Shown piece after piece: positions 1-64,000 of a DNA stretch of 64,000 bases. The DNA is from Nereocystis luetkeana (taxonomy: Eukaryota; Sar; Phaeophyceae; Laminariales; Laminariaceae). Each line of letters begins with the position of its first letter. Positions within the stretch are counted from its first letter, which is position 1. The notes under the pieces are model-generated. The model worked only from the letters and a program-made list of their open reading frames with translations, did no database searches and was not told where the DNA came from. The stretch spans positions 12,023,938 to 12,087,937 of the forward strand of contig JARUPZ010000008.1 in NCBI GenBank assembly GCA_031213475.1, in the 5' to 3' direction. A program made the position numbers and the translations under genes.

Positions 1-513
1 CTGTGGTTTCTAGTGTCGAGTATCCCTCGTGTCTGCCCCCGGAAGTGCATCAACTTCTGTCAACAGTTTCTCGTACCTCCCATCGTCTAGACAAGTGATC
101 GACACTGAAACGTAGGAGGCTATGATCTCGGCTCACCCGACGTAAACAATAGACATTGTTTGGGCCAAGCCTCGAGTTAAAAGCGCCGGGTGCCGGTGCT
201 TGTAGTAGAACTCGCGGGTGTTGCGTGCTATAGTGGCCCTTGGGCGCCGTATGGAATTAACAGGAGTAGTGGGTGAGTGAGGGAGGGAGTCTGCTTGCCT
301 GTGAGCGCCGTTCTTGGGTCCGTTGTTCAGCCCGTGCCCGCACCATGGCTGCCCCCCCGCTCTCCGCTGAACGCTGGCTCTGCACTCGTTCATGGTGAAC
401 GGCGTGCCTTTTGCGGGTGACAGGCGACGCAAACAAACACACAAACGCACATCACACACATACATGCGGTCGGCACGCGATAAGGCCGTTAAATTTCCGG
501 TCGGAAGAAGCAG

Positions 514-786
514 AGTCGCACACATCGATCGGACAGATAATCGATGGACGCATGAACGATCTACAAGTAGCAGGTATTCGAGGGAAGATGCATTATCCTG
601 ATCTGTATGACCTAGTTCATGTTGCCTGGTGAGATCCGTACACTCTGCATGGTCTAGCACATGCTTCCTGGATTGGACCTGCGTTATACAGATCCTGCAC
701 AACATCTTATAACGGGATGTTAGGATCTAGATGATATATCTGTAGATGATTTATCTGTAGATGATCTGTCCCACGTGTGCGAACTT
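514..786. mobile_element. Foldback element FB, copy 1 (about 0.25 kb)
   Basis: The two ends are inverted copies of each other: a GCACACATCGATCGGACAGAT-like end on the left (about 514-538) and ATCTGTCC-CACGTGTGC on the right (about 762-780). The interior is rich in GATCTAGATGAT-type repeats and a block around 640-710 (CTCTGCATGGTCTAGCACATG and following) that recurs at 2880-2960 and 4930-5000. There is no coding frame of note. Family: an unclassified foldback or MITE-like element. The same GGACAG ends occur at 2404/3030 and 4447/5035. No target duplication could be fixed. Seen: the inverted ends and shared interior. Inferred: a non-autonomous DNA element. Confidence 0.5.
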
Positions 787-879
787 GGGTTCCCTGCTCA
801 GGTTAGGTTTTCTTCATATTTCTGGGACTAAACGTTGAGGAGCGGTCGAGGTTGAGGCTCATTCTTGAAGCCCATGTGT

Positions 880-1400
880 GTGTCTTCACACCAACGTTCT
901 TTCAATCCGTTGACATCCAGCACACCCACGCAGGTGGCCAGGACCCCCCCCCCCCCCCCCCCCGCCCTCACACAATGTGCGCGTAAAACAATACTTGTGG
1001 AGGCATTGAAGAAAGTACAGTAGTAGCAACAGCATCGGGCGTACCGAATTGAGAGGCTGCCCACACCTTGCGGGGTTTGCGGCATTGTTGTGAAGACCTT
1101 GAACAATGTAGCAAGCCCCACAAGATGTCGACAACTACGCCCAATGGTGTGATACGTTATGCAAATGTCTCCACTATGATTTGCTTTCGGCCGCATTGTG
1201 CAAGGGGGGGGGTCCCGGCCACCTGTCTGCGCAGTGTCCTTGCTGATTCTTCATCCCAGAGATACACAAGCTCCGTGGTCACGAAACTACGACACAGAGA
1301 CAAAACGTTGTAGTGCAGTAAGGAGAGTAGACAGCAGTGCAGCACCATACCATCGTACTGAGTACAACGAGTATATCTTGCACAGGCAAGCAACCCAGAT
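880..1400. repeat. Decayed LINE-tail-like repeat
   Basis: About 890-935 reads CTTCACACCAACGTTCTTTC..GACATCCAGCACACCCA, and about 1228-1320 reads GTGTCCTTGCTGATTCTTC..GGTCACGAAACTACGACACAGAG. Both resemble the 3' end of LINE-A (59150-59376) in reverse orientation. The middle part (about 1030-1215) is similar to 30375-30530. The copy is strongly diverged and interrupted by a C homopolymer. It has no coding capacity. Confidence 0.45.
944..963 (+). repeat. Poly-C tract
   Basis: A run of about 20 C. Similar tracts occur at 27127-27141 and 33760-33784. The exact length may be an assembly uncertainty. Confidence 0.8.
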
Positions 1401-1447
1401 ACCTTGAAGCCCCATGCTGCACAATGGTGGGGGGGCAAATATTACAC

Positions 1448-1647
1448 ACTCCGGACAGCTCATGAGCTAGCTCATCTATCGCGTGTAGCGCACCCGTCTA
1501 AAACATGTGCAGATGAACTACAGTGCAGTGCCTCCTACCTCAACACGGGGACAACTTGGGCAGCCCATGTAGCTCCTACAGCTCACCGATGAACTACCCT
1601 CAGAAAGAGCTAGCTCGAGCTACGGTAGTTTGATCTGTCCGGGGCGT
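1448..1647. mobile_element. Short inverted-repeat element with CCGGACAG ends
   Basis: The left end contains CTCCGGACAGCTCATGAGC and GCTAGCTC. The right end contains GAGCTAGCTCGAGC and GATCTGTCCGG, its imperfect reverse complement. The unit is about 190 bp with no reading frame. The GGACAG end resembles the FB family, so it may be a short relative. Target duplication is not visible. Confidence 0.35.
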
Positions 1648-2392
1648 CACACATTAAAAATACAAATGTGGCTGATAGTATGTCACCGCAATCAGGGGCA
1701 TACGAGAAAAAGAAAAACAGGAAACGACACCGCACTCACCCCCATGTTCTGATAGAGCGGAACACGAATCGGTGGGGTGGGGATCCTGTACCAACTTCAA
1801 AATAGCCTATTTTTGAGTTTTCTTGTTTGTTTTGGTATCCCGCCGTCTACGAGCAGCTCTCGGAAAATTATTAGAGGCGTGTGAAACACTGATGCACTCG
1901 TATATATGTTGGCATTTTCGTGTTTCAAGCCCCTCTGCCATATGCTTGTCGCTCTTACGACGAAACCCGGCCTTCGCTGGGCGACCACACGTCGGTGTCA
2001 GGAGGGCGCCGGGCTACTCCCGTTACAAAATGTCGATTCGAAAGGACAACCGTTACGAAATACCCTGGTAGTTCTGGCTGAGTGTTTGTGCGAGCATGCC
2101 TCGGAGTGGTTGATCCGGTCGAACCAATGAAAAAAACGAAAAATTGTGAGTTCGACTCAATCTCGGCATCTCGGCGTCGATAACCGGGGCAAAAACGCCT
2201 CTGTATTTGCTACTGTAGCAGTCATGTAGATGACATCACGGATGAATCCCCCTTTGGTTTGCGCGATGGCCCGGTACGCAATACACGGATTCGCATACAT
2301 ACTGCGCACATTGGATACGATGGCAACAGGTTACGATCACAGATCAGACTACGGAGCGCGTGGAGTGGGAAGCGCTAGCTGTATAGTATGCT
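1648..2392. other. No recognisable feature
   Basis: I see no repeat family member, RNA gene or convincing coding frame here. The open frames are short and lack coding-like composition. Confidence 0.4.
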
Positions 2393-3045
2393 CACACGTC
2401 GGACAGACCATCTACACATAGAAGATCTAGATCATCTACAGATAGATCGTCTATATTATCTAGATCCTAATCTGTCGTTTTGATGTGTTGTGCAGGATCT
2501 GTATAGTACAGGTCCGACCCAAGAAAACATTCCTAGATCACCATGCAGACTCTGCGGCTCCCACTCGGAAGCATGAGCTAGGTTCTTGAGATCAGGAATA
2601 TATCTGCCCCGGACTATGTAGATCATGCCCCATGGGAAAATAGTTTAAAGGGAAGCGGCACGGGTGACTTGGTCGTGTGCGCTTGGACGAAAAACTACGA
2701 TGTTTCCTGTTGCACGCCGACTTGTTCGGTCACCATGCTTGTCCTTCAGAGAGTTGGCTTATAGTTGCGGACTTCGGCGGCTAACTACTGCTACAGCATC
2801 GGACATAGCGTCCATTCCCGCTGCATGATGTAGGTATTCAGGGCATTCATCCATAGCCTTGTTCTGTATGGTCTAGCTCATGTTACCGGACGGGCCGTAT
2901 AACCTGCATGATCTAGGACATGTTTCTTGGGTTGGATACGTACTACAAGTACACAGATCCTGTACAGCATCTCATAACGGCATGTTAGCATCCAGGTGAT
3001 CTAGATGATCTATAGATAGATAGCGAGCTGTCCGACGCGTGCACT
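2393..3045. mobile_element. Foldback element FB, copy 2 (about 0.63 kb)
   Basis: It starts with ACACGTCGGACAGACC and ends with GAGCTGTCCGACGCGTGC, and the inverted arms are about 200 bp each. The left arm (2404-2600) reads in reverse the block found in the right arm (2860-3020). Shared words include TGCATGATCTAG, CACATGTTTC, GGTTGGAT, ACAGATCCTG and GTTAGGATCTAGATGAT. The arms have diverged, so the element is old. No protein is encoded. Confidence 0.55.
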
Positions 3046-3890
3046 ATTTGCCCATCCTTCACCTTTTCAACTATTAATAGAGCACGACGTACAACCTTTC
3101 AGGTTACGAAGTAGGCGTGATCTGTTGTGATGCCTCAAGGGGGTTGTTCTCCGAGAGCTTTGCCGTGTGTGGGCAACAGTCTTCAAGTAGCGATGCTGAT
3201 GCTTGCTTCTTCGCGCCGAATGTCCGAGACTAGTCAGGACGAGACACATTCCACGATATGTTTTGCTCACTTAATTCTAGTACAAGAGTTCCATACCTCA
3301 CCCAAAGACTGAATTCATTCGAGAAAAAAATTAAAGCGCATCCTGATGGGTCTACAGTCTACAGCAGTAGGTAGGTATATAACTAATAAACATGTACCTG
3401 GTGACACGTAAAGGGCGTTCCAATCGATACAATGGTTGGGTACAGAGCTTCTCGGCTAAGGAGCCCCCCTGCAGCCACAGTTTGTTTAGCCATTAAGGCC
3501 ACGCTGACACCCAAGCGTCTCCTGGTCCCCGGGTTTCCGGTCACTCTAATCTCTAGATATTTTGTCGGAGCAGAAAACAAGGTCGCTCTTTTAGCACGCT
3601 GCGTTTAGGACCCCGGCTGGTTCGTGCCAACAAGAGAGCGACGGAGACTTGAAAAAGGTTCGTCACAGCAGCTTGTGTTTCTCTCGAGATTGAACCCCCG
3701 CAGGCTCTCAACAGAGACCTCTTCCCCTGCAGTTGTCGTCTCTCTTCCCGCATAGCAATTGACCTCGAAATTGACATGGCGGGGGAAGAGAGACGTACCT
3801 GGTGTGACACGAGAGCAGCTATGATGGTACTTGCACTGCCTCACGCTCTGCATACAGTGCCGCTCGTCGTTTTATAGGTTACTATACTAC
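3046..3890. other. No gene recognised; one CTATTAATAG scar
   Basis: The only notable element is CTATTAATAG at 3071-3080. Minus-strand frames near 3553-3850 are open but not recognisable. Confidence 0.35.
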
Positions 3891-3892
3891 AA

Positions 3893-3985
3893 TTAATACA
3901 ATCAAGTCAATCAAGTTAACCAAGTTAATCGAGATAAGCAAGTTAATCAAGATAATAAGTCAATCAGGTTGATCAAGCCACGAAG
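3893..3985 (+). repeat. Degenerate minisatellite, AATCAAGTTA-type units
   Basis: About nine imperfect units of 9-10 bp (ATCAAGTCA, ATCAAGTTA, ACCAAGTTA, ATCGAGATA and so on) lie head to tail. Short unit turnover by slippage is the simplest explanation. Confidence 0.7.
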
Positions 3986-3990
3986 AGGTT

Positions 3991-4440
3991 TTGCCACCAA
4001 AAACTCTCTCAGCAGCGCGCCTCTTTGGCGATACGGTACGAACCTACAGGCTCATAGAGCCAGCAGACAGCAACTGCTTGCCTTTTTCGACCCCTTTCTT
4101 GAACTTCGGCGACGCTAGCGTTCCGGCTGATAACGCCTGCATTTCTGGTAAGCTTGGCCGTCAGCCCCGCCTCCGCCTCCCTCCTCCGATTGAATTTCGT
4201 CCTTCGGGTGCGAATTTTGACGGCCGCATGCCTCGGCTGCACCAACCGCGGGTTGGCAGTTTCGACGACCTGCCGTGCGCCAAGAACGAAGATGCCGGGC
4301 ATTGTTAATGTGCTGTCGCGTGCGCACAGTCGTTGTCCCCCTAGCCTCCCTAGCCTCCATATTTGGCGCAGAATATGTATGCCTGGTACGAACGACCGCT
4401 GTCTGCAGCAGTACCTCTGTCTGTTCTTCGATACCTGCAC
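3991..4440. other. Ambiguous open region on both strands
   Basis: The plus strand 3991-4308 (105 codons) and the minus strand 4009-4440 (143 codons) are both open, and both have a mixed, protein-like composition. Neither is recognised, and there is no clear splice signal or start context. It lies between two foldback elements, so it may be the relic of an exon or of a larger element. I make no functional call. Confidence 0.15.
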
Positions 4441-5040
4441 ATATCGGACGGATCTACAGAGAGATCATCTAGAGAATCTACAGATAAATAATCTGGATTT
4501 TAACCTGCCGCTATGAAGGTGTTCGCATAGTGCAGATCCTACCCAGAAAAACGCGCTATTAATACCAGGCACGAACGTATGCAAATCATGCAGGTTATGC
4601 GGCTGCTACCTAATGACATGAATCCCGGATCATACAGCTCAAACTACTAATACTGCGCCTGCCCTGAAATATCAACTGCTGTGTATCATAAAGTTCATGA
4701 AGTGGAGATCGGTCGTGATCTGCCTGTTGTGTGGGTAGTTGTGTCCCGCTCGCGCCCGTCAAGACACGAGACTATTAATAGAAAGAAAATGCTTGCCCGG
4801 GGATAGACCACTGAGAGAAATTTCTCATACTTTACGTGATGATCTAGACATTTCAAGGCGGATCTCGTCAAGATGATGTATGATCTGTAGTAACTCATGT
4901 TGCTGGGTGATGGGAGCAGTATGCTCTGCAGAATCTACCACATGTTTGCTGGGTTGGATCTGTGATATGCAGGTCCTCCACAACCTCTCACGATGGCAGG
5001 TGAGGAGCCATATGATCTAAATCAAGATATGTCTGGGGTT
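4436..5040. mobile_element. Foldback element FB, copy 3 (about 0.6 kb)
   Basis: The left end is GCACATATCGGACGGATC and the right end is GATCTAAATCAAGATATGTCTGG, with long inverted, diverged arms matching copies 1 and 2. Around 4557-4571 a TATTAATA word runs straight into CCAGG, a chain of two scar motifs inside the left arm. No coding. Confidence 0.5.
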
Positions 5041-5431
5041 TCGAACGTTCTAGCTTTTATCACACAACAGCATCGTGTGAGGCTATAGATTCCCCCCTAC
5101 CTCTCACTTCTCTGCCAGAGCACCTCCTCAGCTCTAGCCACAAACACAGAAGATCTAAACCAGAAATAAGCGAAGCACTGCTTCCCAGCTGCCAGATACA
5201 CCTGCGTCCCTTACCCTCACCCTACCTCGGCCATCTCTTCACATTAAAGCTCACGGGTTCGAACCTTGTCCGAACGTTTCTTTTATAGAAACGCTGGGGT
5301 GGGGCGCCCCTAAAAACACATCTCCCTGGCTCCCCAGGTAATGAGACGAGGCGGATAGATCAGGGTACAGACGCATACGGTTCTGACGCTCCAAAGACCC
5401 CGCCGTTCAGAGGAGGAGGGAGTGTTATAAG

Positions 5432-5535
5432 GATTACCCTGGGCTCAGTAGGTAACACCCTCACAATAGCACGACGCCGGGGATTGGACCTACGCATCTC
5501 ACGCTCAAAAGCGGACTATCTACCCATCAAGCACG
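5432..5535 (+). repeat. Possible tRNA-like SINE head
   Basis: TGGGCTCAGTAGGTAACA fits an RNA polymerase III A box. About 40 bases on, GGGATTGGACCT is a weak B box. A second B-box-like word, GGGTTCGAACC, lies at about 5247. The arms do not fold into a clean cloverleaf by eye, so this is called SINE-like rather than a tRNA gene. No second copy was found in the window. Confidence 0.3.
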
Positions 5536-5894
5536 TCAATGGGCTTTTGAGGCTAGTGGGTAAATGCAAATCGTACAGTATGTCGTCTCCAAACAAGCAA
5601 AAATACACACATACTACCAGGTGTATACTTGACGCAGTAACATATTCCTTTAAACAGGTCAAACACATTGAGCGGTAGTAATTAGACTAAAAAAAAGATG
5701 ACCGTAGGGGATGTGCAGCAGTAGCTCATAACATATATCATACCTGGTACGATATATCATATCATAACGATGTTAACTTGTGACGAACGCCGTGCGTACC
5801 TGTGCCTTCTGCAAAGTCATGTGCAGCAATCTCTCGTGTGGCCCTAGAGCCGACAGAGAGGAGCCTCCGACGTCGCTCGCCGGGTTTTTTCTGT

Positions 5895-6220
5895 CTAGTC
5901 GAGCTTGCTCTTTGATGTGTTCCAGGAGGATGCACGGATCCAACGGAGGCATGACCTGTTCATCGTCCGTCCAGCAAACATTAGCGTTTCAACCCGCCTT
6001 TCATAACGAGGCGAGCGAGCGTGAAGCGCGAACCTTTTTTCTTGGTTTTCAGAAGAACATACTTCGTATATTATACATACCAGGTGTGTGCGCTGAAAAA
6101 GTTCGACCTCGCGCTCGTGATGTTGTTCCAGAGGAGGATGAGTCGATCCAGCAAAGGCATGGCCTGCCCATCGACTGCCCAGCAAACATTTCGGTGTTCA
6201 ACCCACACCCTTCATATTCC
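5895..6220 (+). repeat. Tandem duplication, about 200-bp spacing
   Basis: 5903-6008 and 6104-6215 are diverged copies. Shared words include TGTTCCAG-AGGATG, GATCCA, GGCATG-CCTG, CCAGCAAACATT and TTCAACCC. Both copies stay partly open on each strand, but in different frames, so a coding role is not shown. Confidence 0.5.
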
Positions 6221-7097
6221 GTACCGCTCTAACCTACTAATAGGACTAGTATAACCAGTATAACTAACACAACTAATATTATAGGGCCCTTTTGGACTCT
6301 GATATTCATACCATCTCCTTTTGGACTCTGATCATATTGAGCGTACTCGTGTGCTGTACTCGGTATCGATATATTTACCCAACCGTGCGGAGGAACACGT
6401 AGAGAGAAACAGGCATGTTTCCCGTTGGCATGTTCCTCGGTGACTCTTCCCAGCACCAGGAGGTGCTGATCAGGCACGCTATAACGACACGACACGTACA
6501 TAATATGCAAGGTGTATTATTTTTCGGGTGTACACACAATGTGATACGGTGTAATGCCGTGGACATGTTCCTGGTAACATTTGGTTGAAATGAATACGGG
6601 AATGTATACCGTGGCTCGTGCTACAAATAAGTGTCGTTCCCTTGCGTACTGGAACTGCGCCTATTAGTTTGTACTTGCTCGCTTTCTTCCATCGACACGC
6701 ATTTTTTGTTCAACGTGCTTTGCAACCGAGGGTGAGATTTCAGGGAATTGAGCTATACAGCAATGTGAGAGTATCGTCGCCATCATCACCAACATCATCA
6801 TCACATATCCTTGGAAACCGTTGAATCAGGAGTGCCCATCTGTGGAACCCTCCCGACCCATCCCCATAACATCACCGGGCATGTTGGCAGATATGAGTAT
6901 CAAGCGGGGACTTTATTTAGCCCCGCCTTGAGAAGTAAACATGCGACTACAAGAACGGTATTTGTGGTGTTTTCCGTCATCGTGTCCGGCCTTAACCCCA
7001 AAATAACAAAATAACTGCACTGCACCCGCGTTTTGGGGGGGCATATTTCACTTGCTTGACACTTGAATTTGCGATTATTTTTTCATTTTCTTGGTCT

Positions 7098-7243
7098 TCC
7101 TCTGTCTCACAGTCTGTGACCACAGAATCGGTATCTCTCTAGGATAAGGAATCAGGACGGACACTGGGCGTGCTGATGAAGCTGGGTAGAACGGACGATT
7201 TAATGTGAACACAACAACAACAACAACAACAACAACAACTACT

Positions 7244-7275
<32 letters not shown>
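7098..7275 (+). mobile_element. Truncated LINE-type tail with (AAC)n microsatellite
   Basis: Words in order are CTGTGACCACAGAAT, GGTATCTCTCTAGGAT, GACACTGGGCGTGCTG, GGGTAGAACGG and TTAATGTGAACAC, followed by (AAC)n at about 7207-7273. The body is a diverged LINE-A 3' end, yet its tail is AAC as in REP rather than AC as in LINE-A. It marks a 5'-truncated retrotransposon insertion read on the plus strand. Confidence 0.6.
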
Positions 7276-7382
7276 TACGTCCCATTAGTGCGGGCTCATT
7301 TTGCACGGTAGTAAAAAGGGTTGGGGGGTTTGTGTTTGTGCATTCCCCCCACGGTTATCGTTCATGGTGGGTGCGGCACGTA

Positions 7383-7490
7383 TTAACCCCTTTCAGAACT
7401 CCAGTCCCGTTTTGGGGACAAGGCACTCAAATTCCAAGCAATTTGTCCCCAATTGTCCCCAAAACGAGACTGCAGTCCTAAAAGGGTTAA
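7383..7490. mobile_element. MITE-B hairpin (TTAA-flanked)
   Basis: TTAA followed by CCCCTTTCAGAACTCCAG opens the left arm, and CTGCAGTCCTAAAAGGG then TTAA closes the right arm. The interior is CCCGTTTTGGGGACAA paired with TTGTCCCCAAAACG. A short internal duplication of TTGTCCCCAA lengthens this copy to about 108 bp. Family: TTAA flanks and CCC-starting termini fit a piggyBac-type non-autonomous element, by inference. Confidence 0.7.
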
Positions 7491-8224
7491 TAGTTTGTCA
7501 GCCGACGACGTTAACTTAGGGTTGTACTGCACCGTGCGCAACCCTACCTTTGATTGTAATTCCGAGTAATGTGTCCCCCAAAATAGGAGTGCGGTCCCGA
7601 AGACGTACGTTGTCCGCTTACGTTTGCCGCTTTTACTGTGTTCACCTCTTAGCCCGCTGTTTTAGACTGTACTAAAAACAGGCACACCTTGAAGAACGAG
7701 GGGTGGAGGTATGTCTTGTCCTTCACAAACTCCTACCGACTCTTTCCGCGCGTCGCAGGAAGGAACCTAAACCTGTGTATTCTGTTCCGCCGTCGTGCGT
7801 CGTTCTCCACGACGCTATTGATAGTGTTGGACATCGATACCATACCCGATGATCGAGTTCGATGGGATACCGACAAACAAAAAAAAACTAAGCGATACGA
7901 GCGATTCCGAAAAACATATTCACATCGAAGGGACTTTCGTTCACTGTCAGCATAAAAAACACGGCGATGCCAGGAGGTGGAGGGAAGAACACGATTTTCG
8001 ACACGATATTTCGAAAGCGAAAGAAAAATTCCGACGTATCGAAAATTTCGGCACGATACCCAACACCACTTTACATGATCTCACATAATACGATATTCTT
8101 CAACGATTGTGCACCCCCGTCGCAAATTGCGGACCGGCCACCTCCCGGAAAAAAGTTGTATCCTTGCTTAAAATACAGATCCTATCATACGAGACTGGTC
8201 ATGATGGGCGCGTAAATGTCTTAA

Positions 8225-8420
8225 TATGCCCATTTTCAGGGCTGCTCACGGGTTAGGCCAAGTCTTGCGGGCCGGGTCAGGTCAGGGTGACCTAGCCCGA
8301 CCCGTGACATTTGGAACGCCTCCTGACCCGACCCCACTGTATCCGACACGACCCAACCCTGACCCGTGAGATTTTGAAGAACTCCGGGATCCGACCGCGG
8401 CTCGGGTAACGACACGTGGA
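8225..8420. repeat. GC-rich GACCCG-type low-complexity block
   Basis: This block has dense GGGCCGGGTCAGG, CCCGACCCGTGA and CGACCCAACCCTGACCC words. Related (GGGCCGGGCC with CATGGGC) blocks occur at 23570-23880 and 24925-25165. Internal repetition is irregular and no longer unit was found. Confidence 0.5.
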
Positions 8421-8490
8421 AGAACCCTACTAATTTTAGTGTAGGGTTCGGTCAGTCGGTCAGTCAAGGGGTCGGTCGACCCACGGTCTC

Positions 8491-9096
8491 CTAGGAGTGC
8501 ATCTTGATTGAAACCTTTACCGACAAAGCTAGTCGTTTCACCTGCGGGAGCTCCCTCGTGATCGCTTCGTAGTCCAACGATACCGCCGCATGCCTCTTCC
8601 TGCGAAGCGCGTGAAAGCTGTCCGCGCCGGGGCTCCGAGGCGGGCTGCCCCTCCTCCCTCTTCCGGAATGTCTGCTCCCGATACCAAATTGTCCAGTCAG
8701 AGACCTTGGAGCCATACCCCCCGCGCTTCCCCCGAAGGTGTCCCACGGGTTGCAGTACGACCCGTCTCCGAACGTAGAACGCTTGTTTTCGGAGGGGATG
8801 TCGGCGCGGCGGCGTTGGGGGCTTGAGGTTTCGTGGCGGTACGTGTCAGCGGATGTTCTTCCGGGAGTAGGGGCGTCGTCGGTGCAGGTGCTGATGCCGA
8901 ACCGACCGAAAGCGGGACATAGCTCGGAGAGTGCTCGGCGGTACTCCGTCCATGAGAGGGCTTCGGCGCTCGCAGGGGGCGTGGTCGTGTCCGTGCCCTT
9001 TTTTTTCAAGAAGAAAACAGTTGCATAGAAACATGGGGGGCGGTTTGTGTTACCCGTGTGCTGCATGATGGTTCGCGTGGGAGGGAGGTGGGGCAT
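8491..9096 (-). CDS. Hypothetical protein or exon, 201 codons
   Basis: This is an ATG-started open frame with protein-like composition. It is rich in S, R, P and G in its middle and C-terminal third, and ends with a more ordered stretch containing SLDYEAITRELPQVKRLA. No domain is recognised. A GTAAAG donor-like word follows the ALS codons near the 3' end, so the real exon may stop about 20 codons early. The opposite strand is also partly open (8590-8826, 8738-9028), which weakens the call. No neighbour supports a pathway. Codon composition is GC-rich relative to the flanks, which fits a host exon surrounded by AT-rich repeats. Confidence 0.3.
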   Translation of the reverse strand: MPHLPPTRTIMQHTGNTNRPPCFYATVFFLKKKGTDTTTPPASAEALSWTEYRRALSELCPAFGRFGISTCTDDAPTPGRTSADTYRHETSSPQRRRADIPSENKRSTFGDGSYCNPWDTFGGSAGGMAPRSLTGQFGIGSRHSGRGRRGSPPRSPGADSFHALRRKRHAAVSLDYEAITRELPQVKRLALSVKVSIKMHS

Positions 9097-9462
9097 AAGT
9101 CGACGAGCGCGATAGCTTTATTTGAGACAAGGTTCGTTCGTTCTGCGGTTGCAGGAGGGTGGTGGGTGTCAGTCGGTCACCGCGATAGCTCAGCGCAGTG
9201 AAAAAGGACATGCTGTCAAAAGAAACGCCTGGTAAGTTTAAGGCGGTATTACCGGTGAGCGTAGATGGGGTGCACGTAAAACCAAAAATCGGACATCCCA
9301 GCCTATTTTCGAGACCCAAGCAGGGGGGGCGAGGGGGGGGGGGTAGGGGGGGGGGTTACTAGAACCGAAAAAAAAATTAACTCCAGGAAAAAAAACGCTC
9401 TTCGTAACTTCATCCAGAAATCCAATCCCGCTGTTTTGTTTTTCGTTTCGATCGTACTATTA

Positions 9463-9566
9463 TTACGGGGGACCATAGTTAATAGGACCAAATATTGTTA
9501 GTAAAAATGAATAAATATATAGGTTTTTATGTGTACCATAGATCCTATTAACTATGGCCTCCCGTA
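9463..9566. mobile_element. MITE-A copy (TA-flanked, about 104 bp)
   Basis: The left end is TTACGGGGGACCATAGTTAA and the right end is TTAACTATGGCCTCCCGTA. The interior AGGACCAAATATTGTTAG and TAGGTTTTTATGTGTACCAT match other copies. The right end runs into TATTAATA (9564-9571), as if a second copy had excised from the same TA. The family has TA duplication and terminal inverted repeats of about 28 bp, a Tc1/mariner-type non-autonomous element. Confidence 0.8.
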
Positions 9567-9574
9567 TTAATAGG

Positions 9575-11615
9575 ATTGTGGTGTCGTATTCTCTTTTTGT
9601 CGTGCACCCATTCCTGGGGGCACTCGTACCGGTACGTTTCTTCGTGTAGGAGGGCTTTGGGAATAGGCCAATCCTTGCGATATTAATTAGAGGAAAGGGG
9701 GGTTATTCGCGAGCGAGGAGGGCGGTGGGAATCAGTCGGTCACTCCATTAGCTTCTCGTTGCAGCGAAAAAGGACCGGGTGCCAAACGAGATACGTGCCT
9801 GGTGCGTAAAAGACGGGTAGGTGCTACTCGTACACGGTTATTCACGATGGAGAGCGGCGACGGGGATCTGCCATTCACCTTGATGGCCTTAGTGACGAAA
9901 AAGGACAGGGTGTCTATATTTGCGAGCGAGCATATCGCCGACATTTGTCGATATTCTTGCCGAATGAATTAGGTGGTGGACAGATACCCCACGGTTAGCT
10001 TTGGCTGCCTCTATCAGTGGCGCCGCCTGATTACCGTTTTTTTCCGCCCGCCACCGAGCGGAAATCAGAGCAAACCTATTGCATGGGTTCATACCGTCAC
10101 AGCCCATGCTTAGCCCTCATTCTGTTTTTGCTTTCAAATTCAAAAGAAAACTCGTTCTTAAACTGTCGGGCCGAGAATTTCGTCTGATTTCCTTCATGCA
10201 AGCTACGTGTGATACTTCGATCGCGCGCGCTGTGGTTTGTGTATGATGACCTCTCATGATGGATACATTCATACAGCAGTAGTACAGTAGGTCAGCAGGA
10301 CTGCCCCGAGGGTGAGAGCAGCAGTACAGCAGGTCAAGAGGACCATTTTACGAAGACGGACAGCCTCCTTCTGCGCACGGAGACTATACACCCCCCCCAA
10401 TGAGAGGGACAACATTTGACAGCTAGTGGACTCCGGGGGGGGCTGCATACCGCCCAAAACCGCATGACAGGTGCAGAGTGCAAACGTTCAGAGAGCAATC
10501 AAAGTAAAATACTTTGCGGGCAATCATTGCGCTTCGACAAACGCCCAGGGGCCGATATGCCGCAACTATGAGAGGTATCACACCATTGCCTGCGGTCGGT
10601 ACTGCCCGGCTGGCGTGGGGTGACTGGCGTGGAATATGCGGCGCCGGTTGTGGGTAAAGGGTGTTTACGTCTTTGTGGCAAGAGAGGGGTGTATGGGATA
10701 TTTATACTCGGGGCATGAGAGTCGGGCCGTCATTGTACCCCGGCGGTACCGCCTGCTTCGGCGGGCACCACTCTCTGTCATGGCTGATTCAGACATATCG
10801 ACCACTTTCGGATCAACTCGCGCTACCACTATTTAGTGCTATTAAGTAGCACGCACAGGCGCCAAACCAAAGCCAACCTCAAAGGGGAACAGCACCTTGC
10901 CTCCACCTCTACTATTAATAGTAGCGTAGGCATGCGCTGAAACCAAATACCAGCCAGTCTGGAGGAAGAGCTTCCCGGAGAAACACACTCAACCGTTACA
11001 CACAAAATAGTCGTCATTGAAAGGGCGATCCCGACAACAACAGGCAACTTTGAAAACACCCCCGATGACGATCAATACCAAGTATATTAGCTGTATACGG
11101 GTACATAAAATACCGCGGTATGACCTCTTGACTGGCCGCCCCCCGTACACTGTTGCTGCAAAAGCAGAGTAAAAGGACCCAAAGAGACCTCGACGTGACC
11201 AAAATAACCGTTCTCCTATTGGCGTCTTCGGGCCCCTGAGATAGCGACTTGAACATTGATAACTTTAGGTGCTATCAGTCGTGTACGAGCAGCATGCGCA
11301 CGCACAGCTGTAGGCATGCTGCGATCGTGCCGTGCGACTCCTTGCATTGTAACTATTAATAGGGCACCTGTTCGTTTATATCCCCCCCTAACCACGCCGT
11401 GACCGCTGCTGTAATCATACTGCTGTAGTAACTTCTTATTACCATCACTTGTGCCCGCTGAATTCCTGAGAGGGCAAATAGCGCATTTGGCGGCACTAAA
11501 ACTAGTGCACGTGGCGTATTGGTGTTGGAGTTGGTGCCGAACTTCACACCTCGCACAGAAAATGACTTATGCCAGAGGTAGGTATATAGTATTAATATCG
11601 TACTTCCTCAGCTGC
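9575..11615. other. No gene recognised
   Basis: Only short open frames are present. 10269-10340 contains TACAGCAGTAGTACAG and related CAG/CTG scar-like words. TATTAATA occurs at 10913-10920, 11354-11361 and 11590-11597. I see no repeat family member of the types defined elsewhere and no RNA gene. Confidence 0.4.
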
Positions 11616-11619
11616 CATT

Positions 11620-11730
11620 GTAAGGGTTGTGCAGGATCTGCATACTGTAGTTCAGATCCAACCAAGGAAACACGTGATATCATAGATGATGCAGATTATA
11701 CGGCCCCATCCAGGAAAAATGAGCTACATC
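11620..11730. repeat. FB foldback fragment
   Basis: GTTGTGCAGGATCTGCATA, CAGATCCAACCAAGGAAACA and ATCATAGATGATGCAG match, in reverse, the interior of FB copies at 660-700 and 2900-2990. Neither end is present. Confidence 0.4.
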
Positions 11731-12133
11731 CTAAAAATATGATGCAAGATCGGGAGTGAATGCATGTATCCGCCTCGAAATATCTACAATCATCAACAGG
11801 AAATCGGTGGTCTGTCCGAGGTGGGGAAACTTCACAGGGAATTTTGTTTCGACAATGTACAACTCGTTATTATTAATGGTATGAATATCAATATTAATAG
11901 TATTACCTGTCGAATACGAACAGCGTCGGCAAATGCTTGGTTGCAAGGTGCCCAAGTTTAGTGTCCTAAATAACTGAGAGTGTATTGACATGTAAGTAGT
12001 GCAAGGAGTCCTGCCTGCCACCTGGACGACGTAATCCTTCCTGCACTGCTACGCTCTCGCGCTGCTTGTACACTGTTGATGATAAGACCAAACCTATCAT
12101 GCGTTTGGCCACCATGCATGGGTCCCAAATAGT

Positions 12134-12232
12134 TTCCAAACCTTTAGGACTGCAGTCCCGTTTTGGGGACAACCTACTTAGACTTTGACTGGTTTATCCC
12201 GCTAATGGGACCAACTGCAGGCCTAAAACTGC
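12134..12232. mobile_element. MITE-B copy, right arm eroded
   Basis: CCTTTAGGACTGCAGTCCCG and TTTTGGGGACAACCTACTTAG form the left arm. The right arm (TTTATCCCGCTAATGGGACC, ACTGCAGGCCTAAAA) is recognisable but mutated, so the hairpin is broken. Confidence 0.6.
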
Positions 12233-12417
12233 ATTTGCGTGCCTTAGCGGGTGGGGCTGACTCTAGATACGTCCACAAAGACCGGTCTCCCTACGAGTTA
12301 TCTCTTGTACCTGGTATACGGTAATAATATACTACCTGGTATGTACCTGGAAAAGAAGATGATCCGTCTATTAATATTTAATACTAATATTAATTATTTA
12401 TAGCCGAAATGCTGTAA

Positions 12418-12512
12418 TATCTTTTAGAACTACAGTACCGTTTTGGGGACAAACCACTTGAAACTTCGAGTAGTTTGTCCCCAAAACGGGACTGCGGTAC
12501 TAAAAGGGTTAA
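12418..12512. mobile_element. MITE-B copy
   Basis: CTTTTAGAACTACAGTACCG and TTTTGGGGACAAACCACTTG pair with AGTAGTTTGTCCCCAAAACG and GGACTGCGGTACTAAAAGGG, then TTAA. The left TTAA is lost. The arms are about 43 bp and nearly perfect, so this copy is young or its arms are kept matched. Confidence 0.75.
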
Positions 12513-12889
12513 GAGGCGACGTTTGCTTGGAGTTAAAAATTGATGGGTTGCTGCTGCAGACCAATTTGTCACGTTTGCCGCCTCTTGAAAGCCGTTGACA
12601 GCACGAAGTCACCTCTTGAAAGCCGTTGGCGCTCATCCATGCTATCACCACCGCATCATCCAGGCCGGGATCGAGAGCCTTCGCGGCTTCTGGAATCTTG
12701 GAAGAGTTAATGTACAGGCCGTCGGGCTGCGTCGGAGGTGCTTGAGCAAGCCTGCAAACAAACGTAATAATGTCGTTGCTGGATGTAATGTGTCACGTAC
12801 TGCAGAAGCCACTTACATGCGGCAACAAAACAAGTCTTACTACTGTAGTAATAATACGCCTCGGTTTTGGTAGGTCTGTTGTTCGATCA

Positions 12890-13085
12890 ATTACTTCCCC
12901 ACATCGGACAGATAGATCCACAGTTCATTGCATTCCCGCCTTTTTTGTCAAGATCCTTCAGGCCGGGCAGACCCCTGACCTTTACTGGCTGGATCTAGAA
13001 CAGCCAAGATGTTACCGGGTGGGAGCCGAATATTTTGCATGATCTACGGTATGTTTCGTGGGTTCGGGGTACGTACTACGAGTGA
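12890..13085. repeat. FB foldback fragment
   Basis: CACATCGGACAGATAGATCC is an FB left end. GGATCTAGAACAGCC and TTGCATGATCTACGGTATG-TTTCGTGGG match FB interior blocks. The copy is rearranged, so it does not close into a foldback. Confidence 0.4.
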
Positions 13086-13118
13086 GTGCAACAATAGTAC
13101 AGCTGTACTGCTGTAGTA

Positions 13119-14362
13119 TCGTTGTTGTTGTTGTTGTTCTCACATTAACTCTCTGACGAAGGAGTCCGTGGTCACACAAAAGGTGCTGGAGCCCTAGGAA
13201 GATCCGAAAAACAAAAAAAAAAACGAAAATTCGTCTGCCTCAAAATACACGAGACGGAAAAAGCGCACACAAGATAAAACCAATGTGCAAAACTGAACTA
13301 ACATGGCCGCGGGTATATCCTCTCAACTATAATATAGAAGAGTACCCCCGTTCCCACCACTAACCAACTCGTGGCTGCTGACTACAGCGGATGCTGTCTG
13401 AAGTGCTGCCTGCACCGTACGAAACGCACGGTAGTCGTGAAAACGAAAGAGGAACACACCTGCCTGCTATCTGGAGTGCTGTCAGAGTGAAGACTCGCGG
13501 ATATGCAGTGAAAAAAGGAGCAATCAAACCTTACTACCACACGAATATCAACGATCGCCATCTCTTCCTGGACTGTCTGACACAAAAAGGTGCAGCACAG
13601 TTATGATACCACGTCCCTGATAATTGCGTAGGTTATTCCCCATGAAGGGTATACAACTCGTTAAACTACGAAGACCAGTGACGAGTACCGGCAGATACTA
13701 TTCTGGCTCGTGAAAAACAATACCAGGAAAAAACAAACTATGACTGCTTCTCTCGTGATGATAGTGGGCGCGCAGATCATGGGTCTCCATGCACCGTCTT
13801 CCTGCCGCTCTTCATGGCCGCATCATCGCCTTGGCCCAATCCACCCGCTCCTTTGCGCGTGCACTCGTTGCCATTCCCTTCCAGTCGATTCCCTTTCTCC
13901 GTCATCCTGAAAAACAAAATGCTCCTCGCACTTGCGGTTCTGATCTGAAAAATAAAAATTCTCGCGCAGGGGGAGGTCAATCCGTCTCTTCCCCGCACGT
14001 CGACGCCCAGTCTCCCTCCTCCCTCGTCGTCGAATCCAGCCTCCTACCGGCGCAATAGACTGTGCCGTAGTGTGGCCTGTGGTGGCGCCTGCCTCCGCGC
14101 ACCGACACCCCGATTGAGCATTGCTGCTCTGCCGCAGCTGCCTAAAAAAGACGCGCGAATCGTAGGTCTCCGTGCCTGACGCACCACGTACGACCCAACT
14201 CTACTGCCGCCTGAGCCTCGCGGCCACAGGCAGCAGCAAGAAGGTATCACTCCTTGAGGGTGAGTCCGGCCTTACACCCGCCAGAAAGACCTACCCCACT
14301 CGCTATTAGCCTGATAGGGCATGCCTCGCAGCATTCCTTGCCGAGGCAGCGAGGGGAACGGA
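13119..14362 (-). mobile_element. REP retroelement copy 1 (about 1.24 kb, (AAC)n tail)
   Basis: Read on the minus strand, it begins CTTCCGTTCCCCTCGCTGCC (14362) and ends AGAGTTAATGTGAGAAC followed by (AAC)n (13119). The second copy at 15020-16262 is nearly identical and starts at the same base. AGTATCGT occurs just outside both ends (before the GTT tract and after GGGGAACGGA), a probable 8-bp target duplication. Open minus-strand stretches of 60-120 codons, R-, G- and A-rich, are broken by stops and unrecognised. The 3' terminus resembles that of LINE-A and LINE-B, so it is probably a non-autonomous element mobilised by a LINE. Confidence 0.7.
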
Positions 14363-15015
14363 AGTATCGTATAACCATCCTACACAGCGTATTATAACGG
14401 CATGTATGTGTGGATACCAGGTCCCCTTCCCCTAGAATGTACCGCCTCATTACATACAAGTTCAAGGTCAACATAGGTGATTCACTCCGTTCCCTGAAGA
14501 CTCGAGACACCAACACACCTCGGTGTGTCCTCCACACCACAACCACACAAGAGAGAACCTGCCCGCGGGGCTCCGCCCCATATTGGCGTCGTCGGCCGGA
14601 CGACTATTTTTAATCAAATACCTGGTACAGGGTTATTTTAGGGTGATTTAAAATAGAACCATCTGTCCAACTTGCGCAACCTTTCCTCTTTCCTCTGATT
14701 AACATACGAATGTCATGCTGTCTGTATACCAGGGTCACAAGGCCACAAGTGCTCAACTCTGGGCTAGATTGGGTGATGTACCACAGCACCATAGCAAGAG
14801 CCAGTACCGTATGAGTAGGAGCACAACGTGCAGTACGAGAATACTGTGTACTTTCCCTGGCTTTCCTGGCACTCCGTTGAGTGTGCACACTGCACATGTT
14901 TTAGCCCTGTGTTTTGAAACAACGGCAGGAGTAGAGCAGTATACATATGAGCTGCGGAGAACTCTGTACGGTTGTTGGCCCCTCAGGAACCGGGAGCCAC
15001 GCATGTGTTGTGAGT
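14363..15015. other. Unique spacer between REP copies
   Basis: It contains TACCTGGTA at about 14620 and several short open frames, but nothing recognised. It is not duplicated, so the two REP copies are separate insertions rather than one segmental tandem duplication. Confidence 0.4.
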
Positions 15016-15019
15016 GCTT

Positions 15020-16262
15020 GTTGTTGTTTTGTTGTTGTTCTCACATTAACTCTCTGACGAAGGAGTCCGTGGTCACACAAAGGTGCTGGAGCCCTAGGAA
15101 GATCCGAAAAACAAAAAAAAACGAAAATTCGGCTGCCTCAAAATACACGAGACGGAAAAAGCGCACACAAGATAAAACCAATGTGCAAAACTGAACTAAC
15201 ATGGCCGCGGGTATATCCTCTCAACTATAATATAGAAGAGTACCCCCGTTCCCACCACTAACCAACTCGTGGCTGCTGACTACAGCGGATGCTGTCTGAA
15301 GTGCTGCCTGCACCGTACGAAACGCACGGTAGTCGTGAAAACGAAAGAGGAACACACCTGCCTGCTATCTGAAGTGCTGTCAGAGTGAAGACTCGCGGAT
15401 ATGCAGTGAAAAAAGGAGCAATCGAACCTTACCACCACACGAATATCAACGATCGCCATCTCTTCCTGGACTGTCTGACACAAAAAGGTGCAGCACAGTT
15501 ATGATACCACGTCCCTGATAATTGCGTAGGTTATTCCCCATGAAGGGTATACAACTCGTTAAACTACGAAGACCAGTGACGAGTACCGGTAGATACTATT
15601 CTGCCTCGTGAAAAACAATACCAGGAAAAAACAAACTATGACTGCTTCTCTCGTGATGATAGTGTGCGCGCAAATCATGGGTCTCCATGCACCGTCTTCC
15701 TGCCGCTCTTCATGGCCGCCTCATCGCCTTGGCCCAATCCACCCGCTCCTTTGCGCGTGCACTCGTTGCCATTCCCTTCCAGTCGTTTCCCTTTCTCCGT
15801 CATCCTGAAAAACAAAATGCTCCTCGCACTTGCGGTTCTGATCTGGGGAATAAAAATTCTCGCGCAGGGGGAGGTCAATCCGTCTCTTCCCCGCACGTCG
15901 ACGCTCAGTCTCCCTCCTCCCTCGTCGTCGAATCCAGCCTCCTACCGGCGCAATAGACTGTGCCGTAGTGTGGCCTGTGGTGGCGCCTGCCTCCGCGCAC
16001 GGACCCCCCGATTGAGCATTGCTGCTCTGCCGCAGCTGCCTAAAAAGACGCGCGAATCGTAGGTCTCCGTGCCTGACGCACCACGTACGACCCAACTCTA
16101 CTGCCGCCTGAGCCTCGCGGCCACAGGCAGCAGCAAGAAGGTATCACTCCTTGAGGGTGAGTCCGGCCTTACACCCGCCAGAAAGACCTACCCCACTCGC
16201 TATTAGCCTGATAGGGCATGCCTCGCAGCATTCCTTGCCGAGGCAGCGAGGGGAACGGAAGA
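15020..16262 (-). mobile_element. REP retroelement copy 2
   Basis: It is collinear with 13119-14362 throughout, differing by scattered substitutions and single-base indels (for example a shortened A run at 15113, and GACCCC versus GACACCCC near 16004). The tail is (GTT)n-like on the plus strand at 15020-15037. The 5' boundary after GGGGAACGGAAG is identical, while flanking DNA differs. No target duplication could be seen for this copy. An ACTATCAATAG word, a one-base variant of CTATTAATAG, abuts the 5' end. Confidence 0.7.
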
Positions 16263-16407
16263 CTATCAATAGCTGGTACTCTGTTCGTACAGCCTGTACA
16301 GCAGTAGTACTGGGCACGCTGCTGTAGTGTTGTACCTATACCTCACTGCTGCTCTGTGTTCGTAAGTCTGCAGTTGTCGCAGATAGTTCGTACAAACATG
16401 TGCTCAC

Positions 16408-17000
16408 CTGCGAAAGATGGCCAGCGCTTCCGCGGCCAGACGCTCGGAAAGAAGCGACGTGTGCATCATCTCCGTCGCGGCAAGCCCCGACCTTCGAGCG
16501 GCACCGCCGCGATCCGACCTTCTCCCCAGAGACGGCATGCTGTAGCACTTCACAATGGTGGACACCACACTCTGTCCCGCCGCTAGAGTCCTCGCCATAC
16601 TCTCCACGCTTTTCCACGTCGACGCGCACATATCAAGCCCTTCCTGTTCCCGCTCCCGTCCCCCACCCGTCCCGCTCCAGCTCAGTACCTGCTCCGCGAC
16701 TCCTACGAGAGCGTCGCTGCCATCCAGTGTCGTCGTCGTGGTAGCGGTACCACCACAGCCGTTGTATGAATATGCTGCGTCGAACTTGCCCTCGTCTCGA
16801 CGAAGAAGATGTTGGCTGTCGCTGCCGCTGCCGCCATTGGTGTTATTGGTGCTGCTACGGTAACGGCTGCTGGAGTTGTCGAGGGTTCGCGTCCTGCGGG
16901 TGCTTGGCCAGGGGGGCGACGCGGGCGCGGGGTATGCCGCAACGAGCGCGGTCAGCGCCCGTCGGCGCTCCCGTTCCGTGTCCGCGCTTCGAACGCTCAT
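16408..17000 (-). CDS. Candidate first exon of an unknown gene
   Basis: An ATG-started frame of 197 codons runs into CAG/GTGAGCA, a strong 5' splice-site word, four codons before the frame closes. The C-terminal half is ordered and unlike repeats: it includes SDALVGVAEQVLSWSGTG, ASTWKSVESMARTLAAGQS and LLSERLAAEALAIF. The N-terminal part is S-, T-, N- and G-rich. No family is recognised. The next exon would lie to the left, beyond or inside the REP copies. The region is markedly more GC-rich than its flanks. The plus strand is also open in part (16555-16863, 16809-17141), so strand choice rests on composition and the donor. Confidence 0.4.
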
Positions 17001-17616
17001 TCTTTTTTCGCGACGACTGCTGTACTCGCGAAGGAGAGCCTCGGGTACTGCTCTATAATTTGTCCATGTTTAGTTCAATTTATCAACTATTTTTTGTACA
17101 TTCCAGGTGGAGACCCGGGTGCTGGTTGGGTCTCATGCTGAGTCACCGTTTGCTGCAGGCGCCGCATCCACGTGCCCACGCGTCCTACATACTGTTTCCT
17201 CCGGTCGATCATCACAGAGAGAGGCAGCGCAGCAGCATGAAATCCGATCTCGAGAGTGACGGTTACAAGATTAGGATCTACCATCATACACAGGAGTATG
17301 TGATCTACATGATCTACATGGTCTACTAAAATATGGTGTAGGTCTACGACCGTACCGCCAAACTTGCACTCGCTGAAGGGAAGCTATATGTTCGGAAATA
17401 TAATAACCGTGTTTATTTTATTTTAGTAACATATATAATCCTTATATTGTCGGATAGACTGATCTTCTTTTTGGCGCCACGTGGTCTATTTGTCCATTTG
17501 AGCAAATTCTGATGACCAGCAGTAAAAAAAAAAATCGAAGATCGATAAAAAAGACTCCAGACTATTCTGCCCGAGACACGAGACTTTCTTACACTTTTTA
17601 TATGCACACATGATGT

Positions 17617-18027
17617 TCAATTGACCACTGGAAAAAAAGGCTGGTGCTGGTGCATTCCGACCGCACCGAGGAGTGCAGAAAAGAGAAGGAACCCCGAAAG
17701 CAAACCACGAAAGCCCCCCTTGAAGAACCAGCGCGCAGTGTGCTGCGCGCGAAACAGCAGCAGCCGTTCAGCAGGGGGAGAAGGACGAGGAGGAGGAGGA
17801 GGAGAAGGAGGAAGAGGGGAAGCAGTCAGGGAGGTCTGCGCGGTCGGAAGAGGGCTGACTATGAAGCTTCGCAGAAAGGGAGATTTGCTGGAGCCATCTA
17901 ATGTGTCATGTACCACCAGCAGCAGCCTCGCGAGCTCTGCGTGGTTGCCCTCGAACAGGGTGCATGGTCCCAACTCTGACATGAGTGGAGCTAACTTGAC
18001 TAAGGATATTGAGGTGAGGGTGTTGAC
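17617..18027 (-). CDS. Candidate exon of an unknown gene
   Basis: After an acceptor-like GGGACCAGCAG at 18028, the minus frame is open for about 136 codons. Its first third is ordered, with LAPLMSELGPCTLFEGNHAE and LARLLLVVHDTLDG. Then comes a proline-rich run and a hydrophobic end. It lies upstream of the 16408-17000 candidate on the same strand and could belong to the same gene, although no donor linking them was fixed. The plus strand is open over the same interval (17621-18406), with a low-complexity R/G run, so strand is uncertain. Confidence 0.25.
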   Translation of the reverse strand, partial: VNTLTSISLVKLAPLMSELGPCTLFEGNHAELARLLLVVHDTLDGSSKSPFLRSFIVSPLPTAQTSLTASPLPPSPPPPPRPSPPAERLLLFRAQHTARWFFKGGFRGLLSGFLLFSALLGAVGMHQHQPFFPVVN

Positions 18028-18399
18028 CTGCTGGTCCCAGGTGTTGGTTGGCTGGCGTTCGTTGCGTGTGCATTTCACTGTGGTTGCTCGAACGAACTGT
18101 CTGGCTTTCCCGTGTTTCTTTCCTGGTTCGGTTTGGAGATTTCGACGATCGGGCTTTGGCGCCTTGTGTGCCCGTATGTGTAGGATTGGTACACTTGGTA
18201 CGTACACAGCAACGACGATGTGTATATGCATACGAGTTACCCGCCGCATTTTACATTTTGCGACATGCATCCCATCGCTTCACCACAGCATGTCTCAATG
18301 TTGCTGTCGCTATTGTGTCGAGCATCGCAAGTTGGAGGTGGTGATCGCTCGCCTATACCCCAATGCCGGGCAAGAGCATATACAGCAAGAACACGTTCG

Positions 18400-19500
18400 T
18401 TCGTAGACCTGTTCCTCTGCTGGTACGGCCCTCAGTATATATATAGCCGTACTGCTGGTGCTCGTATTAAATTTGTTGTTTTTTCAGGTGTACATGCAGC
18501 TTTCAAAAAGACGTACCGCCTCCCTCTATCTTCAAGAATACAGCGCTGCGTTAGTTGCTCCGCATCCCTCGTCACCCGCTGTGTTGCCGGTGCGCACTGA
18601 TTGCTTCATTGCTATCTATCATCACGGATCACGGACAGCAGCAACAGCACGAGCCGTTCCGTGGGCATCAGAAGGAGCGTGGGCTCCACTCCGTCGTTGT
18701 TCTGCATGCCTCGATGCCTCTTGAAACCACACACGAGTTGACGAGTAGAGTTTCAGTTTTTCGAAGATGACAAAAGAAATGAAATCCGCGAAAGTAGTAT
18801 CTGAATTCCGTACGGTAAAATGATCGCTTTTTACAGCTCCACTCATTAACTTCCTGATGATCTTGAGAATGCATCACTACGTACGCTCTGGTTCGAGACT
18901 CGGGTTCCTACCACTTGTCTTGTGGCGTCGACACTTGCTGCGACACGCGACAGCTGTGCACAGCTCGACCTATCCTATAATACTGCTGCTGTACGTAAAC
19001 GTGCTACGCCTATACGTACACGCACCCCGAGCATTGAGTGTCCCTCGTGTGGCGTGCGGCAATTGGCACGCGGTGTCGCACATAAAATATCGGAAAGAGC
19101 GAGTTAAGTCTGCCCAATATCAGGATGATCGTAACATACCCGCGGTACAACACAGCTCGATAAGATCCGCGATACTGCTGCACCATTAATGTAAGTCATT
19201 CTCGTTTCGCGTATGCTGGCGTACAGACGCGTTGCGTATGTGGCAGGGGTGCTTTGTCTCCTATATTATCGCATCGATATATTGTACCAGGTACTCCAGG
19301 TACTCGTACCAGAGTAAAGTGAAGTATACAGCAGCAGCCAGCGTAACATCGCAACATACGACGAGACATTCGCCGAACATTCGAAGGTTCAAGATTCGCT
19401 CTTCTTTATTTCCAGTGTCCAGTCTCCAGTCTATGCTCTTGCGTGTAGCAGTACCGACATGTGTGTGTGTGTTCTTCACATACGTGTACATGACCACGTA
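18400..19500. other. No gene recognised
   Basis: Short frames only. TACCAGGTA occurs at about 19285, followed by CTCCAGGTACTCGTACCAG. No repeat family copy was identified. Confidence 0.35.
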
Positions 19501-19513
19501 TAATACCACCCTC

Positions 19514-19843
19514 GTATATGGAGAACCGTTGTTGTTGTTGTTGTTGTTCTCACATTAAATCTCTGACGAAGGAGACCGTGGTCACACAAAGGTGCAGGAG
19601 CCCTAGGAAGATCCGAAAAACGAAAAAAATCGAAAATTCGGCTGCCTCAAAATACACGAGACGAAAAAAGCGCACGCAAGATAAAACCAATGTGCAAAAC
19701 TGAACTAACATGGCCGCGGGTATATCCTCTCAGCTATAACATAGATAGAAGAGTACCCCCGTTCCCACCACTAACCAACTCGTGGCTGCTGACTACAGCG
19801 GATGCTGTCTGAAGTGCTGCCTGCACCCTATATGGAGAACCGT
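19514..19843 (-). mobile_element. 5'-truncated REP copy with 15-bp target duplication
   Basis: The (GTT)n tract and following 290 bp match the 3' part of REP (13119-13415), then stop at CTGCCTGCAC. TATATGGAGAACCGT is present immediately before the tract (19514-19528) and again immediately after the truncation (19829-19843). A 15-bp target duplication, 5' truncation and microsatellite at the 3' end are the hallmarks of target-primed reverse transcription, so REP is a LINE-mobilised element read on the minus strand. Confidence 0.85.
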
Positions 19844-19865
19844 ACGGGGCTTTAGCTGCACGTAT

Positions 19866-19866
<1 letters not shown>

Positions 19867-19898
<32 letters not shown>

Positions 19899-20224
19899 CC
19901 ATCCCATTCATTATCTTCGCACATCTTCTTCTCTCTCTCCTTCCAACTCGTAACTCAGATCCGGGGTCACATAGCAGGCTCTTCTCCCCCCTTCCCGCTA
20001 CGGTACGTGCCTTCATTTTTATCGCGAGAAGATTTCAGCCTTTTCTTCCCTCGTCGACTCGCATCGAATTGTGCCTACCCACGCTGCAAGGCGCTCTCAA
20101 CAATTGAATCCCTTTTTTTTTTTATTTTTGCAAATAAAGTCAAAGTCCGACCCTCCTAGGGCTCGAACCCAGGACTCAAACAAGTAGAATTCGAGGTTAA
20201 CCACTTGAACCACCGGGGCGACCG
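19867..20224 (-). mobile_element. SINE-1 copy a (tRNA-derived, full length)
   Basis: Read on the minus strand, the head is GGTCGCCCCGGTGGTTCAAG, with an A-box-like TGGTTCAAGTGGTTA and a B box GGGTTCGAGCCC about 40 bases later. The body includes TTTGACTTTATTTGCAAAAA, GAGAGCGCCTTGCAGCGTGG and TGAAATCTTCTCGCGATAAA, then GATGTGCGAAGATAATGAAT. It ends in a long A run (poly-T at 19867 on the plus strand). Family length is about 330-350 bp. SINEs of this build are transcribed by RNA polymerase III and moved by a partner LINE. Confidence 0.85.
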
Positions 20225-20266
20225 GCTATTATGGCCGTTAGTATACTACGTTTATTAATTTCAACA

Positions 20267-20365
20267 TTAACCCCCTTAGAACCGCAGTCCCATGTGTGGG
20301 GACAAATTTCCTCAAATTTCAAGTAGTTTGTCCCCAAAACGGGACTGCGCTCCTAAAGGGGTTAA
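20267..20365. mobile_element. MITE-B copy
   Basis: TTAA-CCCCCTTAGAACCGCAGTC on the left and ACTGCGCTCCTAAAGGGG-TTAA on the right, with TTTGTCCCCAAAACGGGACT inside. The left arm carries CATGTGTGGGGACAAATTTC, so the hairpin has mismatches. It starts 43 bp from the head of SINE-1 copy a. Confidence 0.75.
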
Positions 20366-20626
20366 TAGCAAGTTGTTAGGTTGTCGCGTACGAGTGCGCC
20401 ATATGTAGTCTACAGCAGCAGCAAGCAGCAGCACAGCAGTAGCACCACACCAGTGCACACCTGTACCAGGTAGTGTCAAGCAATTGCACGACGAGAGCAG
20501 TGTGCCGTAGCGTGGTGCACCCAGTGACCCGTAGTCCAGAGGTTGACATGGGTGGGAAATTGCAGCCGCTTACTGTCTTCCTTGAACAAGAGTTTTTTAT
20601 TTCTACGGGCTCCCCTCAACCGCACG

Positions 20627-20967
20627 TTTTTTTTTTTTTTTTTTTCTCATCCCATTCATTATCTTCGCACATCTTCTACTCTCTCTCTCCTTCCAACTCG
20701 TAACTCAGATCCGGGGTCACATAGCAGGCTATTCTACCCCCTTCCCGCCACGGTACGTGCCTTCATTTTTATCGCGAGAAGATTTCAGCCTTTTTTTCCC
20801 TCGTCGACTCGCATCGAATTGTGCCTACCCACGCTGCAAGGCGCTCTCAACAATTGAATCCCTTTTTATTTTTGCAAATAAAGTCAAAGTCCGACCCACC
20901 TGGGGCTCTAACCCAGGACTCAAACACGTAGAATTCGAGGTTAACCACTTGAACCACCGGGGCGACC
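20627..20967 (-). mobile_element. SINE-1 copy b (full length)
   Basis: Same layout as copy a: tRNA-like head at 20880-20967, body, and A tail at 20627-20645 (T run on the plus strand). Within the B-box flank, the word GCTCTAACCCAGG replaces GCTCGAACCCAGG, so its internal promoter carries a mutated, non-consensus B box. Confidence 0.85.
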
Positions 20968-21127
20968 GCCTATGGAAGGCACGCTGCATTTCTTCGAATG
21001 CAGATTTCATACCGGGTACCCGGTACATTAAAAAAATATCTGGTAAAAGTGTTTTCGATGTTTTTTTGTACCAGGTATTCATCAATTTTACTTTCCAGCA
21101 GCTGAAGTCGTACGTAGGTGTAGGAGG

Positions 21128-21224
21128 TTAACCCCTTTAGAACCGCAGTCTCGTTTTGGGGACAAACCACTCAAATTTCAAGTAGTTTGTCCCCAAAACG
21201 GGACTGCGGTTCTAAAGGGGTTAA
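21128..21224. mobile_element. MITE-B reference copy, near-perfect hairpin
   Basis: TTAA-CCCCTTTAGAACCGCAGTC ... GACTGCGGTTCTAAAGGGG-TTAA. The arms are about 44 bp with a single mismatch (CTCG versus CGGG) around a 10-base loop, TCAAATTTCA. The length is 97 bp. TTAA at both ends is either the target duplication or the last bases of the repeats. Transcription through it would yield a long RNA hairpin. It sits two bases from the 3' end of the SINE-2 copy. Confidence 0.85.
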
Positions 21225-21225
21225 A

Positions 21226-21893
21226 ACCCTCAGCGATCTTCTGGACAAGCCGTGGTGACAGGTGTCGTCCCGTCTTCCCCCCAATGTGTGCCGTCATTTT
21301 TATCGCGCATACTCTCGCCACTGCAGCCGGTCGCCCCGGTGGTTCAAGTGGTTAACCTCGAATTCTACTTGTTGTGTTTGAGTCCTGGGTTCGAGCCCCA
21401 GGTGGGTCGGACATTTGACTTTATTTGCAAAAATAAAAAGGGATTCAATTGTTGAGAGCGCCTTGCAGCGTGGGTAGGCACAATTCGATGCGAGTGGACG
21501 AGGGAAGAAAAGGCTGAAATCTTCTCGCGATAAAAATGAAGGCACGTACCGTAGCGGGAAGGGGGGAGAAGAGCCTGCTATGTGACCCCGGATCTGAGTT
21601 ACGAGTTGGAAGGAGAGAGAGTAGAAGATGTGCGAAGATAATGAATGGGATGAGCAAAAAAAAAAAAAAAAAAAACTGCTCGTCGATTTTCATGGAATGT
21701 TGCTATTAATGTAAATCAAAATATTAAAAGCTCACGTCTCGCCCTTTCCACTACTCTGTGCAGTAGTAATCAATTTTTATGCGAGGAAAAAAGAGTATCC
21801 ACGAGCAAGCACTCGGTGAGACTCGAACCCATATCGGTGAGATTAAAACCGGTATACGATTCTTTTCTTGACTATCCTGGGCGATCCCATGAG
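21226..21893 (-). mobile_element. SINE-2 copy, split by a SINE-1 insertion
   Basis: On the minus strand, 21893-21676 carries the tRNA-like head (B box GGGTTCGAGTCTC, followed by ACCGAGTGCT) and the first half of the body. 21328-21226 carries the rest, matching the uninterrupted copy at 51618-51893 (words GGTGTCGTCC, GGACAAGCCG and AGATCGCTGAGGGT in that copy). The interruption is SINE-1 copy c. Inside the first half there is also a GCTATTAATG word absent from the other copy. Confidence 0.7.
21329..21675 (+). mobile_element. SINE-1 copy c, nested in SINE-2
   Basis: Full-length plus-strand copy from GGTCGCCCCGG to an A run of about 20. ACTGC occurs just before the head and at the end of the A run, a possible 5-bp target duplication. 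One small insertion lies in the tRNA-like head (CTTGTTGTGTTTGAG instead of CTTGTTTGAG), which changes spacing between A and B boxes. Confidence 0.85.
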
Positions 21894-22671
21894 CACGCTC
21901 ACACGGAACGACCCCCCCCTCCCCCTCAAAGTAAGCCGAGAGCTTTCTGTGTTTCGAATTGCGAATATTCAATATTGTCTTTTTGTTTTGGATCACCCCG
22001 CGGGATTGTTGTTTCCTATCCTGTCGCTCAGTTTATGGTGTGTTTCTTACACCATTTTGTTATTTTTTGTGAAGGACTGAACCTCTATTTCTCGACTACA
22101 TGTTTATCGAATGTGGGCGCCAATTGCTGTGGAGAGAGAGGTACACAACACGTACCGGCATACCAGGTATATCCCAAGGCACGTAAGAAGTACAGCAGCA
22201 TAGCAGTATACGCTTACGGATAAGACAGAACCTGATAGAATAAGCATTAATAGACGCATACTACGGTGGGCGTCCGCAGTTAGGAAAGCTTGTGTCGAGA
22301 AAAATCTGCTCAGGTTGGTACGAATATTAGGAAAATTGGGCTAAGAAACACGGCTCAACAGTGGGGCTAACTCGAAATCCCGTTCACTTGGAGTTATGTC
22401 AAGGCCGGGACAAAAATAAAACTTTGAATCTGGACACCCAATTGGCGTTTCTTAACACACTTCATGCACTCTTTGGCGGACGCTAAGAAAATTGGATCAA
22501 GAAAATGTGTTCAGCGCCGAGGGCTACACCATGAGTAGATCCTACGAGGTACCACTCTACTGTCCCGATATGTAAGGAATATTTATTTACAAGTTTTAAT
22601 ATAAAGAAGTCCTTATATTCAGGAACATATTGGTAGATGACAGCAGTCCCTTCTAGATGGATGCGCAGTCC

Positions 22672-22712
22672 CGTTTTGGGGACAAACCACTCGAGCAGGG
22701 ATGCTGTAACAA
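22672..22712. mobile_element. MITE-B half copy
   Basis: CAGTCCCGTTTTGGGGACAA ACCACT is followed by CGAGCAGGGATGCTG. A similar junction, CAAACCATTCAAGCAGCGGGATG, is found at 35255-35280, so both may derive from the same larger unit. Confidence 0.5.
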
Positions 22713-23214
22713 GAAGAAATGCCAAGGCTTGCTCTAATTACGTGTTTCTTTTGGCGGGCCTTGTATTTCATCCTTCGTATTAAAATAGGGGATGCGGACA
22801 CTGCGAGCGCAAGCGCGACGGAGATGCAAAGGTTGATCTGTTGCGGGCTGGATTTCTTACTTCAGAACGGGCGCCGCGTTCTACACTACATTCAGTACAA
22901 CGACTCCCGAATTTCTTGTCATATCCTGTCGATCTCACCGCGACTCTTCACGACTTTCGCACGTACAGTAGTTCAGCGATACGGGACAGCAAGAAACAGG
23001 AAAGCTGGTTCAGGCTGTTTTCTTTTGGTTTTGTGCTACTCTGTATACAGTCTAATACCAGGCACTGCTGATATTGATACTGCTCGACTGGTAGTGCTGT
23101 CCTTGTAATACGTAAGGTGTCTTGTCCTGCCGACTGCATATGACGTACCAGGTACTGAACTGACAACAAATAGTCAATTTCGCCGCCAAGCTTATCGGGT
23201 AAACTCACATATCC

Positions 23215-23560
23215 CTATTTGATAGTAGCCCTAAAAAGAAAATGAACCGATAAATATGAGTAGCGGGATACCCAAGGACGTAACAAAAAAAAAGCCGAAC
23301 TCAAACCTGTAAGAACTGAAACCATACCGGTAGACGTGAACAATGTGTACAAAAGACCAAGGGAAAGGAAAGAAAACGAGTCCTGAAAAGAGGCCAGAGA
23401 CAGAATAAGAATCACCACAGAATGTCAGAACGGCAGAATCAAAGAAGGCGCAAGAAGCGCCCAAGAATACTAAAAAACGGAGTTGAATTGTTGACCACTG
23501 GAGAAGGACGAAGAAGAGGGAGGAGGGAGACACATGGAAAGAGCATGAAAGTAATCAGGG
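23215..23560. repeat. Purine-rich block, possibly a LINE 3' untranslated relic
   Basis: A/G-rich on the plus strand with AAAGGAAAGAAAACGAG, AAGGACGAAGAAGAGGGAGG and similar. The complement is T/C-rich like the 3' untranslated parts of LINE-A (58870-59150) and LINE-B (32080-32470), but no terminal block was found, so this is tentative. Confidence 0.25.
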
Positions 23561-23569
23561 CTTGTCAAG

Positions 23570-23880
23570 GGACCGATGGTTCGGGCTGGGCGGGGCCGGG
23601 CCGATCTGAAAATTGTCATGGGCCCGGCCGGGCCGTATTTTATTTCAAACATGGTGGGCGGGCCGCCGCTCGTCCTCTGAAACTATGACAGGGTCGGGTC
23701 GGGCCGGGCCGCGGCCCGTGAGGCAGCCGACGCGTTTTGACGGGCTGGCCCGGGCCGAAGCCCATGAACATGTGGTGTGCTACGGCTACTATTCATACTA
23801 CAAATATTATGACTTCCACCATACCCATGAGGCGGCCCAGTTTTTTTTACGGGCCGACCGCGGGCCGCGGCCCATGACAT
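23570..23880. repeat. GC-rich GGCCGGGCC/CATGGGC block
   Basis: Irregular repetition of GGGCCGGGCCG, GGCCCATGA and CGGCCCGTGAGG. It includes several GGGCCG-CATG arrays in both orientations. A second such block lies at 24925-25165. Confidence 0.5.
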
Positions 23881-23994
23881 GTGGTATACTACTGCTGCTG
23901 CCGAGACGTCCGCCCATGCTAATCTGCTGTTGTTCGTTGTCCTTGTACAAATGGTTGATCGTGGTCTTGATGCCGTTGTGGATGTGTAGAAGCC

Positions 23995-24331
23995 GGTCGC
24001 CCCGGTGGTTCAAGTGGTTAACCTTGAATTCTACTTGTTTGAGTCCTGGGTTCGAGCCCCAGGTGGGTCGGACTTTGACTTTATTTGCAAAAATAAAAAA
24101 GGATTCAATTGTTGAGAGCGCCTTGCAGCGTGGGTAGGCACAATTCGATGCGAGTCGACGAGGGAAGAAAAGGCTGAAATCTTCTCGCGATAAAAAATGA
24201 AGGCACGTACCGTAGCGGGAAGGGGGGAGAAGAGCCTGCTATGTGACCCCGGATCTGAGTTACGAGTTGGAAGGAGAGAGAGAAGAAGATGTGCGAAGAT
24301 GATGAATGGGATGAGAGAGAGAGAGAGAGGG
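23995..24331 (+). mobile_element. SINE-1 copy d with (GA)n tail
   Basis: Full-length plus-strand copy from GGTCGCCCCGG, but the A tail is replaced by GAGAGAGAGAGAGAGG (24315-24331). A TATTAATA scar follows at 24337-24344. The head and B box (GGGTTCGAGCCC) are intact. Confidence 0.8.
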
Positions 24332-24387
24332 GACACTATTAATAAATAATGGGGGACATTTGCCGTCTCCGCGATACGGGCAGCATT

Positions 24388-24780
24388 TCACGTTCTTCCC
24401 CTGGTTCGGCCCGGACCAAACCCGGCCTGTCGAAGACACACACGAAGGTCAAATACGCCCAGACACGGGACATCTTCGGAACGAACGTTGCAGCGACGTC
24501 CAGTTCGGTGTGTGCAGTGTGTCCTTGTCAAACCGGCATTGAAAACTCGTGCTGCTTCAGCAGGGGGAGTCCCCGTCAAAGGATCGTTGGCGGCGTGATC
24601 TATGCTCCCTTCGGGTGATACACCTGGTGTATCGATAGCAGCAGGTGTTGTTGCAGGAGCGGGTGTTGCAGCAGCAGGTGCGGCAGAAGCATTTTGCTGC
24701 CGTTGCTGTTGCTGCTGCTGCTGTTGCTGCTGCGAACGTTGCAGCCGCAGAAGGAGGTGGTGGTCTACCAGTCAGGGCGG
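24388..24780 (-). CDS. Candidate exon with polyglutamine tract
   Basis: In one minus frame, a run of about 14 mostly Q residues (24680-24735, CAG/CAA codons) is followed by QNASAAPAAATPAPATTPAA and GVSPEGSIDHAANDPLTG, a protein-like A-, P- and T-rich sequence, then AEAARVFNAGL. In the frame one base off, the upstream part (from an ATG at about 24806) reads MDPALTGRPPPPSAAATF. Each half looks coding in a different frame, and the CAG/CAA repeat lies at the switch. Either a frameshift arose in the repeat or a splice junction is missed. No domain recognised. Confidence 0.35.
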
Positions 24781-24924
24781 GGTCCATCGGGCTCGGCCGT
24801 TGGTGGGTAGAGGGTAGAGGGTAGGGTAGAGGGTATGTGTGATGAGGGCAGGTATTCGTGGGCCAGAAGCATCTGGACCATGGGATCCGAAACACGGAAG
24901 CGCATCTTCAAGTATGGGACACTA

Positions 24925-25165
24925 CATGGGCCGGCCCGTGGTCCGGCCCGTCAAATGTACGGGCCGGCCTTGTCTTCTGGGTAGGTCGGCCCGAGTAGAG
25001 CCCGGGTCTCATGGGCCTCGCTGCCAATGTCATGGGCCGGGCCGGGAAAAATTGGGAATGCGATGGGCCGGGCCTGGCCGCGATCCACCAAATTAAAAAA
25101 TGATGGGCCGGGCCAGGCTGCGACCCACCAAATTAAAAAATGATGAGCCGGTCCGGGCCGAGCCC
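24925..25165. repeat. GC-rich GGCCGGGCC/CATGGGC block 2
   Basis: Includes two near-identical 45-bp units (about 25055-25098 and 25100-25144) ending CCACCAAATTAAAAAATGAT, so a local tandem duplication of GATGGGCCGGGCC-type sequence has occurred. Confidence 0.55.
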
Positions 25166-25724
25166 CAAGCTGCAATCAGAATACGTAGCTGCTGTCCAGG
25201 GCGCACAACATCCACGTATTCTGCGATTAGATTTTCACGTTTTTTCCAATCAAAAGGCGAAACAACCAACTTTAAGGAAGAACATATCATTTTGGAGTAC
25301 TTGTACGTGGGTCGAATGAAGGTTTTACGCAGTGCTTGCGGGTTTTCCAACACGCTGGTGCTGGGAGAATTCCGGATTTTTTCGCGCGCATGGACCATAC
25401 AATATTCGGTAAAAATGTTGGAACACAACAGCGGTGCTACCGCAGAGGATTACACATCATGCTAGCAGTGCTATTTAGTGTCAAGGCAGTGCTTCAGCGG
25501 AGGGGAAGCATGGCGTCGGTTTCGAAGTGTGACCTGCAGCTTCAGACTGCCGTAAGACTATTAATAGACGAGTACTACCACCGCTGCTGTACCGCACCAC
25601 GAACATAGAACGTTTTTGCACGACACTGGGGGCTTTCACTATGTGCAGAACTGGTCGGCACGAAACTTTGTGAGGGACGTGTGTGGTCACCTTCAACCTT
25701 GCACGTCGGCCCAGACCAACCCCA

Positions 25725-25830
25725 CCCAAGGCCGAACCCGAACCCTAGACCTAACTCCAACCCGAACCTCAACCCTAATCCAAAAGCCAAACCCGAACCC
25801 GAACCCGAACCCGAACCCCAACCCTTTGTG
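25725..25830 (+). repeat. Degenerate telomere-like CCCGAA/CCCTAA array
   Basis: CCGAACCCGAACCCTAGACC, CAACCCTAATCC and four to five CCCGAA units end in CCCCAACCCTTTG. The hexamer differs from TTAGGG/CCCTAA mainly by CCCGAA units. It may be an interstitial, mutated telomere-type array or simple sequence turnover. A G-rich counterpart lies at 55710-55740 and 55830-55856. Confidence 0.45.
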
Positions 25831-26813
25831 GGTGTCATGGTTGGCAGCGGCAGTCACGCACAAAGATGGGGAAGGACGTCTTCCGGTACGCGCCGTGACC
25901 ACGTCATGGGGAATGACGTGCCTTCCGGTACGCGCCGTCACCACGTCACGTCGGTCACGTCACCGGTGTTTGCCGTCACGATCCCGCTAACCCCTACCCC
26001 CGCTCCCGAAACATCGTCTCCATTTCTCTCTGGAAACCTCTTGAGAAAGCAAAAAAAATAGCAGCACGCTGCATATTGTTTTCATCTCATTATCCCTCAA
26101 GCTTCCCTTGTAAGCTTGGCAACGACCAAAAAACAATCGTAAAAACAGCTACCTGGTATTAAAGTAGCAAAAAAAAAAAACGTTGTAAAAAATCGTAGAA
26201 AACGGGGACATTTCGTTGGTGCCCTCGAAGTTGGCCGTCGCTTGCCGCCACGTCATGTGTTTGCCCTTTTGCAGTCACGTCACCATCCACATTGCCGTTA
26301 CTACCTATCTTTGGTCACGCGGCGGAGTCGCGTGATTTTGCTGGCGATTTTCCCAAAAATCTCCGGGTCGGTCGAGCGGCCAGCCTCGGCCAATAATACC
26401 CGCACCCTGCACACTTTTTCGTGCCGACCAGTCCTGCACATAAGGCGCGTCGAAATGCGTCTTTTCAACGTATTATACGGCGGCGCCTTTTCTCATTGGA
26501 CAAACCTCCGAATGTGGCAGCCGTCAAAGAAACGACAACCTCATGTGAATTTTGAGAACCGTACAAGAACCGGAACCGGTATCGTATGACACATCCCTGA
26601 ATACTACCAAAAGCAAAAATATTAGTGGAGTACGTGTAGTACTCAAAGGCTTCTGATGGGCTATATCTTACCCTAAACAAAGGAAGGTCTTGACTACATA
26701 CCAGGTAGTGTTGTACATAGCCCACAGACTCAAGACAACATCGGGTAGCATGTTAGCTTTCCGTTTCTGTTGCGTACTCCTAAACGTTTCAATGTGAAGA
26801 ACGCACACACATG

Positions 26814-26893
26814 CTACAATACTCCAGCCGGGAACCATGCCCACGATCTGCCATATTCTTCCTGCTCCCGTCGACGGCGGTGTTGCGCTTGAA

Positions 26894-26942
<49 letters not shown>

Positions 26943-27224
26943 GCTGCTGCCGCTGCCGCACCTTTTCCAGGAAGAAGGCAAAGCTAAATTAAATACGTAC
27001 TTGAATACCCTGGTACAGTTTTGGGACGGCAACAATCCATAGTCACTCCTTGGTCGAACTGGAACGTAACCGCGCCACACGGTCTGCCATTTTCGTTTGC
27101 CTTCTTTGACAGCAGCACCAGAACGACCCCCCCCCCCCCCCGCCTCCCCTGCCGCCACTGCTACCGCTCTACTGTTGTTATCGTCCTCAGCTATTAATAA
27201 GTTGCGCACATAGCCAGTATACAT
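26814..27224 (-). CDS. Candidate exon with serine/glutamine microsatellite
   Basis: ATG-started frame of 136 codons: YTGYVRNLLIAEDDNN, then a G- and A-rich run, WQTVWRGYVPVRPRSDYG and a (AGC)n serine tract. The CTG/CAG repeat at 26899-26945 reads as Q in a second frame, whose continuation QNSSATPPSTGAGRIWQ is also protein-like (open 26668-26961). The TATTAATA scar at 27192-27199 lies inside the reading frame near its start. Family unknown. The Q-tract followed by N-(A/S)-S-A resembles the 24388-24780 candidate. Confidence 0.3.
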
Positions 27225-28003
27225 ACGGGCCAACTCCTTCCCGGCTCGTCCCTACGCCACATCACCATGAAACGGGCCGCCGCCTCGACGATCTCGCAAT
27301 GTATCACTTACTTGAACCCACTTCGTGTTCGCTGTGGGCCACACCACCACACCACCATATCTGCAACCAACCTATTGTTAGAGATCCCTTATTATAGTCG
27401 GTGGCTCGAAACACCGCCTGCTAAGCATTGGAGTGAATACATCTAATAAATATCAACACGAGTCCTTTCCTGGCCGCGGATTCTCCCCACCTGCCATCGT
27501 CCCAAACATCTTATCAATCGCAACATCCCACTCGTCGTGTCAGCTGCTCTACGTTCGGCCCGCTGTGTTTGGTGCACCCCCTGTGGAAAGGAGGCACCGT
27601 TTTTGGGGTGGTTATCTCGACGCTCTCGTACTACAGCAGTGCATTCTTGCTCAAACGAGCGTCTTGGCGTCCGGCGCTACACGAAGAAGTCCACTGTTTC
27701 GTACCGCGTAGTTTGGGGGCAAAAAAACAACAAAACAAACAAACCAAAACTAAAAAACGAACAAGAACGAAAAAACTCGATCAGCTGTGAGAATCGAAAT
27801 TTTTAATTTCCCTCTAAAACTCGTCTTTTGTAAAGCTTGGTGTGAAGGTTTTAGAGTGGTCTACAGATTGTATCGTATCACAGGAGGAAATTCCACACCT
27901 GGATACCAAGTATACCCAGTACAGCCGGTATGCCGTAAATTTGTATAGTACGTACAGCAGTGTTAATAGTATGACCAGAATTAATACCAGGTAGTCTAAT
28001 CTA

Positions 28004-28100
28004 TTAACCCCTTTAGAACCGCAGTCCCGTTTTGGAGACAAACAACTTGAAATTTGACTTGTTTGTCCCCAAAACGGGACTGCGGTTCTAAAAGGTTTAT
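28004..28100. mobile_element. MITE-B copy
   Basis: TTAA-CCCCTTTAGAACCGCAGTC ... GACTGCGGTTCTAAAAGG-TTTA. The loop is TGAAATTTGA. The right TTAA is mutated. A TACCAGGTA scar lies 15 bp upstream. Confidence 0.75.
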
Positions 28101-28684
28101 ATCAAAAGGTTTAATATCACCCTGGTGTGCAAGCATGTCAGACGGAGACGGTCAGTCAAGGGAAAATGTGCATCGGTCAAGGGGGCGGATCCGAGTTGTC
28201 CTCACTAAAGCCTAGTAGTTTGCCGTCAGTCGAGGGGTGAAGGTATCGTATCATGACACATTTCCTGGTGCATCTGTATCAGGTATGTACGTGTACATGT
28301 CATAGCTACGTCACTGCAACTGCTTGTATCAGCAAATCGCGAAAACACCAGACCAAAAACATCCTATGAAGAAGATTTTCCTCCGTGGTTTCACCCACAG
28401 AAACTTGTGGGCGAGTTCGCCTTGCTTTTTTTCTTCTGTCATTCACTTCTCTGAGATGACGCCGAGGCGATACTCGCGCAGCTATTGCTGTTTTTTTTTT
28501 TTGTAATTCGTTTTTTTTATTAGTTCAAAAGGCACCTCTCACTCTCAAGTGTGAGATCGAAAGCTTCATCGAAACTCCATTCTATTATAATATTAATAGC
28601 TTTCTCGAAACTCCCTACTCGCAAGCTGTGTGTGATACTTGGATCGCGCGGTGCTAGGTGGTGTGTAGGTGTTGCAGTGGTCTA

Positions 28685-28788
28685 TTACGGGGGACCATAG
28701 TTAATAGGACCTATGGTATACACAAAGACCTATATATTTATATATTTTACTCACAATATTTGGTCCTACTTAATATGGTCCCCCGTAA
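28685..28788. mobile_element. MITE-A copy with CTA/TAG flanks
   Basis: TTACGGGGGACCATAGTTAA ... AATATGGTCCCCCGTAA, flanked by C-TA on the left and TA-G on the right. An insertion into CTAG with TA duplication explains this. The interior has CCTATGGTATACACAAAGAC and CACAATATTTGGTCC. Confidence 0.85.
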
Positions 28789-28799
28789 TAGCTGGTACC

Positions 28800-30370
28800 A
28801 GTATTATTTATGAAATTAAAATTCAACAGCTGGGAGATCGAGGATTTGATCGACACTCATCTTTGGGAGCTGTGTGAGATACCTCGATCGCACGTACTAC
28901 CAGGTATGGGTTTTATACGAACTCAGGCATGAAGTACAGTCCGCATTTGAGGAATAAAGTATTATTGCGTACACTGAAACAGCAGATCGACACGCGAAGG
29001 TCGGGGTAGACAAGACAATCGAAAGTTGGTTTACAGCACAGTTTAAACCGTGACGGGCACACCAACACCATGCAGATTGTTCGATATACGTACTCCCTGT
29101 AAATGTTGCAGCAGATCTTGACGTACCAGTACATGAGTACCAGGTACGTAGGTGTTCGTTGGTGAGTCTTTGGGAAGTAGGAAAATATTTCGAAGTTGGA
29201 GATATATGGCATCGTATATTTCGTTGCGTGCATAAACTATCAGATTTTGTAAACCGCCCTATAATATATGACCTACAACCCCCTTATTAATAGCACTCTT
29301 TGATCGCAGCAGTGTCTCACCAACCTTGCGAAGATGAGCTTTGGGAATTTTTTCGATCCCTCAGCTGAGGCGTTTGCTTTTTTTTCCTTCAAATTCTCCA
29401 TGTATGTCTGATACGTTCTCGTGTTTGCCATCTGCCGATGTGCAGCTCGGGCTTTGATGCCAATCGCTTTTCAGCATCGACCAGGTATACATACATAGCG
29501 GAAAGAATAAAAATTAGAAGTGACGAAATCAAGAAAAGAAACAAAAAACCCTACCTGGTATTAAGTACTGTACTACTGGTAAAATGTACTGGACGAGCCC
29601 ATGAATATCCTTCTTTCGATGCCTACGTACAATCTGTTTTTGCGACTATCATCGATCGACCCCACCCTGTTGCCTTCCCTCCACACTCCTGTCAGCGCAC
29701 AGTCGTCTACGCCTGGCAGACACGGTCAACTGGGTTTCCTCTGAATTGTAGTTGCTTGGCCTTCCGGGATGTTGGGTCCCTTGCGTCGTGCGCCGGGAGC
29801 AGGCCAACTTTGGGAGGCCTTGGGGCGGCATCCTTCCCTGCGCCGATACCCCACTCCAGCACAGCATTCAGGGATGATGTCGCCCGGCCGTCTCTTCTCC
29901 TTGGACACTCCCATGTGTCGTGAAACTCTCGCAGGCTCCCTCCGAGCCGTTTTTGACCATCGGCCCACGATTCGGGTCGTCCAGTGTTGACTCGTGCTTC
30001 CAAAGGACCGGCGAGGTCCGCCGGAGTTCCGGGTACAGCAGTACATCGGGAATCCTTATCCTGCTTTCAATGGAAGCGGACCTTGCTTGTACCAATGACA
30101 ACCTTGGCCCCCCTGCCCCCCCCCCGTTAGCAGAACGTGTTTTTGTGACATTTTGATCCTCCACGGGTTTGGATGCAACTCATGATCTATCTCATCACTC
30201 TTCCGCATACCACTCTGTCCCGAAATGTAAGGAACTTTTGTGTATTAAAATTCGATATAAACGGTCATTATATTTACGGACATAGTGGTACAAAATACCC
30301 TCTTGTGTGCTCAATTTAACTCTGCTGCAACGCAGGTATGGGCGTAGTTTCTTTTTTCAAGGGCTTTGAC
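28800..30370. other. No confident feature
   Basis: AT-rich to 29650, then GC-rich 29650-30130 with open frames on several strands (for example minus 29707-30003, containing GKDAAPRPPKVGLLPAHDAR). None is recognised. Scars TACCAGGTA occur at about 28897 and 29139, TACCTGGTA at about 29554, and TATTAATA at 28591-28598 and 29285-29292. Confidence 0.3.
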
Positions 30371-30374
30371 AACC

Positions 30375-30560
30375 TCTATAGACAGCAGTGGGCAGTGCTG
30401 TAGCACACCCTTAGGCGTGTACCTGGTGCCGAATTGAAAGGTTGTCAAATATCTCGTGGGGTTTGCTACGTCGTTCAGTGTCTTCGCAAGGATTTTTTAC
30501 GCCCACATTGGGCAAGGGGGGGCCACCGTCCACCTGTGTGCGGTACGCAACGATTTTCAA
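30375..30560. repeat. Unclassified dispersed repeat (pair with 1030-1230)
   Basis: Shared words in the same order: CCGAATTGA-AGG, GTGGGGTTTGC-like, TTGGGCAAGGGGGGG versus TTGTGCAAGGGGGGG, and CCACCTGTGTGCG versus CCACCTGTCTGCG. Diverged and non-coding. Confidence 0.4.
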
Positions 30561-30982
30561 GTTCAGCGCCGAGCGGTGCTGATGTGGCGACAGCCGCGCA
30601 AGCAACAAGCCGCCTTACCTCGGCCGCGTGCGTGCCTGTGCGTCAGCCGACGGCTCGGTCGGCCAATCGGCCATCCCTTCTGGGAAACCGGTTGTGCCTC
30701 TTGTGCCTCCGCGGCTCCTGGTACAGCAGTGGGGCAGCTCGATAATGGGTTCGCAAGTCCTACACTTGCTGCGCCCCGCTGTCCGCCGCCCGGCATACTA
30801 TTTAGAGGGATGACGGATGTGCCGTTACGTCCATGACGCACTCGAGGTACCTGGCCCTCTCTTCGAGGGGTTCGGTGGCGACGAGGGCGGCCGATTGCTT
30901 GTTTGCCATGCCTGCCAGGAAATCCGCGAGCCTCGGTCCCTGAGTCCTTGCTTTATCGTGCCAAAATGTTTTCTATTGTTGC

Positions 30983-31085
30983 TGTCACGGTGAAACAGAC
31001 TCATCAGGACCAAATAGTCTTGATAAAAATAGTGGAATATGCAGGTTTTTGTGTGTACGATGGATCCTGAATAGTATGCGTCCTT
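30983..31085. mobile_element. Degenerate MITE-A
   Basis: GTCACGGTGAAACAGACTCA, AGGACCAAATAGTCTTGATA, GCAGGTTTTTGTGTGTACGA and GGATCCTGAATAGTATGCGT align with the family in order, but the termini are eroded. Confidence 0.45.
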
Positions 31086-31740
31086 GGTTTACCGGGAGGG
31101 GCACCAAGTCGCCAGTCCCCCCTCTCCCTCTTCCGCGGCTCGGATGTCAGTAGTTGCCAGGAGGGAAGTCTCCTGTGTTCTCAGACAGTTCTACGACCGA
31201 CTTTAACTCGACTCTCCACACAACAGTCGTGGAGAACCTTTTATACTACCACTGTATTATATCCCCTACTCTATTCCAAGTACAATATGTCCCCCAGCCG
31301 GGGTTCCAGTTACAACGCGGCCAACCCGTTCACGTATTTGCACCCCCACGTTTTGGGGGGCAACCTACTTGGAATTAGAGTAGGATACTTTTCGCCATGG
31401 CGAAAAGGTTTTTTGCGGTAGCGGAAGGTTAAGGTTGTTGTTGTACCCCGTCCGCCGGATAATGATATTAACAGGAACATAAATTGTCTTTTCTGCCGTC
31501 GGAAAATGCACCTTAGAGGTTAGCATATTGTTGTATAGAGCGCCTCGGTTTAGGGTCAGGTTGATAACGATGGAAGCGCCTGTTCGTATCACGCGGGTAG
31601 TATTACCTACCAGGGTACGAGGTATGCGACAGATACCAACATGCGTTTCGGTCAATCAAGCTCGCTCCAAGGGGAGGTTACCGGTATGGGCCCGACGGTG
31701 CTTGCCATGATCCCCACTACCTTATTGTCAAGAGCTCTCA

Positions 31741-31835
31741 TTCTCCTGATGCCTAATGCCTGATGCCTGATGATGCCTGCTATGATGATGCCTAATGCCT
31801 GATGATGGTGATGACGATGGTGATGGTTTTGATGA
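31741..31835 (+). repeat. TGATGCC / GATGGT microsatellite tail of LINE-B
   Basis: Irregular CTGATGCCTAATGCC units grade into GATGATGGTGATGACGATGG. It lies directly at the LINE-B 3' terminus, in the position where LINE-A has (AC)n and REP has (AAC)n. Confidence 0.7.
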
Positions 31836-34800
31836 TGTTTTCACATTAGCTCACTTCCCTGGATTCCTGGCTGTGGTCACAAAAACGGGCTGTAATAACA
31901 AAAAGCGCATGCCGATGGGAGAAAACAAACAAGTTCGAAATCGTGCGCACGGCAGTATCGTACCAGCCCGTAAGCGAAAGGGCACTATCGAGCTGTGGTT
32001 TACCATCCCCTACCACATGCAACCAAGTAACGCCAGGAACACATCCATGGTATTACATGTACACTCGTTTAAAAGGAAGGAAAAAGAAGAAAAACAAGAA
32101 CAGGGAACAGAAAGAAGAAAGAAAGGAAAAAATAAGAGCAAAAAAAACGAAGCAAACCTGCGCTCTCAGGGTGCAGGCCGAGCCCCGAGGATAAGCTTTG
32201 TTGTTTGCTGGTACAAATCAATTCTATGATATGTCGAGCTGAGGGACCAACATAAAGACGCCACAAGAAGACCAGACGGAAGGCAAGAATACAAGGAAAG
32301 GGGTAGAGACGAGGTGACGGAAGAGCTATCAACAAACTAAAAACGAGCAGTCCTACGTCCAGTTGGTGGGTCAAGCAGGACACAATCGACACAAAGAGGG
32401 CAGGGAGAGACGGACCAAGGGGGAACTAAAACAAAACAAACAAAAAAAAGTCAACAAAATCGGGAAAAAAACGAAAAATAAAAAAAAAGGTTCACACATT
32501 CAGGTGACGCAGCCGACGCAGAATGGTAGGGTACGTGGGGGGGGGGGATACCAACGACTTGGCAGGGAATAGGGCATCACAACAAATATAAGACAATAAT
32601 AAAACTTGCAAAACAGGCATTATGACACAGCATTGAGCAGTAGTCACTGGGCGTCTCAACTGGAAAGACGGCCAGTGCCGAGGTTCGGCGGGTTCCTTCC
32701 ATTTCTTAACCGGCCTCGTAGCTGTTGTTGCTACGCCTCCTCTAACGCGGCTCCTTTTCCTCGACCCCCGGGCCTTGGGCCCACCGGCGTCTCAAGTTGC
32801 TACGTATGCATTTTGTACCTTAAGCGCTAGACGTTTTCGGCTACACTCTCCTTCTCCTCAACGAACCAGCGCCTTCACGTACTGCTCTGCCGCTTCTTCA
32901 ACACGCCTGAACCGCTTGCCCGATTTCTTCGCTGCCAGCGTCCATTGTTTCTGTTCGATGGGCAAGTTAAGCAACGACAGGTCGCGTTCGAGACTACCCA
33001 TTCAGTCCTGCTCTTGCCCTCCCATACACCCCCTTTCCCCCCTTCAGTTCCCCAAACATCACTCGTTTGGGTAGTCTCTCGTTACCCAAACGAACCACGA
33101 ACCCCGCGAAGAGTATCCCTCCGCTTTTCGCACCGTCGTCTTGACGTTCTCAGAGCCAGTCTTGGCCAGTGCGCCTGGGTTCGAAAGCATATGGTAGCCG
33201 TGGCGAGGTTTTCTGTTCCATCAGATGCAGCGGAGAAGCAACAGGTGGTGGGCTGTCCGCAGTACGGCGAGATGGGCCACGGTCGGGTTCCACGTGACAC
33301 ACCCGTATATCATGGTCTCCAATACCTCTCGGCTTTTGAGCTTCCGTACTTTGAGCCGGAGCGGTGCGTTGGGCTGGTCGTACATTGGCACACTACACGG
33401 TCTGAAACGTACAGTAGGTTGTCCAGCAGGACGCGCCAGTCGATTTCAGCAGTAAGGTCGGCGTCCTCGCACGCACGTGCCCCGACGTACACGACCTTGG
33501 CGGTTTGTTTGTACACTTGACCGGCTGCCTCAGCAGTACCGAAAGTGACCCTGTACATACGTCTCGTCAACGTCACATGGTCTCCGTCCTGGCTTCCGAA
33601 ACTGTCAATCCGAACGAACCACACACTGCAATGATATCTGCCATCATTTTCGCGGGGCTGTTCCTCGATCTGGAAACTATGCCCGCGTCGTCTGCATACG
33701 ACATTCCCCGGATCGGCTGCGGCTCCGCCAGTCTCCTGGGGTTTATCTCGCCCTTCCTTCCCCCCCCCCCCCCCCCCCCCCCCCGCCCCCCATTGTACCC
33801 CTTACCTTGGTGCACACCACATCCTTCATCACGTCTGCATCGGCGCTTTACCGCTCCACTGCCACACGCAGTACGGCAGTAAATAACATCTTGAACAACA
33901 ACGGTGCGAGCACGCATTCTTGCCGTAATCCCTGCCCCACGCCGAACCAGTCTGAATATTCGCCATCGTCCGTCCGGATGCGCGCACGCATGCCATCGTG
34001 GAAGTGGCGAATAACCGCGAGAGCATCTTTGGTGGTGCGCTCGAACCGAGCGAGCACGGTCCACGAGAGAGTCCGGTCGACTGAAGCGTACGCCTTGGCG
34101 AGGTCGACGAAACACATGTAAAGAGGGCTGCCTTTCTTTTCGTGCCAACTGCTGAAAGTCGTCGAACCGCGAAGATCGTATCAATCGTCGATCGTTGAGG
34201 TGTGAAGCCGCACTGCTCCTCTAGTAAGATACCCTCCCGTTCGCAGTTATTGCTGAGGTGATTGATGATTAGCTTGAGGGAAACCTTTCCAGCGTGGGCC
34301 ACGAGCGAGATGCCCCGATAGTTGCCGCACTCCGTCCGGTCTTTCTTCTTGTGCGGCAATATGATCGTGGCGTCTTTCCACTCCTGCGGTGCGCCCCCGC
34401 CCTGCCATACGCCGATCACAACGGCGTGGAACTGTTCTACAGTAGCATACGGTTGTTACCATCGCAATCTCCATGTAAGGCGAGTTTTGAGCGGTCCAGC
34501 GGGAATCTCATCGGGTCCAACAGCCTTTCGGTTTGACATGCTCGTGATCGTTTCCTCCACCTCGAAGATGGAAGGTAGGTCATCGAGAGGTGTGCACGGG
34601 GGCCATACCTTGAGCTCTTCGACGATACTCGGGTCGAGCGCTCGCTGGCGACTCAGTGTTGATCAAAGAGATGAACCACTGTTCCCAACGATCGCGAATG
34701 AGCCCCATGTCACGAAACAAAACTGTCGTCTGCGTCCTAGATGTATTGAGATCCGGACGATTCCCCCCCCGCTCGAAATCCATCCCCTTGCGGTACATGC

Positions 34801-35300
34801 AGAAACCAGATTGGTCGCCATCTTTGGTGCGAATCTCACAAGTTGACTGACGAATTTCTCGAATAATCTCTGCACAGCCTCGATCCTCACTCTCGCTTTA
34901 TTCGTTTCCCAGCTGCTTTCCGGGACTTCCTGAGGTTGCTGTTGCTTGGATCCGCGCGCAATGCTCGTAGCTCTCTCGCGGCATCCCTCTCTTGCCACGC
35001 CGCAAGCACTTCCGCTTTCGTTTCCTCGCTAGCACGCCACCCGGCCGGTCCTTGACTGCGCTTCGCGGGTGGCGCGATGTTAGCGACGGTCGACAGCATC
35101 GCTTCAGCGAACACCATTGCCATACTATCCACATCTGTGCCAGGGGGTAGGGGTGTGAGTCTCGGTGAAGGCTCTCCGCAGTTGGTGGTTTGCCATCAGT
35201 TGTTGGAGGTCGATCGCCCGTCTGCCCCTTCATCTCTCGTTTGGGGCGTTTAGGGGCAAACCATTCAAGCAGCGGGATGTCTGCCTTGACCAATTTAGTG
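31832..35300 (-). pseudogene. LINE-B: decayed non-LTR retrotransposon
   Basis: Read on the minus strand, the remnant of a single ORF runs from about 35290 to 32860 in shifting frames. It has a linker (35132-34887, AAWQERDAARELRALRADP), fingers/palm (34419-34184, [13 protein letters not shown] and [14 protein letters not shown]), [12 protein letters not shown] and [13 protein letters not shown] (34117-33848), [12 protein letters not shown] (about 33705), a thumb and a C-terminal LAAKKSGKRFRRVEEAAEQY near 32890. A C homopolymer at 33760-33784 breaks the RT. The ~1-kb 3' untranslated part ends GTGACCACAGCC..GAGCTAATGTGAAAAC followed by an (ATC)n-like tail (31745-31835). It is collinear with LINE-A but clearly diverged. 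No endonuclease domain is visible. Confidence 0.8.
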
Positions 35301-35320
35301 ATCTGATTCAGGTTTCACTG

Positions 35321-35437
35321 TTACGAGGGACCATAGTAAATAGGACCAAATATTGTTTAAAAAAAAAGAAAAGGTAATTACATACCTGGTAGGTTTTTGT
35401 GTGTACCATAGGTCCTATTTACTATGGTCCCCCGTGA
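35321..35437. mobile_element. MITE-A copy carrying a CCTGG insertion
   Basis: TTACGAGGGACCATAGTAAA ... ACTATGGTCCCCCGTGA. At 35383-35391 it reads CATACCTGGTAGGTTTTT, where other copies read ATATAGGTTTTT. The difference is CCTGG plus a duplicated TA. It adjoins the 5' end of LINE-B. Confidence 0.8.
35383..35391. repeat. TACCTGGTA micro-insertion in MITE-A
   Basis: Alignment to MITE-A copies at 9463, 37536 and 38189 places an extra CCTGG+TA here at a TA dinucleotide. The rest of the interior matches apart from an A-rich expansion just upstream. Confidence 0.75.
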
Positions 35438-35439
35438 CA

Positions 35440-37150
35440 GGGGAGGATACCGCCCAGTGACCCTTCTAACCTATGGGCGATATATTCTGCAGTGTAGATG
35501 TGCTCAATAAGAGGCTGCGTAGAACCGTCTCGTCGGAAGCAAAACGACCGCACAAACAGTACACACCGCGGTAGGCAAGGACACCGTACTATGAACTGCG
35601 GTACACCTTCCCATGTCTGATGCAAGCCAAAGGCCATTGTACTAGATTATACTTCCAATGTCCATGTGGTATACGTGTATACCCTCAGTATCACACTATT
35701 TAATAGGGTGATAAGATAACACACCCCCTCGGACGATTTTGAAAGCTGAGTTTCTCGACAACGGCGGGGGGGGGGGGCGTACTGAGTTCGACGAGCGATG
35801 CGTCTGCCCAACCTCTTCGACGAAATCTTTCCCAAGCCACCAGTATCGTTTTGTGTGCCCCTTAAGGCATGCTTTGGAGGAAACCGAGACCGAAATTCGT
35901 CACCCAGTGTGATAGTGTCATACGGTACACCCGAAATACTCTATTGACTGTTACATGAATTTATGCCAAAGCAGATACTGTTGAAGTAAGTGTATTACGT
36001 ACCAGTGAATAGTACAGGATCTCTAGTTCTTCGAGCCCTTGGCAATCGGCAACGCGGTGAAGATCAAGCTTTGTCTCGGGCGAGCTATTGGCACCAGCGC
36101 ACCAGCATGATGACAAGGCTGGCGATGAAGCATGGTGGCATTGATGGAGCTATGGCATGCTGGCGGGGTAGAGCGGACAAACAGGTGATGCCACGAACGT
36201 TAACAGAACGTTCTTGTCATACCTGGTGCAGCGGTGCGGACATGAACGTCAACAGTTAGATACCTGGTATTGAATGGTCTGGCGGTTGGGTGTTTTTGTC
36301 TTTTCGCATGGAACCAGATGTAACCGCTACTCGTAGCGTGATACGTTTTGGTGTTTCTTTGTTTCGTGATTTGTGTTCATATGTATACCCAAACGACAAG
36401 CTGCACCCCCATCGTCAGCACGTGATGGTCCTCCTTCCTACGATATACCCAATGCAATCGATGCACATGTGGTATGGGAGGCACTAACGCCGCGCTTGGC
36501 CACAACCTCCTATAATCGCAACAGACAACAGTGACAGGCAGAGGGTTACCCGTCCTCACCGCCGATGCTCGGGCGACAATCAACAATCAACAATGGAAAA
36601 TCTCAGGCTGCATTCCTCTCATGCATAGCTATTTCGTGCCGGTGGCGTCAGATTACCGCCAAAATATAGCGTGTTTCCGCGTAGTTACGGCCTACATCAT
36701 ATTATGGGCAGCTTACGGGCAATTCCCGCAAAAACAGGGGACATTTAAGAAACGTCCGGACATTTAAGAAACGTCCCCCCTAGGACCGAAAGCCACACCC
36801 AATAGCGTTGTGAGCATTTTTGCGGGTTCAACACCCGAGCATTCTGCTTCGTGTTGTAGCGCTGCGGCACCAATTAATGTACGCCTCCGTCAGCAGCTCC
36901 AGGAGAGGTCTTCGCAGGTCTTGGGGGTTTCTAGGGCAGCCAGAGGGCAGCAACGGTGCTGGGGTTTCCTTTTCAAATGTATGGCTTTCGTTCATAGGGG
37001 ATATGTGGCGTCACGTAATTCCGACGGCCCACGGACCAAACAGATCCTTACGCACGGCTGACGCCGCTCGCCGCAAGCGCGTATTTACGTAATTCGACAT
37101 GAACGTATTGCGTGGTAGTTACTGCTACTGCAGTTTTTGCAATAGAGTAC
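35440..37150. other. No gene recognised
   Basis: Unique sequence with TACCTGGTA-type scars at about 36219 (TACCTGGTG) and 36261. A short direct repeat GGACATTTAAGAAACGTCC occurs at about 36740 and 36757. Open frames are short. Confidence 0.35.
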
Positions 37151-37156
37151 TTACAT

Positions 37157-37208
37157 ATATTTTGAGTGGTTCGTCCCCGCAACGGAACTGCAGTTCAAAA
37201 CGGGTTAA
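37157..37208. mobile_element. MITE-B right half
   Basis: GTGGTTCGTCCCCGCAACGG AACTGCAGTTCAAAACGGG-TTAA. The left arm is missing. MITE-A begins within 10 bases. Confidence 0.55.
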
Positions 37209-37212
37209 TATC

Positions 37213-37419
37213 AAGGGGGACCATAGTAAATAGGACCTATGATACACACAAACTATATATTTACCTATTTTTACTATTACGGGGGACCCTAGTTAATAGG
37301 ACCTATGGTATAGATAAAAAACTATATATTTAACCATTTTTACTAACATTATTTGGTCCTATTAACTATGGTCCCCCGTAATAACAAGATTTGGTCCTAT
37401 TTACTATGGCCCCCCGTGA
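37213..37419. mobile_element. MITE-A outer copy, interrupted by MITE-A
   Basis: The left part is AAGGGGGACCATAGTAAATA..CTATTTTTACTA, and the right part resumes at 37382 as TAACAAGATTTGGTCCTATT..CCCCCCGTGA. Joined, it gives the usual TTTTTACTAACAA-ATTTGG interior. The left terminus is mutated (AAGGGGG for TTACGGGGG). Confidence 0.85.
37277..37381. mobile_element. MITE-A nested copy 1
   Basis: TTACGGGGGACCCTAGTTAA ... TTAACTATGGTCCCCCGTAA, with TA on each side (37275-37276 and 37382-37383). The uninterrupted host reads CTAACAAG, so exactly one TA is duplicated. This fixes the target duplication as TA and the terminus as TTACGG..CCGTAA, the Tc1/mariner pattern. Confidence 0.92.
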
Positions 37420-37440
37420 TAGTACCAAGTATAGATTGAC

Positions 37441-37484
37441 TATTAATAGCAAAATTTGGTTCTATTTACTATGGCCCCCCGTAA
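37441..37484. mobile_element. MITE-A right half preceded by TATTAATA
   Basis: TATTAATA (37441-37448) abuts AAATTTGGTTCTATTTACTA TGGCCCCCCGTAA. The preceding word ATAGATTGAC recurs after the half copy at about 37492-37501, so a local duplication has occurred. Confidence 0.6.
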
Positions 37485-37535
37485 AACTACAGTATAGATT
37501 GACACGAAGTAAGCCTCAATCTTATCATTCTACTA

Positions 37536-37656
37536 TTACGGGGGACTTTTATTAGGGGGGGGCATAGTTAACAGGACCAAATATTGTTAGTAAAAATGGT
37601 TAAACATATAGGTTTTTATGCATACCATAGGCCCTATTAACTATGGTCCCCCGTAA
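37536..37656. mobile_element. MITE-A copy with duplicated left end
   Basis: TTACGGGGGACTTTTATTAG GGGGGGGCATAGTTAACAGG: the left terminal block appears nearly twice. The right end TTAACTATGGTCCCCCGTAA is intact. Flanks are CTA and TAG. Confidence 0.8.
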
Positions 37657-37658
37657 TA

Positions 37659-37755
37659 GTAAAAAGGACCAAATATTGCTAGTAAAAATAGCCAAATATA
37701 TAGGGTTTTATGGGTACCGTAGGTCCTACCAGGTGTTTAATATGGTCCCCCGTGA
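37659..37755. mobile_element. MITE-A copy without left end, carrying a CCAGG insertion
   Basis: It starts at AAAAAGGACCAAATATTGC directly after the previous copy and ends CCCCCGTGA. At 37727-37735 it reads GGTCCTACCAGGTGTTTA, where others read GGTCCTATTTA: CCAGG plus a TA (mutated to TG) has been added at the TA. Confidence 0.75.
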
Positions 37756-37759
37756 CAGT

Positions 37760-38147
37760 ATTGTTGTACAGAGGATGTACCACTCATGTGGACGGAACTA
37801 TAAGGATCTGAATGCAAGGGTCTTTGGTTCACAGTCACGAATAAATGATCACTATATTTTCGGCCAGATTTGTGTTGTTCTACAGATGCTCCCAGCAGTG
37901 GGAGCAGCAAGGTAACGCATTTTCGGGGGGAAACACAGCAGTAGTGGAGGTCCTTCGAGCACTGGCGGAATTTCGGCGTTCGATGCTGTTCATACTGCGA
38001 GCACTGACCTCTAAGTCCAGTATCTACTACTGCCTGTGCTTTTGAGGTATACGTGGTATCGGGATTCGATACTGCGAATACTGCCGGTACTCGCGGTATT
38101 TTGGGGTTCTGTATTGCGGATACTGCTGTGCTATAATACCAGGCATG
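37760..38147. other. No gene recognised
   Basis: Unique sequence between MITE-A clusters with TACTGCTGTG and TACCAGGCA words near 38121 and 38138. Confidence 0.35.
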
Positions 38148-38150
38148 TTA

Positions 38151-38361
38151 TTACGGGGGACCATAGTTAATAGGACCAAATATTGTTATTACGGGGGGCC
38201 ATAGTTAATAGGACCAAATATTGTTAGTAAAAATGGTCAAATATATAGGTTTTTATGTATACCATAGGTCCTGTTAACTATGGTCCCCCGTAATAGTAGA
38301 AATGCTCAACTATATAGGTTTTTATGTATCCCGCAGGTCCCATTAACTATGGCCCCCTGAA
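38151..38361. mobile_element. MITE-A outer copy, interrupted by MITE-A
   Basis: Left part TTACGGGGGACCATAGTTAA..AAATATTGTTA (to 38188). Right part resumes TAGTAGAAATGCTCAACTAT..GGCCCCCTGAA. Flanks are TA on both sides. Confidence 0.85.
38189..38293. mobile_element. MITE-A nested copy 2
   Basis: TTACGGGGGGCCATAGTTAA ... TTAACTATGGTCCCCCGTAA inserted at the TA of TTGTTAGTA, with TA duplicated (38187-38188 and 38294-38295). Independent confirmation of TA target duplication. Confidence 0.92.
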
Positions 38362-38521
38362 TAGTATACTACAGCAGTGTGCTGATAGTAGATAGAGGTG
38401 AGACCAGGTGAATCGGCCTGTCAGGAAAATATATATTTGAAATTAGCATGGGAGCATTTATGCAGTACTCACATTATATAAGCAAAAGATAACACCGCAT
38501 TACATTACCAGGTACCTGGTA

Positions 38522-38810
38522 TTTTTTTTATTTATTTTTTTTCTCATCCCCTTTATTATCTTCGCACATCTTCTTCTCTCTCTCCTTCCAACTCGTAACT
38601 CAGATCCGGGGTCACATAGCAGGCTCTTCTCCCCCCTTCCCGCTACGGTACGTGCCTTCATTTTTTATCGCGAGAAGATTTCAGCCTTTTCTTCCCTCGT
38701 CGACTCGCATCGAATTGTGCCTACTCACGCTGCAAGGCGCTCTCAACAATTGAATCCCTTTTTTTTTAATTATTATTATATTTTTTTTTTGCAAATAAAG
38801 TCAAAGTCCG
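38522..38810 (-). mobile_element. SINE-1 copy e, head missing
   Basis: Body and A tail as in copy a (T-rich at 38522-38541), but it ends at CAAATAAAGTCAAAGTCCG and lacks the whole tRNA-like head. It is therefore 5'-truncated. TACCAGGTACCTGGTA lies directly at the tail end (38505-38520). Confidence 0.8.
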
Positions 38811-39187
38811 GTATAGTTTATATATAGTAAAAGATGAGACTCCAGAGGGAGGAAAGATCCTGCACTCGTACATTGCCGAGTAGACCACTGCTGTGCTGTG
38901 CTGTGCTGTATATAGCAACACCTCGGCCGTTAGCACCTTAGCACTGCTCGTACTGCGAGTGCTCGCACCACCTCATCGGTGCACCGTTTCCATAATTCCA
39001 TCCACACCAGTTTATCCGCAGAATCTATACTGGCACGTATGGTACACAGATCCTTGCAGGCGAGATATTTGATATTTTCACGGTACTCAAAGGTACTGCT
39101 GCACTGACTTATCATGCCAGTAAGTGGAAGTGCTGTGCCACGAAGTCCAAACTATTATCGTACCCCTGCTGCACTCAAGCACACGTT

Positions 39188-39416
39188 CATAGATTGCGTA
39201 TGTCGTGCCTGTCGTATCTAGTATGATGACATGGCTTTGCATTGCCCACTGCAGTGCACACTGCACACGTGGCAACGTAGTATCTCTGTGGCGTAGCTTT
39301 GTGACCACATAACTTGTATCTCTTCTAGGATTGAAGAATCGGCACGGACACTGGTTGTGCTGGATGTCGACGGGTAGAAAGAACGGTTTAATGTGAAGAA
39401 CACACACACACACGCA
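39188..39416 (+). mobile_element. LINE-A 3' end, 5'-truncated copy
   Basis: CATAGATTGCGTATGTCGTG through GGTTTAATGTGAAGAAC and (AC)n. It matches 59151-59376 nearly base for base, so it is a recent LINE-A insertion of about 230 bp. Confidence 0.85.
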
Positions 39417-39569
39417 TGCACGAGGCTACTATACCCCGCGTACGATTTTTACGAATACCTGATTTTTGTGGGGTCATCCCCATATTATCCCCATCCCTCT
39501 GGGTATGCCAAGCGGGTCCGAAATTCCACTTTTCTGAGACCTGGTACTCGTGCCGCCATCTACCTTCTG

Positions 39570-39765
39570 TTAACCCTTTTAGAACCGCTGTCCCGTTTTG
39601 TCGACAGACAACTTATATTCGAAGTAGTTTGACGCCACAACGGGACTACTGTAGAGTCTTCACCCTTTTAGGACCGCAGTCTCGTTTTGGGGACAATTGA
39701 GGACAAACTGCTTGTAATTTGTATAGTATGTCCCCAAAACGGGACTGGAGTTCTAAAAGGGTTAA
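39570..39765. mobile_element. Two tandem MITE-B copies
   Basis: Copy 1 (39570-39660) has a mutated hairpin (TTTTGTCGACAGACAACTTA). Copy 2 (39659-39765) is better preserved, with GGACCGCAGTCTCGTTTTGG and CCCCAAAACGGGACTGGAGT, and ends GGG-TTAA. They share or abut at a single junction. Confidence 0.65.
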
Positions 39766-39989
39766 CTTAACGGCAGCCCTAAAACGGTTACGGTATAGAC
39801 TATAGAACTATAGACGCAGATGGGCAGAACAAAATCGTTTTTTCGTTTTTTCGCCAGCTATGGTTGATTTTGACGCCCTTACACAGAAGTATACTGGTAC
39901 CAGGTATGTATGAGGACATTTTATTCATCATTATTTATTACCTGGTATAACATTATAACAAATTCACAGATGCTTCCGCTTCTTCTTAC

Positions 39990-40166
39990 TGCTGTGCTTA
40001 CTGCATACCAGGTACCTGGTACGTGGCAACGTAGTATCTCTGTGGCGTAGCTTTGTGACCACAGAACTTGTAATCTCTTCTAGGATTGAAGAATCGGCGC
40101 GGACACGTAATGTGCTGGATGTCGACGGGTAGAAAGAACGGTTTAGTGTGAAAAACACACACACAT
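39990..40166 (+). mobile_element. LINE-A 3' end with double scar
   Basis: Truncated LINE-A tail ending GGTTTAGTGTGAAAAAC-(AC)n. At 40006-40021 it holds TACCAGGTACCTGGTA, where the paralogue at 52226-52262 (reverse strand) has only TA: CTTACTGCA-TA-CGTGGCAACG. Two CCWGG units have been added at one TA. Confidence 0.85.
40006..40021. repeat. Double micro-insertion TA-CCAGG-TA-CCTGG-TA
   Basis: The empty site is provided by the LINE-A tail at about 52240-52262, read on the minus strand. Flanks match on both sides (TTACTGCA and CGTGGCAACGTAG). This is the strongest single case for CCWGG units being inserted at TA. Confidence 0.85.
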
Positions 40167-41253
40167 TTTCGTCCCCAATAGTGGTACGTGAGGACTCTGA
40201 TTGGTGAAGAAACTAAGGGGGTGTAAGGTGCAAGGTGTAAGGTGTGACACACGAGGTGGCATGTGGCATGTGCAGTGTGGCATGTTGATGATTTCAATTG
40301 TACAGGTCGTAGGTTGATGTTGCCGAGGGCCGTTGGCAGACCATGCATTGGCAGGCCAATGGACGGACGCGCACCGCACGCGACGTGCGTTTGTTGCTGG
40401 CAGCTGCGCAAACGTTTTACAATCGCAGTGCGTCCCTATCGCTAGCTACTATAGCTGTTAATTGATACCAGGTGTTAGCTATAGGCCCTTCCCTGCTACC
40501 GGCTGAAATTGTGCTATACATGAACATATTATTATTTCCCTTGCCATCCGACAATAATGTGCAGCATGATCTTCAACATTGATCACTCACAACTTTCCGG
40601 AAAGAAGAAAACCATATTCATGTTATGATATACCCGGTACCCTCTGGTATGCGTGGACATGTGGACGGGAAAAAGGTTTACGATTTTTTCCTTGAGAGGC
40701 GTCTTCATTTTCTGTCATGTTTCACAGATTATTACGACAGACGAGTTTCTTACTTGCTCCGGCCCTTCCGACCTCGCTACGTACGAGTATCTTTCATCGG
40801 ATGTAAGGTTGTTTTTCCTTTTCGTTTTCTCAAACAGCTGTTGTATTAATAGTAATAGTAATCGTGTTCGGTCAGCATTCTTCTTGGCATGGGTTTTGGT
40901 TGGTGCCGTGGAGTAAAATATTTTCTCGGTCTGCTGTCGGCTCCGTATTGTGGGGTTTTCTCCACACCAAGAATCCTTTGGGAGGTAGGATCCGTACATG
41001 CGTAGGTCACTTTGAAGGGGTTGCTCGGTCCGATACCTCAATAGAGACCTACCTCCCATCGGACTCATTGCCATACCTCTTGTACAATGCGGTCGATTCT
41101 TCGTGCTCTCCTTTTTTTTTCTCTCTCTCCTTCTCTTCGAGATTGTCATCACTCTCGTTGCTGGAATGAAAAGTTAGCCGGCCAGTTCGAACGGGTTAAG
41201 GTTGATTTTCTCCGCTCGGTTTTACTCGCTACGTACCACCGGTATGCTTGGCT

Positions 41254-41350
41254 TTAACCATTTTAGCACCGCAGTCCCACATGTGGAGACAAATCACTCA
41301 AATTATGAGTAGTTTGTCCCCGAAACGGGACTGGGGTCCTAAAAGGGTTA
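41254..41350. mobile_element. MITE-B copy
   Basis: TTAA-CCATTTTAGCACCGCAGTC ... GGACTGGGGTCCTAAAAGGG-TTA. The inner left arm reads CCACATGTGGAGACAAATCA, similar to the change seen at 20294, so a subfamily with CCCA(C/T)ATGTG exists. Confidence 0.7.
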
Positions 41351-41402
41351 CAAGACGAGGAAGGAGTGTTGCCGGTGTGTTGACAGCAGTTGGCAACCTT
41401 AC

Positions 41403-41580
41403 ACGCCGTCCTTTCTACCCGTGGACATCCAACACAACCAGTGTCCGTGGTGATTCTTCAACCCTAGAGAGATACAAGTGAAAAACACACACCCACAAGC
41501 TCTGCGGTCACAAAACTACGCTGTACGACACGGAGATACTATTAATATGTACCTGGTATACCTGGTATGCAGTAAGCAGG
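41403..41580 (-). mobile_element. LINE-A 3' end, rearranged, with chained scars
   Basis: TTTCTACCCGTGGACATCCA through GAGATACTA, then TATTAATA (41540-41547) and two TACCTGGTA (41550-41567), then TGCAGTAAGCAG. The paralogue at 52230 reads GAGATACTACGTTGCCACGTATGCAGTAAACA without them. A short AAAAACACACACCC insertion lies inside. Confidence 0.75.
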
Positions 41581-41899
41581 TCTTGAGGAAAGTGTAATAT
41601 GCCGAAGCAACTATTAATAATAATATGAATACCATGCAGGTACTCTTTTTGTCCCCAACAACTGCAACGCACGGCAGGTAATAATCTGAGAAATCGTCCC
41701 AAGCACTCTCTCCAGCGACCAGCGATGAACAGAAAGCAGCCTAAGCCGTGAACGAAATCGACCATAAACAAGCCGGCAAAAAATCATACGGAGTACACCG
41801 TCAACCGTCAACTAGTCAACTACGCATGGTACAGCTGTGCGCCGAAGCGCAGGACGGCTAGGATTGACCGGCGGTGGGCAGGTCAACGGTGGCTGGTAG

Positions 41900-42490
41900 T
41901 GCGGTGGAAATCGGGGTTTGCGATCACGGTTTGATCGCGATTTCTGGTGATCGCGATCTCAAAATGTTGACCCTCGGTCGCGATTAAATATCGTGGTATT
42001 AAATAGTAGTAGTAAATCGCGATATACGATCACGATAGTTCAATACAGCCTCCGATACACCTCTCTCTACATAACAGACGACCAGAAGGACTGGTGGCTG
42101 CTACAGCAGCAGGTGGCTGTCTCAGTTCCTGCGTGCACCACACCATCGATTGTATCTTGGTCTTGGGGCATTGGTGCGCACATTCTGCCTGGTGGTTGTG
42201 TGGAGTCATGGATGCACTGTATAGATGAAACACGAGTCTGATCGTGTGGGATCGTGGCTGGGCGTGGGTCTCGGAAGCCCAAATCATCACCGGTTTCGTT
42301 GCTTTCGTCGTTTATTAATAGTGCATTCCTGTGCGTCCTATATTCAGCCTACATGTGCATTTGAAGCGAGCAACGGCTAGGGCTTCAAAGTTGCACTGCG
42401 CCGCTGCGCCGGGTGCTGAGAAATTATTGAAATGCACCGCTTTGTGCCCGAATGTCGCGATTAAACGCGATACACAGGCGATACTTTTTT
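41900..42490 (+). mobile_element. hAT-like non-autonomous element, copy 1 (degraded ends)
   Basis: AGTGCGGTGGAAATCGGGG at the left and TCGCGATTAAACGCGATACA at the right bound a unit that shares, in opposite orientation, CTCAGTTCCTG-CGTGCACCAC, GGTGCGCACATT, GCGCCGCTGCGCCGGGTGCT and AATGCACCGCTTTGTGCCC with 54607-55403. Many GATCGCGATT words lie near both ends. No transposase frame. Confidence 0.5.
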
Positions 42491-42890
42491 CATCGACGAC
42501 TATACATATAATTGAGATCCGAAAACAAAAAGTCGATTGATCGTATCGACTACCAGGTATATTGCACCTTTCTTGGCGCGATTCACATCACTGGGTACTG
42601 GTGTCTGATGTACGCATACCTGGTACCAGTACCAAATAGAGGATACCGGTACTGCTGTGGCTGTTGCTTGTTCTTTTCGTACCCAGTACGTGTGATAACG
42701 GTGCATTCATTTGTTGCTTTACTTGATTTTTCGTTTTTCAATAACTCACGCAAATCACACAAAATTGACGGCAGGCATGAATATCCTGCTGCACGAGTTC
42801 CCAACGACAGCTATGCTACAGCAGTAGCATTATTGACAGTAGTATCTAAAATTTTGAGTAGTCTCCGCAGCTCATGTGCTGCATCAAAGA

Positions 42891-43229
42891 TTTTTTTTTT
42901 TTTTTTTTTTTCATCCCATTCATTATCTTCGCACATCTTCTTCTCTCTCCTTCCAACTCGTATCTCAGATCCGGGGTCACATAGCAGGCTCTTCTCCCCC
43001 CTTCCCGCTACGGTACGTGCCTTCATTTTTTATCGCGAGAAGATTTCAGCCTTTTCTTCCCTTGTCGACTCGCATCGAATTGTGCCTACCCACGCTGCAA
43101 GGCGCTCTCAACAATTGAATCCTTTTTTATTTTTGCAAATAAAGTCAAAGTCCGACCCACCTGGGGCTCGAACCCAGGACTCAAACAAGTAGAATTCGAG
43201 GTTAACCACTTGAACCACCGGGGCGACCG
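42891..43229 (-). mobile_element. SINE-1 copy f (full length)
   Basis: A tail at 42891-42911 (T run), complete body, intact B box (GGGTTCGAGCCC on the minus strand) and head ending at CGACC. Only scattered substitutions from copy a. Confidence 0.85.
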
Positions 43230-43396
43230 GCTGGAACACAGAGAACATCAATTAATTATGCTATTATATTTAAGATTTCCTTTCGGAGTCGTGTTTATAA
43301 TGACTGGGGCGACGCAAGAAACAAAAAGGCCCAAATCAACCTGACTGAAAACTTATGTGTCAATGTCACAATACGTTTTATATCTTTAAAGTGTAA

Positions 43397-43900
43397 GGCC
43401 ATCTCTTATGGCAAACCGGTTTTGGTTTCTGGAAATCGAGGTTTCAGCACCTTCGCAGGCGTATTTGAACAGGGAAACGGGCGAATCGGGCTCGCATTTC
43501 TTGAAGCCTCACCAGTCATTTTGCGAGAGGCATGCAACGCCGTTTTCCGTTTTTTCAGGATAGCATTTTGAAAAAAGTCGATACACTCCAGTTTCCTCTA
43601 GTCAGTTTCGGACGCGCTATATCTGAAAAACGGGCCATTTTTTCGGCTGAAACGTCGATATATATCTGAAAATGATTTGTTGATTTTTTGTCTTAAAATG
43701 TCAACATCGTAAAAACCTCGGACAAAACCCCTGAAGAAAAGAAAAACGGGTCTAGATACCTCTCCCCAAAATACTGCAAGTATTCTGAGAAGAGCGAGCC
43801 TGATTCGGTCGGACTCCCGGTCTAAACTACGTGAAAACACGTAAAAAACACAGTTTCGGGTAAGTTTTTCGGTTTTCAAAACCCTCCCATAAGAGATGGC
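43397..43900. mobile_element. PIF/Harbinger-like non-autonomous element
   Basis: GGCCATCTCTTATGG at 43397 is repeated inverted as CCATAAGAGATGGCC at 43887-43901, flanked on both sides by TAA (43394-43396 and about 43902-43904). GG-starting termini and a TAA duplication are the PIF/Harbinger pattern. The interior is AT-rich with inverted words (AAACCGGTTTTGG). A minus-strand open stretch (43598-43879) is not recognised as transposase. Single copy here. Confidence 0.65.
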
Positions 43901-43981
43901 CTAAGGGCCCATCTTAACGAATAACCCTTTTCATGATAATCGAATAGGAAGATAAAAATGATTTGATTCGAATAGAATTTC

Positions 43982-45650
43982 GTGAAAAATATGCCTTTGG
44001 GTCACATCGAGGAATATAGCGTACCTGGTATATTATTTTTAGATCGAATAACGCACAAGCGTCAACGAACACCCGAGGGCAACCAACGAGGCGAGCGACG
44101 GCCCACGTCCTCCCCGGGGCGCCGCGGGCAGCAGCCGGTTGTTTCTGCCGGCACCGCTGAAGAGGCTATTGCTCTTGGGATGTCTTGGGTGGCTGGCGCA
44201 GCCCCGAAGCCCCACGCAGGCAGCAGCGACGGGGATACAGCGATACACATATATTTTCTGAGCGAAGTCGTGACCTGGTCGGTGCTCGTGTGGTTCGCGA
44301 GGCAGAGAGGGATGAAAAACTGGGTTTGCGACGGCCTTGCAATTTTTTTAGGAGCCTGGTCTACTCTGTGCTAGGGACCGTCGGACCTCGCGCTGCGGCT
44401 GCTCCGGTGGCCCTGTTTGTCGGGAATGGTGGATCTCACCTGTGAAGCAGTCGACGACACGACTCAAATGCGCGTGGCTTGCTTCGGTTTCAGGAACATG
44501 CCACGTCGAGTTGGACAAACTCCCCCATTTGAATAACACGAATAGCAAAAGAAGGCCCAAAAGACAAGAGACTACTTGTCGAATTCGTTTCTTTCGTTTT
44601 ATTTCGAATCAAACATCAAAATGCCTGATGGGTGCTTCACTTTTCGACCAATCAGATGCAAATCAAATAAGACGAAAAAAAGATCGGCGGAGTATCATAA
44701 AAAAAAAAAAACTTGTTAAGGTGGGCCGTAATTATCAGATAATTACGTTGTATTTATATACCAGGTCGGTTATGTTGAGGTTGTTAGGCTGGGTCTTATG
44801 CATTTCTTTTTTGAGTGATTGAAAAAGGCAGGAAGTCGGATTTTCCACCGGCAAAGAGCCACACCAGATCGGTGCGCCATGTGCCGTCTTATCGTGATTT
44901 TGGCTTTATTTCATGGGAGAACTAAAAGAATAGAACACAACCGACATCTTGAACTCCACGTGGACCACGACACAAACGAGAGTCGCTCACGCCGGGTTGG
45001 GCGATCAACCTTCACTACCAGCTCCTCGAAGGAAGCAGCGGAATGTGTAACCCCCTGGGGAGCTGCGGAAGGGGTTTGCTAGTCGCTGGACCAGCAAGGA
45101 GCTCTCGCCCTCGCGAAGCATGAGCTGCTTGCGGCTGTCGTAGTCAGAAAAAACCGTTAGATTGTTTTGATACTGCTACTGTGGTCTCGTCCTATTCGTT
45201 TCCAAAGTTGTTTTGCCTAGAGCAGCTGCAGTTGGGCGGCCGCAAGGGACACGATGGTAGCCAAGGTACTGATGCCCTCCCTCTCCGTGGTGGCCGATGC
45301 ACAAGTGTTGGAGCCCAGCTGTGTACAAGCGTATCCAAGCATGTAGCGTCGTGACCCGTCATGAACCCAGTCTATAACCTAAACAAAATTGTATAATGCC
45401 ACCGAGGTCTTGTGCAAAAGCGAATTTTATCACTTTCAGAGTTGACATGATCAGAAAAGTCTGCCAAAAAAAAACATTTCATCGAATTTCAGGAGTGATA
45501 GAATCTCGGAGGAACATTTTTTCCACCAAATAGGCCCCATAGGACGTGATTTTGATAACATCTGATCAGATATGGGGCTAGCTACCCCGAAGCCTCCGTA
45601 AACACCTAATTAACAGTCATATAATCACCTAATTTGTTTTTGCAGAAGAT
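43982..45650. other. No confident gene
   Basis: A plus-strand frame at 43982-44374 (130 codons, with SAGTAEEAIALGMSWVAGAA) is open, but the opposite strand is too, and nothing is recognised. TACCTGGTA occurs at about 44024. The remainder is unique AT-rich sequence. Confidence 0.3.
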
Positions 45651-45754
45651 CCGGCCTTAGCACCCAAAAATGCGTGGATACGTCTCCTATTTGTATCTTA
45701 TCACATCATACAAGAGAATTATCTATCCACCAACTGCCGCCGCTCGTTTGGCTG

Positions 45755-45930
45755 TTGCCTACGTACGGACACTGGGTGTGCTGGATGTTGACGGGTATGT
45801 GTGTTCTTCACATTTAAACTGTTTTTTCTACCCGTCGATGTCCAGCACAACCAAGTGTCCCGTGCATCCTTCAATCTTGAAGAGATACATGCTCTGCTGT
45901 GGTCACAAAACTACGTACGAGTACGACACA
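45755..45930 (-). mobile_element. LINE-A 3' end, diverged
   Basis: TTCTTCACATTTAAACTGTT, CTACCCGTCGATGTCCAGCA, GTCCCGTGCATCCTTCAATC and TGTGGTCACAAAACTACG match the LINE-A terminus in reverse. The first 45 bases (GACACTGGGTGTGCTGGATG) are a second, oppositely oriented piece of the same terminus. Confidence 0.6.
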
Positions 45931-46119
45931 GACGGTACTTTTTGTTATTCACCAAGCAGAGCAGACAATGTCATACCTCGTTATCGTACTGGATACGACA
46001 GGCACGAGCTACGTACTCATTCATTCAACGAAAGGGCGAAAATTCAAAAGAAACAAAGATACAACATCGGAAACACGGAGCCGATTCAAAGGTTGCCTGC
46101 ATCAGTGACTGCATCTCAG

Positions 46120-46353
46120 TTTTTTTTTTTTTTTTGCTCATCCCATTTATTATCTTCGCCCATCTTCTTCTCTCTCTCCTTCCAACTCGTAACTCAGATC
46201 CGGGGTCACATAGCAGGCTCTTCTCCCCCCTTCCTGCTACGGTACGTGCCTTCATTTTTATCGCGAGAAGATTTCAGCCTCTTATTCCCTCGTCGGCTCG
46301 CATCGAATTGTGCCTACCCACGCTGCAAGGCGCTCTCAACAATTTAATCCTTT
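46120..46353 (-). mobile_element. SINE-1 copy g, head missing
   Basis: A tail (T run 46120-46135) and body to CTCAACAATTTAATCCTTTTG. The tRNA-like head is absent. Confidence 0.8.
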
Positions 46354-46529
46354 TGAGTCCATCTATATATATACCTGATATGCATATATATATATATATG
46401 TTGTTCGGTTGGTTGTTTTTTGGGTCGTTTGTGTGTCAGTTCTGACTTCTCAACTTTTCCTCTGCCTGCTGCGTCGATCCTGTGAGCAGCTGCAGAGCTG
46501 GTCCTCCCTGATGACGCTCTTTATTGTGT

Positions 46530-46640
46530 TGTCTGTTTTTGTCACATTGAACCCGTTCTTTCTCCCCGCCGACATCCAGCATACACCAAACCCAGACAGC
46601 AGCAGTGTCCGCGTTGCGATTCTTCATCTATGATAGCAAA
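46530..46640 (-). mobile_element. LINE-A 3' end, diverged fragment
   Basis: TGTCACATTGAACCCGTTCT, CCGACATCCAGCATACACCA and GTGTCCGCGTTGCGATTCTT. Old copy, no tail. Confidence 0.5.
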
Positions 46641-46705
46641 AGATGAACCACGACGCGGACATGGTGAGATAGTGATCGCCCTCGAAGTACTACTCGTGCT
46701 ACTGC

Positions 46706-46920
46706 TGTGTGTGTGTGTGTGTGTGTGTGTGTGTTCTTCACATTAAACCGTTCTTTCTACCCGTCGACATCCAGCACAACCAGTGTCCGTGCCGATTCTT
46801 CCATCCTAGAAGAGATACAAGTTCTGTGGTCACAAAGCTACGCCACAGAGATACTACGTTGCCACGTGTGCAGTGTGAACTGCAGTGGGCAATGCAAAGC
46901 CATGCTGTCTGCACATACGA
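46706..46920 (-). mobile_element. LINE-A 3' end with long (TG)n tail
   Basis: (TG)n at 46706-46733, TTCTTCACATTAAACCGTTC, then a close match to 59376-59200 reversed, ending near GCAAAGCCATG. 5'-truncated recent copy. Confidence 0.85.
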
Positions 46921-47083
46921 TACGTATCTGGTATCTGATATTGTTGGGTCATGGACCTCGAATTCAGAGTGTGGTCATACTTCACCAGGTATAAAATTAC
47001 AAAAAAACAACTTTGAGATCGAGACTTCGTCGAAATTCATTTTTGCAGCTGCGTGATACTTCGATTGCGCATATTACGTGATG

Positions 47084-47128
47084 TCGACGGGTAGAAAGAA
47101 CGGTTTAATGTGAAGAACACACACTACG
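47084..47128 (+). mobile_element. LINE-A 3' end, minimal 45-bp fragment
   Basis: GATGTCGACGGGTAGAAAG AACGGTTTAATGTGAAGAACACACAC only. An extreme 5' truncation showing that the last 30-40 bases are the fixed end. Confidence 0.75.
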
Positions 47129-47665
47129 TACAGCAGTACGTACCTGGTGCGGGTCTCGAATGGCCATGTGCAGGAAACCATGTGCAGGAAACACAATCCG
47201 TATATAAGGAAGACATAATCTGGAGCTGCAGACTCCAAGGAGTGGGTGTGCCTATATTTGGGAAACAACATTTTTTTTATTTTATAAAATTATGAAATAC
47301 GTCAGCTGTGAGTTCGACTGATTACATAGTTTGATACTCAACGTAAATCTGAGGTTGCGCGCAGCTTGCATGTCACGAGTGTGGATTTTTTTCCGGTGTG
47401 CTATGTCATACGAGGTACCTGATACCTGGCACCTCTTAATACTACTGCTGTGTATATATTTGGATACCATCATCACCGCTGAGATCGAGAAACATTAATA
47501 ATAAGGGTTGAGTCTATATTTTAGAGATAATAAAATTAAATGAGGCGTGCGAGGACCAAATTCCACTCACGGGTGGAGACATGTAATTATTCATTACCTG
47601 GTACCTGGTATTAATTAAACTATTGCTTTGAATTCAGGTGCATTACAGCAGTATTGATATTAATA

Positions 47666-47770
47666 TTACGGGGGACCATAGTTAACAGGACCTATGGTAC
47701 ACATAAAAACCTACATGTTTGACAATTTTTACCAACAATATTTGGTCCTGTTAACTATGGCCTCCCGTAA
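47666..47770. mobile_element. MITE-A copy next to a TATTAATA scar
   Basis: TTACGGGGGACCATAGTTAA ... TTAACTATGGCCTCCCGTAA. The left flank is TATTAATA (47658-47665), whose last TA serves as the duplicated target, so this copy appears to have inserted into an older scar. Confidence 0.85.
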
Positions 47771-48020
47771 TAGTAGCTTTTCCGGAAAAAAGCGGACACG
47801 ATATATAATATCCGGCATGTATATCTTGAAAAACATACGTACGAATACTCTCTATAATAATAGCCCTGTGAAATCGAGAAATATGAATTGTCGTCAGTTC
47901 ATTTACGAAAGATACTCAAACAACTATCAAATATTAATACGAGTAGGTAAAGGAGTCTAGTCGCGAATAAAATGCACATGGCACGAACTGCTGTACCATA
48001 TGTATCGGGGAGAGGGGCAC

Positions 48021-48062
48021 GCATGTATGTGACCCCGCAGATCTGAGTTACGATTTGGAGGT
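48021..48062 (+). repeat. SINE-1 short fragment
   Basis: TATGTGACCCCGCAGATCTG AGTTACGATTTGGAGG matches the SINE-1 body on the plus strand with small changes. Confidence 0.45.
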
Positions 48063-48519
48063 TTAGAAGAGCAGGCCTCATCAGGACGAAGATTAGAAAT
48101 GGAATGCCAAAATCAACATGAAGAAAACCATAAAATTCTCGCCTGCACTCCTGTTATTTGTATTATTAACAATATTGGTTTCGTGGTTCCGTTCCGTCAC
48201 TTTTTTCTGACGAACCACGAGAAAATGAAAATAAAATACGTACGTACTTACTTATCGGCTATTAATAGTGTACCTCATTGGTTTCTGTTGTGGTCGGTTC
48301 GGTTTGGTTTTTCGGCTCACGACCCACAGCTCCGACCGTCGACCAACGGAAATCGAACCACAGAGCTCCCCACGAATCAGCGGCGAACCCTCTGACCAGT
48401 TATTTGTTACCCTACGGGATGCAGCAGCCTGCAACGGCAAGGTCGTGCAGTGCACAGGTATATTTCATCTCCTGGTATATACCTGGTACCTAGTACTGAA
48501 ATAGTGACTGCCCATATTT

Positions 48520-48690
48520 TCCACACCTCTCATCATCGATCCCTTTCTCGGAGTTGGCGGCGGGTCGACTTCGTTGACGGTTGATTGTTGTTTGAGGCTT
48601 GTACGGTGCGCGCGTCCAAAAGGTGCAAAAGCTTCGAGTACTGGTTGCTGTTGCTGTTGCTGCTGCTTCTGCCGCAAACCTTTCACAGCG
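48520..48690 (-). CDS. Candidate exon with short Q tract
   Basis: Minus frame: a run of Q (48645-48668), then PVLEAFAPFGRAHRTSLKQQ and STVNEVDPPPTPRKGSMMRG, a convincing protein-like sequence, then VENMG. It carries no in-frame ATG before the Q tract, so it would be internal. An acceptor-like CCGCTGTGAAAG precedes it, and donor-like AGAG/GTGTGG follows. The DNA just upstream (48700-49200) is GC-rich and also open on the minus strand. Unknown product. Confidence 0.35.
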
Positions 48691-49209
48691 GGAGAAATCT
48701 AGGCAGGAAGTCTAGAGGCACGAGGCAGCCAAGCGAGCGAGGCAGCCAGCCGTAGCCGGCGGTTATTCCGGGCGGCGTTGAAGCGACCTGTACCTCTCGG
48801 CCTTCTCGCGCTATCAAGTCAGCGCTTAAAACGCGGGTCCATACACAACACAGAAGTACGACCCGGCCGAAGAAGCAAAGAGGGCCCCCGGCTGGTTCGA
48901 AGTTCTGGTGCCCCCTCGTTCCCCAAAGGCCGAAGGCTCAACCGCCGCCACGCCGTCATCATCCCATCTATCTTCCCGTCAAACCGAGAGCACTCGATTT
49001 TCGACTCTTTAAAACACCAACGACGAGACCAGCACCAGCACCACCACAAAGAAGAGCGTTCTTCTGTATACGTAGTCCGTGGTTAAAGGGAGGCTCATGG
49101 TGCTCCCGAGCCGACAGGAACGGTCATTGGGCGGGAGGGGGCGGCGGCCGTTTCCCGGCGCGTGGTTGAACGTTTCGCCGACGGCGAAAGGAGGAGACAA
49201 GAATGTGAG

Positions 49210-50235
49210 AGAGCGAGAGTTTTTTTCGCATGCACGATAAAGCTAAAGCGATTGTATCTCTATTATTTGTGATAAATTTACCACCCGCGGTTTATATGCT
49301 CCAATAATAGGTACATGTGGTAAATTGATCCTCCACTTATTCCAAGTAGTTTATCCACGATTTTTACGCGAGACAGGGACTGAAACAATGATAACTTTGG
49401 TGCTGTCAACCGCGTACGAGCTACAGAGCAGCGTCAGAGCGCCCAGGACCACGGTTTGGTGAATCATGTTGCGTCCATGCGGTACGACTCCTTGCGTTCT
49501 AACTACGTACAGCGTAACGGCGGCATTATCATGCTGAAGGAGGACACCAATCCGTATCGTCCCTCAATCACCCAGTATTTAAGTGGCCGTTGAAGTAATC
49601 GTAATTTTTCATCCTCAATTTCCTCCTCTCAACTCAAGTCCGAAGACGGAACGGGTATACCTGGTAGTGGGAGAAGAAGGGGTGTGTTGCCTTGTTCTGC
49701 CTTCTCCGGGTCGTGGCTAATTAGAGGTGTCGGCCAAGTGCAGTAATACAACAAGGCCCAGGAATAGAAGTGCAGTATTTATAAGGCCCAGGGTTGGAGT
49801 GGATGTAGGAATGGCAGGAGGTCTAGGTCCGTGTTTTCAAAAGGAGCGTGCGCCTTCTAACCTGGTCCTATCTTGACCTGCCACACCTGGTAATCTGTAC
49901 GTACCAGTTACTTGATTTATCTCTATTTTATCGTGTATCTGGTGGGCATCACAAATATTATACCAGGTACATATACCACAGGTACCAGGCAAAATGTGTG
50001 TTGTTCACCTTGACCTTTTTTTTTTGTAGAGAATGATTTAGGACATCCAGCACACCCAGTGCAGTGCCCACACCCAGTGCAGTGCCCATACCGATTGTTC
50101 ATCTTAGTGATAGTAACCTAAACTATTATAGCTACAAAAGCAACTTTGCTGTCATCAATCGACCAGGAGCAGCGTCGTGCGCCCCCAGCGCCCGTGGCGC
50201 ATGTCTCCTTGTGTTGTACGTATCGTTGTAAGGCA
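49210..50235. other. No confident feature
   Basis: Unique sequence. TACCTGGTA at about 49660, TACCAGGTA at about 49961. About 50040-50105 resembles the LINE-A terminus (ACATCCAGCACACCCAGTG), with a small tandem CACACCCAGTGCAGTGCC. Confidence 0.35.
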
Positions 50236-50239
50236 GGCA

Positions 50240-50568
50240 CTAACCTCGAATTCTACTTGCTTGTTTGAGTCCTGGGTTCGAGCCCCAGGTGGGTCGGACT
50301 TTGACTTTATTTGCAAAAATACAAAAAGGATTCAATTGTTGAGAGCGCCTTGCAGCGGCGTGGGTAGGCACAATTCTATGCGAGTCGACGAGGGAAGAAA
50401 AGGCTGAAATCTTCTCGCGATAAAAATGAAGGCACGTACCGTAGCGGGAAGGGGGGAGAAGAGCCTGCTATGTGACCCCGGATCTGAGTTACGAGTTGGA
50501 AGGAGAGAGAGAACAAGATGTGCGAAGATAAAGAATGGGATGAGAAGAAAGAAAAGAAAAGAAAAAAG
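50240..50568 (+). mobile_element. SINE-1 copy h, A box missing
   Basis: It starts at TAACCTCGAATTCTACTTGC, so the first ~25 bases of the head including the A box are lost, while the B box GGGTTCGAGCCC remains. Tail AGAAGAAAGAAAAGAAAAG. TATTAATA follows at 50576-50583. Confidence 0.8.
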
Positions 50569-50660
50569 GCACTACTATTAATATTAACAAGAGCTTACTA
50601 CAGACAGTTGCCGTTGTCGTTGCTGTAGTGGTTGCTTGTTGTCGTAAATCTTACCCCCTT

Positions 50661-50757
50661 CAACCCCTTTACGACTGCAACCCGGTTTTCGGGACATATT
50701 ATTATTTTTTTTTTCCCCCTCAAAACGGGACTGCAGTTCTAAACTCGAGAGGGTTTT
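50661..50757. mobile_element. MITE-B copy, eroded
   Basis: CAACCCCTTTACGACTGCAA at the left; AAAACGGGACTGCAGTTCTA AACTCGAGAGGG at the right. The centre is replaced by a T run. Confidence 0.6.
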
Positions 50758-50762
50758 GATGG

Positions 50763-50859
50763 TTAACCCCTTTAGAACCGCAGTCCCGTTTTGGGGACAA
50801 ACCAATCAAATTTCAAGTAGTTTGTCCCCAAAACGGGACTGCGGTGCTAAAGGGTTTAA
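50763..50859. mobile_element. MITE-B copy, near-perfect hairpin
   Basis: TTAA-CCCCTTTAGAACCGCAGTC ... GACTGCGGTGCTAAAGGG-TTTAA, loop TCAAATTTCA, as at 21128. Five bases from the preceding copy. Confidence 0.85.
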
Positions 50860-50936
50860 TACCTGGTTGTTGACAGCACTCTGCCCCGAAATATAAAGAA
50901 TTGTTTTACTTCATGTTAGAGTTAAAACGGTCCTTG

Positions 50937-51040
50937 TGTTTCGGGACAGAGTTTTGTAGCTGCAGGCTCATTTCGGGGGCAAACGACTCGAATTTCTAGT
51001 GGTTTGTCCCCAAAACGGGACTGCGGTTCTTGAAGGGTGA
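50937..51040. mobile_element. MITE-B copy, left arm eroded
   Basis: GGTTTGTCCCCAAAACGGGA CTGCGGTTCTTGAAGGG on the right; the left arm is GCTCATTTCGGGGGCAAACG. Confidence 0.6.
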
Positions 51041-51617
51041 AAATTATACATGGAGATCCAAGCTCTGCGGTCACACATACATGTGTATGACTAATCTTAA
51101 AAATACATTGATACGAGTGACGGTACAACACAGCAGTAGCAGAGAGATGATATACCGGGATCCGTGTATACTACTACTGTGATACAGACAGGTAGCTGAC
51201 CTTACATACAGCAGTAGCAGCATACCAGGTATAACAGCAACTCGAGCGAGTGGATTATTTTCTTGTAAGTTTCATCGGCGACAGATGGAACAGCAACAGT
51301 AGCACAGCAGGGCAGTTGTTGTGCGTGTATGTATCAGATATGCGATGAATAAAGTGGACGAAAGCGAAGAAGCCGGCGTGCGGCAGCAATAACTCGTATC
51401 AGGTAACTCGTAAGTCGTCGGGCATCGTTGCAGAGTTTCGCGTCAAAAGTTATCGACAATTCCTGTATCAGAATAAGCCCGTTTGACGCCATCTTGCCTC
51501 TTTTGTCATGCCTTTGGTCTCGTCGCCCGGTGGGGGTAATCAGCAACCAGCAACTCCATACGTGAGCCTATTGTAGATACCAGTAGATACAAAAGATTAC
51601 TTGCCATAAGCCATGGA

Positions 51618-51893
51618 TATCGGTGTCCCCGGTGGCGTGGTAGGAGGTCCGCGTGCCTACTAAGATCAAATTATTGGGTTCGAGTCTCACCGAGTGCATA
51701 CGACTCGTAGGGACTTTTCGACATTCCCTTGCATAAAAACAATATAGCGGAAAGCGCGAGAGCTTGAGTAAGCAACACTCCACGAAAATCTACGAAAAGC
51801 GAGAATGCTGAACCCTATGCGGGATAAAAATGAAGGGACGACACCTATTAGTACCTGTGACCGCGGCTTGTCCAGTAGATCGCTGAGGGTAAA
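51618..51893 (+). mobile_element. SINE-2 reference copy (tRNA-derived)
   Basis: The head CGGTGTCCCCGGTGGCGTGG-TAGGAGG contains an A-box-like TGGCGTGGTAGG. GGGTTCGAGTCTC is a B box 38 bases on, followed by ACCGAGTGCATACG. The body includes TTGCATAAAAACAATATAGC and GAGTAAGCAACACTCC, and it ends near GATCGCTGAGGGT. About 275 bp, no A tail. Head and body are unlike SINE-1 except for a shared GGATAAAAATGAAGG word. Confidence 0.65.
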
Positions 51894-51907
51894 AGTCTCT
51901 TGTAAGT

Positions 51908-52012
51908 GATCTCTTTTGCACTGCAGTCACTTTTTGGGGGGAAACTGCCTATTGTTCGAGCGGTTTGTCTTCAAAACGGGACTGCAAGCCTAATCTGTGA
52001 AAGGGATAAGCT
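51908..52012. mobile_element. MITE-B copy, eroded
   Basis: TTTTGCACTGCAGTCACTTT and GGTTTGTCTTCAAAACGGGA CTGCAAGCCTAA. Terminal TTAA lost. Confidence 0.55.
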
Positions 52013-52108
52013 GGAAAGTAAACAGGGTGAAAAAAATAAAATAAAAACCGACCCCGGGCAGAAGTCGTCGAAAGTCGCTAAATATTTCAATATAGTTATT
52101 ATTAATAG

Positions 52109-52440
52109 TGTGTTCACATTAAACCGTTTTTTCTACCCGTCGACATCCGGCACAACCAGTGTCCGTGCCGATTCTACAATCCTAGAACTGAGAAGAAATA
52201 CAAGTTCTGTGGTCACAAAGCTACGCCACAGAGATACTACGTTGCCACGTATGCAGTAAACACAGCAGTGGGCAATGCAATGCCATGCATGTCATCATAC
52301 TTAGGCAGGGACGACATACACATTCTATGAAATAGAGAAACGAAAGCAAACAATCAAAGAGAAAACAAAAACAAAGGAGACAAACCGAAAGAAAAGAAGA
52401 AAAAAAATGAAAGCAATAGTACAGCAGAGTAGCTGTCTGC
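52109..52440 (-). mobile_element. LINE-A 3' end with part of the untranslated region
   Basis: GTGTTCACATTAAACCGTTT through GCAATGCCATGCATGTCATC, then CATTCTATGAAATAGAGAAACG and an A-rich stretch that is the reverse complement of 59060-59155. It supplies the empty TA site for the scars at 40006 and 41550. A TATTAATA scar replaces the AC tail (52100-52107). Confidence 0.8.
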
Positions 52441-52588
52441 TTGTCCTTCGGAGAGTGAATGAACTGCTACAATGAAATATGAAGTTAGGTTTCGTACATC
52501 CTATGTACCCAGCGGATAAATGCCAACTGCGTACTGCTGTATTCGTATTACGCAAGGCACAGCTGCACATCAGGACTAATTACTAATA

Positions 52589-52701
52589 TTTCGGGGGACC
52601 ATAGTTAGTAGGACCTGTGTTATACATGAAAACCTATATATTTAAGCTTTTCTACTAACAATATATGGTCCTACCAGGGTATTAACTATGGTCCCCCGTA
52701 A
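52589..52701. mobile_element. MITE-A copy carrying a CCAGGG insertion
   Basis: TTTCGGGGGACCATAGTTAG ... TTAACTATGGTCCCCCGTAA. At 52672-52681 it reads GGTCCTACCAGGGTATTAAC, where others read GGTCCTATTAAC: CCAGGG plus TA added at the TA. Confidence 0.8.
52672..52681. repeat. TACCAGGGTA micro-insertion in MITE-A
   Basis: Exact addition of 6 bp plus a duplicated TA relative to copies at 37277, 37536 and 38189. Flanks on both sides match. Confidence 0.8.
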
Positions 52702-53404
52702 TAGTACACAGCAGGACAGGTAAAGGGTAATTCAATACCTCCTGGTAGTTCTTGGGGTTGAGGGTGAAAAAATAAATCAAAATTTGTCGTAAATATCAAA
52801 TTACCTCTAGTATACTCGTACCAGGTACCAGGGTACGATGTATCCTCGAAAATCACCAACTGAATATTTAGTACCTGGTATCTGGTAACTGATACCCAAG
52901 CTCCAAACGGGCACCTTCTGCAAAGCGGCCTTGCGTTGCCTGGAACCCAGAAATCCGACTATTATTAATAGTAGTACGATTACTTCCGCGGGAGTGGGGA
53001 TGAGTTTGAAGGCGGCTGGTCGGATTGGGACGGGGAAGTAAGATGTCAGGAGACTGCGCTTTCACCCCTTGACAGACAGCGGGTTTACCTTGACGTGTCT
53101 TGCTTGACACCGAAATACTAGCTATTAGTGTGGAACCCTCGGCCCTACACCCTTGACAGCGCACATTTTGTGCGGCTTGACATGTCTCCTGACATCCTTG
53201 ACGGGGAAGAGTTGGATGGCAGTTTCTGAAGTATTGTGCAGTAAGCCCAGGGGGGGGGAACAATAGACATACGTCCCCTGGTGAGGTGAAAATAACATTA
53301 TTTGCGGTAATAGCGGCAATCCTGCTTTTCCCTTACCGTACAACATGCAAGATAACACGCCTGAGAGGGCTACTATAGTAATAGTAATAACTACCAGGTA
53401 CAGT

Positions 53405-54600
53405 AAAACAGCAGTGTTGATAGTCGGCGATTCACATGATACAACTTCCCACCCAACTCACAGCTCTACGAATCAGTCATCAAATGTCTTCTGCCATATG
53501 TTATGTTAGCCTACTGCGACAGCAATATATGTGTACGCACGTACGCACACACCCAGAGAGCTCAGACAGCAGTGTCCGTCCTGATTCTTCATTGTGGAGA
53601 TTCCTCTTACAATTTTTGTGGTCAAAGACAGCCTGGGAAGAAGAAAGGAATCGAGGTGAACAAAATGAAATGCCTCTGTACTGGGTACGAAATGTACGAC
53701 AAAACAACATCAACAAAAATATAAAAAGGAAAGGAAAGCCTAAAATGGGACGGAGTAAACGAGTGGAAGACTCTATTAACACCGCAGTAGACGGAATACG
53801 AACACTCTTACGTAGGGCTGGAAGATCAACAGAAAAGGCAAGAAACCAGAAAAACTCATGGTTCTGAAGAGAAAGAGTTACCTACGTTACGAGAACAAAA
53901 CGCAGAACGACACCGACAGGAGAGAGAAAAGACACGGAAACATACGAAGTTTCAGATAAACGAAAGGGACCGGAATGCAGCAGGTATATGAACCTCTATT
54001 TATTAAATTAAAAACAACAGCAGTCGTGAGATCGAGGATTTCGTCGAACGTTGTCTGTTCAAGCTGTGTGTGATACGATCGCGCCTCCTACGAGTGTTGA
54101 TTGAATGTCTGCGACTTTTTTTTTTTGTCTCAGCTGCTTCAGGACAAACCGTGGTGAAAGTAAAATAGACAAGGTGTCTATCCTTCTCTCGTTTCCCCCC
54201 CTCACGATGCGTACGCTTTGTACTGCTATACATGTAAACGTGCTCTCACGTTCATTTTTGTCTCGCAGGGGATTCACCATTCCCACTAAAACTGTTGTGC
54301 TCGTCGTTTTTTTTTTTTTTTTTGCGAACTCAAGCTCGGGCACTTTATGCGAGGGAAAGTTTCAGTACTGCCCTGCCGCTGCGTGTGTGTTGTTAGCATT
54401 TTTGTACCCGAGACATCATATACCTGTAAGTCCCACTCTGTTCCGAAGTGTTTTGTCTCCAAAATGAGAGTTCAGTCACTTGAGACATACCAGGGTACTG
54501 CTGTACAAAAAACGAAAATAAACTGCCCCTGCGCAGCAGTAGATTGTGAAAACACCAGTCGGAATTCGATCCCAGGGCGATGACCAGCAGGGTGACTGAC
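53405..54600. other. No confident gene
   Basis: About 53558-53645 resembles the LINE-A terminus in reverse (CAGTGTCCGTCCTGATTCTTC, TTTGTGGTCAAAGAC). About 54445-54480 is a MITE-B-like remnant. The open frames at 53436-53867 and 54059-54343 are not recognised. TACCAGGGTACTGCTGTAC at about 54487 is a two-unit scar chain. Confidence 0.3.
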
Positions 54601-54606
54601 ATTTAC

Positions 54607-55403
54607 CAGTGTTGCAAATCGCGGCAAGAAATGTGGGATGCGATTAATGCGATTGATCCCCTTTTTTTTTCAATCCCGGATCAATCAATCGTTGCTGAAA
54701 AACAATACCACTATCGCACATCCTGAATAGTGGTGATGTTTGGGCACAAAAGCGGTGCATTCCAAGAGGAACCAGAGAAACCCCAACGCATGTAGAGCAG
54801 CAGAGCAGCAGTCAAAGAAGTGCCCAGCACCCGGTGCAGCGGCGCAATGCAAGTTTGGACCACTAACCATTGCTGGCGTCAATCGTAGAAGCTGGATACA
54901 GGTGCGGGCACAGCACAGGAGTGCATTACACGGAAGCAACAAAACCGATGATGATTTGAGTGTCTTGAGATCCTCGTCCAGCCACGATACAATGGGCATC
55001 CATGAGTCCATGATCCTGAAGCGATGGTGGTTTCTTGAGTTGGTGGGTTGTATTCGTTACTCTCGACTGTAGTACTGGTACTCGAACATTTTTTCACCAT
55101 CTTCGACTACGACCACCCTTGCACTCGTCACCGCTACACAACCACCTTCGACACAATGTGCGCACCAATGCACGGAGACACAGCGACACAGCAGCAGTCG
55201 ATGGCGTGGTGCATCCAGGAACTGAGACAATCAAGTATGAGTATTAATAGTTGATCGCGATGTACGACCACGGTATTTCATCTTGATCGTGCGTGGGTCT
55301 AAACTTTGCGATCACGATATCAACTGGTGATCGTGGTTCAATTTTTTTGCGATCGATCACGATCCCCAGAAATCGTGATCGCTATACGCGATTTGCACCA
55401 CTG
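54607..55403 (-). mobile_element. hAT-like non-autonomous element, copy 2 (about 0.8 kb)
   Basis: CAGTGTTGCAAATCGCGGC at the left and CGCGATTTGCACCACTG at the right are imperfect terminal inverted repeats starting CAGTG, the hAT signature. Interior blocks match 41900-42490 in the opposite orientation. An 8-bp target duplication could not be confirmed (ACATTTAC versus GGTGACAC). A TATTAATA scar lies inside (55242-55249). No transposase is encoded. Confidence 0.6.
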
Positions 55404-55571
55404 GGTGACACATACTTGCCTATTTCATGATGCATGATACATGATTGATAATTGATTATACTTTGATCGCATCAACTATTCAGCACTGCTTCTGTCTGAT
55501 CGGCCGCTGTCCGAGTGGTCGGTCAAGTCAAGGCTGGCCGTTTACCCAGCCGTGCATATAAAAAAGCAACC

Positions 55572-55675
55572 GATTTTTTTTTGGTTTTTCGGATCTTCCT
55601 AGGGCTCCAGCACCTTTGTGTGACCACGGACTCCTTCGTCAGAGAGTTAATGTGAGAACAACAACAACAACAATA
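55572..55675 (+). mobile_element. REP 3' end, 5'-truncated copy
   Basis: GGTTTTTCGGATCTTCCTAG through AGAGAGTTAATGTGAGAAC and (AAC)n: the last ~90 bases of REP. TAAAAAAGCAACC occurs just before it (about 55559) and just after it (about 55675), a probable target duplication. Confidence 0.75.
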
Positions 55676-55704
55676 AAAAAGCAACCACCCCTGGTAGCTG
55701 ATAG

Positions 55705-55860
55705 CATTGGCTTCGGGGTTGGGGTTGGGTTGGGTTTTACTATGGTTCGACGTGGTGTAGGATATAAATTGACCAAAAAGTGTTGCACGAGCATACCAGG
55801 GTACAGCAGCAGTAGTAGTAGTTGCAGGTTGAGGTTGCCACTAGGGTTAGGGTGGTTGTA
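55705..55860 (+). repeat. G-rich telomere-like words
   Basis: GGGGTTGGGGTTGGGTTGGG at about 55717-55736 and GGTTGAGGTT..AGGGTTAGGGTGG at about 55826-55850. Irregular and short. A TACCAGGGTACAGCAGCAG scar chain lies between. Confidence 0.35.
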
Positions 55861-55969
55861 TCACATGTCATTCGGGAATAATGCACCATGCAGTGTTAAA
55901 TAAAGTGTTGCTCCATGTTTTCTCTGTAGTCCACCTGACATTGCTTGCGTACTACAACAGTAACTGCGG

Positions 55970-56046
55970 AGAGCCATAGTAAATAGGACCACATATTGTC
56001 AGTAGAAATTGGAAAACACATTGGTTTTTGTGTATTCCGTAGGTCC
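55970..56046. mobile_element. MITE-A left part, split by LINE-A
   Basis: TGCGGAGAGCCATAGTAAAT AGGACCACATATTGTCAG ... TTGTGTATTCCGTAGGTCCT, then breaks off into LINE-A. The missing right end is found at 59377-59398. Confidence 0.8.
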
Positions 56047-56063
56047 TCCGTAATACGTCTGGT

Positions 56064-58487
56064 ATGGTTGAGATTTTCACTGCGGCTGTTATTGATGCGG
56101 TCGAAAAAGAGGTACCACCCCCTGCACGTCGCCACCGCAGACATGGATGGTGTGAGTCTGCCGAAACCTCGGCCGCATTCATGCCAGCATGGACAGCGAG
56201 GGAGGATGCACGACAATTCTTGCGTGCCCACCCCCGGGACAGAACGGCGTGGAAGACCCTGAGATCTGCGTGTGCGAACCTGCAGAAGGTGATTGCCGCA
56301 GGACTGCATGCGTACTTCGAAGCGTACCTTGCCGAAACCGAACGACTCCTAGCGAACAACGACCAAAGAGGCTTTTACAAGCACCTTAAGAGTACGGTAG
56401 GATTGGAAGGGACTAAAGCGAGGAGCGAACAGTTCATTAGGGACGAGGATGGCACGATCCTACGGGATAAGGTGCGAATTCGTGAACGATGGGCGGGGTT
56501 TTATCACAAACTCTTGAACACGAAGTCGCTGAAACTCGATCCCACGATCATCGACCTCTTGCCACCGCGACCGCCTAAACTGTCGCTTGAAGATGAACCA
56601 TCCATAGACGAGATGACCGAAGCACTGAAGGGGATGTCGAATTGGAAAGCTGTCGGGCCAGATGGTCTCCCGGTCGAACTCCTAAAAATCGACCACCCGG
56701 CATTCGCCCAGCGCTTTCACAACATCCTTGTCAATGTTTGGTTAACAGGAGAAGTCCCTCAGCAATGGAAAGATGCGATCATCAAGGTCCTTCACAAAAA
56801 GAAGGATCGAACTGACTGCAACAACTATAGAGGGATCTCGCTTGTTGCCCACGCAGGCAAAGTGTTGTTGAAAATCGTCGCGTCCCGCCTCAGCAACTAC
56901 TGCGAGACCGAGGAACTACTCCCCGAGGAACAGTGCGGCTTCCGCCCCGCACGATCAACGATTGATATGTTGTTCGTCGTGCGCCGGCTGCAAGAGCTCG
57001 GACGACAGAGGAAAATCCCCTTATACGTGTGCTTCATCGATCTGCAGAAAGCGTACGACTCTGTCGACCGAGAGCTGTTATGGAAGGTACTCACACGCTT
57101 TGGCGTACCAACCAAGATGCTGAGAATTATCCGTAATTTCCACGATGGCATGCGGGCTCGCGTGCGTACTGATGACGGCGAGCTCTCGGAATGGTTTGAT
57201 GTCACGCAGGGGCTGCGGCAAGGCTGTGTACTGTCACCGTTACTGTTCAACGTGTTCTTCGCTGCTGCGTTACACGTCGTACTAGTACGCTTCAGCCAAG
57301 ACGAAGCCATTGTAAGGGATTTGGTCCAACTCTTGGAAGCTGGAGTAGTTCGAACAGGGAAGGAGGAGCCATTGGCGTGCGTGCGAAGGTCTGTATGGGG
57401 CATGTTGTACGCCGACGATGCAGGAATTGTCTCGAAGTCGGCTGAAGGGCTCGCAAAAATGATGACAGTCATCGTGACTGTCTTCGAAGCAGCAGGCCTC
57501 ACGGTGTCGGAAAAGAAGACTGAGACAATGGTCCTACAAACACCAGACCGGACAACCCTCGCACCACCGCTCGTCATCGAAGCGGCAGGTCAGAGGTATA
57601 AGCAGACGACCCAGTTCTTATACCTAGGCGGCGTTATCCACGAAAACGCTGACCTCTCGCTCGAAATCGACCGACGGATCCGCCTCATGCGAGCATGCTT
57701 CAAACGGTTCGGCCCGGAGTTGTATGATAGGACGACCGCCCCCCTTAGCCTTAAAGTCCGAATGCTGAAGGCCGAGGTGATTGAGACCCTGCTGTACGGG
57801 TGTGTGACGTGGACCCTCAGAGCGGAACACTTTGCCAAGCTTCGAACGGCTCACCACCAAGTCCTGTTGCGAGTCATTGGCTTCCAGCGCCGACTTCGTA
57901 CTGACCATGCCACCCTCTCGTACGCGAAGGCCCTCAAGATGACACGTTGCGAGAGCATCGAAACGACCATTCGCAAACGGCGGCTCTTCTTTGCGGGGGG
58001 CGTGGCACGGCAAAGCAAGGAGCGATTACCCAATCGGGTAATGCTCGGGACGATAGCTGGTGGGGAGAACCCGAGACCAGGCGGACAGTGTAAGACGTGG
58101 CATAGATGCATAGTCGAAGACCTTAGGGAGTTCCGAGCCACCGAAGGGTCAACGGAAGTTGCCCCCTTGGTGTTTGGAGTTGAGACCGCGTTGTGGTCCA
58201 CTGCAGCCAAAAAGGTGGGGAAGTGGTACCGGGGGATCCTTGAAGCAGCCGAACGGTTCATGGTGAGGTGGCACGAGGCTGAGGCTGAGATGAGTAGACA
58301 GCGCCGCGCATCCGCCGTGGATGGTGCCCAAAGGAACGGGGGGGGAGGGGGCAACAGGAGAAGTGGCATAAAGCCCGACCGAGTGAATGCGGAGAGGGGG
58401 GGGAACAGGAGGGGTAGAAGGGAAACGGCGGTAGACGAAAGTAGGAAGGAGATGGCAGACAGGGTAGCAAGGCACCAAGTCGACTAG
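56064..58487 (+). CDS. LINE reverse transcriptase (ORF2 C-terminal part)
   Basis: RNA-directed DNA polymerase for target-primed reverse transcription. Residues 1-80 are a basic linker region collinear with LINE-B. The RT core includes AVGPDG (196-201), YRGISL (255-260), CGFRPARST (291-299), [13 protein letters not shown] (324-336, catalytic D326), [13 protein letters not shown] (383-395) and YADDAG (449-454, catalytic D451/D452), with LGGVI (521-525) in the thumb side. The C-terminal third has [20 protein letters not shown] (about 635-655), typical of many LINE ORFs. No stops, so catalytically plausible. The frame is open 7 codons upstream of the ATG to the insertion junction; that ATG may be internal to a longer ORF2 in intact elements. 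No apurinic-type endonuclease or RNase H motif seen. Confidence 0.93.
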
Positions 58488-59150
58488 GAAGTAGAATATG
58501 ACCATACTACTAGTGCTACCAACTGGTGCAGCTGGCTCGAACGTGGTCTTCCCTTGTCTTCTCTTTTAGTTTCGTTTTTTCGTTTTTTTTTTTTTTTTCT
58601 TTCTTGCGCTGACTCTCCGTGATTTTCATTTCATTTTTTCTCTTCCTCTTCCTTTTCTGATTGATAAGCCGTACTCAAGGAGCCGTGTGGCGTGGTTGGA
58701 AGACGAACCTGCTCTGCTCGGCTCGTATTGTCTGACGCCAAGGGGCTGGGCATAGTTGACGAACGCAGGGCGGAGACGGCAGTCTGGGTAGCAAGGTACC
58801 AGGCGGATTAGCAGGGAGAACCTGGCTATACTACTCGTACCACAAGCTGCTGCCGCCACCTAGAAGGTGCTTTGGGCTTTGGTCTGCCTTTTATTTCCCC
58901 TTTGTTATTTTTCCTTGTTACTTTCTCCTTGGTTCTTTGTCTTACTCTGTTCACAAGCAGTGGTGTCTTTTGTTATTTCTTCTTTTTTCCAGCTCGTTCT
59001 TTTTCAAGTGTAGGCCACCTCGCCTGCGGGGGGGGGGGCACGACAGATTGTTTCTCTTAGATTTTGCTTTCATTTTTCTTCTTTTTCTTTTTCGACTTGT
59101 CTACCTTGTTTTTGTTTTCTCTTTGATTGTTTCTTTTCGTTTCACTATTT
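58488..59150 (+). other. LINE-A 3' untranslated region with duplicated ORF tail
   Basis: 58756-58835 (GACGAACGCAGGGCGGAGAC, GGGTAGCAAGGTACCAGGCG, TATACTACTCGTACCA) is a diverged copy of 58435-58515 (GACGAAAGTAGGAAGGAGAT, GGGTAGCAAGGCACCAAGTC, CATACTACTAGTGCTACC). The remainder is T-rich with CTTTTT and GTTTTC runs. Confidence 0.6.
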
Positions 59151-59376
59151 CATAGATTGCGTATGTCGTGCCTGTCGTATCTAGTATGATGACATGGCTT
59201 TGCATTGCCCACTGCAGTTCACACTGCACACGTGGCAACGTAGTATCTCTGTGGCGTAGCTTTGTGACCACAGAACTTGTATCTCTTCTAGGATGGAAGA
59301 ATCGGCACGGACACTGGTTGTGCTGGATGTCGACGGGTAGAAAGAACGGTTTAATGTGAAGAACACACACACACAC

Positions 59377-59398
59377 ATTTAGTATGGCCCCCCGTAAA
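59377..59398. mobile_element. MITE-A right end, displaced by LINE-A
   Basis: ATTTAGTATGGCCCCCCGTAA directly follows the LINE (AC)n tail and completes the half at 55970-56046. Confidence 0.8.
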
Positions 59399-59593
59399 TA
59401 GTGCTGAAAAATCATGCCGCTGTTGTCTACCACCAGGCTCTAAGGACACAGTCTGTTACAAACGCGTTGTCTGTTGACAGCAGTCTGTCTGCCTGTAGTC
59501 TATCAACAGTCCGTCAATCCTCCACTCGAGTATGCTCACGCCAGTAGCAAACACTTGTCCTACTACAGTAGGTGCGGTGCACTCCTTGTTTTT

Positions 59594-59660
59594 CATGGCG
59601 AAAAAGGTCCACCATTTTCTTCCCTGTTCGACTTGCGTCGAATCGTGCACACACAGCTGC
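59594..59660 (-). repeat. Diverged SINE-1 fragment
   Basis: ATGGCGAAAAAGGTCCACCA TTTTCTTCCCTGTTCGACTT GCGTCGAATCGTGC matches the SINE-1 body on the minus strand at moderate similarity. Confidence 0.35.
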
Positions 59661-59669
59661 TCTAAACTA

Positions 59670-60495
59670 TTACCTTACGAAGGATACCGCAATATATGGG
59701 CGACATCAGGTAAAAAACTTTTCATTTTTGGCGAAGGCTCGCAGCTTAGGACCGTTTTCAACGACGCATATTTAGCGAAAAACTTGCTAAATTTCCATAC
59801 GTAGGTACCTGGTATGGATTTTTTTACTTGGCAAAATCGCAAAAAACTTGCTAAGCATTTTTTTGGGGAATCTACACTTGTTCATTGGCAAATTTATGAA
59901 AATATATATTTGCTATTTTATGAGCTATTTCAGCCCAATAACGCCGACGCAAGGTTGTACAAACCCGGCCACCCCACGACGCCCTACGCTAGACTCGCTC
60001 TAACTTGTGTAGTAGAGGGAGATACGAAGGATACCCGGTGGTATTGATCACAGTGATGATAAGGCTGGCGACACTGGCCGTGAGCCCCATGTGGATGCAA
60101 CATGGGTGTCGTTTTGTGCACGGGCTAAAACAGAATAACAAACAGCTTTTCCCAGGGGATTTTGGCTGGGCTGGAAGGACTGCCGACCTCTGAGGTACGT
60201 GGGAGTTGTTTCTGCGGCAGCATTTACGCCATAGAGAGCGTGGAGGATTTTCAGAGTGGCATTCCTCGCTGAGCACAAATACTCACCTGAAAATTCTTGA
60301 CACAAAATATTTACTTAGTCAAGACTCAAAGCCTGATATTAAAGTCCTACCATGGTAAGACCTATCCCAATGGGACGGCGAAGTTTCAATAGTAAGGTTG
60401 AATTTCAAAGATACCCGTCAAAAAAAATCAGAACACGCTTCTTGTGGGCCACGTAAAAAAAAAAAAGTTCCTAACTTTTGGAAAAAGCCTGAAAA
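59670..60495. other. No gene recognised
   Basis: AT-rich, with two similar words ATTTAGCGAAAAACTTGCTA and AATCGCAAAAAACTTGCTAA about 70 bases apart and TACCTGGTA (about 59806) between them. Confidence 0.35.
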
Positions 60496-60499
60496 AAGC

Positions 60500-61045
60500 A
60501 AATCTGGGCCCTCTCAGGCCGATCTTTGGTTCGAAGCGGCGAGATTCCGAGTCCTCGACAGATATCGATCAACAAAACCAACGATTGCGTCATGAATTCT
60601 GAACGGAGTGCGCTCGTTAGGGGCTCCGACCCACCCTAGGGTCACCGTCTTCCCACCATGGCCGGTGTCATGTGGCGGGAGCTGACCAGGCGCATGATAA
60701 AAAACATTGGCCGCTGGTTTGCATATAATTGAAGACAAAATTTTTCCATCCGTCTCGAATGGCAAAAAATAGACTTTTTTTCAGGTTTGGGAGGATACCG
60801 TAGGACGCCGCCGGCAAGCTCTCGCGCCCTAGACCATGGATCCACCTGATATCTTCGAGGCCGTCATCAATATTTGCTGGCCTTGCCAGATACCGAGCGG
60901 GTTGGCCGTGGGCTAAGTCTATGTTGAGATCGACCGTCGATCGTCGCACGAGCTGGTTTCGATCACCATGTTGACAAGTTGCAACCTGAAAAACGCAAAT
61001 TGCGCCGCCTGCAGCCGTTGGGAGGAAAAAAAATGAAAAAATCAA
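60500..61045 (-). CDS. Candidate exon(s) of an unknown gene
   Basis: After an acceptor-like TTGCGTTTTTCAG at about 60987, the minus frame reads VATCQHGDRNQLVRRSTVDL NIDLAHGQPARYLARPANID DGLEDIRWIHGLGRESLPAA, a protein-like sequence, and stays open to 60668. A second frame (60514-60765) continues with TVTLGWVGAPNERTPFRIHD AIVGFVDRYL. The frame change suggests an intron or decay. No family recognised. Confidence 0.35.
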
Positions 61046-61476
61046 ACATTTTTCTCTTTTTTTCCCACAGCGGCGGTACGTGAATTTTTTCGGCTGTTTT
61101 TTTCAAGCAATGTAGTTGAAAAAAAAACTTTTGAACTTCGCCTTTCCATTGGCATAGATCTAACCCCCCAAGTTTTCGACACGTGTCGGGTACTGGTGCA
61201 ACACGCTAGCGGTAACACCCCCCCTGGGATGACTTTTGAGAGGCGATTGTTTCCAAACCGCGGAGGGCACACACAACCACTCTCATGCTTTTGTGGCTTT
61301 GGACAAATAGTGATGTGGTATTTCTGTAGACGCATCGCTTTTATGCTTTTGTATGTTCTCTTCCCTCCGCCGAGAAAAACTCTTGGAAAATTATACTTAT
61401 AGGTCGCCTGAAGGGGTGTGGCATCTTGCGTTTTGTACGACTGTACGGCGGTATTGGTGTATTGATAGACTATCAA
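61042..61476 (-). CDS. Candidate exon upstream of 60500-61045
   Basis: Open for about 144 codons with HITICPKPQKHESGCVCPPR FGNNRLSKVIPGGVLPLACC and a basic C-terminal end. It lies just upstream of the previous candidate on the same strand. Several cysteines are visible, but there is no recognisable zinc-finger spacing. Start codon uncertain. Confidence 0.3.
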   Translation of the reverse strand: MIVYQYTNTAVQSYKTQDATPLQATYKYNFPRVFLGGGKRTYKSIKAMRLQKYHITICPKPQKHESGCVCPPRFGNNRLSKVIPGGVLPLACCTSTRHVSKTWGVRSMPMERRSSKVFFSTTLLEKNSRKNSRTAAVGKKEKNV

Positions 61477-61550
61477 TAGGCTCGTACGATACGAGTAGTA
61501 ATATTAATTGTGGCTTTCGAAGGGCAGAGCGAGGTGGAGGAATTGCACCC

Positions 61551-61577
61551 ACGTACGTACGTACGTACGTACGTACG
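61551..61577. repeat. (ACGT)n microsatellite
   Basis: About six and a half perfect ACGT/CGTA units. Self-complementary, able to form a cruciform. Confidence 0.9.
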
Positions 61578-61579
61578 AG

Positions 61580-62980
61580 GCTCTTCTGATTTACACGGCA
61601 GCATGAATAAGAGCATTCACGAAAAGTAAGTGCTGTTTGATTGTATAGAACGTGAGAAACAATACAAAAAATAGTGCTGTAATTAAATACCAGGTACAGC
61701 AGTAGGAAGTGAACCCATCCTTTTCAAGAAAGTGTTCGTTGTTCGTTGCCGGTGTTGTCGAGGTTGTTCCGGTGACGCCGGTGTTTCCTTTCATAAAGCG
61801 AGCAGTAGGGGCCATCCTGTCAATTAAGTATCTAGTGGTACCTGGTAAAGCGTACCAGTACCAGGTATGCGTCCATACTCCTGTAGATTCATACTGGTAA
61901 TGGCGTGTAGGGGTTCGTTTTTGTGTGAGCTCCGACGACAAGGCGGCCGATCGGTCATCACATCGTCAGTCCTCAGCTTCGGCTTGTCATTTACGACTCA
62001 CGACCCCTTGGTCCCTGGAGGGTCGAGAGGGCTAGTCGTTTCCTGTACGAGTAGTGCTTTAGTTTACATCTCCTATCGTCGTTCATAACTAAACTTCATG
62101 CAATCTGTTACCGATTTGATCTGGTTGGTGGGTACCTCGGCTGCCGTGCCGTTTTCGAATATCAGTCCTACAGCAGCATATTTGTACCGAGTACTTGTAC
62201 ATGAAGTATGAAGTTTGTCACGAAAGAGAGGAAGAGCTGTGGGCCGTGTCGAACCATCACTTTGTGATCATCAGGTATTCCAGAACAAGCGCCTTGCCGG
62301 ATATGTATGGAACTCTAGCTAAATTCGCTGGTGATTATGTGATCAGAACAGGCGCCTTACCGGATATGGGACACTAGCTCAATTCACCAGAGATAATGTG
62401 ATATATGACCATACTTTCAAGTATCCTGGAATACCGTACGGTACGAAAGCACCTTCCCCCTCCCCTGAAATTGTTTTCCCGGGACGTTTGTCTGCTAAGC
62501 TATGAGGGGGCGCGCGCAAGATGGCACGATACGACACCCTCGAAGACATACCCTGGTGTAATATGTATGCAAGATGTAGTTCGGAGATGATTTGCAGGAG
62601 AGCGCACCCAAGCCAAGATGGTGGCTTTAAAAAGAACAACGGGATCTTTCTGTGTTTGATGCATCGCTCGCTTTCGCCGGAAATCAGCACGGGATTTCAT
62701 CGTTTATCGAAAAAATCAGCTTCGAAGTACCTTCTTTCGCGGGAGTGTGCTATGTTGTGTGTTGTATTTATTTTATTTTTTTCGGTTTTGTTTTAGGTGT
62801 TGTATTACACCCGTACGGCTCACCCATATACACCATGTACCTACTCGTACTGTAAATAGAAGAAACTTTTGCACGCAGAGTGGTTTGCTCTATTAATAGT
62901 GTGCGGGAGTGTGCTACGCTGTGTGTTGTATTATTATACTTACCTGTACGGCACACATATATACACCACTATGTACCTAC
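61580..62980. other. No gene recognised
   Basis: Unique AT-rich DNA. A local duplication: GCGCCTTGCCGGATATG and GCGCCTTACCGGATATG at about 62290 and 62352, with following GACTAGCTCAATTC-like words; also GTGTGCGGGAGTGTGCTA near 62900 resembling 62740. Scars TACCAGGTACAGCAGTA at about 61689, TACCTGGTA at about 61839, TACCAGGTA at about 61860 and TATTAATA at 62891-62898. Confidence 0.35.
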
Positions 62981-62981
62981 T

Positions 62982-63035
62982 CTATTTTTACTGTTAATAA
63001 CAACATGTAGTTCTATTTAGTATTGTCCCCCGTAA
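62982..63035. mobile_element. MITE-A right half
   Basis: TATTTTTACTGTTAATAACA ACATGTAGTTCTATTTAGTA TTGTCCCCCGTAA; the left half is absent. Confidence 0.6.
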
Positions 63036-63145
63036 TAGTGCAAGTATTTTCACACGCTTGCCATCGAACAATGACCTTCGACGCGGATCGCTCAAAAACA
63101 TGCCCATAGTTCATACCAGAAAGTAATAATGTACCTTGTACCAGT

Positions 63146-63703
63146 ATGGAAACCAAGAAAATAAATATACTGCGACTACTGCGGTATATGCACCAAGTAT
63201 TGCTGTCGAATGTTTGGAAGCACACGCTGGCGGCACCGAGGGGGGTTCAAAATGTTGGAGCAAAAAATAGTGGATATAGAACAGCCATCAGCAACAACGG
63301 CAGTCGCCTCGGGGAAAGGCTTCTGAGAACCTACTCTTGCTACAAAAAAAGAGGAGGGGTAGAGGAAGCGGAGATTACAAGAACATGGCGCTTCCGGCTG
63401 ATATCAGGGCAGCTACTCTACGTGGTGTCGGCGGAGACGTCTATCCAGAACGTTCCATACAGGAAGGAAACGCGGGCAGGGGCAGCGGCATGCCTCGACC
63501 TGCGCTGTGTCACCTTCATGCGAGTCGCTGCGAAGTTCGCCGGGGGTGCCAACTGGAGGTATACGCAGCGCAGGTCGAAGCATGCCGGTTCCCCTGTCGG
63601 CGTGGCCTTCACACTTACAAAAGGTTCTGGATCGTCGTTTCCGCCGACACTAGTACGGGGGACCATAGGTAGTAGGACCTATGGTATACATAAAAAACCC
63701 TAG
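63146..63703 (+). CDS. Hypothetical frame running through a palindrome
   Basis: ATG-started, 185 codons, ending inside MITE-A. The segment with YRKETRAGAAACLDLRCV and WRYTQRRSKHA has a counterpart on the minus strand (63418-63666, with ACFDLRCV and TQRRSRHAAAP) because the DNA is an inverted repeat. Coding status is unproven. Confidence 0.25.
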   Translation: METKKINILRLLRYMHQVLLSNVWKHTLAAPRGVQNVGAKNSGYRTAISNNGSRLGERLLRTYSCYKKRGGVEEAEITRTWRFRLISGQLLYVVSAETSIQNVPYRKETRAGAAACLDLRCVTFMRVAAKFAGGANWRYTQRRSKHAGSPVGVAFTLTKGSGSSFPPTLVRGTIGSRTYGIHKKP

Positions 63704-63890
63704 ATATTCAAGCATTTTTACTACCAATATTCTGTCCTAATAACTATGGTCCCCCGTAGTAGAGTAGCTGCCCTGATATCAGCCGGAAGCGCCATGTTCT
63801 TGTAGGTCTCCGCTTCTTTCACCCCTCCTCTTTCCACTCCGTAGTAGGTTCTCTCAGAGGCTCGCGCGCTATGGGTGAGTACAGTCAGGC
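63300..63890. repeat. Large imperfect palindrome interrupted by MITE-A
   Basis: Outer arms: 63345-63415 (GAACATGGCGCTTCCGGCTG, ATATCAGGGCAGCTACTCTA) and 63762-63835 (its inverse), with weaker pairing outward to about 63300 and 63890. Inner arms: 63424-63530 (GTGTCGGCGGAGACG, CGACCTGCGCTG) and 63545-63651 (inverse). Removing MITE-A (63653-63759) joins the arms into one palindrome of roughly 230 bp per arm centred near 63537. Confidence 0.75.
63653..63759. mobile_element. MITE-A copy inside the palindrome
   Basis: GTACGGGGGACCATAGGTAG ... TAACTATGGTCCCCCGTAG, flanked by TA (63651-63652 and 63760-63761). Both terminal bases are mutated symmetrically (T to G on the left, A to G on the right). 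The left arm of the palindrome provides the empty site. Confidence 0.85.
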
Positions 63891-64000
63891 TGCGAACGCC
63901 GTGGGGTGAGACCTCGCTGCAGGCCACTTGTTTTCCCCCGTCAACGCTGACGGAAAAAGGGGAACCAGGGGCCCTGAACGCGGCGCAGATGACAGCGAAC

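What the first reader, a model, noticed from the sequence alone, without database searches (positions are those of the whole stretch)
35383..52681. TACC(A/T)GGTA is a short insertion at TA, shown by empty paralogous sites
Seen: the 9-mer TACCWGGTA occurs roughly 45 times in 64 kb on either strand by my count, where chance gives about 0.5. In four independent repeat contexts it is an addition to a TA present in sister copies: MITE-A at 35383 (CCTGG), 37727 (CCAGG) and 52672 (CCAGGG), and a LINE-A tail at 40006, where TACCAGGTACCTGGTA replaces the lone TA of the copy at about 52250. Each case fits TA to TA-CCWGG-TA. Known: Sleeping Beauty-type excision leaves TAC(A/T)GTA scars, where the central A/T reflects repair of a mismatched overhang. 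Inference: these are excision scars of an unseen TA-targeting transposon, or products of an unknown micro-insertion process.
Basis: partly seen in the sequence, partly recalled or inferred. Interest (0 to 1): 0.93.

Follow-up and report, generated by a model that had tools for sequence, protein, structure and literature searches.

The report
Vast archive of transposon excision scars
A 465-million-base eukaryotic genome carries about 182,000 copies of one nine-letter word that is most likely the repair scar left each time a so far unseen jumping gene cut itself out, so the genome would keep a countable record of past jumps.

Summary
TACCWGGTA occurs 41 times in the window (0.36 expected) and 182,395 times in the 465 Mb genome, against 1,744 for the reversed word. 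It is an addition to a pre-existing TA. At one TA of the MITE-A repeat, 24,005 copies are empty and 527 carry TA-N5-TA; 487 of these are CCWGG. In 267 kb, sister copies of CCWGG and CCAGGG words were empty in 12 cases, filled in 0, unclear in 12; control TA-N5-TA words gave 17, 162, 82. Both flanks share a palindromic target preference. Partial scars CCA, CCAG and CCAGGG sit in that context; CCT and CCTG do not. One junction type carries CCAGG at least 13 times, CCTGG once. All this points to excision scars of a TA-targeting cut-and-paste transposon ending TA-CCAGG(G), with a dominant 5-nt footprint; one paper gives 2-4 bp for Tc1/mariner. TATTAATA matches the ends and target of resident MITE-A and serves as an internal control. 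The parent was not found.

The parts
35383..35391 (+). TACCTGGTA scar inside MITE-A copy 35321-35435
   Evidence: sister copies fit the joined flanks without gap at the junction
37727..37735 (+). altered scar TACCAGGTG in MITE-A copy 37656-37758
   Evidence: joined flanks fit sisters gap-free
52672..52681 (+). 6-nt scar TACCAGGGTA in MITE-A copy 52583-52706
   Evidence: 8 other aligned copies lack the addition, 6 with TA and 2 with CA
40006..40021 (+). double scar TACCAGGTACCTGGTA in a LINE-A tail
   Evidence: lone TA in the copy at 52191-52269
47595..47610 (+). double scar
5741..5749 (+). scar word
12308..12316 (+). scar word
12333..12341 (+). scar word
14619..14627 (+). scar word
19285..19293 (+). 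scar word
20464..20472 (+). scar word
21069..21077 (+). scar word
22161..22169 (+). scar word
23146..23154 (+). scar word
26150..26158 (+). scar word
26699..26707 (+). scar word
27985..27993 (+). scar word
28898..28906 (+). scar word
29138..29146 (+). scar word
29552..29560 (+). scar word
36261..36269 (+). scar word
39898..39906 (+). scar word
39939..39947 (+). scar word
42551..42559 (+). scar word
42617..42625 (+). scar word
44022..44030 (+). scar word
48480..48488 (+). scar word
49658..49666 (+). scar word
49961..49969 (+). scar word
51223..51231 (+). scar word
52819..52835 (+). 5-nt scar joined to a 6-nt scar, TACCAGGTACCAGGGTA
52872..52880 (+). scar word
53392..53400 (+). scar word
59806..59814 (+). 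scar word
61688..61696 (+). scar word
61839..61847 (+). scar word
61859..61867 (+). scar word
2061..2070 (-). 6-nt scar CCAGGG
27006..27015 (-). 6-nt scar CCAGGG
31608..31617 (+). 6-nt scar CCAGGG
54488..54497 (+). 6-nt scar CCAGGG
55794..55803 (+). 6-nt scar CCAGGG

Best explanation
TACCWGGTA is the germline excision scar of a TA-targeting cut-and-paste DNA transposon whose ends read TA-CCAGG(G). Inferred steps: the transposase inserts the element at a TA lying in a palindromic AT-rich context and duplicates the TA. On exit it cuts one strand at the tip and the other 5 (sometimes 6) nt inside, leaving CCAGG 3' overhangs on both flanks. End joining anneals the overhangs through CC/GG around one central A:A mismatch, which is settled as A or T. 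This gives TA-CCWGG-TA, a net gain of 7 bp. Shorter and longer products (CCA, CCAG, CCAGGG) and microhomology joins to a flanking GG are minor outcomes. Shown directly: the addition at TA, its specificity, the palindromic target, the ladder of partial scars along one end sequence, and the excess of one-change words. Inferred: the transposase, the stagger and the overhang polarity. A low-copy element that jumps conservatively would leave many scars and few residents.
For: Genome-wide 182,395 against 1,744 for the reversed word. One MITE-A TA: 24,005 empty, 527 TA-N5-TA, of which 487 CCWGG, and 77 TA-N6-TA. Sister-copy test in 267 kb: CCWGG blocks 9 empty, 0 filled, 11 unclear of 20 testable (116 examined); CCAGGG 3, 0, 1 of 4 (13 examined); control TA-N5-TA 17, 162, 82 of 261 (1,040 examined); 12:0 against 17:162 gives Fisher p 1.5e-11. 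Target preference T-W-A at -8 to -6 and few T at -1, on left and right flanks separately; trained on 37 window blocks and tested on 79 elsewhere, z 10.5. Ladder: target z for CCA 3.8, CCAG 4.5, CCAGGG 3.8, against CCT -0.9, CCTG -0.1. 6-nt ends: CCAGGG 7 and 0 for the seven other endings in the window; 13 against 2 in 267 kb. Junction ATAGTTAATACCAGGACC at least 13 against 1 for CCTGGACC. One-change words in excess, two-change words not. Internal control: TATTAATA flanks match MITE-A insertion flanks.
Against: No parent element or matching transposase was found. Of 51 TACCAGG half sites in 339 kb, three pairs share 15 or more of the next 24 letters: two (24 and 22) lie inside other repeats and one (15) is weak, so no terminal repeat emerges. 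At the MITE-A TA none of the 37 printed sites is a clear resident; one proved to be a hAT-like repeat and one was unclear; that pattern could not see a resident whose sixth base is T, and the other side of the site gave 9 hits whose letters were withheld. DDE_3 gave 0 matches. The 20 DDE_1 loci read, with about 1.5 kb of flank each, show no CCAGG ends. A dominant 5-nt footprint lies outside the 2-4 bp that PMC7913693 gives for Tc1/mariner. In the 267 kb test 11 of 20 blocks were unclear, and at least two of the nine empty calls are weak (L029 1844 in AT-rich repeats; L031 9581, whose sister has no TA). Of 4 testable one-change words in the window 2 were filled. TACCTGTA is itself enriched (18 against 7.1), though not in target context; TACGTA (z 3.2) and TACCGGTA (z 2.6) also score in the target context, so that score is not exclusive to the ladder. 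The CCAGGACC asymmetry assumes that CCAGG and CCTGG scars are equally common at that site in that orientation, which was not counted.
Confidence: 0.85

Rival explanations
1. A micro-insertion process without any transposon: an enzyme or repair pathway adds the 7-bp unit CCWGGTA directly at TA, so the word is itself the mobile unit or product.
For: No clear resident parent among 37 printed sites at a TA with 487 scars and no terminal repeat seen in 339 kb.
Against: The palindromic target signature, the partial-scar ladder along CCAGGG in target context and the CCAGGACC junction are what broken transposon ends would give. The same genome has a second scar-like word, TATTAATA, whose likely parent MITE-A is resident.
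Confidence: 0.09
2. Functional palindromic sites (protein binding or methylation target) spread or kept by selection.
For: Near-palindrome with CCWGG, a known methylase target in other organisms (recalled).
Against: Words that could be tested lie inside repeat copies as additions. One-change derivatives are about as common as intact words (49 observed, 12.7 expected, beside 41 intact), as expected of neutral decay.
Confidence: 0.02
3. Heptamer microsatellite expansion or slippage.
For: Some double units occur (6 blocks of 16 bp and 1 of 18 bp of 116).
Against: 109 of 116 blocks are single units. At the MITE-A TA, 24,005 copies have no unit at all and 487 have exactly one CCWGG between two TAs.
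Confidence: 0.02
4. Assembly or library artefact.
For: Very high count of one word.
Against: The word carries substitutions like old DNA, and it occurs in an independent record, a contig filed under a bacterial MAG, that shares repeats with the window, once at the same MITE-A TA.
Confidence: 0.01

Closest known systems
Sleeping Beauty / Tc1-mariner excision footprints
   Same: TA target, TA duplicated, 3' overhangs of the donor flanks joined by NHEJ leaving the overhang letters between two TAs (PMC7827188, passages read); AT-rich palindromic target preference (PMC7913693, passages read).
   Different: Dominant footprint is 5 nt with a 3-6 nt ladder; SB leaves three nt (PMC7827188) and PMC7913693 states 2-4 bp for Tc1/mariner. 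No matching transposase was found.
Minos footprints (recalled, not read)
   Same: Longer overhang giving TA-4nt-TA with unmatched central bases.
   Different: 4 nt, different letters, no relation shown.
Stowaway MITE excision in grasses (PMC1925063, search listing and start of abstract only)
   Same: Natural insertions and excisions of a MITE followed through presence and absence at sites.
   Different: There the element is known; here about 182,000 intact scars and no resident found.
MITE-A of this genome and its TATTAATA word
   Same: TA target; TATTAATA flanks (-1 C 94 of 176, -2 A 103 of 176) match MITE-A end flanks (-1 C 30 of 55, -2 A 38 of 55).
   Different: Different end letters (TT/AA), different target context, and its likely parent is resident.

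Membership tests
Excision footprint of a TA-targeting DNA transposon | addition between a duplicated TA at a site empty in sister copies | tested here: met
Excision footprint of a TA-targeting DNA transposon | inserted letters equal the ends of a known element | tested here: inconclusive
   no terminal repeat with CCAGG ends seen in 339 kb nor among 37 printed sites at the MITE-A TA; end sequence only predicted
Excision footprint of a TA-targeting DNA transposon | repair variants consistent with an overhang of one polarity | tested here: met
   CCA, CCAG, CCAGGG but not CCT, CCTG in target context; CCAGGACC at least 13, CCTGGACC 1
Tc1/mariner superfamily | TA target and TA duplication | tested here: met
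   net gain of CCWGG+TA at a lone TA
Tc1/mariner superfamily | footprint of 2-4 nt (as stated in PMC7913693) | tested here: not met
   the dominant scar-like word of this family has 5 nt; at one TA 527 of length 5 and 77 of length 6; lengths 2-4 at that TA were not counted
Tc1/mariner superfamily | DDE/D transposase with matching inverted ends | tested here: inconclusive
   PF13358 0 matches; PF03184 28 matches, 20 loci read with about 1.5 kb of flank, none with CCAGG ends, L047, L050 and L053 with CAGTACCGGCCCGC-like or CCGGCCCGC-like ends; other families not searched
PIF/Harbinger | 3-bp TWA duplication | tested here: not met
   5-nt insertion plus 2-bp TA at the MITE-A site
hAT | 8-bp duplication, CAGGG-type ends | tested here: not met
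   the scars duplicate only TA; the hAT-like repeat met at C22 has ends CAGGG with the preceding TAC not conserved (its own duplication was not read)
piggyBac | TTAA target, precise excision | tested here: not met
   target is TA and letters are left

The most novel reading that the evidence does not exclude
The 7-bp unit is not a scar of any large element but the direct product of a TA-specific insertion process: a minimal mobile addition spread about 182,000 times in intact form, with its own palindromic target rule and no parent.
Probability: 0.09. Interest if true: 0.96.

Novelty: new variant of a known kind. Interest (0 to 1): 0.82.

Why it matters
As far as I know (recalled), excision footprints are mostly described one by one, from reporter assays or single loci. 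Here one family has left about 182,000 intact scars in one genome (1 per 2.5 kb, 0.7% of the estimated TAs), while residents are too rare to have been seen. If the scar reading holds, copy counts can badly understate how active a cut-and-paste element has been, and scars offer a direct count of past jumps with a clock (their decay), the germline repair outcomes (mismatch settlement, ladder, microhomology joins) and a target profile. The 5-nt footprint would also extend the stagger range given for Tc1/mariner in PMC7913693.

Tried and rejected
Viral-contig scans: TACCWGGTACCWGGTA gave 9 stretches, which I take as chance or unrelated: 8 of 9 hold only the searched double, and L002 has one more beside similar local letters. 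The MITE-A end, the F2 end and the RT protein gave no locus in viral contigs. Rfam (gathering thresholds) and tRNA scans of the window were empty. Pfam on 14 frames gave reverse transcriptase in two (one below the cut-off) and a DUF4641 match below cut-off.

Inverted-end search in the window for TA-CCWGG elements: no convincing pair. Candidate parent at C22:6709706 (CCAGGGCTTTTCGCGGGTCAGGTC): rejected. It has 789 ends within 2 mismatches, but among the printed matches the bases before CAGGG vary (TTC, TAT, TAG, TCC, AAC besides TAC), and some listed ends pair about 900-950 bp apart, so I take it as a hAT-like repeat that happened to land after TAC.

TACAGCAGTA (13 in the window) was considered as another scar word: 0 empty, 5 filled, 1 unclear of 6 testable (32 examined), so it is not supported; 4 of the 5 filled cases lie close together in L030. 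TACCGTA: 0 empty, 9 filled of 9 testable (22 examined), not an insertion. The scan of prokaryote contigs with a MITE-A end found one contig from a bacterial MAG (L010) that proved to be from a relative of the window's organism. Paper searches (open-licence PMC only, terms as given there; mostly titles and abstract starts seen) showed no paper about this word or such scars; two searches returned no paper.
Full report
What was checked. The word TACCWGGTA is in the window 41 times; 100 dinucleotide shuffles give 0.36 on average and never more than 2. Among the TA-X-TA words ranked it is the most extreme. Not every sister keeps the TA: at 52672, 6 of 8 others have TA and 2 have CA; at 40006 one LINE-A copy has the lone TA and three have CA. 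A further case lies at 41550-41567. Of 4 testable one-change words in the window only 37727 was empty, 2 were filled and 1 unclear.

Genome-wide. The window lies in a 465,085,209-base assembly. The word occurs there 182,395 times against 1,744 for the same letters read backwards, a 105-fold excess. The pattern is its own reverse complement, so forward and reverse counts are the same places. Using the window's TA density, 0.7% of TAs would carry an intact word (26.1 million TAs estimated).

It is an addition at TA. The cleanest test is one TA in the MITE-A repeat, ATAGTTAATA|GGACC: 24,005 exact empty sites, 527 sites with TA-N5-TA, of which 487 (92%) are CCWGG (random 5-mers would give 0.2%), and 77 sites with 6 nt, at least 15 of which are CCAGGG by matching places. 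More broadly, in 267.5 kb of this genome (window, 20 stretches of 10 kb at round coordinates, and two 3-kb stretches that came because they hold the word), 116 blocks of the word were examined and 20 could be compared with a sister repeat. In 9 the best sister fits the joined flanks, in 0 it holds the word, and 11 are unclear. The 6-nt words gave 3, 0 and 1 of 4 (13 examined). Control TA-N5-TA words gave 17 empty, 162 filled and 82 unclear of 261 testable (1,040 examined). Pooling the first two, 12:0 against 17:162 gives p = 1.5e-11. At least two of the nine empty calls are weak (L029 1844 in AT-rich repeats; L031 9581, whose sister has no TA); the MITE-A counts do not depend on them.

The target is palindromic. 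The flanks prefer T, A/T, A at -8, -7, -6 and avoid T at -1, on the left and on the right side taken separately. A matrix trained on the 37 window blocks scores the 79 other blocks 10.5 standard errors above all TAs. A two-sided target rule is the mark of a symmetric recombinase complex (established knowledge; PMC7827188, passages read, discusses target bending). The scar itself puts a TA 7 bases from each new TA, which may help explain the double scars (7 of 116 blocks).

The letters point to one end sequence, CCAGG(G). The 6-nt words end only in CCAGGG in the window (7; 0 for the seven alternatives), and in 267 kb the counts are 13 for CCAGGG and 2 for all others. Shorter words CCA (z 3.8) and CCAG (z 4.5) share the target context, whereas CCT (z -0.9) and CCTG (z -0.1) do not. 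Against this, TACCTGTA is itself enriched without the context (18 against 7.1), and TACGTA (z 3.2) and TACCGGTA (z 2.6) also score. At the MITE-A TA, the 37 printed sites that read CCAGG followed by A, C or G divide into 17 CCAGGGTAGG, 13 CCAGGACC and 7 others. CCAGGACC is what arises if a CCAGG 3' end joins by its GG to the GG of the flank. Its CCTGG counterpart occurs once, although finished scars settle as A or T. So the junction is more likely a primary product of a CCAGG overhang than later slippage. The caveat is that the A:T balance of finished scars at this one site was not counted; in 267 kb it is 51:72 on the + strand.

Decay. Words with one change are in excess (49 observed, 12.7 expected, beside 41 intact, in the window), and words with two changes are not (123 observed, 134.7 expected). 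This gives roughly 9% change per site in the window and 7% in 267 kb, as for neutral relics. By inference, with (1-d)^9 intact, the original number of events would be some 340,000-430,000.

Internal control. TATTAATA (27 in the window; 85 in 267 kb) has flanks AC...GT (-1 C 94 of 176, -2 A 103 of 176, microsatellite contexts skipped) like the insertion sites of MITE-A itself (-1 C 30 of 55, -2 A 38 of 55; all TAs 20% and 29%). Its inner letters TT/AA are the outermost two letters of MITE-A. Sister tests gave 9 empty, 7 filled, 6 unclear of 22 testable, against 34, 372, 145 of 551 for control TA-N4-TA (p 3.5e-6). Six of the 7 filled ones lie in AT-rich repeat stretches (L029, L036), and 2 of the 9 empty ones lie in an L036 microsatellite. 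So this genome has a TA element with visible copies whose scar-like words are abundant, which supports reading TACCWGGTA the same way.

What is missing. The parent was not found. Of 51 TACCAGG half sites in 339 kb that are not scars, three pairs share 15 or more of the next 24 letters: two lie inside other repeats and one is weak. At the MITE-A TA no printed site is a clear resident; the one that looked so is a hAT-like repeat, and one site (C29) stayed unclear. That pattern cannot see a resident whose sixth base is T, and the opposite side of the site gave 9 hits whose letters were withheld. DDE_3 has no match, and the 20 DDE_1 loci read show no CCAGG ends within about 1.5 kb. Residents thus appear far fewer than scars, which is expected if a low-copy element jumps conservatively for a long time, but it is also what the micro-insertion reading predicts.

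Organism. A contig in a MAG labelled Flavimaricola (JALZWD010000061.1, L010) shares several repeat families, MITE-A among them, with the window and has 3 of the words in the 8 kb held, one at the same MITE-A TA as in the window. I take it as eukaryotic contamination from a relative.

Literature. Passages of PMC7827188 (SB leaves three-nucleotide 3' overhangs; NHEJ footprints equal the overhangs), of PMC7913693 (Tc1/mariner footprints 2-4 bp) and of PMC12477816 (Ectocarpus: Mariner-Tc1 and Harbinger diverse, most Mariner-Tc1 copies non-autonomous; the word footprint does not occur) were read by term search. Other papers were seen only as search listings and abstract starts. Searches showed no paper about this word or such a scar archive, within an open-licence library and the terms used.

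Verdict. Most likely it is a genome-wide archive of excision scars from an unseen TA transposon with a 5-nt footprint.

Noticed in passing
window, 27 places of TATTAATA (for example 10913, 25559, 37441): TATTAATA in AC...GT context looks like the excision scar of MITE-A (ends TA-TTACGGGGGACC), whose copies are resident.
   Followed up: partly
L010 (JALZWD010000061.1): A contig filed under a bacterial MAG (Flavimaricola) looks eukaryotic and shares repeats with the window; the MAG seems contaminated.
   Followed up: partly
window 7381-7490, 12421-12512, 20266-20365, 21128-21224, 28004-28099, 50763-50859 and others: A MITE family with ends like TTAACCC...GGGTTAA, piggyBac-like by recall.
   Followed up: no
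window, 13 places of TACAGCAGTA or TACTGCTGTA: Strongly enriched TA-CAGCAG-TA word (13 observed, 0.21 expected); sister tests did not show it to be an insertion. Unexplained.
   Followed up: partly
window 13121-14364 and 15023-16261: A 1.24 kb near-tandem duplication, 98% identical.
   Followed up: no
G000, for example C6:339478 and C6:340408: A hAT-like repeat of about 900-950 bp with ends CAGGGCTTTTCGCGGG, 789 ends within 2 mismatches.
   Followed up: no
window 56043-58487: Long open reverse transcriptase frame of 814 aa stop to stop.
   Followed up: no
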